This document shows, piece by piece, positions 1 to 64,000 of a DNA stretch of 64,000 nt. The stretch lies in contig CM027382.1 in NCBI GenBank assembly GCA_015680905.1, forward strand, positions 20,681,501-20,745,500, written 5' to 3'. The stretch's first letter is position 1. Each line of letters begins with the position of its first letter. Origin of the DNA: Coptis chinensis. Taxonomy: Eukaryota; Streptophyta; Magnoliopsida; Ranunculales; Ranunculaceae. The translations under genes were made by a program, and so were the position numbers. The notes beneath the pieces were generated by a model. The model saw only the letters and a list, made by a program, of their open reading frames with translations. It did not search any database and was not told where the DNA came from.

Positions 1-182
1 GTATATCGTAATTGTTTGGAGTGTTGCATGTTTAGTTAAGCTCGACTTAGTCTTGCATGAGATTAAGGTCTGGTAGAACAAAAACACCTAACGTAAATAC
101 ACAACAACAGCAACAAACAAGTCTATCTAGTATACCACACACAACACCTCTAGCTACTATTTCACACACACCACCTGATATA
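1..182 (+). other. Leader between primer site and gag of family A copy 1
   Basis: Non-coding leader upstream of the gag start. It is rich in CA-type simple sequence (acaacaacagcaacaaac). The last 30 bases resemble the sequence just upstream of gag in the copy at 17650-27343. Confidence 0.45.
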
Positions 183-1560
183 ATGGGGGAAGAAAGAGAG
201 ACTCCTCTCTCGACTTCTACAAAGCCTTGAGCGATAGCCCCAAATCTTGCATCGTTCTAGCAGACCCAGTGGGATTTCAGAATCCCTCCAAATATTTTTA
301 ATTTGTTACCCGCTTTTCATGGTTTAGACCATGAAAACCTTATCAAAGACACGCAGGGATTGAACAAGTCTTAACAACATTCCACCATCCTACGGTTGGT
401 ACGGAACAAATTAAATTAAGGGTATTCCCTTTCACCTTAGTCGATAAGGCGGCGCCTTGGTTAACCGCCCAAGCCTAATTCTCAATGGACTCTGGGCTAA
501 ACTTGTTCAAATGTTTATGGAACATTTTTACCCACCCCTAAAGACGGATGAGATGCTTTCCAAGATTCATTTCTTTCGACAAAATCCTCATGAATCATTT
601 TCAGAGGCTTGGAATCGCTTTCACCGATCGCTTATAGAGTGTCCACACCATAACCTACCAAAAGACACGCTTAGTTCGTGGCCTTTTTTTTCAAAGGACT
701 TCAACATCACCATAAAGAAGTCCTTGACATAATGAATGGGGTAGTTTCTTAAGTAAAGGAGCCTCGGAGGCTTATAAATTTTTAGAAGACCAAACTAAGC
801 TTAAATAATAATTGGGGGTAGTGATGATATCCCCCGCCTAGTTCTTCTTCAACAGTTAAAGGCCGCGGTATGTTTGAAATTAAACACGATTCGAAATTAA
901 AACTCTAATCGAATCACTCACTAAAAAGGTAGAGGCCATTTCATACAACAAAAGCCTATCCCCGTCATGAATGTAAATTCAAACCCATGTAGTTTCTGTT
1001 GAGTCCCGAGCATCCCGACTCCCATCGGCCCTATAGCCTATGAACAGTGCTTCTTCCATTAATAGTGAACCTAACGCCCTTGAGACAAAATCCCAACTTC
1101 GGTTGGAGAAATAACCAACAAGTCACACCCCAAGGGTACAATAATCAATATGTTAGGCCAACGCAAAGCTTTAACCAAGCTCCACCACGACAAGGACAGA
1201 GTCGTCGGGGTAATTTTAATAATTATAACAACCAAGTGCAACCTCGACAAGGTCAAGCACAAGGTCAAGGTAATTATAATAATTATAATCCTAATAGAGG
1301 TATCGTCCCGTAAATAATAATTATCAAAATCCACCTATAAATAATTCACGGAAATAGTTCCAAATACACCACCCGCGGACTACTACACCCACACAACCCG
1401 ATCGCCTTGACACCTTCATACAAGTGAGCCAAAAACTTTTCCAAACCATGGCTCAATCTAACCAACAAATTTCTACAATCCGCTAATAATTTAACCTAAC
1501 AGTTGGCTCAAGATAAAGCCCAAACCAAAGGTGTGTTGCCAAGTCACGCAATACATAATC
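183..1560 (+). pseudogene. gag: gag pseudogene of family A copy 1
   Basis: Capsid gene remnant. The ATG at 183 begins a product like that of the second copy (ATG at 23930), but stops appear after about 15 codons and the frame shifts repeatedly. The clearest block is 457-732, matching the Retrotrans_gag domain: FMEHFYPPLKTDEM, then NPHESFSEAWNRF and ECPHHNL. After it comes a Q/N-rich low-complexity stretch (1047-1313). A zinc knuckle is only a trace near 985-1025: CSFC can be read, then a stop and a frame change before the histidine. It would have built the virus-like particle. Function is clearly lost. Limits are set by similarity to the second copy and not by start and stop codons. Confidence 0.7.
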
Positions 1561-2507
1561 CTAAAACAACAAACACAGCCTTTTGAGGTAACGGATAATA
1601 CTAGTAATGAATTTGAAAAGTAGGTGAGATAAATGCCATCACCACTCTCCGCTCGGCAGAGTGGTTGATAACAAGGTAACTATGCCTATAGTTACCCCAC
1701 CAAGAGTCCCCTACACCTACTATTTTACTAGATACCGGGAATAGAAACCAAGAGCCTACCACCGTAGAGGTACCCGTTACAACACAACCTAAGAAACGAG
1801 TAAAGCCACGGTTAAACATCCACCGATACCATAGCTAAATATAGACGTAAACCACCGCTTCCACAAAAATTAGCCATGTTAACTAGGGATACAAATTACG
1901 AGGAGATTAGGGACGCTTTTAAGAATCTAACTATAAACCTTCCCTTCCTCGGCTATTAAAAAGCTACCACATCATGCTAAGTTTCTTAAGGAATTGTGTA
2001 ATACTAGGCGAAGACAAATATACCAAAAGACGCTTTTTTAACGTAACAATTCCCAACCTTATCTGAAAATAATGGAATTGTTAAGTACAAGGACCCCGGT
2101 CGCCCTATCAGATAATGCACCTTAGGAGATTCCTATACGACGACCATCGTTATTAGACACGGGGCTAGTGTTAACTTACTCCCATTTTATTTGTATAGAC
2201 AAATAGGTCTAGACAAGATGCAACCCACTAAAATGACGCTTGCAATTAGTCGACGGTCTATTAAGTATCCTAAGGGTGTAGTCGAAAAATGTGTTGGTAA
2301 AAGTTCAGATTTCTACTATCCGGCTGATTTTGTAGTCCTCGATACGTAAGTCGCTAACGACTCGGTCCCGATCATTCTAGGGCGCCCTTTCTTGGCAACC
2401 GCCAATGCGCCATTAATTGCCGCGGATGGTTCAATGTCCATGTCTTTTGGCCATCTTGTCATTGAAGTCAATGTTTTAAAACAAGGACACGCCATTCTGA
2501 TTAGCCT
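1561..2507 (+). pseudogene. gag-pol linker and aspartic protease pseudogene, family A copy 1
   Basis: Retropepsin-type aspartic protease that would have cleaved the Gag polyprotein. The linker from about 1860 holds the plant Athila-type segment that ends in a KFLKELC-like motif near 1980-2000, in broken frames. The catalytic motif DTGAS, followed by VNLLPFYLY, is at 2156-2170 and onward. The downstream flap-side motif ILGRPFLATANA is at about 2370-2410. Compared with the copy on the - strand, the catalytic DTG is the standard retropepsin form. Several stops and frame changes separate these blocks, so no active enzyme is made. Confidence 0.7.
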
Positions 2508-2915
2508 ATGGATGGAGAGGTTAGCATGATCGAGAGCTTTGCTCGAGATTATTTCAACAACACGTTCCCTGATAGTCATATGCCCAAAATTCTTTCCTTT
2601 GGAAAGTCAGACTCCAACATTTTCATCCCTACACTAGTTGATACACGTATTATTGATGAGGAAGGGATAGAGGATTTTCTCAAAGATGTAAAGGACTACT
2701 ATAGTAATGTGGATATGACCAATCTAGATGAGGAATTTGATGAGTTTCTTCGAGTAGGTGACAATTCACCCTATCAAGAACTAACTTGCACAACATCAAC
2801 CTCGACTCCCCTCCTTCCACCCTTTCAAAGGAATCTCGAGTTTGCACTCGATCCTTTTGTTTCTCCTGTGCTTCATAATTTTTTAAATCCTCCTAGCAAA
2901 ACAGTAGATACTTGA
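2508..2915 (+). pseudogene. Acidic C-terminal tail of the gag-protease polyprotein, family A copy 1
   Basis: An open stretch of 135 codons directly after the protease motifs. It contains the signature VDMTNLDEEFDEFLRVGD, closely matched by VDVTKLDEEFYEFLRACD in the second copy (21336-21812, - strand), so it is a conserved part of the family and not chance. It is rich in Asp and Glu and then in Pro and Ser. No known domain is recognised. In autonomous Athila elements the reverse transcriptase would follow; here the frame ends in a stop and nothing pol-like follows. Confidence 0.6.
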
Positions 2916-4245
2916 AAGGACAAACTATTTGACACCTTCATTTTCAGAATTGAGACAAATTCCCTACACACACAATGAATGAGTTCGGTGCTAAAACCAC
3001 ATCCTCATTGTGTACAAGCTGTCTTTCTACAACTTATCCATATCCACCATATTCTCCACACTCATTCACTTTTCCACACTTTTTACTAGAACACCCACTC
3101 ATTCAAAAATTAAAAAGAAGGTGCATGATAGGTTACACAATAGGGTAATCCGACTTCCCTTTCATTTCACTAGGTTGAGTCATAGGAAAATTGGTGTTTG
3201 ATTGTGTTTGGATATGTTTTCTGTGATATTTATTTATGGAATGATCCACAACTATTTCGGTTGTTGATATATGATCAATTGCATGTTCATACATATGTTT
3301 TAGATAAAGTCTCGAAAGTATCCGACTATAAACGACTCAATTTCTGTGTTTGGTGCACTTCCTTACACTTTAATATATTGGCGAGTGCACCATTAAGGTA
3401 ACCGGCCCTCCCTATGGAGTGTGTGGTGGTAAGTACCGGATCCTAAGTCCACGGTTCACATAGCTCACGCTTTTCCACTCTTGCATGTTTTTCTCGGATT
3501 TTTGAGTCATGTTTCTATGGTGTGAATTATGTCTTTATTGCTTATTGTTTTTCTTTCTAAAAATAAATAAAAATAAAAAATAAAAAAATAAACATAGTAA
3601 TCTAGGAAGTCTCGAATCGACTCTAAAAGACCCATCGCTAAAACAAATTTTCTAAGCTTTGTAAAAAATTTGTTTGGGGTGGGGTGTTAAATGTTTTCCG
3701 CATTAAAATGTTTATGTCCCATTAGAGTTGCTTAGGCCGTTTTATTGTATTACGATTTGGATTGACATAATCTATTAATTTAGAGTTCATTCGTTCGCGA
3801 TAGCTTACGCCATGCACGCGACTTCGAGACGTTTTCCACTATCTCGTATGTCATCTGAAGTCGGAATAGAGTGTTTTATGGATCATTGGATAGGAAATTC
3901 TCTCCTGATCATTTCCATATCTCATTCGCATAAATCGGACCGGGTAACGGTAAGCGGAAATTTTGATTTGAAATTCGCGAAAAATCGAAAAAATCAAAAT
4001 TTCGATTTTGGGCTTAGCCCAACCACCCCACGACCAATAGCCTTTTACATTCTCAGCAACAGTTCATCGTTTTTTCCACTCCATTCCGCCATTAACAAAG
4101 CTCCAAACCTAGAAAAATAAAAATTAAAAAGAAATACCATAAACCCACGCCAAAAATCAAATCCTAAACCCAAATCGTCTCTAAAACCAAACCACTACAA
4201 CCCCCACCGATTTAAATAACAAAAACCCACCGAAAATTCAAAAAT
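2916..4245 (+). other. Non-coding segment between protease and extra ORF, family A copy 1
   Basis: No convincing coding region. It contains an A-rich stretch (about 3557-3595), a decayed copy of a block conserved in the other elements (gtctcgaatcgactctaaaa, about 3610-3629; compare 21067-21090 and 12330-12355) and a G-rich tract tttgtttggggtggggtg near 3669-3686 that matches the second copy on the - strand near 20970. The part at 3800-4245 has open frames with no recognisable product and C-rich sequence running into the next domain. Confidence 0.45.
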
Positions 4246-4354
4246 TTGGCGCTGCGCCGCCACCACGCCGCCGCCACCACTGTTCTTTCAGTCGGTCAAG
4301 TTAAACCACCACTACCACACCCTCTACAAACCCCAAACCGTATTCAAACTTCAA

Positions 4355-5398
4355 ATGGCTCAACAACGCCGAATCATACCGGAGCAAGTTTTCACTGCCG
4401 ACCATTTCGCTCCGTTTTACGGTGGCGAAATGGCTAGTAGAGACTGGAATAGTCTCTGGTACACGACCGAAGCCTTCTACCATGAAGACTTGGTCCGACG
4501 GTTCTACAACACCGTGGAGTTGAGGGGAGTAGGATTTTGTGATGGTAAGGAAGAAGAGAAGGGAGTTGACCATCGGGTCGTTGGTCGAGATTCTAGGCAT
4601 TCCGCCTAGAATCCATCCGAGGCCACCTTTACAGAGCCCCAGTTTGACGGGTAGAGCCTCCGATGGGCGGATCGTCATCAATGGGAGCTACAATACAAAC
4701 TCCCATTGTGGTACGCCAGCATCCCTCGGGACCAACCAAATGGCTTTCTACCCGTTGGATTGGTCGGAATGTCCTAGGGAAGGACAAGGTCACGACATCG
4801 GTCCGACCTGCTCCATCGCCCTATGGATACTCCCAGAGCGTAAGTCACGATTTCTGTATCCCGGAGTTTTTTTGAGCATGATTAGGGGGTCGGAAGGTCT
4901 TTGGCACCTCTTCCCGTGTTAATCACCAAGATCATCTTTGAAGATGAAAGCAGCTCCAACACTCGAGAGGATTTTTACATTACCCCGCACCGGAACACGC
5001 GTATCTATAGGGAGTGTGTCCAACAAGTTTGGAGGAGGGCGGAGGATAGAGAGGAAGAAGAAGAGGATGGTGGGGCTGGGAATGAAGAGGAGGAGGATGA
5101 GGATGCCTCCGAGGATGAGGAGGACGTGACCTGCTTTGATGCAGATGCCTTCCAGAGGTGTTGGTCTGATGCAGAACGCATGGCTATGCTTCATAGGGGC
5201 ATGTGTTCACTAAACACTATCTCCATTGACCTCCGGACTTCGACAGTGACTATTCATCACAACTTCGAGATCCGCACCCGCAGAGAGGATGAGAGGGATG
5301 GGAGCGGGCTGAGATGGAAGCCCCCCGGTTTAGAGTGGATATGCTTGCACGCTTCCCACCTCATACGCTCGCCCGAGGACACAACTACGAGGGCATGA
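4355..5398 (+). pseudogene. First plant-transposon-type domain (PF20167-like) in family A copy 1, broken
   Basis: Three overlapping open stretches (4355-4609, 4539-4922, 4901-5398) belong together across two frame changes. Readable motifs in order are LVRRFYNTVELRG, then RRELTIGSLVEILGIP, then LWHLFPCLITKIIFED. This order (FY pair, a 'V.G..hTI..h..hLGIP' box, then a 'LP.LIT.L' box) recalls the putative plant transposon protein domain found in extra ORFs of Athila-like elements; this is from memory of the family. A strongly acidic Glu/Asp run (about 5040-5130) follows, then a tail to 5398. The role of this domain is not known. The copy is inactive. Confidence 0.5.
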
Positions 5399-6480
5399 GC
5401 GCCGTCGTCGGACGACCGCGGCCGGACCTTCCGGAGCCGTGAGCCACCACTAGAGAGTGTGCCCTCCCACCACCGGCGAAAGCCTGTTTAGAGAGTCCGA
5501 GGATTGATAGTGGTTGTTGTTTTATTTACTTTTGTTGTGTTATTTACTTTTGTTGTTTTATTTACTTTTGTTGTTTTTATTGTAATGTAATTTTTATTTC
5601 CGTAATTTGAATATTGTAGTGGTATTCCAAATGAAATTTTAATATAAGGGCTTATTTTCATTATGCATGGTTGTTTCATATTGACCCCCACCTTCCCAAC
5701 TTGTTTGGGGTGGTTTTATCAATTCAAGCATTATTTTTGTATAACCCTCAGATTAGAATTAATTCTTGGAGTCAAGGTGAAAATATGGTTGTTTAGGCAG
5801 AAAATATGATTGAGTATCATTGTAGGATGAAATCTAGATTAAATAGGTACATTCTATCATAAAATCAACCTAAAAGATAATTGGGTTTGAATTAGAATCC
5901 GTGATATGAGTTGTTTCCGCTTTTCGAGTTTGGAAATTTTAGGATTTCCTGAAACCGCCGTAATTAGTTTTGGCAACTTTCCGATCCTTTTAGCAACTTT
6001 AAACCTATATAAACTTGATACAAACTATCCTCACAACTCACACTACACCTAAACTCCATCACTTTCGCCTTTCACACCCGCTGATTCCTCTTCCGCGTTC
6101 GACTTCATTTTCGAAAATCAATCCCGAATTCGGGCCGCTTCCAGTAAGAGCGCTCGCCACTCTACACTTCGACGAAAAATTTTGTCGAAGGCCAAGCCAA
6201 GTCAAAAGCGTGACTCGCTAAAACACTGGAATTCCAAAATACTAATACGCCCACGCTCTCCTTGAAGGCGACTTGCGCCCTCTCCTTGACTTCGGCTCTA
6301 GTTACCGGAATTCCAAAACACAAAAGAGCGACTTGCGCCCGGGTTGAAGCCACTCAGCCACTTTGTGGACCAGAAATTTTCCAGTTTTTCGCGTAGTATC
6401 CGGATCATTCGCAGCTATCCCAAAGCGTAATTTTGAGATGACATCTCCAACATTGATACCAAACAGATCTTTCAAGATTT
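5399..6480 (+). other. Spacer between the two PF20167-like domains
   Basis: About 1.1 kb with no recognisable product. It contains a short tandem TTTACTTTTGTTGT repeat (about 5525-5580), a gtttggggtggtttt tract near 5703-5717 and a GC-richer part from 6030 to 6480 with short open frames on both strands. The G-rich tract resembles those before the LTR and behind the protease, so part of this spacer may be an internal duplication. Confidence 0.35.
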
Positions 6481-7362
6481 GTTCCAAAGCACTTTACTTA
6501 CGGTGCTTGGTTTTGTGAGGTGATCACATATGTTGGTTGGGAACCTCTTATGGTAAGACCGGCTGAACTTTATTCTCCAGCACTTGCATCTTATTTTTAT
6601 AATAACTGCATTTTCTTTGAGAGACCGGATGGAGAACAAGTGTTCTCCATCAACATTGACGATGAACCAATGGAAATTACCAGGTTCTTGCTAGCATTTG
6701 TTCTTGGACTTGCTATGCCCGCTGAGATACAAGACCCATGGTGCTATTGGGTCGATAATATGCATGTCTACACTTATGAGTCTTTGCACGAGGCTTATGG
6801 GGCAGGCATTTTCAGATTGAGGACCACCGGGGACTATAACGTTGCCCTTGGTAGCCTGTCCATGAACATAGGAACTGTTATGTTTTGGATTATGCTAAAC
6901 ATTTTAGGGGAATGGCGTTTTTCTTCAGTGAATGACGCCACTTGCAGCGTTTTCCTTGCTTTAGCCAATGGACGCCGGTTCTATGATCTTCCCAGAACTT
7001 TGATGTCCAGTTTAGCACGAGCCCATACCATGAGGCATAAGTACCTTCTTATGCCTGTTCTAATTTCACGTATTATGCTATGTTTCTTTCCTGTTTTTTG
7101 TACACGTTTCACGGATTGGATTACGGTAGACACGGTCACGACCCACCAATAGTATTATTCGATCTTTCCGCGCAATGACTTGGCAAGGGTGGCGGATACA
7201 ACCTCACCAGTTGCACCCTACACCCCATCGGACCAAGTGGCACTTAATAGGTTAGCAACCATAGATGATAAATGGCATGAAGCCCGGCAAATTATCATAG
7301 CATGGCAGATCGCCTTGAAGGAGCCTCACTTCTTTATAGAAGTAGAGGATGACCTAAGATGA
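6481..7362 (+). pseudogene. Second plant-transposon-type domain (PF20167-like), one in-frame stop
   Basis: The best preserved coding stretch of this element. It is open from before 6481 to a TAG at 7150-7152 and continues in the same frame to TGA at 7360-7362. There is no ATG at the left edge, so the true start is upstream and lost. Motifs are ASYFYNNCIFF, then EITRFLLAFVLGLAMP, then a conserved block ending in LARAHTMRHKYLLMPVLI. These follow the same order as in the domain at 4355-5398, which suggests an ancient duplication of the domain. The tail after the stop reads VADTTSPVAPYTPSDQVALN, typical of the Pro-rich and then helical C-terminus of such ORFs. Function is unknown; some authors call such ORFs env-like because of their position. 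Confidence 0.55.
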
Positions 7363-8194
7363 CGAATAAACGGAGTGGAGGTAAGTTTTATTTTCTGTTA
7401 GTGTCTGCTTATGTCCCAAGCAATTTAATTCTGTTAACCCCATAATGGGTAGAACTCGTATAGAGTTGTGTCAGTTTTATTTCCTATATTAGTACGTTCT
7501 AACCTTGTTTTACGATGTTCCCGAATTTTCACAGCTTCAATGGTATTTTTCCTACCCTCTTTATTTAAATGCTTTGAGGACAAAGCATGCTTCTTGTTTG
7601 GGGGGGGGCATAGAAACTCGTGTAATTAAGACATCTGTTAGGATATAGATAGACATAATATGCATTGTTTTCTAGTTAAAATTTCAAAAATTTAAAAATA
7701 TAAATAAATAAGTCATGCTATACACTTAGGAATATTGGTATTGTTTCTTTCTCCATGCTCTTAACAATCTAGAAGTCTCACATAGCTTTTGCATCGAATA
7801 ATTGTTAGGAACTTAGGTTAATATGTAGGTAATAATCTTTGCATCTATCTATAAATATATTACATGAGTATCTATGATTGTTTTGGCAAGAAGTTTATGA
7901 AATCTAGGCTAGAGTATTTATTCTACAAATCCTGTGAGAATATAGCCTAAAAGCCTTATATGAAGCGAAACATTTGAGAAATGACACAAGGGAGAAGTAA
8001 AATCCGATAGAGAAATCACACGCCCACTTGCTTGATCACTAAACCATATCCTAAGCGAGAATTTAGGCCCTTTTGGATCGATATAGCCGAAAATTCAAAC
8101 CTATGAATTATTTTCCGCTAGTCGCCCTCGAGCCTTTCATTAGCCCTTCCATAAACCACAATTCCTTTACCTGCTACAAAAAACAAAAAACAAA

Positions 8195-8278
<84 letters not shown>

Positions 8279-9228
8279 AATCAACCTACCCAATGAAGAT
8301 AAGTCCGAGAATAGAATGAGTGAAGAAAGAAGAAGAGAAAACCTCGTGTAAACAAAAATTAGTTAGTTGCTTTAAAAGAAAAGAAGTTTCCATCCAAGGA
8401 AAAGAAAAAAAAAGAAATAAATAAAAACTCCAAAAATAGAATAAAAGGGAGTCAAAAGCCAAAGAAAAGAAAAAAAAAAAATATGGCTAAGGATGGAAAC
8501 AAAGTGTAGAAGCAAAAGTAAATAACAAGGTTTTCTCTAGTTACATAATATGAAGACTCTATTATCTCAGACTTGTCCTTTAGAATATCCGTTCCTTCCT
8601 TCTTAAACCATCTCCTAATCCCCGTAACACCTAATAAAGACCTCTAGCTCAATTAGGAATATGTTAGTGTGATAGTAAGTGGCAAATGTGTTTGATCGAC
8701 TCCGGCTTCCTGTGTATCATTGAGATTGTAAGGTAAAGTGTGCCCACTGTACACTGGAGTAGCGAAACTTGAGTGGAAAAATCAGAGTGTTGTTTCTTGA
8801 CTATTATTGTGAGAACCTACTTAAGGACGCTATTCCGAGTTCTCAGAAACAAACCTGCTAAACATTTTATAGTACTACTCATGGTGTATATGTTTATGGT
8901 AGATGATAGATTATTATGCATATATTAACTTAGGTTTTTGACTTGGTTATTCTTGTTCATAGCTAGTGAGATGTATAGATAATTTGGAGCATGAATAAGG
9001 AACAATAGTTTTATTTTCTTAGTCGTTGTAGTATAGATGAAGTTTGTGAGTACCTTCATCGGAAAACTCTCACGAGGTTATAACTTCGTCCACTAGGGGA
9101 ATTCCTAGTGGTTTAAGGCCTTGTTGCATATGGTCAATGCAATCGCACTCAAAAAACGAGTAGTTTAGAACTCCATTTTTGTCACTTATTCTAATTTCTC
9201 ATCTTTGCTTGAGGACAAGCAAAATGTT
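7363..9228 (+). other. Long 3' non-coding region of family A copy 1
   Basis: Non-coding 3' part typical of Athila-like elements. It contains an intron-like segment (GTAAGT at 7381, ttttcacag ending at 7534), a block gctttgaggacaaagc followed by a G-run (7571-7607) shared with the other copy near 20745-20785 on the - strand, an (AT)n microsatellite, and the sequence gcttgaggacaagcaaaa (9207-9224) just before the polypurine tract. The part at about 8690-8800 matches 19670-19770 of the second copy in reverse orientation. No coding potential. Confidence 0.55.
8199..8275. repeat. (AT)n microsatellite
   Basis: Pure AT dinucleotide run of about 38 units inside the 3' non-coding region of the element. 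The length may be unreliable in an assembly. Confidence 0.95.
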
Positions 9229-9241
9229 GTTTGGGGTGGTT
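9229..9241 (+). promoter_or_regulatory. Polypurine tract of family A copy 1
   Basis: gtttggggtggtt lies directly before the LTR start TGATAAGAGCCC. The same arrangement (gtttgggggtggtt) occurs on the - strand at 19231-19244 before the LTR of copy 2. It would prime plus-strand DNA synthesis. Confidence 0.7.
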
Positions 9242-10582
9242 TGATAAGAGCCCAAAACTGTAGTTTTAACCCCTTAATAATCATACTGTTAGACCAATTA
9301 TGTGAATAATAAGTAAGAGTTAATACTGATTACGTGTTTTTATGCATTTCAGGCTTCAAAGTCCATTATGTGCAGAAATGTGCCACTTTAGCGAGATAAA
9401 GGAGCAAAAGTCAGCAGAACTTCCGAATGCCATATCTTTGGACTCAGACCTCGGAATGAGGCCTACCTTATGTCAAAACGACCGGCTCGGAAAGAGCTTT
9501 GCAATGGTCCAAGCCTTGACCCAATCAGAGGAGCAGAAGTGGACGAAAAGTCTGTGGAAGCCAACTGCAGCTGAAGAGGCCTTTTTGGACTGAAAGAATT
9601 GGGTTTTGGGCCTGATTCTCTGGCCCAAAACATGGCTCCAAGCCCATGCACGATTTTTGGATCTGAATGTATAAGAACAAAAGCTTAACTCAGTGTTAAT
9701 GGCAGTTAGGTTAGGAAGCTAATGTTAATGGAGTTTAGGGTTAGAAAAAGATAGTTAGATCTAGATTTAATTGTTTTATTTAATTAGTTTCAAATCCTTG
9801 TTTAGATAAAACCTTTGAATCTTTGTTCTTCATTTCATTAGACAAATAAATAGTTATTATTATTCAATTTCGTTTTTGTCATTTACAATTTATTAGATCT
9901 AATTTCAATTCTTGTTATCATTCAATTCTTAGTTATTAATTAGATTCCATTATTGTTTCATTAAGTAAATTTCAATGCTTTATATTATGTTTAGTTTAAA
10001 TTTAAATGGAAATGATTATGAATGATTCAAGGCTAAACCTCCATTAGAGGGGTTGAGAAACCTTGATGAAAGCTTGATTCCAATTATCGGAGATTGTCGT
10101 AGTTTCCTTTCCACTCTAGAACGTTTAGTTCACCATGAGAATGGGTTTAATCGTTCACATGCTAATTATTAATTGGTAGAAATGCCATGTGTAGTTAGGG
10201 ATTAGGAAGAACCGATTGTTCTCGCTTAGCAGTTCAATTCGGATTGACGACTTCGCCGCTAGTGGATTAAGTTGAGTTCAGGTGGAATCAATCCCCCTCT
10301 AACTCCTTAACATCGAATCAACGTAGCATTCCCTTTAGTATTCGATAACCCACTAGTGCATTTAGGGGGTAGTTGCATCATCGTAGTCTAGTCCCCTTTT
10401 TAAGTAAAGCTCTCATTGACTTTAAGTAGAGTATTGAGACTAGAAAACAAGCATACGGAAGGACTAAGAGTGGAACGAATCACTCTACTCCACTATATCT
10501 CATAGGATTGAGAGTAGAAAATATCTTTGATAAATAAGCAACAAAAGATAGTTGTTAGTTTACTTACGTTGTGAATTCATCA
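9242..10582 (+). repeat. 3' LTR of family A copy 1
   Basis: Starts TGATAAGAGCCCAAAACTG, matching in reverse the LTR at 17650-19230 (start at 19230). Shared blocks along its length include caagcccatgcacgattttt (about 9637-9656) and the block around 10470-10565. Divergence from the other LTR is high, so this is an old copy. The end is placed at ...ttcatca (10582) by weak alignment with the CAGAGTATCA end of the other LTR and may be off by some tens of bases. Confidence 0.65.
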
Positions 10583-12504
10583 CTCATTTCGTAGGTAGAC
10601 TAATCATTTTTACATTATCATATTTTTAAGAGAGAGAAATTCCTTACCCACTTAGTGCTTACTCCAATAGACGATCTCCATTGCTAACTACATTGCTGTA
10701 AAAACTCATAGATTATGATGGGAGATAGTAAAAATTGACAAAATTCTCAATCAAGGCTTATGTGTGTACTTAGTAAATCTCTTATACTCTCCTATCTAAG
10801 AAACGGAATCCCTAGTTTACCATAGGTAGATAATCTCGACTTTCAATCCTCATCGGTCATACTCTCAAAAAAGAATCTCTCAGAAGATGGTCTACTATTT
10901 TACCTCATGTATGTGGGGAAAAGAATAATGAATATGAACATCCCACATACTACCTTGAAAAACAGACTTCTAGATGACAGTAGTCTCATGGAAAGAATGT
11001 CAACCACATATGAAGTGTCGGGTCTTTCACTTTAGCATCCTCTCACCTATTCTAGAATTCGTATCATACTGTATTGATAAGTCATGTGTTGTAACTTGGC
11101 TTGGGTATTGGTTTATGAAGGAAAGGTAAAAAGGATTCTAAGGTTGTTTCTGAAAACACTAAGGGTTTTGCTTCATTCTTTGGAAGATTTATTTAAATTC
11201 TGTATTGCAGAGAAAATTCTTCCTTTGTCTTAGCTTTTCCATCCATTCTGTTCAACTTATTTTTTTTATTTTTATTTTTATTTATTTATTTATTTTTAAC
11301 TCAGTGGTATATCCTTGATTAGTATTGGATATGCTTATTTTCCACTAGCTTCTTTCACTTAGAACAGAATGATGGTTTTCATTGTATCTCTCTGATATTT
11401 CCTTGTAATCTTCCTTTTGTGCTCTTTCTTCCTCCTTGTTCCCCTCGTATTCTCAGAAACATATGGGTATGGCTGATAAAGGTTTTTGGCTATACTCTTT
11501 GTCTGGAGTTGGGTAAAGGGTAAAGGGTTTTATGAAAGAAAATGACTTACTATAAGGCTCAAAAGGGTTTAACATGATGGTCCTACTAGGTGGGATAAAG
11601 GATGAATGGGTTCACTACTTGACTTATCAGTATGATACTCTATTTCGAATAGACTACAAGACCTAATGGCTATCTCCCCAATTGATGTCACTTTGTGATT
11701 AACCAAATTAACGAATAATGAGACTATATTATAACGACATAAAGAACTAAAAGATGTTGAGTCACTAAGACTCGGATTTTTCGTAAGACTCTCCAAAGAA
11801 TGGGTATAAAGCTCAAGTCTCACGGGCTAAGTCTAAAAATTCTACTTCCAGTTTACTAGGGGTAAATCTCTCTTCTAGCAAAAGTACACAAAACTGACCA
11901 AGTACTGTGGTGGTGCCTTTAAAAAGAATTCTATCAACAAGAACTATATCCGGGCATAATAAATAGTCTAAGCGGTAATGAAATCAATAATATCAACTAT
12001 ATATCAAACTCAACACTAAGCAGTATAGAATATATATCCCAGACTCATCATTAAAATTTATTTATCTCATGCTACTGATATAGAAACAATAATATTTTTG
12101 TTTTTGAAAACTAATTTTCGAAATTCATTTCTCAAGTACTTCTCAAGTACACCTTCCCCCAACTTGACATATTGTCCTCAATGTATAGAAATTAAGTAAA
12201 TGAAATGAATGAGAAAAAGGGAAGATGTTACCATTGATGCTGAATATCAAAATTAATCCCAAAAATAAAAACATTTCCATTTACCTAGATTTTTTTTTTT
12301 TTTTTTAAAAATTCTTTTTGTTAGGTCCTTTTAAGTCAGATCCCTAAGACTATATATCATGCATTATCAATTTGGTGTGAGGAGATTAGATTTTCTTACC
12401 CAAATCTGACGAATGTTTGGAGAACGAGGAGGTCTCACCTTGTGGGTTGTCAAAAATACTCTTTGATAAGCTGGAAAGATTGCTGGTGAAGTTGCTTCTC
12501 TACC
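10583..12504 (-). other. 3' non-coding part of family B element
   Basis: About 1.9 kb without convincing genes; the open frames seen are short and AT-rich. Near 12146-12180 the - strand reads attgaggacaatatgtcaag followed by ttgggggaaggtg, the gaggacaa plus G-run motif found in Athila-like 3' regions and in family A. A block conserved with family A is at about 12325-12360. A T-run lies near 12290-12307. The boundary with the family A LTR at 10583 is approximate. Confidence 0.45.
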
Positions 12505-12942
12505 TTGAACTATTTAAGGTCTGATGATTGTGTGATAGGCCTTGTGGTTCTTTTGTGTAGAAGATTGACAAAAATCTTTCTTTCTAACAGGACAATAGTA
12601 TCTAATGTGCCCTTTACCACCACAATAATGATAATGGATGTCTGGCTGACTGTGCTTAAGGTGGGCGGTAGATTGGTTCACATATTTCTCTCATTTAGAC
12701 AATGATGGTGTAGAAGAGGCTTCAACAGTGCAATGCTTCTTATCAATATGGTCCACTTTTTGCTTCAGAAGACTCATTTCAGTTTCTAGATTCTGTTGTT
12801 TTTCCAAAACTTCTTTAAAATTGATTCTCTAGCAACCCGATTTTTTAAAGGCGTAAGTCTGTTGTTCATCATGAAATGTAGAGTTCATCTTCTCAAGATA
12901 TGATACTCTCTTTGTCAATTTTCCATTCTGCTCACTTAAATC
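12505..12942 (-). pseudogene. Coiled-coil plus CCHC zinc-knuckle segment in frame behind the protease, family B
   Basis: Read from 12942 downward in the same frame as the protease, after one TAG (12943-12945). The first part looks like a coiled coil: LTKRVSYLEKMNSTFHDEQQ, and after a TAG at 12829-12831, LEKQQNLETEMSLLKQKV. A Ser/Thr-rich spacer and a TGA (12691-12693) follow, then at 12592-12636 a zinc-knuckle core YHYCGGKGHIRYYC. The spacing fits C-x2-C-x4-H-x4-C with the first Cys changed to Tyr (TAT for TGT, one base). A basic tail follows. Such a coiled coil plus C-H-Y-C-G-x-K-G-H-I knuckle is, from memory, typical of Gag of Ty1/copia-type plant elements. Its place behind a Ty3-type protease is unusual and suggests capture or fusion. 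Confidence 0.55.
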
Positions 12943-13480
12943 CTAAATTTTCTGCAGAGATTCCAAGAACATGGCTAGCAACGCCTCTGTGGTTGGGTTC
13001 TCAGGTTTATCACAATTTTCTGTAGATTGAGCACTCTCAATTGTATCTTCGAATGGGACAAATTCTTGTATCATGCTATCAAGGAAGTACACCTCTCCAC
13101 CTTCGGTGTCATCATAATCTTTATACAACAGGTGAAAGATATTTATGTCCATGGACATCTTACCAAAGTTGATCTTCATTTCACCGTTGTGACAATTTAT
13201 CAAAGCTTTTGCGGTAGCTAGAAAAGGTCGGCCTAGAATAATTGTAATTTTATCAAAGGCCTCCTGGGTGTCTATCACAATGAAATCTATTGGATAGTAA
13301 AAATCGGCTACTTGAACAAGAACATCTTCAACTATGCCTCTGGGAATCTTGGTAGAATGGTCAGCTAACTTCAATTTGACTTTTGTAGGCTTTAGGTTCT
13401 CAAGGCCCAACGCTTGGTACACATGATATGGCCAGAGATTAACACTAGCACCAAGGTCTAAAAGAGCATTACCCGTGAAT
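12943..13480 (-). pseudogene. Aspartic protease of family B gag-protease polyprotein
   Basis: Retropepsin-type protease region. The active-site motif DLGAS (13444-13458) replaces the usual DTG or DSG; this DLG form also occurs in family A copy 2. It continues VNLWPYHVYQALGLENLKP, then KLADHSTKIPRGIVEDVLV, then FYYPIDFIVIDT and the C-terminal motif ILGRPFLATAKALI. The frame is intact over the whole protease. The C-terminal tail is acidic and ends LAMFLESLQKI at a TAG, after which the same frame continues into the zinc-knuckle segment. It would process Gag; whether DLG is active is uncertain. Confidence 0.75.
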
Positions 13481-13581
13481 TTTTCTCATATCTTGCATGA
13501 TATTGTAGGACTTCCTGGATCTTTGAGCTTGACTGGAGCTTGCTGATGGATAATAGATGTTGTTTGTCCAGCTAGAAACGC

Positions 13582-14145
13582 TCACTTTGGAACATGAGTA
13601 CTTCTCTTTATGTTGCATGCATCCTTCAAGAATTTGGCATATGATGGCAACTGCTTGATTGCTATGAGAAAGGGGATATTGATGTTATCTTTCTCAAATG
13701 CCTCCTTCATCTCTAAAAATTGCTTGTCCTTTTTGCTTTGAGCAAAAAACATAGGAAAAGGTGCCTTTGGTACAAAAACATCAGCATGTGTCTGCTCTTC
13801 TTTCTCGTTGGCATTCTTACATATCTTGTCTTGGTTATCTTGACAAATGGGAGTTGAAAGGATTTCTCCCACTTTCTTTCGAACTTCATTTGAAATCTTG
13901 ACCGATTGCTCTGTAACAATGTCATCATGAGAAGGTAAGTCAACCTTGTTTTCTATCTTCAATCCTGATCTAAGAGTAGTAACTGAGCTGACATGATCAT
14001 GGAGGTGATCAGTACTAGAAGTTGTCCTAATGTGGCATACATCTTCACTCTTCGATATTGGTTCCAATAAGCTAGGTTGAGTGGCTTGTGTCTTTACAGA
14101 CAAAGTAGTGGTGAGTTGGTTGACCTTAGCCTCTAGAGACTCCAT
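13582..14145 (-). pseudogene. Gag-protease linker of family B
   Basis: Open stretch of 187 codons in the same frame as the protease. It holds markers of the Athila-type linker: SVTTLRSG (near the middle), KAPFPMFFAQSKKDKQFLEM, and NIPFLIAIKQLPSYAKFLKD followed by a Cys and a basic NIKR. The same motifs (TTLRSG; LDAIKSLPGHAKFLKELC) occur in family A copy 2. The stop at 13582-13584 and one upstream of 14145 break it from its neighbours. It would link Gag to the protease and carry cleavage sites. Confidence 0.7.
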
Positions 14146-14427
14146 TCTAGAACATTGACTTGCCTGAGATTGCTGGAGATTGAGCTAAGACTGTGCAATA
14201 AGCTCTATAACACTTTCAAACTTTTGATTTTTCTGTGATAGCAAAGTAATAGCATTCTCCAGGTTGGCAGGTGCGGCATAATTTCTCCTAGGATCAAGCA
14301 CTAACTCTCCACTTGTATTGGAATTCTGCTAAGAGTATAATTGTTGTTGAGGAACCAACTGTGAAGCTTGACTTGTCTGTGGAATATAACTTTGATCTTG
14401 TGAACCTAGGGGTTCAGCGTTCTGTCT

Positions 14428-15478
14428 CTAATAATTGCCTTGAAAGTTATTACCACCTTGGTTGGGCCTTTGAAATGAGTTTATATTGTACTCTCCAACT
14501 GATGCATGTTGATAGTAACTAGGACATTCTAGAGTTACATGAGAAGTGTCCGAATAGACTTCGCAGTATCGGCTAGCTTGCATGCCTGGGAGAGATTTAG
14601 CTTGAGACTTGTTGATCTTGGAGGGATTCATAGAGAACTGGTTGAATTTCTTACTCAAAGTTTCAATGCTGGTGGCCAAGCTGGCCAATGTAGACTTCAG
14701 TTCTTGATCTGATTGTTCATGTGCTTGGTAACCAAATTGCTTTGGCCCCCTCCATTCTAGCAACATCCTCGTTGCTAGTAGTCCAATGTTGTGTTTCTTC
14801 AGCTAAATTCTCGAGAAAGTTGTAAGCTTCCTCTCCATCCATTGATATAAACTTGCCTTTGTGCATTGACTGTATCATCTGCTTGTTCATCATCAAGAGT
14901 CCTCGATAGAAAAAATGAGCTAGTGTGCTCTTATCATAACCATGATGTGGACATGAGACTAGCAGATTATTGAATCGCTCCCAACTACAATGATATTCTT
15001 CAGACGCCTTTCCTTTGAAATTGCTGATAGCTTGCTGCATGACATTAGTCTTCTGGGGTGGGTAGAACTTGTTCATAAACTTCGTTCTCAACTTCTCCCA
15101 GTTGTCTATTAAATTGATCGGCTATGCAGTTAACCATTCAGAGGCTTTACCTTCGAGTGAGAGCGGAAAAAGAATCAACTTGATACTCTCATCTTTGATA
15201 TTCTGGTTCTTGAAAGTTCTGAGGACTAATAGAAATTTGTTAATGTGAACATATGGCTGAACACTGTCTGAACCATTGAACTTCGGAAGCATAGAGATTA
15301 CTGATGCTCTAAGTTCAAAATAGTTAGATTCTGTCTCTGGAAAAACAATACTGTTGGGTGGGTCTCCAATGATTGGCGAATAGAAATCGCTCAGCTTCTT
15401 CCTCTGTTGTGCTTGCATGGGTATGATAGCTTCAGAATTATTTAGGTCCACAACACCTCCATCATTGCGTGCGGCCAT
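14428..15478 (-). pseudogene. gag: gag pseudogene of family B
   Basis: The ATG at 15478 starts MAARNDGGVVDLNNSEAIIP; the open frame runs further upstream but lacks family similarity there. The N-terminal part has KLSDFYSPIIGDPPNSIVFP, parallel to PLSDFYKALNDGPKSCIV of family A. After EWLTA there is an in-frame TAG (15122-15124). The Retrotrans_gag core continues to 14717: KFMNKFYPPQKTNVM, SEEYHCSWERFNNLL and SCPHHGYDKSTLAHFFYRGL. A frameshift near 14740-14766 leads into a Gln/Asn-rich part with a degenerate knuckle CEVYSDTSHVTLEC, in which the second Cys is Tyr. Only one frameshift and a few stops separate it from an intact gene, so it decayed fairly recently. Confidence 0.75.
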
Positions 15479-16025
15479 TGTATCAATCTTGTCTAGTATT
15501 CTTGCTATACGAAGATGATGAAAAACTATCCTACTATGCTTGAATGCAATTAAACTAATATGCAACTATTCTAAATTATACTAATATGCAAAACTACTTT
15601 CCTTCAACTGGGTTGGGCTTTACAGCTAGTATCTCTCCCGTTGTCTAAAGCTGTCTCTTCTAGGGTTATGGTGAATCACTTGGATTGCTTAAGTACCACG
15701 GCCCACAGAAGATAGTCCGTTTGTCAAGATTCAGATCTGAAACACTAGAGTTTGATGTTTCACTGTGTTGGCTTACAACTTCAATTGTTGAAAAGGTCCT
15801 AAATACAATTATACTAGAAAGCAATAAAACTAAACTACGATGCAACTATACTAAGAATTAAATAAAAATAATGAAGATTCGACTAACCTGGATGGTATAT
15901 CTTGTCTTCGAGATGTCCTTCAAGCTTCTCTCTTTCTCAAAAGGATGGATGATGCGGCTAAAATTACCTCAAGATCCAAAGTTCTAATCTTGAAAGAAAA
16001 CGTTAAACATAAACAACTTAAAACG

Positions 16026-16038
16026 GCAGCGGCGCCAT
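16026..16038 (-). promoter_or_regulatory. Primer binding site of family B (tRNA-Asp type)
   Basis: The - strand reads TGGCGCCGCTGCC, two bases inside the LTR end ...GAGGTCA. It closely matches the TGGCGCCGTTGCC complement of tRNA-Asp used by Athila-like elements, with one mismatch. Confidence 0.75.
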
Positions 16039-16040
16039 TT

Positions 16041-17648
16041 GACCTCGCCTCTTTTTATGTGTGAGATTGTGGATGGATGATGTAGATGAATGATGGTCGT
16101 TGAACAAAATAGAAGCGTATCAAAACCTAATTATCCTTCAATGAGTAAAGGATGAGTAGGGTATCGTTCCACTTTTAAGTGTATGTTTATATGAAGGACA
16201 TGACTGGAAAGGGGGTTTGAGGGATTAAAAACTATTATTATAGATATTGTAGATTCTAATGCTAAACTAAACTAAACTAAACTATTGAGAATTTATAAGA
16301 GAGGGAATTCAAGAGATTAGAATCCACCAATACTTTTGATTCAATGACCTTTTGCTTCATGGTTGTTCTCACAAGTTGACTACAATTAGGCAATCGAGCA
16401 AGTGCTGATGCCCTCTTGGACGAAACATCGTTAACGAATAACTCTACTTAAGGTTGTTCCTATGTTTATGCTATTAATATCTTATTTTCTTTAATGTGAG
16501 TTTGGGCAGCTATTCAATGAATCACCATCTAAGGCAAACACAAGGAATACATCCCTTACTCTAAAACACTACACAACTAGAAGAAAAGTAGAGAATAATA
16601 GTATGATATTCAATTACAATAAATAAAACCCTATTCTAGCATGATATTCAATTGCAATAAATAAAAGGATGTCACTAGCAAATATTCAATTGCAATAAAT
16701 AAAACCCTAAACTAGCATGATATTCGATTGCAATAAATAAAAACCTTAATCTATATTTCTATCCCCTAGTCTGGGCAATGGAACTAATAACTAAAAACAT
16801 AAATAACTAACTTGATTGAAGAACACCATGAACCAAAAGAATCAACAAACCCTAAGCACCGGCTTCATCTTCTCTCTTGAAGGAGAAGATTAGCCTTCCA
16901 TAAAGAAGGAAGAACACGAAGAATGAGAAGAAGAAGAGTCGAAGAACATAAGACTAGAAAGACTAATTTATTAAGACTCGGCTAGTTAAAACTAAATCTT
17001 TTATTATTAATCTCTCTCTGCCTCAAGTTCTGGAGACAAGAGTATAAGTGAATTGGCAAATTACATGAGGCACTTAGGTCCTCTATTTATAGGGGTTACA
17101 ATGAGTTCTAAAAGCATTCCAAATCGCCATTTGTTTCCTAATAAAAAGAGACTTCTTTCAGAGTCCAACTTCGTCTCCAAAACTAAGAAGGAATTGGCTC
17201 ATTAATGTCATTTCATGGGTGCGGGACGACGATCCTTTGCGCCCCGAGACGCTGAGCAATCTTGTCTGGGGCCGACGTGATCCATCGTCCCCGATCACGA
17301 AAGTCTATTTTGTCTCTTCTGCTCTATCCTTCTATCCTCTTTTGCGGGCTTTGGTCCAAGCAATGAATCCTTTGGCCTTGGGCATCCAAATAGGCTTTAA
17401 AATTGGTCCAAGTCGCATCTTTAATAGCTTCAATTCCTTGGCCTTCTCCATGATTGTCCACGGGCTTCCCATGTGATCCTTAATGCTCCAAATTGCTCCG
17501 TTTTATCCTTTTTTCTCTAATATTCTACAAAACTCTCTTTTTCACCTGTAGAATCATAAAACATAACTTACAAACACTATTAATCCACTAAGATGGCTAA
17601 ACAAGAGGCATAATCGAGGGTTAAATTGCACTTTTTGAGCACTTATCA
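16041..17648 (-). repeat. 5' LTR of family B element
   Basis: 1608 bp. On the - strand it starts TGATAAGTGCTCAAAAAGTG at 17648 and ends GAGGCGAGGTCA at 16041, next to the primer site. It matches the solo LTR at 24283-25858 in opposite orientation over most of its length. Two parts differ: a 38-bp tandem repeat here (16605-16756), and a block at about 17205-17312 replaced by unrelated sequence in the solo LTR. Confidence 0.8.
16605..16756. repeat. 38-bp tandem repeat, 4 copies
   Basis: The unit contains gatattcaattgcaataaat and begins at about 16605, 16643, 16681 and 16719, an even 38-bp spacing. It lies inside the family B 5' LTR and is absent as an array from the solo LTR, so it expanded after the two LTRs separated. 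Confidence 0.85.
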
Positions 17649-17649
17649 C

Positions 17650-19230
17650 TGATACTCTGAAAATTTATGTTAAACTAACTATCTATTCGTAAACACAAAT
17701 AATCAATTAACTAAATAAGTACTTAAATCAATATTCTTACTCTCAATTCATTATACAATATAGAGAGTCAGGATTCGTTTCCCTCTTAATCTATCAAGAC
17801 TAAACGAATTCAATTAATCAAACACAAGGAAACAATAGTGAGAATAATGAGAGTAGTGTTGTGATTTATTTAAACTAAAACTAATTATAAATTATTTAAA
17901 TTAACAATGCAATAAACTAATTATAAATTAAACTAATTTAAACTAAGCAATTAAAAAGTGAATTTAATTAATTGGAAGAACATAGAGGAAGGATTAATCT
18001 ATCTATGTGAAGCTATGATTATTCTAACTAGTTTCTCATGTTTTAATCTTAACCTTTATTAATCTACACAAGGTAAAACAACAAAAGCCACAATTTATTA
18101 TTGATCCCTAACCAATCCTAGCAATCTCTGTACTAAGATATGATTAGCATAAAAGAAATTCTCCTCCACAAATCTCTTCGTGGAGTTTCCTTTCTCTAGT
18201 TCAACTTCTATAATCTCTATCTCTAGACAACTATAAAACTTGAACTTGAAGCACATAAGACAATAAGAAAATTAAAGAGGAACAATCATAACCCTCATAT
18301 AGACTTCATAAAACTCCTCTAATAGAGTTTTTAGCCTAGTTTCATTGGGTTCATTAACAATAAACAATAATAAGAAGACATAATTAAATTAAACTAAACT
18401 TGATTAAAATAACTTGAATTCAAATTTGAAGATTGAAATATAATCTAAGTATTTTATTCTAAGATTCAAAACTTGTTCTAACAACTAATAGAATTGACAA
18501 CTAACTAGATTAATCTATATAAACTAATTTAATGAATTAAAACTAACTATTTCGTCTAGACTAAGTAAAGCTAAGTAAAAACTAACTATTGGATTATTGA
18601 CTAACTAAAAACTAAGTATAAAACTAACTTTCTGATATAGATCTTGCTGACCTTAAGAGCTAAGTTTTTGTTTGTTAAATGGAGGAGACCAGATCCACAA
18701 AATCGTGCATGGGTTGAGGAGCCTGTTTTGGGCCGGAAAATCGAGCCCAAAACCTCAGTACTTCAGTCCACAAATAGCTTTTCAGCTAGATTTGACTTCA
18801 ACAGCCTTTTCATCCATTTCTGCTCTGCTGATTGGGCCAAGCCTGGGACCATTGGAAATCTCTTTCCAAGCCGGTCATTTTGACATAAGGTAGGCCCAAT
18901 TCCAAGGTCTGAGTCCAAAGATACGGCCTTCGAAAGTTCTGCTGACTTTTGTATGTTGTTTCTGCCCGCGTTGACTTTGACTTTTCAGCTTTGACCGGGC
19001 TTTAAAAAGGTTTTTTCTCCTTGAATCTTGGCCTTTTATCATAGAACTTCTTAGCAACCAACCCTTGCTCCTTTATCTCGCTAAAGGGGCGCATTTCTGC
19101 ACATATTTGACTCCAATGCTTGAAATACATAAGAACACGATAACAGTACTAACTCTTACTTATTAATCACATAATTGGTTAAAAGTGATATTGTTAAAGG
19201 GGTTAAAACTGCAGTTTTGGGCTCTTATCA
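17650..19230 (-). repeat. 3' LTR of family A copy 2
   Basis: 1581 bp. On the - strand it starts TGATAAGAGCCC at 19230, just after the polypurine tract, and ends CAGAGTATCA at 17650. It matches 26128-27343 in the same orientation and 9242-10582 in the opposite one. Only one base (17649) separates it from the family B 5' LTR. Confidence 0.85.
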
Positions 19231-19244
19231 AACCACCCCCAAAC
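19231..19244 (-). promoter_or_regulatory. Polypurine tract of family A copy 2
   Basis: The - strand reads gtttgggggtggtt directly before the 3' LTR start. The upstream sequence gcttgagaacaagcaaaa matches that before the LTR of copy 1. Confidence 0.75.
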
Positions 19245-21335
19245 AGCATTTTGCTTGTTCTCAAGCAAATATGAGAAATTAGAATAAGTGACCAACGCCG
19301 AGTGCGATTGCATTGACCATATGCAACAAGGCCTTAAACTACTAGGAATTCCCTAGTGGACGAGTTATAGCCTCGTGAGAGTTTTCCAGTGAAGGTACTC
19401 ACAAACTTCATATATACTACAACGACTAAGAAATAAAACTGTTGTTTCCTTATTTATTCTCAAATATCTATATATCTCACTAGCAATGAATACAGAATAA
19501 TCAAGTCGAAACCTAAGCTAATATATGAATAATAATCAAATCATCTTAAGATAAACAACTATATAATGAACTATGATATGAAATGCAATGGCAGGTTCAT
19601 TTATGAAACTTTTGGGTAACGTGCCTAAGTAGGTTCTCACAAAAATATGTCAAAACTCATAACACTCTGATTTTTCCACTCAAGTTTGCTAACTCCAGTG
19701 TGCAGTGGGCACACGTTCCCTCACAATCTCAATGACAATATAAGGAAGCCGAGGTCGATCAAACATATCTACCACTTACTATCACACCTATCACACCAAC
19801 CTATTCCTAATTGAGCTAGAAGTCTTTATTAAGTGATACGGGGTGTAGGTATTAGTTAAAGAAGGAAGGAAATGGATATTCAAAAAGACAAGTCTAAGAA
19901 AATAGGGTATTCATATTATGTAACTAGAGAAAACCTTGTTCTTTTGCTTCTACACTTTGTTTCCATCCTTAGCCTTTTTATTTTGGCTTTTTGACTCCTT
20001 TTATTCTATTATTGGAGTTTTTATTTTATTTTCTTTGGATGAAAACTTCTTTTCTTTTTCTTTTCTGAAGCAACTAACTAATTTTTGTTTACACAGGTTT
20101 TTCTCTTCTCTTTTCTTCACTCATCCTATTTCTTATACTTATCCAGATAGGTAGGCTGATTTTATTTTTTTATTTTTGTTTTATTGTGTAAAGGATTTGT
20201 GGTTTGTGAAAAGGCTAATGAAAGGCTCAGTGGGGCGACTAGCGGATAATAAATTTCATATAGGTGTGAATTTCTGGCTATATCGATCCAAAGAGGGCCT
20301 AAATTCTCGCTTAGGATATGGTGTGGTGATCAAGCAAGTGGATGTGTGATTTCTTTACTCGGATTTGACTTCTCCCTTGTGTCATCACTCAGATATTTCA
20401 CTCTTATGAGGCTTTTAGGCTAGATGCTTACAGGATATGTATTAAGTACTCTAACCTAGGTCTCAGAAAAATACTGCCAAGTACAATCAAAGATGCTCAT
20501 GCAAGATGTTCGTGAAAAGATGCAATGACTATTACCTACGTATTAATCTATGTTTCAAAAATTAAATCCTAATTTAAGTACTACGTGAGATTTCTAGATT
20601 AATATCATCATGGAGAAGGGAACAATACTATTATCACTAAGTGCCTAGTATAAACAATATTTATGATTTTTAATTTTTTATAAAGAAAAGTGTGTAATTT
20701 ACATCCTAAAAGTGCCTAATATTTGCAAATGTTTCTATCCCACCCCCAAACAATCGAACGCTTTGTCCTCAAAATGTAAAGAGATAAGGAAAGAATTTAC
20801 CATAGAAACGTGGCAATAATTGGCAGTACCTGTAACAGAAATATTGTAAAGATGATATGCTAACATGAAGCCCAATTAAACTATTACGTACTAACTAGCA
20901 CAAACTCTATTGGAGTAAACATGACAGGCAAAGGATGGCAAAAAGATTTGAAATGAAATATCAAAATACGCCACCCCTAAACAAAATTGGAAAACTTTTT
21001 AAGTTTGAAAATGTTTGTTTAGCCTATACTCCAGAAAGGTGGTATATTACAAAAAATTATATGGGTCTTTTTAAGTCAGATTCCCTAGACTTAATGTGAT
21101 ATATATGTATTAGCATGCAGTTTACCATACATCAATAATCTAAATAATTGTAGATCTTCCATAAATAGCTAATACGTAATGCACCATCAAATAGAATCAA
21201 GCACCAAGACTTTCTACGATGCAACTTAGTGGAATGAGAGCGAGATCTGATGGACCTAGAACCTAATCGAGCGTGTACTCTCTTCTTTTTTGAATGAAAG
21301 GGTGTCCAAGTTAATGATCATGAAAAAAAGAATAG
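19245..21335 (-). other. 3' non-coding part of family A copy 2
   Basis: About 2.1 kb with no genes. Its outer part matches 7620-9228 of copy 1 in reverse order. A gaggacaaagc plus gtttgggggtggg block is at about 20738-20785. The segment 21061-21090 holds, on the - strand, gtctagggaatctgacttaa followed by aaagaccc, a block shared with family B and decayed in copy 1. The PF20167-like ORFs that copy 1 carries between these two blocks are missing. Confidence 0.55.
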
Positions 21336-22330
21336 TTATGGAAAATACTTAGAATGTGGATAAGTGTTAGAAGAAAAGGGTGGAAAGAATGATTGGATTC
21401 TATGAGGGATTAACTCAGGTGGATGGTGGTCGGGTGGTGTTCTAGGTAATTTTTGAGAGGGTGGATCATCACAGGCTCTTAGAAACTCATAGAATTCCTC
21501 ATCTAGCTTGGTCACATCTACATAATTATGGTATTCATCTGCATCTTTGAAAAAGTCATCAATCTCGTCCAAGGAGTTGAAATTATGATATTTGTTTTCT
21601 TCCATAAGAGGGGTATCTACTAGTGTGGGGACGAAAGCGTCGACCACACTAATGTGAGATACAAAACTCTCAATGGATTTCACTTCTCCTTCTACAGGCA
21701 AACCTAGTTGTCCCTGCTTGATTCTAAACATGTTAACCTCCACAAAATGATTTCCAAAAGAAAGAGTCATTGAGCCATCCTGGCAATTCATTTGGGCATT
21801 GGCGGTTGCCAAGAAATGACGCCCTAAGATGATGGGAATAGAATCATGAGCAGTTTCTGTGTCGAGAATAACGAAGTCAACTGGGTAGTAAAAATCTTGA
21901 ACTTTAACGAGAATATTTTCAACTTGCCTTTGGGATACTTAATAGAATGATCGGCTAACTGCAAAGTTATTTTGGTTGGTTGAAGTTTTGTTAGACCTAG
22001 TTGTTTATATAAATAAAAAGGGAGTAAATTAACACTCGCCCCTAGGTCTAATAAAGCAGTTGTTATAAAGGTATCACCTAAAGTGCATTGTACAGTAGGA
22101 CGGCCAGGGTCCTTGTACTTAATAATTCCATTATGTTCAGATAAAGAGGGATATTGTTCAGTTAAGAAGGCTTTGTGGGGTATGTTGGTTTTCCTCTTCT
22201 TGGTGCACAACTCTTTTAGAAACTTAGCGTGTCCAGGTAGACTTTTTATAGCATCTAGAAAAGGTAGGCTTATAGTCAGATTTTTAAACACTTTCCTAAT
22301 CTCATCAAAATTCTCGTCCTTTTTAGACAC
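21336..22330 (-). pseudogene. Protease and acidic tail of family A copy 2, one frameshift
   Basis: From 22330 downward: linker end LPFLDAIKSLPGHAKFLKEL, a basic TKKRKTNIPHKAF, then the retropepsin active site DLGAS (22034-22048) in ALLDLGASVNLLPFYLYKQL, and TLQLADHSIKYPKG. A frameshift near 21900-21930 follows; the family motifs FYYP and ILGR can be traced in the other frame, which then stays open from about 21812 to 21336. That part begins ATANAQMNCQDGSMTLSFGN and carries VDVTKLDEEFYEFLRACD, shared with copy 1. The tail is Pro-rich. The protease would have matured Gag particles; the frameshift inactivates it. Confidence 0.7.
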
Positions 22331-22483
22331 AACTAGTCTATGGGGATACGGTGGTTTATGTCTATATTTAGCATAAGGTTCAAAAGTATTATTAGTCTTT
22401 GTGTTATTTTTAGCCGTTTTCCATCTAGGTGTCCATATTGGAACCTCTACAGGTGTAAAGTCTTTAATTTCTATTATTGGGTC

Positions 22484-23009
22484 TTATAAGGTTTTCCCTT
22501 TTGGTTGTGGTTTAACTGGTACTTCTACAGTTGTAGGGTCTTTAGTTTCTATTATAGTATTTGGTATGGTATCATTTTTAGTTTGTGGGTGATCTTTAGG
22601 CATAGTCACTTGGTTATCAACTACTCGCCCTGAACGAAGGGTAGTGACTGCCTGTAGGTCCCCTGGGGTTATATTACCATTACACTGAATACTTTTTATT
22701 TTGAAGGCGGTGTTTGTTGACTTAGGATTAGGCAATCGCTTGACCTGAAACACACTGTTTTTGGTCATTATTTTGGTTATGAGACATGTCAATAACCTTT
22801 TGGCACAAAGACTGCATCATTTGCATCGTTTGTTTCATTATATTAGAGTTTTGATCATGCTGATCTTTCACCAAGTTGGAGTTTTGTTGCATAATTTGAT
22901 TTTGTTTTTCCAACAAAGTCACTACTACTACTTCTGTAGATGGTTGAACTGGAATTAAGGCTTGTTGAGCGTTCATGTCATGATGTTGATAGTTCTGGGT
23001 CATGGGCAC
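22484..23009 (-). pseudogene. C-terminal gag and linker of family A copy 2
   Basis: Two overlapping open stretches in different frames (23009-22728 and 22792-22484), so a frameshift lies near 22730-22790. The first is rich in Gln, Asn and Met with a helical segment (IMKQTMQMMQSLCQKVIDM). The second carries the linker marker AVTTLRSGRVVDN and then Pro/Thr-rich sequence. Family B has the same marker order. Confidence 0.6.
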
Positions 23010-23108
23010 TAAACCTCTATTCTAGTCACCTAAGTTTCCTTATCCTTGTGGTTGAGTTAACTGGTTTAAGTTTGATGGTTGTGGTGGTGGTTGTGCATAA
23101 ACAAGAGG

Positions 23109-23150
23109 GCAATAGAAGTCGGAATGCTCAAGACTAAAACAGACATTACA
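23109..23150 (-). pseudogene. gag: CCHC zinc knuckle in gag of family A copy 2
   Basis: The - strand reads CNVCFSLEHSDFYC, a canonical C-x2-C-x4-H-x4-C nucleic-acid-binding knuckle with all four ligands present. It lies between the gag core (ends 23304) and the Gln-rich part. It would bind the RNA genome during packaging. In copy 1 the same knuckle is frame-broken, and in family B the second Cys is Tyr. Confidence 0.75.
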
Positions 23151-23303
23151 ACGAGTAGATTTAATGTTCATGACAGGAGTGGGTTGTTGTTTAACAGAGA
23201 TGGCATCTACCTTTTTAGTGAGGACATCGATGAGAGTTTTAAGCTTGGGATCATGTTTAACTTCAAAAGAAGAAGGAGTGGAGCGGGAAGATTCGTTACC
23301 TCC

Positions 23304-23930
23304 CTAATTGTTGTTCCTCTTAGATTGATCTTCTAAGAATTTATAAGCTTCCAAGGCTCCTTTACTAAGAAAACTACCCCCAGTCATGATATCTAAAATC
23401 TCCTTATGACGATGTAAAAACCCCTTGAAAAAGGCACGGACAAGCATGTCTTTTGCAAGATTATGATGTGGGCATTCAATGAGAAGATCAGTGAAACGAT
23501 TCCAGGCCTCTGAAAAGGATTCATGAGGATTTTGGTGGAAGAAATAAATCTTTTGAAGCATTTCATCTGTCTTCAGTGGTGGGTAAAACTGTTCCATGAA
23601 CAATTGAACAAGATTAGCCCATGAGTCCACCGAGTTTGGCGTTTGGGCAGTTAACTAAGATGCCGCCTTGTCGGCTAGGGTGAAAGGAAACACCCTAAGT
23701 TTAACTTGATCCGGACTTATGCTAGGATGATGGAATGTAGTGAGAACTATCCTACACATATGCTGGTAAGACTTCTCATGGTCTAAACCAAGAAAAATTG
23801 GTAACAAGTTAAATATATTAGGGGGAATTCGAAAATCCCCCACTAGGTCTGCAAGAACGATGCACGACTTAGGGCCATCATTTAGGGCTTTATAAAAATC
23901 AGAGAGAGGAGTCTCTTGTTCTTTAGCCAT
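23304..23930 (-). pseudogene. gag: gag pseudogene (capsid part) of family A copy 2
   Basis: The ATG at 23930 starts MAKEQETPLSDFYKALNDGP. The frame is open to KAAS and a TAG (about 23655-23657); copy 1 and family B have Trp at this place, so a single G to A change made the stop. The same frame then continues with the Retrotrans_gag core to 23304: WANLVQLFMEQFYPPLKTDE, NPHESFSEAWNRFTDLLIEC, and LEAYKFLEDQSKRNNN. The product would form the virus-like particle. Apart from the stop the capsid part is complete. The solo LTR at 24283 lies about 350 bp upstream, in the leader. Confidence 0.75.
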
Positions 23931-24282
23931 TGATGCAGGTGTAGTGTGTGAAATTCTAGATAGGCGTGAGGTATTTATGTCTATAAAAAAACAAGCCTAA
24001 TTATACTAGAATTAAACTCCTCTGACAGAAGAAACGAGGAGTGAAAGAAGGAGTACCTAAATGCCTCCTTGCTACGCTTATGAATAATGTCTTGTATACG
24101 CGAGCTCAGTGTATTTAACAAGTTAGAAACACTAAATAACTTGAAGAATTGAAATTTGGACTAACCTGTGAAAATCAGGCTGCTCCAGAATAGGGCATGG
24201 GTCACGTTCAGAAATAGCCTAGATAGGGCGCGGGTTGCGCTCAAGCCCAACTCGAGTTCCAAGCGCTTCAGCGCGGGGGCAC

Positions 24283-25858
24283 TAATAAGTGCTCAAAAAG
24301 TGCTTTTTAACCCTCGATTATGCCTCTTGTTTAGCCATCTTAGTGAACTAATAGTGTTTGTAAGTTATGTTTTATGATTCTACAGGTCAAAGAGAGAGTT
24401 TTGTGGAATATTAGAGAAAAAGGGGTAAAACTGAGCAATTCGGAGCATTAAGGATCACATGGGAAGCCCGTGGACAATCATGGAGAAGGCCAAGGAATTG
24501 AGATATTAAAGATGCGACTTGGACCTATTTTAAAAGCCTATTTGGAAGCCCAAGACCAAAGGATTCGTTGCTTGGACCAAAGCCCGCAGAAGAGGATAGA
24601 AGGATAGAGCAGAAGAGACAAAATCGGCTAATGCGTCTGGGACGCATGGATCGAGCGTCCAGATGCATTGATTGTGTCTGAGATGCATGAATAGTGCGTC
24701 CAGATGCATGAATCGACACTATAGCCAATTCCTTCTCAGTTTTGGAGACGAAGTTGGACTATGAAAGAAGTCTATTTGTATTAGGAAACAAATGACGGTT
24801 TGGAATGCTTCTAGAGCTCATTGTAACCTCTATAAATAGAAGACCTAAGTGCCTCATGTAATTTGCCAATTCACTTATGCTCTTGTCTCCAGAACTTGAG
24901 GCAGAGAGAGATTAATAATAAAAGATCAGTTTTAACTAGCTGAGTCTTAATAAATTAGTCTTTCTAGTTTTATGTTCTTTGACTCTTCTTCTTCTCATTC
25001 TTCGTGTTCTTCCTTCTTTATGGAAGGCTAATCTTCTCCTTCAAGGGAGTAGATGAAGCTAGTGCTTAAGGATTAATGATTCTTCTGGTTCATGGTGTTC
25101 TTCAATTAGGTTAGTTCTTTATGTTTTTAGTTATTAGTTCCATTGCCCACACCAGGGGATGGAAGTATAGAATAGGGTTTATGTTTTGTAATATTAATAT
25201 CATGCTAGTGTTCTTTACTTTTCTTCTAGTAATATAGTTCTTTAGAGTTAGGTAAGTATTCTTTGTGTTGCCTTAGAAGGGGTAGCTCAGGGAGTGGCTG
25301 CCTAGGAGAAGTATTCTTTGTGTTTGCCTTAAGTGGTGATTCATTGAATGACCGCCCTATTAGGAAGTACTCCTTGATGTTGCTCTCGGTAATACATTGA
25401 ATGGCTGCCCGAGCTTACATAATAGGAAAGAAGATATTAATAGCATAAACATAGGAATAACCTTAAGTAGAGTTAATTATTAACGATGTTTTGTCCAAGA
25501 GGGCTTCGGCACTCGCTCGATTGTCTAATTGTAGTCTACATGTAAGAACAACCATGAAGCAGAAGGTCATAGATTAAAAGTATTGGTGGATTCTAATCTC
25601 TTGAATTCCCTCTCTTATAAATTCTCAATAGTTTAGTTAATTTAGTTTAGTTTAGCATTAGAATCTAAAGTCTCTACAATCATAGTTTTTAATCCCTTAA
25701 ACCCCCTTTCCAGTGCTGTCCTTCACATAACATACACTTAAAAGTGGAACGATATCCTACTCATCCTTTACTTATTGAGGGATAATTAGGTTTTGATACG
25801 CTTCTGTTTTGTTCAACGACCATACACCATCTACATACACAAAAAAGAGGCAAGGTCA
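24283..25858 (+). mobile_element. Solo LTR of family B inside family A copy 2
   Basis: 1576 bp, starting TAATAAGTGCTCAAAAAGTG (TG changed to TA) and ending AAGAGGCAAGGTCA. It matches the family B 5' LTR at 16041-17648 in opposite orientation. It is flanked by ggcac (24278-24282) and ggcgc (25859-25863), a 5-bp target duplication with one change. No primer site or internal sequence follows, so it is a solo LTR left by LTR-LTR recombination. Family B was therefore active after this family A copy inserted. Confidence 0.85.
25255..25420. repeat. 55-bp tandem repeat, 3 diverged copies
   Basis: Units start agtattctttgtgttgcctt (25255), agtattctttgtgtttgcct (25310) and agtactccttgatgttgctc (25365), an even 55-bp step, inside the solo LTR. 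Confidence 0.75.
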
Positions 25859-26112
25859 GGCGCTCAAAATTTGCCTTGTTAGGGCACGGGTCGCGTTCAG
25901 GTCGAACTCGAGTTCCAGGCGTTTCAGCGTTAGGCGCGCTCATAAGTAGCCTTGTATGGGCGCGGGTCGTGCTCAGGCTATTCTTGCGAATTTTTTTTAG
26001 TTTCTGAACCAAACGATCACAATTAGAACCAAACAAGGGTGGGTGGGTAGAGAATGGGGGATTGCCCCTTGGATTCAAGCAATTGAATTCTTGTCATGAA
26101 AGAGTTTAAGAT

Positions 26113-26125
26113 GGTAGCGGCGCCA
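26113..26125 (-). promoter_or_regulatory. Primer binding site of family A copy 2 (tRNA-Asp type)
   Basis: The - strand reads TGGCGCCGCTACC, two bases inside the LTR end CAGAGTATCA. It resembles the tRNA-Asp complement TGGCGCCGTTGCC with two mismatches. Confidence 0.7.
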
Positions 26126-26127
26126 TT

Positions 26128-27343
26128 TGATACTCTGAAAATTTACGTTAAACTAACTATCTATGCGTAAACATAAATAATCAATTAACTAAATAAGTAC
26201 TTAAATCAATATTCATACTCTCAATTCATTATACAATATAGAGAGTCAGGATTCGTTCTACTCTTAATCTATCAAGACTAAACGAATTCAATTAATCAAA
26301 CACAAGGAAACAATAGTGAGAACAATGAGAGTAGTGTTGTGATTTATTTAAACTAAAACTAATTATAAATTATTTAAACTAACAATGTAATAAACTAATT
26401 ATAAATTAAACTAATTTAAACAAAGTAATTAAAGTGAATTTAATGAATTGGAAGAACATAGAGGAAGGATTAATCCATCTATGTGAAGCTATGATTATTC
26501 TAACTAGTTTCTCATGTTTTAATCTTAACCTTTATTAATCTACACAAGGTAAAACAACAAAAGCCACAATTTATTATTGATCCCTAACCAATCCTAGCAA
26601 TCTCTATACTAAGATATGATTAGCATAAGAGAAATTCTCCTCCACAAATCTCTTTGTAGAGTTTCCTTTCTCTAGTTCAACTTCTATAATCTCTATCTCT
26701 AGACAACAATAAAACTTGAACTTGAAGCACATAAGATAATAAGAAAAAATTAAAGAGGAAAATCATAACCCTGAATAGTTCATAAAACTCCTAATAGAGT
26801 TTTAGCCTAGTTTCATTGGGTTCATTAACAATAAACAATAATAAGGACATAATTAAATTAAACTAAACTTGATTAAAATAACTTGAATTGAATTTGAAGA
26901 TTGAAATATAATCTAAGTATTTTATTCTAAGATTCAAAACTTGTTCTAACAACCAATAGAATTGACAACTAACTAGATTAATCTATATAAACTAATTTAA
27001 TGAATTAAAACTAACTATTTCGTCTAGACTAATGTAAAGCTAAGTAAAACTAACTATTGGATTATTGACTAACTAAAAACTAAGTCTAACTTTTCGATTT
27101 AGATTTCATTGTGACCTTAAGAGCTAAGTTTTTGTTTGTTAAATGGAGGAGACCATTCCACAAAATCGTGCATGGGTTGAGGATTCTTTTTAATTGAAAA
27201 TAAGCCCAAAACCTCGAAGATTTCAGTCCATTAGCTTTTCATATTTGATTTGGAATTCATCCATTTTAATCTGGAAATTCCTCTTAAGTCCATTGGAAAT
27301 TCTTTCCAAGCAATTTTGACATAAGTTTCCCAATTCCAACCGA
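26128..27343 (-). repeat. 5' LTR of family A copy 2, truncated
   Basis: Matches the 3' LTR (17650 to about 18906) in the same orientation; roughly the first 325 bp of the LTR (U3 side) are missing at the right end. From 27183 to 27343 the match is damaged: GC-rich words such as gggccgg and ctgctgattgggcc are lost or altered while AT-rich words are kept. The break falls exactly where a 63-bp direct repeat begins. Confidence 0.75.
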
Positions 27344-27445
27344 GTTGTGTGCTTTGCATGTTAACTAAGATTACATCTGAGATTACATCTATGTTGTAAT
27401 ATCTATGTTGTGTGCTTTGCATGTTAACTAAGATTACATCTGAGA
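27344..27445. repeat. 63-bp direct repeat (1.6 copies)
   Basis: gttgtgtgctttgcatgtta starts at 27344 and again at 27407, followed each time by actaagattacatctgaga. It borders the truncated LTR. Confidence 0.85.
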
Positions 27446-29454
27446 CTATGTTCTTGCTTAGCCAAGATTGTCGGCCTCCTTTGGGATTTGGGTGTCTAAT
27501 ATTACATTTGCAAGCTATTCTTGATAGTGTGACTGAAAGAAGGTTAAAAATATAGGAAAATAGAGAAGATCGTTCAATTTGTCAAACTTGGTTTCAATTT
27601 AGACTCCTCGCATAATGGACCTGCCAATATGTATTTGTTTGTCTAATTAGCAAATTCTTGGTTTAAGTTATGAACAACACTGGTTGCTACTACGACTATG
27701 GTAGCAAGTAGTCAAGTTACATAATGTGGTCAAACAAAGATTACCGTTACCCATGGTCAATTATGGCAATGTGATATCAACTGTTGGAAGAGTGTGAGTT
27801 TGATTTTTGAAATCTATAGATATTCTCCTTTTGAGCACAAAGGTAATGAAGTCCCTGTTAGTTAAGAACCCAATATACCACTGATCTTCCTTCACACTTA
27901 TCACAATATGACTTGCTTTGAATTCCGGTGGATACTACACACATGATACATTATTCAGTGAAATGAATTAGGTTATATATGTGCTCTATTATTCTCCAAG
28001 TATAGTGCAAGTCTGACTGCCTGTATTCAGTAAACATGAGTGTCTCAATACTGGATTATATTTTAAGGACTAGCCAAAAATCAAAACATGATGCCCCTTC
28101 TAATACTTTTTAAGAAGTATGATACCAATCAATTCCATTCATTCACCATTGGTTCATCCCTTGATTTTTGATATTGCACAGTAATGTTTTCTTGCTTTCA
28201 CACATACTGTTTGCTTCGAAAGGAGGTGGAGAGCAGAAGTTGTATCCATTGAGACCCACCCAAATTATCGTCTTGCATTCCACAATGTGAAGGTTTTAGT
28301 TTCCTGCCATTTGAATGAATCTCATGGACTGAATCTCTCTATTTCTCTCTCATAATTTTTTTTGTTTTGTTTTTAATTATAGAGTACGGTTTGAACAGAA
28401 GAAGAAAGGAGTTTTTCAAGTCTTTTTAACAATTGCAAACATATCCAGTTTTCTACTCACTTTGAGCTTAATAGATTAGCAATTTACTTTATTCCTAAAA
28501 AAAATTAAAACCACTTTAATAGATATTCCCGCTATAAATGATTTGTGTTCGAATTTGTTGTAGATTTTATCACTCTTGCATCGAACCCTATCGTGCAACC
28601 TAGCAGAGGTATTAATTTTTTCTTTATTTTTTCAATATCTTCTTCTTTGTTTCTTCCCTGCATTTCATTTCACTACAGTAATTCCGAGTTATGTGCCTTC
28701 ACCAACGACTATACACTTTTCTAGATTGTTGAATACTTTCCTTGATTTAGTTTGATAATTCATAGTTGCTACTATGAATTAATTTGATGAAAAGTCCATT
28801 TGAGCTAATATCCTTTGATTTGAATGTTTATATAGTTTTGATATTCAATAACATCTATAAATGAATAAATGATATATTGGTTTAATTTGTTGTTGTTTTG
28901 TTAAGGGTTTGGCATTTGTTTGGGTATTAAAGCTCTACCCACATCAATTCACAAAGCGTTTTCAGAGTCTCCACTATTTTTGCAACTAGATTTACCACAA
29001 TAGCACCCGTAATTAGGCAATTGCTGGGTAAGCCTGTTTATGTCTCACGGCCATGTATATATGAGTAGCAAGCGCTGCCAAGCACAATACTAAGGAGAAA
29101 TTTTATAAATTTGTTTTACTTCCAGTTGTTCTTTTCGTTTTTTTTTATGAAATATTGACATATTTGTGGATAGCTAATGGGGATTTGTTTAGGTGTAAGA
29201 ATCAAAGTCCATTTCTTTGTTGAGTATTTTCTAGATTGCGTGTGTTATGGGTTTAATAAAGATTTGAGCTTAACCGCAATTTTTATCAAATAGGGTCATG
29301 TTGATCTTTGAAGCCTCATGCTGAGCATGCCATAGATTTGATCAACTAGGATTTAAGTTCCGACGTGAATAAATAATATGAAGCCAAGCATTGGATTTCT
29401 ATTTTCTTCATTGTTCTTTCAATTTTTAGACAATAATTGGACTGGTCCTTTTGT

Positions 29455-29550
29455 AGGTTCAACTAAAAAAAGGAGAAACTGGCAAGAAAGCAGGCAGTGG
29501 CTCTGAATGCTAATTACAAGAAGCTGGAGATGATTGAGAAAATCCATTAA
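29455..29550 (+). pseudogene. Possible terminal exon remnant
   Basis: After a splice-acceptor-like ttttgtag (ending at 29457) one frame reads KEKLARKQAVALNANYKKLE and continues MIEKIH to a TAA. The composition (Lys, Glu, Ala; helix-like) looks like a real protein end. However, it follows a run of seven A and a TAA in the same frame, so it fits the acceptor only if the run length is wrong. No family is recognised and the piece may be chance. Confidence 0.2.
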
Positions 29551-29957
29551 TGTGGAACTTTCCGATGCCTGGAGATGGTAGTGCCTATAGATGCCTGACA
29601 ACTATACACACACACTTATATGACGCTAGCAGAAGCTCTATGTTATGGATGTCTCTAGAAGTGTACATACCGTGTAAAGTTTGTGTTATGTGTTCTTTAT
29701 AACTTTGGAAATGTCAATATGGAGGCAAATTATCTGAAATTTTTAGGGACACTCTATCACTGAAAATGTAAAAGTATGTGTTTGGTATAATAATAGCATG
29801 TGGAAAATCACACTAACATTAAATGAAAATTTTCTTTGAACAAAACAATTTGATCCTTACTATTAATGTAGATTATCCAAGATATTGCCTTTATGTTCAA
29901 GTTCAAACTTCATTAATTGTTTTAACGAGGCATGATTTCTTTTTCTTTTGCTTTATT

Positions 29958-29980
29958 TATTATATATATATATATATATA

Positions 29981-30019
<39 letters not shown>
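29958..30019. repeat. (TA)n microsatellite
   Basis: TA dinucleotide run with one short interruption (aaataa), just left of the MITE-bearing tandem duplication. Confidence 0.9.
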
Positions 30020-30020
<1 letters not shown>

Positions 30021-30050
30021 AAGAATTCATTAGGACTTCATTAGGACTTT

Positions 30051-30131
30051 CTATTATTTATTCAAGTGGACTTGGGGCTATTGAATCATTAGCTATCAAT
30101 GTGCATATATTATTTACCGACCTATTATTTA
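30051..30131. repeat. First copy of a roughly 70-bp duplication split by the MITE
   Basis: ctattatttattcaagtgga at 30051 recurs at 31315-31334 right of the MITE, and the match extends about 55 bp (…ctatcaatgt). The left target duplication of the MITE (30123-30131) is the start of the second unit, so a tandem duplication existed before the insertion. Confidence 0.65.
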
Positions 30132-31315
30132 GGGGTTTTTGCATTTTGGTCCTACTATTAATAGCGAATTTAGGGTTTGGTCTACAATTAATCGTTTATT
30201 GCAGTTTGGTCCCAAATTGACAGAGGTCCGTCTATACTTTCTTAATACCCAAATTACCCTAACACATGTACTGCACGTGAAACTAATCAACGGTCATCAC
30301 TTAACTGGTATTTTGCAGTTTGGTCATAGTGATAATAGTGATATTAGGGTTTGGTCCACAATTAATCGTTTATTGCATTTTGGTCTCGTCAATCCATCTA
30401 AAATTTTATAATACCATATTTACCCTTAAAATCATTAGCCATCATTTAATCATTTGATTTTAATCAACGGCTCATCTTACACCATGTGTATCTCAACTAA
30501 CCGAGTCCCAAACTTACATTTTATATTCTTCATATCTTACCACCATAACCACCACCACCTTCTCCTCCACTACTCAATTATCACCTCATTCATCACCATT
30601 CCACCATCACCGTCATCTAGCTTTCTCAACTTTATATAAAGATAAAAATCATTTGTCCTATTGAACTTAAAACACTATAAGACTATAAAAATTAATTTTG
30701 AATTTAAAAAAAAATATGATTGGGTATTTGAAATTTCAACTTGAACTCCCTAATAAATGAGACAAAATTTTTAACAACTCTTATCTTAACTTGAAATAAA
30801 AAATAATTAAGTAGTTGATTGGTAGTTGATTATGTTAATGACGGCCATTGTTGTTAGATAGTGGTGGTGGTGGTGATTCAGATTGTTATGGAGGGTGGAG
30901 GTGTTGGTGGTGGTGGAGCGGTATTCAAGAAAAAAAATGTTAATTGTCTAAAACCGTTGGATTGAATGAATGAGATGATGTCATGTGTAGTTTTTAGTAA
31001 TTGGTCTTACTTTTAATATCAATATTTGTAGTTTGGTCCCACTTTTAATAGCAATATTTGCAATTTGGTCCCACTTTTAATAGCAATATTTGCAATTTGG
31101 TCCTCAAATAAGTCACGTGTACAGCATGTGCAGGGGGAATGTGAAGGGTATTTTGGGCATTTTAGAAATATATGGACGGAATAGATGTGGGCCATTCGGT
31201 CAACTCACAGTCAACACACTTTAACGACAATTTTGGACCAAAGTACAATAAACGATTAATTATGGACCAAACGCTAAATTCGCTATTAATAGTAGGACCA
31301 AAATGCAAAAGACCC
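30132..31315. mobile_element. Mutator-type MITE (non-autonomous MULE) with 9-bp target duplication
   Basis: 1184 bp. Left end ggggtttttgcattttggtc and right end (reverse strand) gggtcttttgcattttggtc start terminal inverted repeats of about 90 bp (30132 to about 30222; about 31226-31315) with few mismatches. The flanks are tattattta at 30123-30131 and 31316-31324, a perfect 9-bp target duplication, the size made by Mutator transposases. No transposase is encoded. Parts of the terminal repeat recur at about 30313-30388 and in the 32-bp tandem repeat, so the element grew from its own ends. Confidence 0.8.
31003..31098. repeat. 32-bp tandem repeat, 3 copies
   Basis: ggtcccacttttaatagcaa units begin at 31003, 31035 and 31067 and end at 31098. 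They lie in the MITE and resemble the ggtcctactattaatagcga word of its terminal repeats. Confidence 0.85.
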
Positions 31316-31664
31316 TATTATTTATTCAAGTGGATTTTGGGCTTTTGAATTGTAAACTATCAATGTAGCATTACCTACCATTGGCAGAGAATTGAAGTGG
31401 TTAATTATGGTAATTCACAATTGGATGGTCCATAAGCTAGAATTTCATAATAATGGTTCGTAAGCTAGAATTTCATGAAACTCCACAATTTTAGATTGAA
31501 ATGACTATGGATCGATTATAGACAAGCTATTGAACTATCAATGTAGCAGGCCCAGCCGCAGGTGGGCTAATTGGCTAGTTGTATTAAAGCTTCAATACTT
31601 CCTGAGAGCTGAGACTGTTCCATAGATTTCAGTAAATAGGTGTCGGCAGATGATGTACCCCGAA
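31316..31664. other. Right flank of the MITE, no gene seen
   Basis: Begins with the target duplication and the second unit of the split duplication. A small direct repeat (aagctagaatttcat) occurs at about 31434 and 31462. Nothing else is recognised. Confidence 0.4.
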
Positions 31665-31764
31665 TTTCTTAAAACCTGATATTTTCATCTAAAATCTGAT
31701 GTTTTCATCTAAAATCTGATGTTTTCTTAAAACTTGATATTTTCATCTAAAATCTGATGTTTTC
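31665..31764. repeat. 20-bp tandem repeat
   Basis: Units like gttttcatctaaaatctgat at 31681, 31701 and 31739, with shorter variants (ttcttaaaac(c/t)tgat) between and before them. Confidence 0.85.
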
Positions 31765-32288
31765 TATTTGTTTGTGTGTAATGCAACCGAAGACCGAAGT
31801 ACTATGTTCCCAACATTTAATTTACAACCTAGCAAGTCAACTTTATATCCTCCTAGCTCTCCTTTGATGAGAAAAAGTGATCTAGAGTCTAGACCCGAAG
31901 TTTGCTTTCCAGATCTAATTTTTCTGTCATCCAACTTCCAAGTAGACCGTTATAGTAACTAGCTTTTGTTCTAAAATCTAAACTAGTTGTAGTAATGCAG
32001 TCCCACTTCATTCTCTTTAATTAATGTACTCAGCTCCTAGATGACCATTTGTTCCTACTTTAGGAGAGTTTGAGAGGATGACAAATTGAGAATAGAAGAA
32101 TCGGATTTACTTTTTTGCTGTATAGAAAAAATGTTTTATATATGTACTCTTGTCGCGTGGCCCTAAATGATATCTAGATCACATTTAGTCCTTAAGTCAT
32201 TTCTAGCATATCTAACATTCATGCCACAAAAATGGTTGCCTACTTGTCAAATTTTTTGGCTTCTACAATTCTACGTGTATAGGATTCA
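31765..32288. other. Left flank of the tandem LTR array, no gene seen
   Basis: Contains a 64-codon open stretch (31768-31962) with no recognisable similarity. The last five bases (attca, 32284-32288) are the left target duplication of the array. Confidence 0.4.
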
Positions 32289-35200
32289 TGTCACACCCCA
32301 AATTTCGACAGAATTCGAAAAAAACATTATTTGTTTCCGACTCTTCGATCTCCGAGGTGCGACACACTCTCCATTCCCAAAAACCCATAAACAGTTTAAA
32401 TATGCGGATAATTAAAACCAATAAAATTTTTAACTTAAACAACAGTCCTATTCATTTCAAAAATAATTTACAAATGAAAATGCAAATAACATTATCTCAA
32501 CTGAAAATCTATATCACCTCAAAGGAAAACAAGACACATCCTGAGATGCAACGCTAACGCAAACCACAAGCCGCAACCAATCTTCTTCAACATTAAACTC
32601 ATCAAAACTTATCAACTATGTTCATTGAATGAATACCCCCGATAAGCAAACATGCAAATCGGTCAAGATTATAAACAATGCTTTGTGTGAGTAGCTCTAA
32701 AATATAACATATAATTATACATGTATATACACACAATCCTACGGCGCTTAGTTCCTCCACCGAGGTACTTTTAACTTTCAACGACTAATATAACATCCTT
32801 AAGAATACTAATTAAGGCGTAGTTCCTCCTCCAATCGAGGCCTTAACTTCACACTAACCACACAACAAACTATACTCATAATAAATAAGGCATGTAGTTC
32901 CTCCATCGAGTTTTAGGTTCAACTAAACAAATAACCAACCAAACATATTATATACATTCATCTATTTAAAGATACATCATTAACCAAGATATTACCATAA
33001 TTATATTATTTCGGGCTTTCTTTGTGTGTCCCTAAAATCACGTCGTATCTATGTCTTACCTAGTTTCCCGGCTACCACAATCGCTACCCAACGCCCGAAC
33101 ATGTACATCCACATGCCTCCCCTTACATAATGAGCCACTCCGCGGCGTAACCACCCCCGAAATGGATGCCGCGACACCGTAAATCCTCACACGGAAGCCA
33201 AATCTATGTAAGCACCGCCACTATTCGCATAAAATATTATGCATCATCGCTCTATTTTTGCGAACGGAATAATCAAGCCACTATTCGGCTATTTTTTAGA
33301 GGGCCATTCAAATTTAACTCGAACGCCGGGGAGGGTCAGCCGGCCATTCAGATTAACTGAAACGCCAGGAGGGCCAATCACATGAGTTGTGGTAGTCAGG
33401 TTCTAGGATTTTCGTTATGTAATTTATTCAGGTGTCATACGTTAATGACTCATAATCATGTTCCACTATATCACGTGCAGGTCAATTACCTTATTGCACT
33501 AAGCCACTATATATAGAAACATCTCAATATATCTCATAACCATATTTCATTCTTTCACGTGCCAATATATTATTGCACTACACCACACTCCCGTGGGCAA
33601 ATATTCACCAATACTATATTAGCATCTCACATATAAAATAATGGAGTGTATATACATTTCTCCAAGATATTGCATTAATACAACTATCCCAGCATATTAT
33701 ATCATGTCACAATGCTTCAACGTATCGCATACATCTTTATTATAACGTATTAGGAATATAATGTCTCCTAACATCTCAATATCGCCACGCGTGTCAAAAA
33801 TACACAACATAAATGTCAAATCTTTCTTAGATAATGACAACCAAAGTTATACAAGCTTCCACAAAGATTTTATTACTATATGTGTCCATATAATATACAC
33901 ATAAAACGTAGCACAAATTAAATTAAACAATTCACCCACAATCAAAGCCCAATATATAAATGTTTTACACACTACTCACGTCAAATCTAAATTAGATAAT
34001 GACCAACCAAGTTATATAATATTCGACAATATTTTATTACTATATTTATCCATCTAAATCAAACATATGAAAAACTAGAAAAGTCAACATTCCACAGTCA
34101 ACGGTCAACGGTCAACGGTCAAAGGTCAACACCTCATGGTCAAGGTCAAACTCAACATGTCATGGTCAAAGCCAAACTGTCATGGTCAAAGTCAAAGGTG
34201 AAAGTCAACCGTCCATGATCAAAGGTCAAAGTCAACCATCAAAGTCAACGGTCGATGGTCAAAGTCAAACTGTCCTAGTCAAAGTCAAACTGTCGTTTTC
34301 GTGTTCGACAGGTTCATGGTCATAGCCATGGTTCATGGCTAAGGTCAAAGGTGCATGGCTCATGGGCTCGTGACTAAGGTCATGGTTCGGACCCAACTGG
34401 CCAAGCCCAAACCTTAGAACCCGGAAGTCTAAAAGTCCACTTATTAATTCTACCTGACCCAATTGGGATCTATATTAAATTATATGGACTGGCCCAAGCA
34501 ATATCAGAAACGGGCCCAAAAACTGTTAAGTTAAACTGGTCCACAAACTTTAATTTAAACTGGCCCAAACTAAACATATAGAAAAATGGCCCAACCACTT
34601 AAAACAAAACCGGCCCAACAAAATAATAGAATCCGGCCCACATAAAACCAAAAGGGTTAGGCCCAAAGCCCAAGCCCAAATCGAAATGGTCATCTTCCTC
34701 ACCCATTTCTCCTCCTCCAGCAGCCACCGAATTTTCCGGCCACCACTCCCATTCCCTCAAGTCGGTTCGACTCCAAATGAAAAACCCAACAACATTAATG
34801 AAAACTAAAACCTCAAATCCTTACATCCCAACATCACCAAACTAGATCTGAAAATCGTTTGGGCCACCATTAAAGCTTGTTACAAGCTTAAATCGACAGC
34901 CCCACACAAACCCAACATTCAATCCGACCTCACAACCTAACCTCAACCAAACAAAGCAAAACAAAGACAAACCAATTACACCAAAAAACAGCCCAACCCC
35001 AAGAGGCTTTCAAGAATGGCGTTTCGCGCCCATGGACGCCTCCCTCAAGGCTTCACGCCTCTACTCGACCCTCGCCGGTCCAACACTCCACCACGATCCA
35101 AACATCACAACAAAAAGTAAATCAAAACAACCGATTTCGTTTCTTTTTTTGTTGTCTGGCGACGCCATTAGTGCCGAAAAGACCTAATTCCACACTATTC

Positions 35201-35922
35201 CCATACCACCACAAGATCACAAGATTTCAATACAGAGAAAGATTTATTGCTTTGAGGCTTTAGCCAAGAACAACCCGATAAGCCTCGACAGTTTTAATTA
35301 AGGATTCCCACGCCAATAAAACAAAAAGGTACCGAATTTAAAAAATACATAAGTAGAAAACTGGATGGAAAATCGGCAAAGAAAGGTTTTGTGTTCACGC
35401 AGTAAAACTCTAGTTTCGATATAAAAATAAAACGTAACTACTCACCTCGTGTTATCTCGGAAACAGAAAAATATCAAGAACAATGAGAGAACCAATCCCA
35501 AATAGCTCGAAAAAAATCCGGCGTTCTTCTCCGTTTTAGGCTTGTGTGTGTTGTTTGTGGTTTTAAAACAAGTTTCTCCGGAGACACTCTATATTCTCCT
35601 TAACTTCCAAATTACTAAATATTCTTATATCCTAATTATGGAAATATTATTTCTATTAAAAGGATTATATATAGGTTACTTAGGTTAATACCTTGTTTCC
35701 TTTTTATTTAAAGCTTTCCAAAAATGAAAGATACACTATCCATATTCAAAATTCAAATGCTAGTTTCCTATATTAACATTATACGAAATTTCTATTTAGT
35801 ATTCCCTCCTTAACTATTTGGTATTCCACATGCTAGCACGTTGACCAGAAAAATACAGTCAAATACAGAAAATATTAAATATTGTTACGCAAATAATGTA
35901 AATATAAAATAGGGGTCTTACA
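32289..35922 (-). repeat. Array LTR 1 (outermost 3' LTR)
   Basis: 3634 bp. The low-coordinate end tgtcacacccc is the only array terminus on that side with the canonical TG; it borders the left target duplication attca. It contains three 'agttcctcc(a)...cgagg' words (near 32752, 32820 and 32894), the W-box-like cluster at 34084-34290 and a C-rich part at 34660-35100. Confidence 0.85.
34084..34290 (-). promoter_or_regulatory. Dense W-box-like TTGAC cluster in LTR 1
   Basis: On the element strand, 19 copies of TTGAC followed by C or T (TTGACC or TTGACT) occur in about 207 bp; on the + strand they read ggtcaa or agtcaa. TTGACY is the core W-box bound by WRKY factors. Equivalent clusters lie in LTR 2 (about 39057-39265), LTR 3 (44005-44228), LTR 4 (48969-49200), LTR 5 (53957-54178) and LTR 6 (58922-59126). 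The cluster is about 1.6-1.8 kb into the LTR from its start, a plausible U3 position. The regulatory role is inferred. Confidence 0.45.
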
Positions 35923-36346
35923 GCTATACACATCTCAAAAGAATCTCGTCCCGAGATTCGGAAGTAAAGCTATACGAACAAAACGTTGGTTATTAACTTA
36001 GAACCTATACAAGAATGCACGTTGATTAAACTTAAACAAGATAACATTGGTATTAATTATTTTAATTAATTCCAGAATATACGTCCTCATGCCATTACAA
36101 AATCTATCATAGTTTAACTGTCTATATTAAAACAAATTATTACTGTCACTTAAATGCACGATAAATATATCATATCTTTTTAGTATGCAATTTCCTGATA
36201 CACTTAAAAATAAAAATCACTCATGTCATTGATACTACCATAAAACTTTATATTTACTTTAGTCATGCTATCGAAAAATTAAATTTAAAACAACCCTTGA
36301 ATCCTAATTCATGCTTGCAACTGGTCAAATATAACACGTATCAAAA

Positions 36347-36382
<36 letters not shown>

Positions 36383-37263
36383 TCATCTATCAAAATCATA
36401 TAGAACTGAAACAAAACAATTCAGAATAAATACTTTAATATGCAAAAATCATGTGAAACTAATTTAACGATATTAATCAATCATATAATAGTTCACCTAT
36501 ACGGTAATAGTTCACCTATATACAATAATATAAAAACGCATGTATACACGCATGTATACACATCTCAAAAGAATACACGTGTATAATGCTAGTATACACA
36601 TCTCAAAAAGAATACACGTATATTTTATTTTATTATTCAGTCTATTTCTAACTAATCACCTCTAACAGATTAATCTCTTATACTTAAAAAATACTATTCA
36701 TCCATTACAATGTACGAGTGAGGCGAGATAGTTCCTCCAATACCGAGGCAATTAGTTCCTTACTCAGTACGTCACAAAGCCATCAGATAATACAACTCAT
36801 TCAATATAGATTAAAATATCTCCTTGTTTCTTGAATAATAACATAACACTCAAATACAAAGTTCACCGACAGGTTATCGCACTTAATCCATAACCCAGGT
36901 GAAAATGATCACCAACAATAAAACAATACTACCTAAGCAAAGACACCATTTTGATCAAACCCGTTAATAATTAACATATAATAAATGTAACTACTCCTCA
37001 TACGATAAGGAAACAAAAAAATCATTTCATATGCACTCCACAAGAGTAACTAATATAAATATACACATTACACATACAATCCAATCAAGAAAAATATTGA
37101 CTCTCTTTATTTCTATATCTCTTTCATTTTTCTTTGTAAAAGTAAAACAACTAGCGGAAATAGTTTTGAAAATAATACCTTTTAAACACTACCCATAAAC
37201 TACGATCCGAGAATCACCTAGACTCACCTAAGTCTAAGCTAACCAAATGCTCTGATACCAAAC
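35923..37263 (-). repeat. Array internal segment 1
   Basis: 1341 bp without coding potential. The element-strand 5' end has the primer site (37249-37260). The 3' end has aatctcgggacgagatt (about 35944-35960) before the LTR start. It holds a T30 run (36351-36380) and direct repeats of acacatctcaaaa with gaatacacgt (about 36557-36620). Confidence 0.8.
37249..37260 (-). promoter_or_regulatory. tRNA-iMet primer binding site, internal segment 1
   Basis: Element strand TGGTATCAGAGC, three bases from the LTR end; the classic initiator-Met primer site. Confidence 0.85.
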
Positions 37264-40200
37264 TATCACACCCTGAATTTAGACAGAATTCGAAAAAACA
37301 TTATTTGTTTCCGACTCTTCGATCTCCCGAGGTGTACGACACTCTCCATTCCCAAAACCCATAAACAGTTTAAATATCGCGGATAATTAAAACCAATAAA
37401 ATTTTTAACTTAAACAACAAATTCTATTCATTTCAAAAATAATTTACAAATGAAAATGCAAATAACATTATCTCAACTCGAAAAATCTATATCACCTCAA
37501 AGGAAAACAAGACACATCCCGAGATGCAACGCTAACGAAACCACAAGCCGCGAACCAATCTTCTTCAACATTAAACCTGTCAAAACTTATCAACTATGTT
37601 CATTGAATGAACACCCCCGAGATAAGCAAACATGCAAATCGGGTCAACATTATAAAATCTTTGGTGTGAGTAGCTCTAAAATATAACATATAATTATACA
37701 TGTATATACACAATCCCTACTACGGCTTAGTTCCTCCAATCGAGGCTTTTAACTTTCAACGACTAATATAACATCCTTAAGAATACTAATTAAGGCGGGT
37801 AGTTCCTCCAATCGAGGCTTTAACTTCACACTAACCACACAACAAACTATACTCATAATAAATAAGGCATGTAATTCCTCCATCGAGGCTTTTAGGTTCA
37901 ACTAAACAAATAACCAACCAAACATATTATATACATTCATCTATTTAAAGATACATCATTAACCAAGATATTACCATAATTATTTATTTCAGGGCTTTCT
38001 TTGTGTGTCCCTAAAATCACGTCAGATCTATGTCTTACCTAGTTTCCCTGGCTACCACAATCGCTACCCAACGCCGAACATGTACATCCACATGCCTCCC
38101 TTACATAATGAGCCACTCGCGTGCGTAACCACCTCGAAATGGATGCCGCGACACCGTAAAATCCTCACACGGAAGCCAAATCTATGTAAGCACCGCCACT
38201 ATTCGCATAAAATATTATGCGCATCATCGCTTCTATTTTCTTAACGGAATAATCAAGCCACTATTCGGGCTCGCCGGAGAGGGCCATTCAAATTTTAACT
38301 GAACGCCAGAGGGCCAAGGCCCATTCAAATTAACTGAAACGCCGGAGGAGGGCCAATCACATGAGTTGTGGTAGTCGGTTCTAGGATTTTCGTTATTATG
38401 TAATTTATTCAGTGTCATAATGCGTTAATGACTCATAATCATGTTCCACTATATCATCGTGCGGTCAATTACCTTATTGCACTAAGCCACTATATATAGA
38501 AACATCTCAATATATCTCATAACCATATTTCATTCTTTCACGTACCAATATATTATTGACTACACCACACTCCCCAAAAAATATTCACCAATACTATATT
38601 AGCATCTCACATATAAAATAATGGAGTGTATATACATTTCTCCAAGATATTGCATTAATACAACTATCCCAGCATATTATATCATGTCACAATGCTTCAA
38701 CGTATCGCATACATCTTTATTATAACGTATTAGGAATATAATGTCTCCTAACATCTCAATATCGTCACGTGTCAAAAATACACAACATAAATGTCAAATC
38801 TTTCTTAGATAATGACAACCAAAGTTATACAAGCTTCCACAGCATTTTATTACTATATGTGTCCATATAATATACACATAAAACGTAGCACAAATTAAAC
38901 AGTTCACAGTCCACAATCAAAGCCCAATATATAAATGTTTTACACACTACTCACGTCAAATCTAAATTAGATAATGACCAACCAAGTTATATAATATTCG
39001 ACAATATTTTATTACTATATTTATCCATCTAAATCAAACATATGAAAAACTAGAAAAGTCAACATTCCACAGTCAACGGTCAACGGTCAACGGTCAAAGG
39101 TCAACACCTCATGGTCAAGGTCAAACTCAACATGTCATGGTCAAAGCCAAACTGTCATGGTCAAAGTCAAAGGTGAAAGTCAACCGTCCATGGTCAAAGG
39201 TCAAAGTCAACCATCAAAGTCAACGGTCGGGTCAAAGTCAAACCGTCTAGTCAAAGTCAAACTGTCGTTTTGCGTGTTCGACAAATCATCATGGTCATAG
39301 CCATGGTTCATGGCTAAGGTCAAAGTGTATGGCTCATGGGCTCGTGGACTAAGGTCATGGTTCGGACCAGAAACTGCCAAGCCCAAACCTTAGAACCCTA
39401 AGTCTAAAAGTCCACTTATTAATTCTACCTTGACCCAATTGGGATCTATATTAAATTATATGGATCGCCCAAAACAATATCGAACGGGCCCAAAAATCGT
39501 TAAGTTAAACCGGTCCACAAACTTTAATTTAAACCGCCCAAACTAAACATATAGAAAAATGGCCCAACCACTTAAAACAAAACCGCCCAACAAAATAATA
39601 GAAAATCCCACATAAAACCAAAACCAAACTAAATTAGCCCAAAGCCCAAGCCCAAATCGAAATGGTCATCTTCCTCACCCATTTCTCCTCCTCCTCCGAA
39701 ACCCACCGAATTTTCCGCCACCACTCCCCATTCCCTCAAGTCGGTTCGACTCCAAATGAAAACCCAACAACATTAATGAAAACTAAAACCTCAAATCCTT
39801 ACATCCCAACATCACCAAACTAGATCTGAAAATCGTTTGGGCCACCATTAAAGCTTGTTACAAGCTTAAATCGACCCCCCACAAACCCAACATTCAATCC
39901 GGCTCACAACCTAACCTCAACCCAACAAAGCAAAACAAAGACAACCAATTACACCAAAACAGCCCAACCCCAAGTAGCTCTCAAGAATGGCGTTCGCGCC
40001 ATGGACGCCGCCCCAAGGCTTCATCGCCTCTACTCGACCCTCTCAAAGAACAACACCACCACCACAGATCCAAACATCACAACAAAAAGTAAATCAAAAC
40101 AACCGGATTTCGTTCTCTTTTTATTGTCTCTGGCGACGCCATTAGTGCCGAAAGACCGAAACCAATTCACACTATTCCCATACCACCACAAGATCACAAG

Positions 40201-40898
40201 TATTTCAATACAGAGAAAGATTTATTGCTTTGAGGCTTTAGTCACAAGAACAACCCGATAAGCCTCGACAACTTTAATTAAGGATTCCCAACAATTTCAA
40301 TAAAACAAAAAGGTACCCGAAAAAAATACATAAGTAGAAAAAACGGATGGAAAATCGGCAATAAAGGTTTTTGTGTTCACGCCAAAAAACTCTAGTTTCG
40401 ATATAAAAAATAAAACGTAACTACTCACCTCGTGTTATCTAAAACGAAAAAATATCGAAGAACAATGAGAGAACCAATCCCACTAGCTCGAAAAATCCTC
40501 CTCTTCTTCTCTTTTAGGCTTGTGTGTGTTGTTTGTGGTTTTAAAACAAGTTTCTCCTGAGACACTCTATATTCTCCTTAACTTCCAAATTACTAAATAT
40601 TCTTATATCCTAATTATGGAAATATTATTTCTATTAAAAGGATTATATATAGGTTACTTAGGTTAATAAATTGTTTCCTTTTTATTTAAAGCTTTCCAAA
40701 AATGAAAGATACACTATCCATATTCAAAATTCAAATGCTAGTTTCCTATATTAACATTATAAGAAATTTCTATTTAGTATTCCTCCTTAACTATTTGGTA
40801 TTCCACATGCTAGCACGTTGACCATTAAATACAAACCTATACAGAAAATATTAAATATTGTTAAACAAAATAATGTAAATATAAAATAGGGTCTTAAA
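37264..40898 (-). repeat. Array LTR 2
   Basis: About 3635 bp. The PBS-side terminus reads tatcacacc instead of tgtcacacc; the other end reads gtcttaaa where other copies have gtcttaca. Many local differences from LTR 1 sit in C/G-rich words (for example at 39470-39660). Confidence 0.8.
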
Positions 40899-42217
40899 TA
40901 TACACATCTTCAAAAGAATCTCGTCCCGAGATTCGAAGTAAAGCTATACTTAACAAAACGTTGGTTATTAACTTAGAACCTATACAAGAATGCACGCTGA
41001 TTAAACTTAAACAAGATAACATTGGTATTAATTATTTTAATTAATTCCAGAATATACGCCCTCATGCCATTAAATCAAAATCTATCATAGTTTAACTGTC
41101 TATATTAAAACAAATTATTATGTCACTTTCATGCACATAAATATATCATATCTTTTTAGCATGCAATTTCCTCGATACACTTAAAAAAAAAAAATCACTC
41201 ATGTCATTGATACTACCATAAAACTTTATATTTACTTTAGTCATGCTATCGAAAAAATTAAATTTAAAACAACCCTTGAATCCTAATTCATGCTTGCAAC
41301 CTGGTCAAATATAACACGATCAAAAATGATTTTTTTTTTTTTTTTTTTTCATATTCATCTATCAAAATCATATAGACTGAAACAAAACAATTCAGAATAA
41401 ATACTCGAATATGCAAAAATCATGTGAAACTAATTTAACGATATTAATCAATCATATACGCACGGTAATAGTTCACCTATATACAATAATATAAAAACGT
41501 GTATACGCATGTATACACATCTCAAAAAGAATACACGTGTATACGCAAGTATACACATCTCAAAAAGAATACACGTATATTTTATTTTATTATTCAGTCT
41601 ATTTCTAACTAATCACCTCTAACAGATTAATCTCTTATACTTAAAAAATACTATTCATCCATTACAATGTACGAGTGAGGCGAGATAGTTCCTCCAATAC
41701 CGAGGCAATTAGTTCCTTACTCAGTACGTCACAAAGTCATCAGTTAATGCAGCTCATTCAATATAGATTAAAATATCTCCTTGTTTCTTGAATAATAACA
41801 TAACACTCAAATACAAAGTTCACCGACAGGTTATCGCACTTAATCCATAACCCATGTGAAAATGATCACCAACAATAAAACAATACTACAAGAAAGAAGA
41901 TTCATTTTGATCAAACCCGTTAATAATTAACATATAATAAATGTAACTACTCCTCATAATGATAAGGAAACAAAAATCATTTCATATGCACTCCACAAGA
42001 GTAACTAATATAAATATACACATTACACATACAATCCAATCAAGAAAAAATATTGACTCTCTTTATTTCTATATCTCTTTCATTTTTCTTTGTAAAAAAA
42101 AACAACTAAATGAAATAGTTTTGAAAATAATACCTTTTAAACACTACCCATAAACTACGATCCGAGAATCACCTAGACTCACCTAAGTCTAAGCTAACCA
42201 AATGCTCGATACCAAAC
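40899..42217 (-). repeat. Array internal segment 2
   Basis: About 1319 bp, non-coding. T20 run at 41330-41349. The primer site at 42204-42214 has lost one base (gctcgatacca on the + strand). The sequence before the primer site is otherwise the same as in the other copies. Confidence 0.8.
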
Positions 42218-45200
42218 TATCACACCTCAATTTCGACAATTCAAAAAACATTATTTGTTTCCGACTCTTCGATCTCCGAGGTGCGACACTTCCATTCCCA
42301 AAACCCATAAACAGTTTTAAAATATGCGGATAATTAAAACCAATAAAATTTTTAACTTAAACAACAGTCCTATTCATTTCAAAAATAATTTACAAATGAA
42401 AATGCAAATAACATTATCTCAACTGAAAATCTATATCACCTCAAAGGAAAACAAGACACATCCTGAGATGCAACGCTAACGCAAACCACAAGCCGCAACC
42501 AATCTTCTTCAACATTAAACCTGTCAAAACTTATCAACTATGTTCATTGAATGAACACCCCCGAGCAAGCAAACATGCAAATCGGGTCACATTATAAACA
42601 ATGCCAAAGTGAGTAGCTAGCTCTAAAATATAACATATAATTATACACATATATATACACAATCCCTACGCAGCTTAGTTCCTCCACCGAAAGCCTTTAA
42701 CTTTCAACGACTAATATAACATCCTTAAGAATACTAATTAAGGCGGTAGTTCCTCCACCGAGGCTTTTAACTTCACACTAACCACACAACAAACTATACT
42801 CATAATAAATAAGGCATGTAATTCCTCCATCGAGGCTTTAGGTTCAACTAAACAAATAACCAACCAAACATATTATATACATTCATCTATTTAAAGATAC
42901 ATCATTAACCAAGATATTACCATAATTATATTATTTCGCTTTTCTTTGCGTGTCCCTAAAATCACGTCAGATCTCATGTCTTTACCTAGTTTCCGCTACC
43001 ACAATCGCTACCCAACGCCGAACATGTACATCCACATGCCTCCCTTACATAATGAGCCACTCCGCGATGCGTAACCACCCCCGAGCGGGATGCCGCGACA
43101 CCGTAAATCCTCACACGGAAGCCAAATCTATGTAAGACCGCCACTATTCGGCATAAAATATTATGCATCATCGCTCTATTTTGCGAACGGAATAATCAAG
43201 CCACTATTCGGCTATTATTTGAGGCCATTCAAATTTTAATTAAATGCCGAGGGCCGGTCAAGGCGCCATTCAACTTAACTCAAACGCCGGAGGGCCAATC
43301 ACATGAGTTGTGGTAGTCGTTCTGTGGATTTTCGTTATGTAATTTATTCAGTGTCATACATTAATGACTTATAATCATGTTCCAATATATCAATGCGTCG
43401 CGGTCAATTACCTTATTGCACTAAGCCACTATATATAGAAACATCTCAATATATCTCATAACCATATTTCATTCTTTCACGTGCCAATATATTATATTGC
43501 ACTACACCACACTAGGCAAATATTCACCAATACTATATTAGCATCTCACATATAAAATAATGGAGTGTATATACATTTCTCCAAGATATTGCATTAATAC
43601 AACTATCACAAAGATATTATATCATGTCACAATGCTTCAACGTGATCGCATACATATTTATTATAAACGTATTAGGAATATAATGTCTCCTAACATCTCA
43701 ATATCGTCACCACGGTCAAAAATACACAACATAAATGTCAAATCTTTCTTAGATAATGACAACCAAAGTTATACAAGCTTCCACAAAGATTTTATTACTA
43801 TATGTGTCCATATAATATACACATAAAACGTAGAAAGACAAATTAAACGGTTCATGAATCCACAATCAAAGCCCAATATATAAATGTTTTACACACTACT
43901 CACGTCAAATCTAAATTAGATAATGACCAACCAAGTTATATAATATTCGACAATATTTTATTATTATATTTATCCATCTAAATCAAACATATGAAAAACT
44001 AGAAAAGTCAACATTCCACAGTCAACGGTCAACGGTCAACGGTCAACGGTCAAAGGTCAACACCTCATGGTCAAGGTCAAACTCAACATGTCATGGTCAA
44101 AGCCAAACTGTCATGGTCAAAGTCAAAGGTGAAAGTCAACCGTCCATGGTCAAAGGTCAAAGTCAACCATCAAAGTCAACGGTCGATGGTCAAAGTCAAA
44201 CAAATCCTAGTCAAAGTCAAAGTCAAACCGTTTTAACGTTTCCATTCGACGGGTTCATGGTCATAGCCATGGTTCATGGCTAAGGTCAAAGGTGCATGGC
44301 TCATGGGCTCGTGACTAAGGTCATGGTTCGGACCAATCGAACCCAAGAAGCCCAAACCTTAGAACCCTAAGTCTAAAAAGTCCACTTATTAATTCTACCT
44401 CCGACCCAATTGGGATCTATATTAAATTATATGGACCGCCCAAGCAATATCGAAAAGGGCCAAAAACCGTTAAGTTAAAACCGGTCCACAAACTTTAATT
44501 TAAACCGCCCAAACTAAACATATAGAAAAATGGCCCAACCACTTAAAACAAAACCGGCCCAACAAAATAATAGAATCCGGCCCACATAAAACCAAAAGGG
44601 TTAGGCCCAAAGCCCAAGCCCAAATCGAAATGGTCATCTTCCTCACCCATTTCTCCTCCTCCAAAGAGCCCACCCCAATTTTCCGCCACCACTCCCATTC
44701 CCTCAAGTCGGTTCGACTCCAAATGAAAAACCCAACAACATTAATGAAAACTAAAACCTCAAATCCTTACATCCCAACATCACCAAACTAGATCTGAAAA
44801 TCGTTTGGGCCACCATTAAAGCTTGTTACAAGCTTAAATCGACAGCCCCACACAAACCCAACATTCAATCCGACCTCACAACCTAACCTCAACCCAACAA
44901 AGCAAAACAGCACAACCAATTACACCAAAAACAGCCCAACCCTGGCTTTCGTTGTTAATGGCCATGGACGCCCTCAAAGGCTTCACTGCCCCTACTCGAC
45001 CCTCAAAAAATCCAACACTCCACCACATGATCCAAACATCACAACAAAAAGTAAATCAAAACAACCGGATTTCGTTCTCTTTTTTTATTGTCTCCGACGC
45101 CATTAGTGCCGAAGACACCGACCCACACTATTCCCATACCACCACAAGATCACAAGATTTCAATACAGAGAAAGATTTATTGCTTTGAGGCTTTAGCCGC

Positions 45201-45856
45201 CAGAAAAACAACCCGATAAGCCTCGGCAGGTTTAATTAAGGATTCCCACGGTTTTCAATAAAACAAAAAGGTACCCAAATTAAAATACATAAGTAGAAAA
45301 CCGGATGGAAAATCGGCAAGAAAGGTTTTGTGTTCACGCCAGAAAACTCTAGTTTCGATATAAAAAATAAAACGTAACTACTCACCTCGTGTTATCGGAA
45401 ACGTAAAAATATCAAGAACAATGAGAGAACCAATCCCATGAGCTCGAAAAATCCGCGTTCTTCTCCGTTTTAGGCTTGTGTGTGTTGTTTGTGGTTTTAA
45501 AACAAGTTTCTCCGGAGACACTCTATATTCTCCTTAACTTCCAAATTACTAAATATTCTTATATCCTAATTATGGAAATATTATTTCTATTAAAAGGATT
45601 ATATATAGGTTACTTAGGTTAATACCTTGTTTCCTTTTTATTTAAAGCTTTCCAAAAATGAAAGATACACTATCCATATTCAAAATTCAAATGCTAGTTT
45701 CCTATATTAACATTATACGAAATTTCTATTTAGTATTCCCTCCTTAACTATTTGGTATTCCACATGCTAGCACGTTGACCAGAAAAATACAGTCAAATAC
45801 AGAAAATATTAAATATTGTTACGCAAATAATGTAAATATAAAATAGGGGTCTTATA
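42218..45856 (-). repeat. Array LTR 3
   Basis: 3639 bp, tatcacacc to cttata. Long AT-rich stretches such as 45540-45720 are the same as in the other LTRs. Confidence 0.8.
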
Positions 45857-47184
45857 GCTATACACATCTCAAAAGAATCTCGTCCCGAGATTCGGAAGTA
45901 AAGCTATACGAACAAAACGTTGGTTATTAACTTAGAACCTATACAAGAATGCACGTTGATTAAACTTAAACAAGATAACATTGGTATTAATTATTTTAAT
46001 TAATTCCAGAATATACGTCCTCATGCCATTACAAAATCTATCATAGTTTAACTGTCTATATTAAAACAAATTATTACTGTCACTTAAATGCACGATAAAT
46101 ATATCATATCTTTTTAGCATGCAATTTCCTGATACACTTAAAAATAAAAATCACTCATGTCATTGATACTACCATAAAACTTTATATTTACTTTAGTCAT
46201 GCTATCAGAAAAATTAAATTTAAAACAACCCTTGAATCCTAATTCATGCTTGCAACTGGGTCAAATATAACACGTATCAAAAATGATTTTTTTTTTTTTT
46301 TTTTTTTTTTCATATTCATCTATCAAAATCATATAGACTGAAACAAAACAATTCAGAATAAATACTCGAATATGCAAAAATCATGTGAAACTAATTTAAC
46401 GATATTAATCAATCATATACGCACGGTAATAGTTCACCTATATACAATAATATAAAAACGTGTATACGCATGTATACACATCTCAAAAGAATACACGTAT
46501 GTATATCATAGTATACACATCTCAAAAAGAATACACGTATATTTTATTTTATTATTCAGTCTATTTCTAACTAATCACCTCTAACAGATTAATCTCTTAT
46601 ACTTAAAAAATACTATTCATCCATTACAATGTACGAGTGAGGCGAGATAGTTCCTCCAATACCGAGGCAATTAGTTCCTTACTCGATGACGTCCAAAAGT
46701 GTCATCGATTAATGCAGCTCATTCAATATAGATTAAAATATCTCCTTGTTTCTTGAATAATAACATAACACTCAAATACAAAGTTCACCGACAGGTTATC
46801 GCACTTAATCCATAACCCATGTGAAAATGATCACCAACAATAAAACAATACTACCGCAGCACAGCTCATTTTGATCAAACCCGTTAATAATTAACATATA
46901 ATAAATGTAACTACTCCTCATACGATAAGGAAACAAAAAAATCATTTCATATGCACTCCACAAGAGTAACTAATATAAATATACACATTACACATACAAT
47001 CCAATCAAGAAAAAATATTGACTCTCTTTATTTCTATATCTCTTTCATTTTTCTTTGTAAAAGTAAAACAACTAGCGGAAATAGTTTTGAAAATAATACC
47101 TTTTAAACACTACCCATAAACTACGATCCGAGAATCACCTAGACTCACCTAAGTCTAAGCTAACCAAATGCTCTGATACCAAAC
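45857..47184 (-). repeat. Array internal segment 3
   Basis: 1328 bp, non-coding. T24 run at 46287-46310; intact primer site at 47170-47181; 3' end with agaatctcgtcccgagattc. Confidence 0.8.
47170..47181 (-). promoter_or_regulatory. tRNA-iMet primer binding site, internal segment 3
   Basis: Element strand TGGTATCAGAGC, intact. Confidence 0.85.
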
Positions 47185-50100
47185 TATCACACCCCGAATT
47201 TCGACAGAATTGAAAAACATTATTTGTTTCCGACTCTTCGATCTCCGAGGTGTGACGCACTCTCCACTCCCAAAAACCCATAAACAGTTTAAATATGCGG
47301 ATAATTAAAACCAATAAAATTTTTAACTTAAACAACAGTCCTATTCATTTCAAAAATAATTTACAAATGAAAATGCAAATAACATTATCTCAACTGAAAA
47401 TCTATATCACCTCAAAGGAAAACAAGACACATCCTGAGATGCAACGCTAACGCAAACCACAAGCCGCAACCAATCTTCTTCAACATTAAACCTGTCAAAA
47501 CTTATCAACTATGTTCATTGAATGAACACCCCGATAAAACAAACATGCAAAATCGGGTTGACATTATAAACAATCTTTGGTGTGAGTAGCTCTAAAAATA
47601 TAACATATAATTATACATGTATATATACACAATCCCTACGGCAGTTAGTTCCTCCACCGAGGCGCCTTAACTTTCAACGACTAATATAACATCCTTAAGA
47701 ATACTAATTAAGGCAGGTAGTTCCTCCACTGAGGCGCCTTAACTTCACACTAACCACACAACAAACTATACTCATAATAAATAAGGCATGTAGTTCCTCC
47801 ATCGAGGCGCCTTAGGTTCAACTAAACAAATAACCAACCAAACATATTATATACATTCATCTATTTAAAGATACATCATTAACCAAGATATTACCATAAT
47901 TATATTATTTCAGGCTTTCTTTGCGTGTCCCTAAAATCACGTCGTATCTATGTCTTACCTAGTTTCCCTGGCTACCACAATCGCTAACCCAACGCCGACA
48001 TGTACATCCACATGCCTCCCTTTACATAATGAGCCACTCGTGCGTAACCACCTTGAGCCGATGCCGCGACACCGTAAATCCTCACACGGAAGCCAAATCT
48101 ATGTAAGCACCGCCACTATTCGGCATAAAATATTATGCGATCATCGTTATATTTTGCGAACGGAATAATCAAGCACTATTCGACTTTCGCCGGAGGGGCC
48201 ATTCAGCTTTTAACTAAAACGCCGGGGGGCGCCCCGGCCATTCAAATTAAGCGCCGGAGGGCCAATCACATGAGTTATGGTAGTCGGGTTAGGATTTTCG
48301 TTATGTAATTTATTCGAGTGTCATACGTTAATGACTTATAATCATGTTCCACTATATCACGTCAAGGTGTCAATTACCTTATTGCACTAAGCCACTATAT
48401 ATAGAAACATCTCAATATATCTCATAACCATATTTCATTCTTTCACGTGCAATATATATTATTGCACTACACCACACAGGTGAAATAAAATATTCACCAA
48501 TACTATATTAGCATCTCACATATAAAATAATGGAGTGTATATACATTTCTCCAAGATATTGCATTAATACAACTATCCCAAAGATATTATATCATGTCAC
48601 AATGCTTCAACGTGTCGCATACATTTTTATTATAACGTATTAGGAATATAATGTCTCCTAACATCTCAATATCGTCACGTGTCAAAAATACACAACATAA
48701 ATGTCAAATCTTTCTTAGATAATGACAACCAAAGTTATACAAGCTTCCACAGCATTTTATTACTATATGTGTCCATATAATATACACATAAAACGTACAA
48801 CAAATTAACCATTTCAAAGTCCACAATCAAAGCCCAATATATAAATGTTTTACACACTACTCTACGCGTCAAATCTAAATTAGATAATGACCAACCAAGT
48901 TATATAATATTAAACAATATTTTATTACTATATTTATCCATCTAAATCAAACATATGAAAAACTAGAAAAGTCAACATTCCACGGTCGGCGGTCAAATCG
49001 GTCAACGGTCAATCGGTCAAAGGTCAACACCTCATGGTCAAGGTCAAACTCAACATGTCATGGTCAAAGCCAAACTGTCATGGTCAAAGTCAAAGGTGAA
49101 AGTCAACCGTCCATGGTCAAAGTCCATGGTCAAAGGTCAAAGTCAACCATCAAAGTCAACGGTCGATGGTCAAAGTCAAACCTGTCCTAGTCAAAGTCAA
49201 ACTGCCGCTGTTCGACAAGTTCATGGTCATAGCCATGGTTCATGGCTAAGGTCAAAGGTGCATGGCTCGTGGGCTCGTGACTAAGGTCATGGTTCGGACC
49301 CAAACCGCCAAGCCCAAAACCTTAGAACCCTAAAGTCTAAAAGTCCACTTATTAATTCTACCCACCCAATTGGGATCTATATTAAATTATATGGGTTTTC
49401 CGCCCAAAAATATAATATCGGGGTAAAATTAAAACCGGCCCAAAACTGTTAAGTTAAACTCCGGTCCACAAACTTTAATTTAAACCGCCCAAAACTAAAC
49501 ATATAGAAAAATGGCCCAAACCACTTAAAACAAAACCGCCCAAAAAATAATAGAAATCCGCCCCCACATAAAACCAAAAGGGTTAGGCCCAAAGCCCAAG
49601 CCCAAATCGAAATGGTCATCTTCCTCACCCATTTCTCCTCCTCCAAAGAACCCACCAGAATTTTCTCGGCCACCACTCCCATTCCCTCAAGTCGGTTCGA
49701 CTCCAAATGAAAAACCCAACAACATTAATGAAAACTAAAACCTCAAATCCTTACATCCCAACATCACCAAACTAGATCTGAAAATCGTTTGGGCCACCAT
49801 TAAAGCTTGTTACAAGCTTAAATCGACAGCCCCACACAAACCCAACATTCAATCCGACCTCACAACCTAACCTCAACCCAACAAAGCAAAACAGCACAAC
49901 CAATTACACCAAAAACAGCCCAACCCCAGTAGCTCAGTAATGGCGTTCGGCGCCATGGACGCCTCCCTCAAGGCTTCACTGCCCCTACTCGACCCTCAGC
50001 AGTCCAACACTCCACCACAGATCCAAACATCACAACAAAAAGTAAATCAAAACAACCGGATTTCGTTCTCTTTTTATTGTCTCGGGGCGACGCCATTAGT

Positions 50101-50847
50101 GCCGACAGCACCGACCCACACTATTCCCATACCACCACAGTATCACAGTATTTCAATACAGAGAAAGATTTATTGCTTTGAGGCTTTAGCCACAAGAATA
50201 ACCCGATAAGCCTCGGCGATGTTTAATTAAGGATTCCCACGTTTTTCAATAAAACAAAAAGGTACCGAAAAAAATACATAAGTAGAAAACGGATGGAAAA
50301 TCGGCAAAAAGGTTTTGTGTTCACGCCAGAAAACTCTAGTTTCGATATAAAAATAAAAAACGTAACTACTCACCTCGTGTTATCGGAAACAAAAATATCG
50401 AAGAACAATGAGAGAACTAATCCCATCCTAGCTCGAAAAATCCGCGTTCTTCTCCGTTTTTAGGCTTGTGTGTGTTGTTTGTGGTTTTAAAACAAGTTTC
50501 TCCTGGAGACACTCTATATTCTCCTTAACTTCCAAATTACTAAATATTCTTATATCCTAATTATGGAAATATTATTTCTATTAAAAGGATTATATATAGG
50601 TTACTTAGGTTAATACCTTGTTTCCTTTTTATTTAAAGCTTTCCAAAAATGAAAGATACACTATCCATATTCAAAATTCAAATGCTAGTTTCCTATATTA
50701 ACATTATCTGAAATTTCTATTTAGTATTCCCTCCTTAACTATTTGGTATTCCACATGCTAGCACGTTGACCCGAAAAATCTGATCAAATACGAAAATATT
50801 AAATATTGTTACGCAAAATAATGTAAATATAAAATAGGGGTCTTACA
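47185..50847 (-). repeat. Array LTR 4
   Basis: 3663 bp, the longest copy. Extra bases lie at C/G-rich places, most clearly at 49390-49445 where the copy reads gggttttccgcccaaaaata in place of the usual short ggaccgccc-like word. Confidence 0.8.
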
Positions 50848-51273
50848 AATATACATTATCTCAAAAAGAATCTCGTCCCTAGATTAGAAGTAAAGCTATC
50901 TGAACAAAACGTTGGTTATTAACTTAGAACCTATACAAGAATGCACGTTGATTAAACTTAAACAAGATAACATTGGTATTAATTATTTTAATTAATTCCA
51001 GAATATACGCCCCTCATGCCATTACAAAATCTATCATAGTTTAACTGTCTATATTAAAACAAATTATTACTGTCAAACATAAATGCACGATAAATATATC
51101 ATATCTTTTTAGCATGCAATTTCACGATACACTTAAAAAATAAAAATCACTCATGTCATTGATACTACCATAAAACTTTATATTTACTTTAGTCATGCTA
51201 TCGAAAAATTAAATTTAAAACAACCCTTGAATCCTAATTCATGCTTGCAACGGGTCAAATATAACACGTATTA

Positions 51274-51305
<32 letters not shown>

Positions 51306-52175
51306 CATATTCATCTATCAAAATCATATAGATCAAACAAAACAATTCAGAATAAATACTTTCGAATATGCAAAAATCATGTGAAACTAATTTAACGATA
51401 TTAATCAATCATATACGCATACGGTAATAGTTCACCTATATACAATAATATAAAAACGTGTATACGCATGTATACACATCTCAAAAGAATACACGTGTAT
51501 ACATCTAAGTATACACATCTCAAAAAGAATACACGATATTTTATTTTATTATTCAGTCTATTTCTAACTAATCACCTCTAACAGTTAATCTCTTATACTT
51601 AAAAATACTATTCATCCATTACAATGTACGAGTGGTGAGATAGTTCCTCCAATACCGAGGCAATTAGTTCCTTACTCAAGATCGTCACAAAGTCATCGAT
51701 TAATGCACTCATTCAATATAGATTAAAATATCTCCTTGTTTCTTGAATAATAACATAACACTCAAATACAAAGTTCACCGACAGGTTATCGCACTTAATC
51801 CATAACCCATGTGAAAATGATCACCAACAATAAAACAATACTACCGCAGCACAGCTCATTTTGATCAAACCCATTAATAATTAACATATAATAAATGTAA
51901 CTACTCCTCATAATGATAATAGGAAACAAAAAATCATTTCATATGCACTCCACAAGAGTAACTAATATAAATATACACATTACACATACAATCCAATCAA
52001 GAAAAATATTGACTCTCTTTATTTCTATATCTCTTTCATTTTTCTTTGTAAAAGTAAAACAACTAGCGGAAATAGTTTTGAAAATAATACCTTTTAAACA
52101 CTACCCATAAACTACGATCCGAGAATCACCTAGACTCACCTAAGTCTAAGCTAACCAAATGCTCTGATACCAAAC
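50848..52175 (-). repeat. Array internal segment 4
   Basis: 1328 bp, non-coding. T28 run at 51278-51305; primer site at 52161-52172. The 3' end motif is altered to agaatctcgtccctagatta. Confidence 0.8.
52161..52172 (-). promoter_or_regulatory. tRNA-iMet primer binding site, internal segment 4
   Basis: Element strand TGGTATCAGAGC, intact. Confidence 0.85.
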
Positions 52176-55100
52176 TATCACACCCCGAATTTCGACAGAA
52201 TTCGAAAAAACATTATTTGTTTCCGACTCTTCGATCTCCGAGGTGCGACACACTCTCCATTCCCAAAAACCCATAAACAGTTTAAATATGCGGATAATTA
52301 AAACCAATAAAATTTTTAACTTAAACAACAGTCCTATTCATTTCAAAAATAATTTACAAATGAAAATGCAAATAACATTATCTCAACTGAAAATCTATAT
52401 CACCTCAAAGGAAAACAAGACACATCCTGAGATGCAACGCTAACGCAAACCACAAGCCGCAACCAATCTTCTTCAACATTAAACCTGTCAAAACTTATCA
52501 ACTATGTTCATTGAATGAACACCCCCGATAAGCAAACATGCAAATCGGGTCAGCATTATAAACAATGCTGGTGTGAGTAGCTCTAAAATATAACATATAA
52601 TTATACATGTATATACACAATCCCTACGGCAGTTAGTTCCTCCACCGAGGCGCCTTAACTTTCAACGACTAATATAACATCCTTAAGAATACTAATTAAG
52701 GCAGGTAGTTCCTCCACTGAGGCGCCTTAACTTCACACTAACCACACAACAAACTATACTCATAATAAATAAGGCATGTAATTCCTCCATCGAGGCGCCT
52801 TAGGTTCAACTAAACAAATAACCAACCAAACATATTATATACATTCATCTATTTAAAGATACATCATTAACCAAGATATTACCATAATTATATTATTTTG
52901 ACTTTTCTTTGCGTGTCCCTAAAATCACGTCAGATCTATGTCTTACCTAGTTTCCCCGGCTACCACAATCGCCAACCAACCGAACATGTACATCCACATG
53001 CCTCCCTTTACATAATGAGCCACTCCGATGCGTAATCCACCTCGAAATGGATGCCGCGACACCGTAAATCCTCACACGGAAGCCAAATCTATGTAAGCAC
53101 CGCCACTATTCGCATAAAAATATTATGCATCATCGTTCTATTTTGCGAGCGGAATAATCAAGCCAATTATTCGGCTCGCCCGGAGGGCCATTCAAATTTT
53201 AATCAAATGCCGGAGGGTCACCGCGAAGGCCATTCAGTTTAACCAAACGCCGGAGGGGCCAATCACATGAGTTGTGGTAGTCGTTCTCTAGATTTTCGTT
53301 ATGTAATTTATTCAGTGTCATACATTAATAACTTATAATCATGTTCCAATATATCACGCGTGTCAATTACCTTATTGCACTAAGCCACTATATATAGAAA
53401 CATCTCAATATATCTCATAACCATATTTCATTCTTTCACGTACAATATATTATTGCACTACACCACACTCCCGTGGGCAAATATTCACCAATACTATATT
53501 AGCATCTCACATATAAAATAATGGAGTGTATATACATTTCTCCAAGATATTGCATTAATACAACTATCACAGCATATTATATCATGTCACAATGCTTCAA
53601 CGTATCGCATACATATTTATTATAACGTATTAGGAATATAATGTCTCCTAACATCTCAATATCGTCACGTGTCAAAAATACACAACATAAATGTCAAATC
53701 TTTCTTAGATAATGACAACCAAAGTTATACAAGCTTCCACAAAGATTTTATTACTATATGTGTCCATATAATATACACATAAAACGTAGCACAAATTAAA
53801 CAGTTCACAGTCCACAATCAAAGCCCAATATATAAATGTTTTACACACTACTCACGTCAAATCTAAATTAGATAATGACCAACCAAGTTATATAATATTC
53901 GACAATATTTTATTATTATATTTATCCATCTAAATCAAACATATGAAAAACTAGAAAAGTCAACATTCCACAAAGCCAATCAACAATCAAACGGTCAACG
54001 GTCAAAGGTCAACACCTCATGGTCAAGGTCAAACTCAACATGTCATGGTCAAAGCCAAACCGTCATGGTCAAAGTCAAAGGTGAAAGTCAACCGTCCATG
54101 GTCAAAGGTCAAAGTCAACCATCAAAAGTCAAACTATCGATGGTCAAAGTCAAACTGCAGTCTAGTCAAAGTCAAACCGTCGTTTTAAGTGTTCGACAAG
54201 TTCATGGTCATAGCCATGGTTCATGGCTAAGGTCAAAGGTGCATGGCTCATGGGCTCGCGTGACTAAGGTCATGGTTCGGACCTAACCGCCAAGCCCAAA
54301 CCTTAGAACCCTAAGTCTAAAAAGTCCACTTATTAATTTTAAGTCCAAATGGATTGGGATCTATATTAAATTATATGGACAAAAACCCAAGCAATATCGA
54401 AACGGACTCCCAAAACTTTCAAAGTTAAACCGGTCCACAAACTTTAATTTAAACCGCCCAAACTAAACATATAGAAAAAATGGCCCAACCACTTAAAACA
54501 AAAACCGCCAACAACAAAATAATAGAATCCGCCCACATAAAACCAAAAGGGTTAGGCCCAAAGCCCAACCAAATCGAAATGGTCATCTTCCTCACCCATT
54601 TCTCCTCCTCCAAGAAACCACCGAATTTTTCCGCCACCACTCCCATTCCCCTCAAGTCTGGTTCGACTCCAAATGAAAACCCAACAACATTAATGAAAAC
54701 TAAAACCTCAAATCCTTACATCCCAACATCACCAAACTAGATCTGAAAATCGTTTGGGCCACCATTAAAGCTTGTTACAAGCTTAAATCGACAAATCCCC
54801 CACACAAACCCAACATTCAATCCGACCTCACAACCTAACCTCAACCCAACAAAGCAAAAATAAAAAGAAAACCAATTACACCAAAACAGCCCAAACCCCA
54901 AAGAGCTCAAGAATGGCGTTACGCCATGGGCGCTCCCCTCAAGGCTTCATCGCCCCTACTTTCGACCCTCAGCCATCCAACAACCCACCACCATATCCAA
55001 ACATCACAACAAAAGTAAATCAAAACAACCGATTTCGTTCTCTTTTTTATTGTCTCGGCGACGCCATTAGTGCCAAAAGACCGACCCACACTATTCCCAT

Positions 55101-55820
55101 ACCACCACAGTATCACAGTATTTCAATACAGAGAAAGATTTATTGCTTTGAGGCTTTAGCCGCCAGTAACAACCCGATAAGCCTCGACAGTTTAATTAAG
55201 GATTCCCACAGTTTTCAATAAAACAAAAAGGTACCGACAGAAAATACATAAGTAGAAAACTGGATGGAAAATCGGCAGTAAAGGTTTTTGTGTTCACGCG
55301 TAAAACTCTAGTTTCGATATAAAAATAAAAACGTAACTACTCACCTCGTGTTATCGGAAACAGAAAAATATCGAAGAACAATGAGAGAACCAATCCCAGC
55401 TAGCTCGAAAAATCCGCGTTCTTCTCCGTTTTAGGCTTGTGTGTGTTGTTTGTGGTTTTAAAACAAGTTTCTCCGGAGACACTCTATATTCTCCTTAACT
55501 TCCAAATTACTAAATATTCTTATATCCTAATTATGGAAATATTATTTCTATTAAAAGGATTATATATAGGTTACTTAGGTTAATACCTTGTTTCCTTTTT
55601 ATTTAAAGCTTTCCAAAAATGAAAGATACACTATCCATATTCAAAATTCAAATGCTAGTTTCCTATATTAACATTATACGAAATTTCTATTTAGTATTCC
55701 CTCCTTAACTATTTGGTATTCCACATGCTAGCACGTTGACCAGAAAAAATACTGATCAAAATACAGAAAATATTAAATATTGTTACGCTAAATAATGTAA
55801 ATATAAAATAGGGTCTTATA
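52176..55820 (-). repeat. Array LTR 5
   Basis: 3645 bp, tatcacacc to cttata. The W-box-like cluster is partly changed (caaagccaatcaacaatcaa near 53970-53990). Confidence 0.8.
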
Positions 55821-57139
55821 GCTATACATTCTCAAAAGAATCTCGGCCCCAGATTAAGTAAAAATATCTTAACAAAACGTTGGTTATTAACTTAGAACCT
55901 ATACAAGAATGCACGTTGATTAAACTTAAACAAGATAACATTGGTATTAATTATTTTAATTAATTCCAGAATATACGCCCTCATGCCATTACAAAATCTA
56001 TCATAGTTTAACTGCCTATATTAAAACAAATTATTATCAAAAACTTAAATGCAGCACGATTAAATATATCATATCTTTTAGCATGCAATTTCATCGATAC
56101 ACTTAAAAATAAAAATCACTCATGTCATTGATACTACCATAAAACTTTATATTTACTTTAGTCATGCTATCGAGAAAAATTAAATTTAAAACAACCCTTG
56201 AATCCTAATTCATGCTTGCAACCAAAATATAACACGTATCAAAAATGATTTTTTTTTTTTTTTTTATTCATCTATCAAAATCATATAGAATCATGAAACA
56301 AAAAACAATTCAGAATAAATACTTCGATATATGCAAAAATCATGTGAAACTAATTTAACGATATTAATCAATCATATACGCACGGTAATAGTTCACCTAT
56401 ATACAATAATATAAAAACGTGTATACGCATGTATACACATCTCAAAAAGAATACACGTGTATACGCAAGTATACACATCTCAAAAAGAATACACGTATAT
56501 TTTATTTTATTATTCAAAAGAATTTCTAACTAATCACCTCTAACAGATTAATCTCTTATACTTAAAAAATACTATTCATCCATTACAATGTACGAGTGAG
56601 GCGAGATAGTTCCTCCAATACCGAGGCAATTAGTTCCTTACTCAGTACGTCACAAAGTCATCAGTTAATGCAGCTCATTCAATATAGATTAAAATATCTC
56701 CTTGTTTCTTGAATAATAACATAACACTCAAATACAAAGTTCACCGACAGGTTATCGCACTTAATCCATAACCCATGTGAAAATGATCACCAACAATAAA
56801 ACAATACTACCGCAGCACAGCTCATTTTGATCAAACCCGTTAATAATTAACATATAATAAATGTAACTACTCCTCATACGATAAGGAAACAAAAAAATCA
56901 TTTCATATGCACTCCACAAGAGTAACTAATATAAATATACACATTACACATACAATCCAATCAAGAAAAATATTGACTCTCTTTATTTCTATATCTCTTT
57001 CATTTTTCTTTGTAAAAGTAAAACAACTAGCGGAAATAGTTTTGAAAATAATACCTTTTAAACACTACCCATAAACTACGATCCGAGAATCACCTAGACT
57101 CACCTAAGTCTAAGCTAACCAAATGCTCTGATACCAAAC
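55821..57139 (-). repeat. Array internal segment 5
   Basis: About 1319 bp, non-coding. T17 run at 56249-56265, the shortest of the five; primer site at 57125-57136. The 3' end motif is altered to agaatctcggccccagatta. Confidence 0.8.
57125..57136 (-). promoter_or_regulatory. tRNA-iMet primer binding site, internal segment 5
   Basis: Element strand TGGTATCAGAGC, intact. It belongs with the outermost 5' LTR (LTR 6). Confidence 0.85.
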
Positions 57140-60100
57140 TATCACACCCCGAATTTCGACAGAATTCGAAAAAACATTATTTGTTTCCGACTCTTCGATC
57201 TCCGAGGTGCGACACACTCTCCATTCCCAAAACCCATAAAACGTTTAAATATGCGGATAATTAAAACCAATAAAATTTTTAACTTAAAACAACAGTCCTA
57301 TTCATTTCAAAAATAATTTACAAATGAAAATGCAAATAACATTATCTCAACTGAAAATCTATATCACCTCAAAGGAAAACAAGACACATCCTGAGATGCA
57401 ACGCTAACGCAAACCACAAGCCGCAACCAATCTTCTTCAACATTAAACCTGTCAAAACTTATCAACTATGTTCATTGAATGAACACCCCCGATAAGCAAA
57501 CATGCAAATCGGGTCAGCATTATAAACAATGCTGGTGTGAGTAGCTCTAAAATATAACATATAATTATACATGTATATACACAATCCCTACGGCAGTTAG
57601 TTCCTCCACCGAGGCACTTTAACTTTCAAATCCTAATATAACATCCTTAAGAATACTAATTAAGGCGGGTAGTTCCTCCACCGAGCGCCTTTAACTTCAC
57701 ACTAACCACACAACAAACTATACTCATAATAAATAAGGCATGTAATTCCTCCATCGAGGCTTTTAGGTTCAACTAAACAAATAACCAACCAAACATATTA
57801 TATACATTCATCTATTTAAAGATACATCATTAACCAAGATATTACCATAATTATATTATTTCGGGCTTTCTTTGCGTGTCCCTAAAATCACGTCAGATCT
57901 ATGTCTTACCTAGTTTCCCCGGCTACCACAATCGCTACCCAACGCCGAACATGTACATCCACATGCCTCCCTTACATAATGAGCCACTCCGCGGCGTAAC
58001 CACCTTGAGCGGGATGCCGCGACACCGTAAATCCTCACACGGAAGCCAAATCTATGTAAGCACCGCCACTATTCGGCATAAAATATTAGCGTCATCGCTC
58101 TATTTTGCGAACGGAATAATCAAGCCACTATTCGGCTACCGGAGAGGCCATTCAAAATTTAACTAAAACGCCAGAGGGTCAGCCGAAGGCCATTCAAATT
58201 TTAACTCAAACGCCGGGGGCCAATCACACGAAAGTTATGGTAGTCGCTCTAGGATTTTCGTTATGAAATTTATTCAGTGTCATAATTAATGACTCATAAT
58301 CATGTTCCACTATATCACGTCCAGGTCAATCAATTACCTTATTGCACTAAGCCACTATATATAGAAACATCTCAATATATCTCATAACCATATTTCATTC
58401 TTTCACGTGCCAATATATTATTGCACTACACCACACTCCCGTGGGCAAATATTCACCAATACTATATTAGCATCTCACATATAAAATAATGGAGTGTATA
58501 TACATTTCTCCAAGATATTGCATTAATACAACTATCCCAGCATATTATATCATGTCACAATGCTTCAACGTATCGCATACATCTTTATTATAACGTATTA
58601 GGAATATAATGTCTCCTAACATCTCAATATCGTCACGTGTCAAAAATACACAACATAAATGTCAAATCTTTCTTAGATAATGACAACCAAAGTTATACAA
58701 GCTTCCACAGCATTTTATTACTATATGTGTCCATATAATATACACATAAAACGTAGCACAAATTAAAATGCTCATTCCCACAATCAAAGCCCAATATATA
58801 AATGTTTTACACACTACTCACGTCAAATCTAAATTAGATAATGACCAACCAAGTTATATAATATTCGACAATATTTTATTACTATATTTATCCATCTAAA
58901 TCAAACATATGAAAAACTAGAAAAGTCAACATTCCACAGTCAACGGTCAACGGTCAACGGTCAACGGTCAAAGGTCAACACCTCATGGTCAAGGTCAAAC
59001 TCAACATGTCATGGTCAAAGCCAAACTGTCATGGTCAAAGTCAAAGGTGAAAGTCAACCGTCCATGGTCAAAGGTCAAAGTCAACCATCAAAGTCAACGG
59101 TCGATGGTCAAAGTCAAAGTCAAACTGTCGTTTTCGTGTTCGACAGGTTCATGGTCATAGCCATGGTTCATGGCTAAGGTCAAAGGTGCATGGCTCATGG
59201 GCTCGTGACTAAGGTCATGGTTCGGACCCAACTGGCCAAGCCCAAACCTTAGAACCCGGAAGTCTAAAAGTCCACTTATTAATTCTACCTGACCCAATTG
59301 GGATCTATATTAAATTATATAGACTGGCCCAAGCAATATCAGAAACGGGCCCAAAAACTGTTAAGTTAAACTGGTCCACAAACTTTAATTTAAACTGCCC
59401 AAACTAAACATATAGAAAAATGGCCCAACCACTTAAAACAAAACCGCCCAACAAAATAATAGAATCCGCCCACATAAAACCAAAGGGTTAGGCCCAAAGC
59501 CCCAAGCCCAAATCGAAATGGTCATCTTCCTCACCCATTTCTCCTCCTCCAAAGAAATTCCCACCGAATTTTCCGGCACCACTCCCATTCCCCTCAAGTC
59601 GGTTCGACTCCAAATGAAAAACCAACAACATTAATGAAAACTAAAACCTCAAATCCTTACATCCCAACATCACCAAACTAGATCTGAAAAATCGTTTGGG
59701 CCACCATTAAAGCTTGTTACAAGCTTAAATCGACAAAATTCCCACACAAACCCAACATTCAATCCGACCTCACAACCTAACCTCAACCCAACAAAGCAAA
59801 ACAAAGACAACCAATTACACCAAAAACAGCCCAACCCCAAAGAGCTTCAAGAATGGCGCTTCGGGCCCATGGACGCCTCCCTCAAGGCTTCACTGCCCCC
59901 TACTCGACCCTCAGCAGTCCAACACTCCACCACAGATCCAAACATCACAACAAAAAGTAAATCAAAACAACCGGATTTCGTTCTCTTTTTATTGTCTCGG
60001 GGCGACGCCATTAGTGCCGACAGCACCGACCCACACTATTCCCATACCACCACAGTATCACAGTATTTCAATACAGAGAAAGATTTATTGCTTTGAGGCT

Positions 60101-60764
60101 TTAGCCGCCAGTAACAACCCGATAAGCCTCGACAGTTTAATTAAGGATTCCCACAGTTTTCAATAAAACAAAAAGGTACCGACAGAAAATACATAAGTAG
60201 AAAACTGGATGGAAAATCGGCAGTAAAGGTTTTTGTGTTCACGCGTAAAACTCTAGTTTCGATATAAAAATAAAAACGTAACTACTCACCTCGTGTTATC
60301 TAAAACGTAAAAAATATCGAAGAACAATGAGAGAACCAATCCCAAATTAGCTCGAAAAATCCACGCGTTCTTCTCCGCTTTAGGCTTTGTGTGTTGTTTG
60401 TGGTTTTAAAACAAGTTTCTCCGAGACACTCTATATTCTCCTTAACTTCCAAATTACTAAATATTCTTATATCCTAATTATGGAAATATTATTTCTATTA
60501 AAAGGATTATATATAGGTTACTTAGGTTAATACCTTGTTTCCTTTTTATTTAAAGCTTTCCAAAAATGAAAGATACACTATCCATATTCAAAATTCAAAT
60601 GCTAGTTTCCTATATTAACATTATACGAAATTTCTATTTAGTATTCCCTCCTTAACTATTTGGTATTCCACATGCTAGCACGTTGACCAGAAAAATACAG
60701 TCAAATACAGAAAATATTAAATATTGTTACGCAAATAATGTAAATATAAAATAGGGGTCTTACA
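57140..60764 (-). repeat. Array LTR 6 (outermost 5' LTR)
   Basis: 3625 bp. On the element strand it starts TGTAAGACCCCTATTTTATA at 60764, next to the right target duplication attca (60765-60769). In several C/G-rich words (cgacaggttcatgg, cccaactggcc, gaacccggaag) it agrees with LTR 1 and not with LTRs 2-5. Confidence 0.85.
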
Positions 60765-61201
60765 ATTCACACAATGAAAAGCACTTGCCATTCGCTTGGA
60801 AAAACATTCATTCTGACCTCTAATTAGATCTAATTAAGTATGTGTTATAATTAAGTATGTGTTATGTTATTTGAATAAAAAACGGTTTTGGAAAGCCCTC
60901 TCTTAACATAATAGATTCCGTTTTGGAATTGGAAACTACCAAACCTTGTGGGTTCCTTTCTAAACAGGTAACTATATAAGTTAACCCAATAAAATAGGAT
61001 CCACTAGAGTTTGAGTAGGACTCTTGTTCTCCAAGTTTTGTATTCTATAAAAACTCCTCTATGAGCAACCAAAATTGAATCTAAAAAGTTAGAGAAAACT
61101 CTATTTTCTATATATATATGGGCAAGCAAATCAGTTTCGCGTTTGTATTCTTTTCTTCTTTGTTTAAGTGCAGTTAGCATTGAAGATTGATCTATTGTGG
61201 C
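60765..61201. other. Right flank of the array up to the second MITE
   Basis: Begins with the right target duplication. It has a short direct repeat ataattaagtatgtgttat (about 60832-60865). The last nine bases, tattgtggc (61193-61201), are the left target duplication of the next MITE. With the MITE removed, the sequence joins 62225 onward, so part of this flank may belong to the LTR of the Tat/Ogre-like element at the right edge. Confidence 0.4.
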
Positions 61202-62215
61202 GGGATTTACTTTGAAGGAGCCTACCCGCTTCAAGCGTGGATAGAGCCATTCTATTTGATTACCACGTAGCACTTATTTATTACTTTCTTAATAAATGAC
61301 TTAATAGGCAACACCTGTCTAAACTTTAAACTAACCTCTTTTCTCTCTGTTACAAAAAAAAATTCTCTCTTTTCCCTTTTTATTCCTTTATTAAACTTTT
61401 CTCTCTATTTCCTGATTTTTTAAGGAAACATTTAATAATTTGTTTCTCTCAATTTCTCAAAATAACTGTGTTTCACAAATTATCTTGAACAACAATATAC
61501 AAGAAGAATTTGATTGAAAGATTAAAGCTAAAACACATTTGTTATAACCCAATCTTTATTATTTTGTGGATTTGAAAATGCTATTGCAGATTTAAAAATC
61601 AAGAGATGATGAGAGAACTTGAATTCGATTAGTTCCTTCTCAATTAGTCAGTTAGTGGTAATGCTCAATCCATTGTTGAGGATGCAGATTGCAGATGGTG
61701 GGTTGTATTATTTATTGGGTTGTAAAATCATTCATACGGCAATTAATAATTTCGCTAAGTTTCTTGCCTTAGTAAGAATAAACTTGATTAATTTTAAATC
61801 TCTCATGTGTAATTCTTATGTTGTGATGAGTAAGAAAAAGTATGTTAATTATCATTTAAGAAACACTTATCCTGACTCTTTCATCTCACCACTCTTTTTG
61901 TTGAAATTGTATTTATTTATTTAATGAATATAACCACAAGATTCACTTTCTAAGTATGGGTTGAGACGTATGATTATGTAAAATGGGTGAAGAGAATAAC
62001 AGATAGTAGATAGTGATGACTGATGAGATGGTGATTAAGTCTTCGGCTTGGTATTAAATATAGATACTAAAAAATAGGGAGAAAGAGAGAGAAATGGCTT
62101 AATTTTGATTTCAGATGGTATTTATTGAGGAAGTTATACATGGGTGCTACGTGGTGATCAAATAGAAGGGCTCTATCCACGCTTGAAGCGGGTAGGCTCC
62201 TTCAAAGTAAATCTC
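61202..62215. mobile_element. Mutator-type MITE (non-autonomous MULE), 72-bp TIRs, 9-bp target duplication
   Basis: 1014 bp. Terminal inverted repeats are 61202-61273 (gggatttactttgaaggagc at the outer end) and 62144-62215 (gagatttactttgaaggagc on the reverse strand), 72 bp each with three mismatches. Perfect 9-bp flanks tattgtggc lie at 61193-61201 and 62216-62224. G(A/G)GA-type ends plus a 9-bp duplication are typical of Mutator-like elements. The high similarity of the two ends suggests a recent insertion. No transposase is encoded. The 870-bp interior has a 101-codon open stretch (61619-61924) without recognised similarity; captured host DNA (Pack-MULE) is possible but not shown. Confidence 0.85.
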
Positions 62216-62350
62216 TATTGTGGCTGTTGTATCCTGGAGGTTGGTGTGTGTGTGGACCCTCATAAATGGTCTGCATGGAATTATCTGATCCTCCTATTCT
62301 GGGGCTTCGTTGGACCAATTATGGGCAGTGAGACTTCCAACTCGATGGCA

Positions 62351-62582
62351 TGCTCAGCAGCACATCGTCTCTATGGACCAGCTGGGCATGTTATCTGGAC
62401 ATGGCACCCAGACTGGACCCTTCATATCTGCAGGCTTTAGCCCAGGTTCGTAGCCAGGGCACATAATGCTCAGCAGCACAACGTCTCTATGGACCAGCTG
62501 GGCATGTTCTCTGGACATGGCACCCAGACTGGACCCTTCAAATCTGCAGGCTTAGCCCGGGTTTGTAGCTAGGGCACAATAT
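62351..62582. repeat. 116-bp tandem duplication
   Basis: tgctcagcagcaca starts at 62351 and 62467. The copies share ctctatggaccagctgggca and ggacatggcacccagactgg with few differences. It lies in the LTR of the Tat/Ogre-like element. Confidence 0.9.
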
Positions 62583-62660
62583 GGCATGTGGGCCAAGCCT
62601 CACTATAAGCCTGTAATCAGCTGAAAACAAGGACCAGCCGGATATCACAGAATCTGGAGA

Positions 62661-62738
62661 TTTTGACTTTATCCAATGTAACTGAAAACTAGGGATAGAT
62701 TTTGACTCTATCCAATGTAACTAAAAACTAGGGATAAG
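62661..62738. repeat. 39-bp tandem duplication
   Basis: ttttgacttTatccaatgta and ttttgactcTatccaatgta start at 62661 and 62700; each is followed by act(g/a)aaaactagggata. Confidence 0.9.
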
Positions 62739-63055
62739 GATCCATATCCAGAGATTCCCTAGTTTTTTGGATGGTTACCTATTGAAGAGTTTTCAGCAAC
62801 ATAACTACATTGAAAGCTCTATACTCCATAGACTTGATCCCTCTGGGGTATGTAGGCAGCCACTGAACTAAAAAGTGGTTCAGTCTCAACACCTCAAACA
62901 TATTCTCTTATGTAACAAGTTCAACAAGGTGCTCAAGTTCTAAAATTGTTTTGTAGTAGCGGTGATACTCTCGCAGGTGGTGATATTCAGAAGGTCAGTT
63001 TCTCAAGAGTGTTTTGGTAGATCTGTTAGCTTATAGTTTTTTCCCCGACATCTTT

Positions 63056-63073
63056 TGGCGCCGTCTGTGGGGA
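63056..63073 (+). promoter_or_regulatory. Primer binding site of Tat/Ogre-like element (tRNA-Arg type)
   Basis: tggcgccgtctgtgggga, the primer site I know from Ogre/Tat elements, complementary to the 3' end of tRNA-Arg. It lies five bases after the LTR end. Confidence 0.8.
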
Positions 63074-63119
63074 AAATGCCTTCACCACGTTATTCTATTT
63101 TTATTGAATATCACGATCA

Positions 63120-64000
63120 ATGGCTGTTGGTAGAACCAAAAGAAATAAAAAAATCGGCTAACACCAGAAGGCTCCAGAAATTGCACAAAACCTTCCTCCT
63201 AATGCTGAAATAGCACAACACACAGTTGCTCATGAGGTTCATGCTCAACATCAGCATGCCCGTCAGATTCCCCTACAGAATCTGAACGCTCAGCATGAAG
63301 AAGAAGATTTGGTGGAGAACCTGCGAATTACTGTTCCAGTAGGAGAACAAGATGCAATTATGGATACTCGAGTCATCACACACGGAGACGGATTTGTATC
63401 TACTAGGGCAAGACCTTTGATGCTGCATCAGTGTCTGCAGCAACACCTTGGGCTTAGGTTGGGTGCTATTTTCACTAGATTTGGACCATCCATATTGCCT
63501 AGATGTTTACAAGACCACCTTGGGCCTGAATCGAGCCCTCAGGATCTGACCCAAAATGCTCACCCATCTAATGAAGAAACTCTGATGTCTATGCTGCTCT
63601 GGTTGACCAGAGAAAATGATCTGCTTAGGAGAAATGAAGGCAAAAGGCCTAGGGAAGAAAACTCTCAGCAGGAATCTTCCATACCAAAGGAAAGCAGGTC
63701 TCCTAGAAGGAGGCATCATCCAAGGAGCCATACTTCCAGCCGCACCCAAAACTACAGAACTCTAATTGTGGAACGTTTAGGTAGAGCGATCTTTGTACTA
63801 GGATGGGTTCAGAGTCCTACAACGCCACCAAAGCGATCGGATATCAAGACGCGTTCCCGATACTCTCGGAACGATCGATTAATCGGTTTCGAATATTCCT
63901 CTTCGGATCAAATCGATCTAGAGCGTGACATGCAATGCTCTCGCAGTCCAGTACCAGAGAGAGGACAATACAAACCAGCTCGAGGTAACAGAAGATTTGA
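63120..64000 (+). pseudogene. gag: 5' part of gag of a Tat/Ogre-like element, one in-frame stop, runs off window
   Basis: The ATG at 63120 gives MAVGRTKRNKKIG and then a TAA at 63159-63161. The same frame continues without another stop to the window end (about 279 codons). It contains Gln/His-rich sequence, ENLRITVPVGEQDAIMD, an LHQCLQQHLG-type helix, LLWLTRENDLLRRNEGKRP, a Ser/Arg-rich part (KESRSPRRRHHPRSHTSSR) and a charged tail with a second SRSPVPERG motif. This N-terminal layout, with a basic Arg/Ser part before the capsid domain, fits Tat/Ogre Gag; the capsid domain itself would lie beyond 64000. The single stop suggests a young, barely decayed copy or a sequence error. Confidence 0.65.

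Follow-up and report, generated by a model that had tools for sequence, protein, structure and literature searches.

A six-LTR tandem array of a non-coding LTR retrotransposon within one target-site duplication in Coptis chinensis

Introduction

Tandem arrays of LTR retrotransposons (LTR-RTs) have been described from several plants. In rice Nipponbare, 28 clear arrays were reported, all with coding domains and with the Tekay lineage in excess, and perfect 5-nt duplications flank 10 of the 28; tandem structures number 11 in Arabidopsis, 11 in almond and 130 in cotton (PMC11899658). Among the Wukong TRIMs of maize, 2 of 89 intact elements contain six and seven LTRs, for which unequal crossing over was suggested (PMC4528315). 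Cassandra forms tandem arrays of up to 12 repeats (PMC7215508), and barley BARE1 has been credited with at least 4600 three-LTR structures (cited in PMC7215508). In maize, full-length CRM1TR monomers number 97 at one locus, with an average of 696 nt, and 90 at another, with an average of 819 nt (PMC3648361).

Here, we describe an array of six LTRs and five internal segments in Coptis chinensis. Like the arrays of rice, Arabidopsis, almond and cotton, it alternates LTRs with internal segments, has an LTR at both ends and carries one 5-nt duplication, the pattern of a single insertion (PMC11899658). However, the 28 clear rice cases are coding and the two presented in detail have three LTRs, whereas the Coptis array has six LTRs and 1.3-kb internal segments that lack ORFs of 100 aa. 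A first-pass annotation of the locus had called an array of this unit size with a preserved duplication unusual, a view that the 10 perfect 5-nt duplications among the coding rice arrays do not support. In its non-coding unit and many LTRs the array resembles Wukong, but TRIMs are small by definition (PMC4528315), while the Coptis unit measures ~5 kb and its LTRs 3.6 kb. Cassandra also forms non-coding LTR-internal arrays, but its LTRs are short and contain 5S rRNA sequence (PMC7215508), compared to 3.6 kb in Coptis, where an Rfam scan of the window (the whole 64-kb stretch of DNA that was analysed) gave no 5S match. CRM1TR and CRM4TR are likewise tandem repeats from retrotransposon sequence, CRM4TR deriving from an LTR-UTR segment, but they consist of short, satellite-like monomers (PMC3648361), whereas the Coptis array consists of whole units inside the original insertion. 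Long LTRs and a non-coding internal segment are also shared with the LARDs, or large non-coding LTR retrotransposons (named in PMC7215508). Among the open-access titles that our searches listed, none concerned a tandem array built from a non-coding unit with LTRs as long as 3.6 kb.

Results

Comparison of the window with itself gave five long direct alignments, with offsets at multiples of ~4.97 kb and an array period of 4,954-4,991 bp. The array spans 28.5 kb (32289-60764). In it, six LTRs (3,625-3,663 bp) alternate head to tail with five internal segments (1,318-1,341 bp), all in a single orientation and with an LTR at either end; these counts describe the assembly. LTRs make up 73% of the repeated unit of ~5 kb. 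The coordinates, copy numbers and common orientation given in the first-pass annotation are thereby borne out. The features, in window coordinates, are as follows.

32284-32288, no strand: target-site duplication, left, ATTCA, 5 bp
32289-35922, minus: LTR1, the 3' LTR of the element, 3634 bp
35923-37263, minus: internal segment 1, 1341 bp, no ORF of 100 aa; TGGTATCAGAGC near 37260 (minus)
37264-40899, minus: LTR2, 3636 bp
40900-42217, minus: internal segment 2, 1318 bp
42218-45856, minus: LTR3, 3639 bp; three isolated substitutions in common with LTR5
45857-47184, minus: internal segment 3, 1328 bp
47185-50847, minus: LTR4, 3663 bp
50848-52175, minus: internal segment 4, 1328 bp
52176-55821, minus: LTR5, 3646 bp
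55822-57139, minus: internal segment 5, 1318 bp
57140-60764, minus: LTR6, the 5' LTR of the element, 3625 bp
60765-60769, no strand: target-site duplication, right, ATTCA, 5 bp

The same five bases lie immediately outside both ends (ATTCA, TGTCACACCCC ... GGGGTCTTACA, ATTCA), just as had been noticed at first pass, and the outer flanks are otherwise distinct. By simple arithmetic, identity over 5 bp at two fixed points has a chance of 1 in 1024. Within the array, LTRs and internal segments abut directly, with neither host sequence nor an extra duplication between units, and we therefore reject the nested insertion of separate elements. A lone duplication at the outer ends and the absence of host DNA between units point to a single integration, which supports the earlier reading of an LTR-sharing array from one insertion.

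The remainder of the window contains other repeats. To the left of the array, three repeat pairs (7686-9407 with 19065-20679, 16080-17646 with 24285-25836, and 17650-18784 with 26128-27241; two inverted, one direct; 79-94% alike) form a nest of broken elements, and minus-strand gag/protease regions of LTR retrotransposons at 12943-15565 and 21336-23630 are broken into several short ORFs. A borderline Rfam match to plant snoR71 (23458-23561; 40.4 bits, cut-off 40) sits on the strand opposite to a Retrotrans_gag ORF (23304-23630) and is probably due to chance or derived from a repeat. To the right, a 116-bp unit occurs in two tandem copies with 93% matches (62350-62578).

The element reads on the minus strand, since that strand carries TGGTATCAGAGC, the usual plant primer site of the initiator-methionine tRNA (tRNA-iMet) type, 3 nt inward from the LTR end. 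The site is intact in four of the five internal segments and lacks one base in the fifth. On the minus strand the LTR begins with TGTAAGACCCC and finishes with TGTGACA, and clean TG...CA termini are found at both outer ends of the array, at some inner ends and in the single relatives described below. The TG/CA outer ends, the primer site and the 5-bp duplication together uphold the initial assignment to the LTR retrotransposons. At the inner ends, the U3 side is irregular in three of five cases (copies 2, 3 and 5), and the LTR ends on the primer-binding-site (PBS) side read TATCACA instead of TGTCACA in copies 2-6. We considered whether the common TATCACA of LTR2-6 arose by mutation in the founding 5' LTR and spread from there, and dropped the idea: relatives A and B also deviate on the PBS side, so this end is no marker of unit spread. 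No clear purine run that could serve as a polypurine tract precedes the 3' LTR, where the stretch is conserved in relative A.

None of the five internal segments contains an ORF of 100 aa with an ATG, GTG or TTG start. The sole such ORF in the array, of 102 aa, lies in LTR5 and matched nothing in Pfam at E 0.01. By ORFs of at least 100 aa, the internal segment thus has no coding capacity, as in LARDs, while an LTR of 3.6 kb and a unit of ~5 kb set the element apart from TRIMs with their small size and short LTRs. Known LARDs have internal segments longer than the 1.3 kb of the Coptis array. The element was presumably mobilised by the proteins of another element.

Searching the genome (936 Mb, 116 contigs) with the LTR as query gave at least 75 matches when the best 40 of 7136 first-look candidates were scored. 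They fall at the array, where five of the six LTRs were named and LTR4 was missed, and at no fewer than 34 other places, seven of which are described here: four single LTR-internal-LTR elements, two solo LTRs and one rearranged locus. Perfect 5-bp duplications (TSDs) flank all four single elements and both solo LTRs.

C8:20640971-20649966: relative A (L011/L019), single LTR-internal-LTR, TSD ATAAC
C8:7687758-7696582: relative B, single LTR-internal-LTR, TSD TGTAT
C6:21518812-21527538: relative C, single LTR-internal-LTR, TSD CAACC
C4:24425403-24434129: relative D, single LTR-internal-LTR, TSD GGGAT
C5:85147405-85150940: solo LTR, 3536 bp, duplication CATTC
C2:16808059-16811499: solo LTR, 3441 bp, duplication AAGCC
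C8:8191301-8200300: L021, rearranged; the piece of same-family LTR and internal segment that comes after an LTR is inverted

Since single elements and solo LTRs have 5-bp duplications of their own, the repeated unit is a whole, ordinary, dispersed short element. From their translations, the surroundings of the solo LTRs read as LINE-like and copia-like. The U5-side half of the array's LTR is common to B, C, D, both solo LTRs and L021, and its internal segment to B, C, D and L021. All six differ from the array in U3 type, with TGTAACGCCC where the end was read, which makes B, C, D and the solo LTRs sister subfamilies of the array. Among the seven relatives, only A matches the array in U3 type. 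The U3 part of A is 93% alike to the array LTR (0.67% different from LTR1 in clean columns, those away from clumped differences), and its U5-side half only 80-82%; because A is close in U3 and distant on the U5 side, either A or the array is a recombinant between subfamilies. The first-pass annotation had proposed searching the genome for single copies and for other arrays of the family. The single copies exist, as four elements and two solo LTRs, but a second array was absent from the best 40 of the 7136 candidates found with the LTR query, which also missed the array's own LTR4. The accompanying suggestion of a satellite-like repeat in the making is not borne out among these candidates.

Raw substitution differences amount to 4.2-7.9% among the LTRs and 2.6-5.0% among the internal segments, and they are strongly clumped. 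The LTR alignment has 821 variable columns, 86% of which adjoin another variable column, and its longest invariant run is 110 columns. In 12 simulations with equal numbers of substitutions and indels placed at random, a mean of 61% of variable columns were adjacent (maximum 65%), no invariant run exceeded 30 and variable columns averaged 1210. Isolated substitutions occupy 12 columns of the LTR alignment and 4 of the internal one. The simulations gave a mean of 17 such LTR columns and never fewer than 12, so that the observed LTR count sits at their lower limit and would not discriminate by itself. Clumping also occurs in the LTR pairs of A, B and D and in two unrelated repeat pairs of the window (54-77% adjacent).

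Variation also depends on sequence context. In the LTRs, it affects 41% of CG positions, 53% of CHG, 18% of CHH and 12% of A/T, and A/T variation falls from 37% beside CG/CHG to 3% at a distance of 16 bases or more. The internal segments are also highly variable at CG (37%) and CHG (33%), and their A/T variation falls from 26% to about 5% with no further drop with distance. In clean columns, differences are 0.07-0.59% in the LTRs (mean 0.34%) and 0.13-0.26% in the internal segments (mean 0.21%), values that are lower bounds because fast-mutating sites are omitted.

A tree of the copies was abandoned, as the 67 informative LTR columns split into 17 groupings, and alleles, including complex ones, recur across many different groups of copies. 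Of the five isolated informative LTR sites, three join LTR3 with LTR5 (columns 2018, 2330 and 2606), and the others join LTR1 with LTR2 and LTR1 with LTR4. The sharing between LTR3 and LTR5 hints at a two-unit exchange or conversion. For the prediction that inner LTRs are hybrids, with a U5 side like LTR6 and a U3 side like LTR1, private variants were few (7 and 4 clumps), and in several copies they were concentrated in the final third.

Discussion

Dating the array by its raw divergence is unsafe, given that the differences are clumped, enriched at CG/CHG and nearly equal in transitions and transversions. The copies differ by 3-8%, most of which is probably uncorrected long-read consensus error, and such errors probably sit at methylated cytosines. 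We infer this from the clumping, the CG/CHG enrichment, the lack of a tree and the near-equality of transitions and transversions (437 against 401 in the LTRs and 80 against 62 in the internal segments); in bacterial data, nanopore base-calling is reported to leave errors in the consensus at methylated motifs (PMC6591954, PMC10687267). Alternatively, the array could be old and its 3-8% divergence real, concentrated at hypermutable methylated cytosines. Such an array would show the observed enrichment at CG and CHG and would have C>T and G>A as its commonest substitution types, which they are in both alignments; it also speaks for this reading that in the two unrelated repeat pairs of the window transitions exceed transversions somewhat more (32 to 21 and 60 to 49) and isolated substitutions are more numerous, as real divergence would be expected to produce. 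However, deamination gives transitions, and the LTRs have almost as many transversions, as well as 160 insertion events and 119 deletion events. The long invariant runs, unmatched in the simulations, and the recurrence of complex alleles without a tree also weigh against an old array, which we regard as quite improbable. Since the clean columns differ by just 0.2-0.3% on average, the array is probably young and its expansion recent.

As to its formation, we think it likely that one LTR-retrotransposon insertion grew by repeated unequal LTR-LTR recombination into six LTRs and five internal segments, a mechanism already proposed for such arrays (PMC11899658). One element would first have inserted, creating the outer ATTCA duplication, and misaligned exchange between the LTRs of sister chromatids or homologues would then have added whole units, one product gaining units and the other losing them, down to a solo LTR, with the outer duplication left intact. 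With no more than a doubling per exchange, at least three would take the array from one internal segment to five. In favor of recombination, a single duplication encloses units with no host sequence between them, the array's unit exists alone elsewhere (A, B, C and D), solo LTRs, the reciprocal kind of product, are present in the wider family, and the sites that join LTR3 with LTR5 are such as an exchange or conversion over two units could produce. Against it, the locus is known only in its six-LTR form from one assembly, the solo LTRs and B, C and D are of a different U3 type, and the conflicting groupings of informative columns yield no history of the copies. An identical single outer duplication would also result if a concatemer formed first, either as a multi-unit cDNA or by read-through transcription of a one-LTR circle, and integrase inserted the whole array; this has been proposed for Cassandra (PMC7215508) and for the rice arrays, whose authors hold recombination and concatemer insertion both possible (PMC11899658). 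The similar clean-column differences in LTRs and internal segments, as if the units were of about one age, fit a concatemer as well. On the other hand, as much as 28.5 kb would have to be packaged or transcribed in one molecule, the intact relatives examined are single elements in four of four cases, and the sharing between LTR3 and LTR5 would require a later event, and we consider this origin unlikely. The unit number might instead be an assembly artefact, the array having been expanded or collapsed and a noisy consensus making its copies look distinct. The strong consensus-error signature is consistent with this, as are the few isolated substitutions that separate the copies, yet these substitutions do distinguish copies, three of them join LTR3 and LTR5 in a way unlike the simple repetition of one unit, and the outer flanks are distinct while carrying the same duplication. 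Although neither the copy-distinguishing sites nor the flanks fix the unit number, an artefact seems rather improbable to us.

Repeated unequal recombination could, in a more speculative and rather doubtful extension, represent the very young and still ongoing birth of a satellite, with a short non-coding element of unusually long LTRs turning its insertion into an array whose unit number would vary within the species. The sharing between LTR3 and LTR5 would then preserve the trace of an exchange over two units (10 kb) and mark the onset of a higher-order repeat.

Altogether, the array is real as assembled and is well explained by known processes; what is new is that its 3-8% divergence between copies should not be taken as age. 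It provides a clean non-coding case, with single and solo forms of the wider family in the same genome, of structures whose origin the literature still leaves open between recombination and the insertion of a concatemer (PMC11899658). It also carries a warning: in some repeat-rich assemblies, sequencing error may account for most of the LTR divergence that usually serves as a clock.
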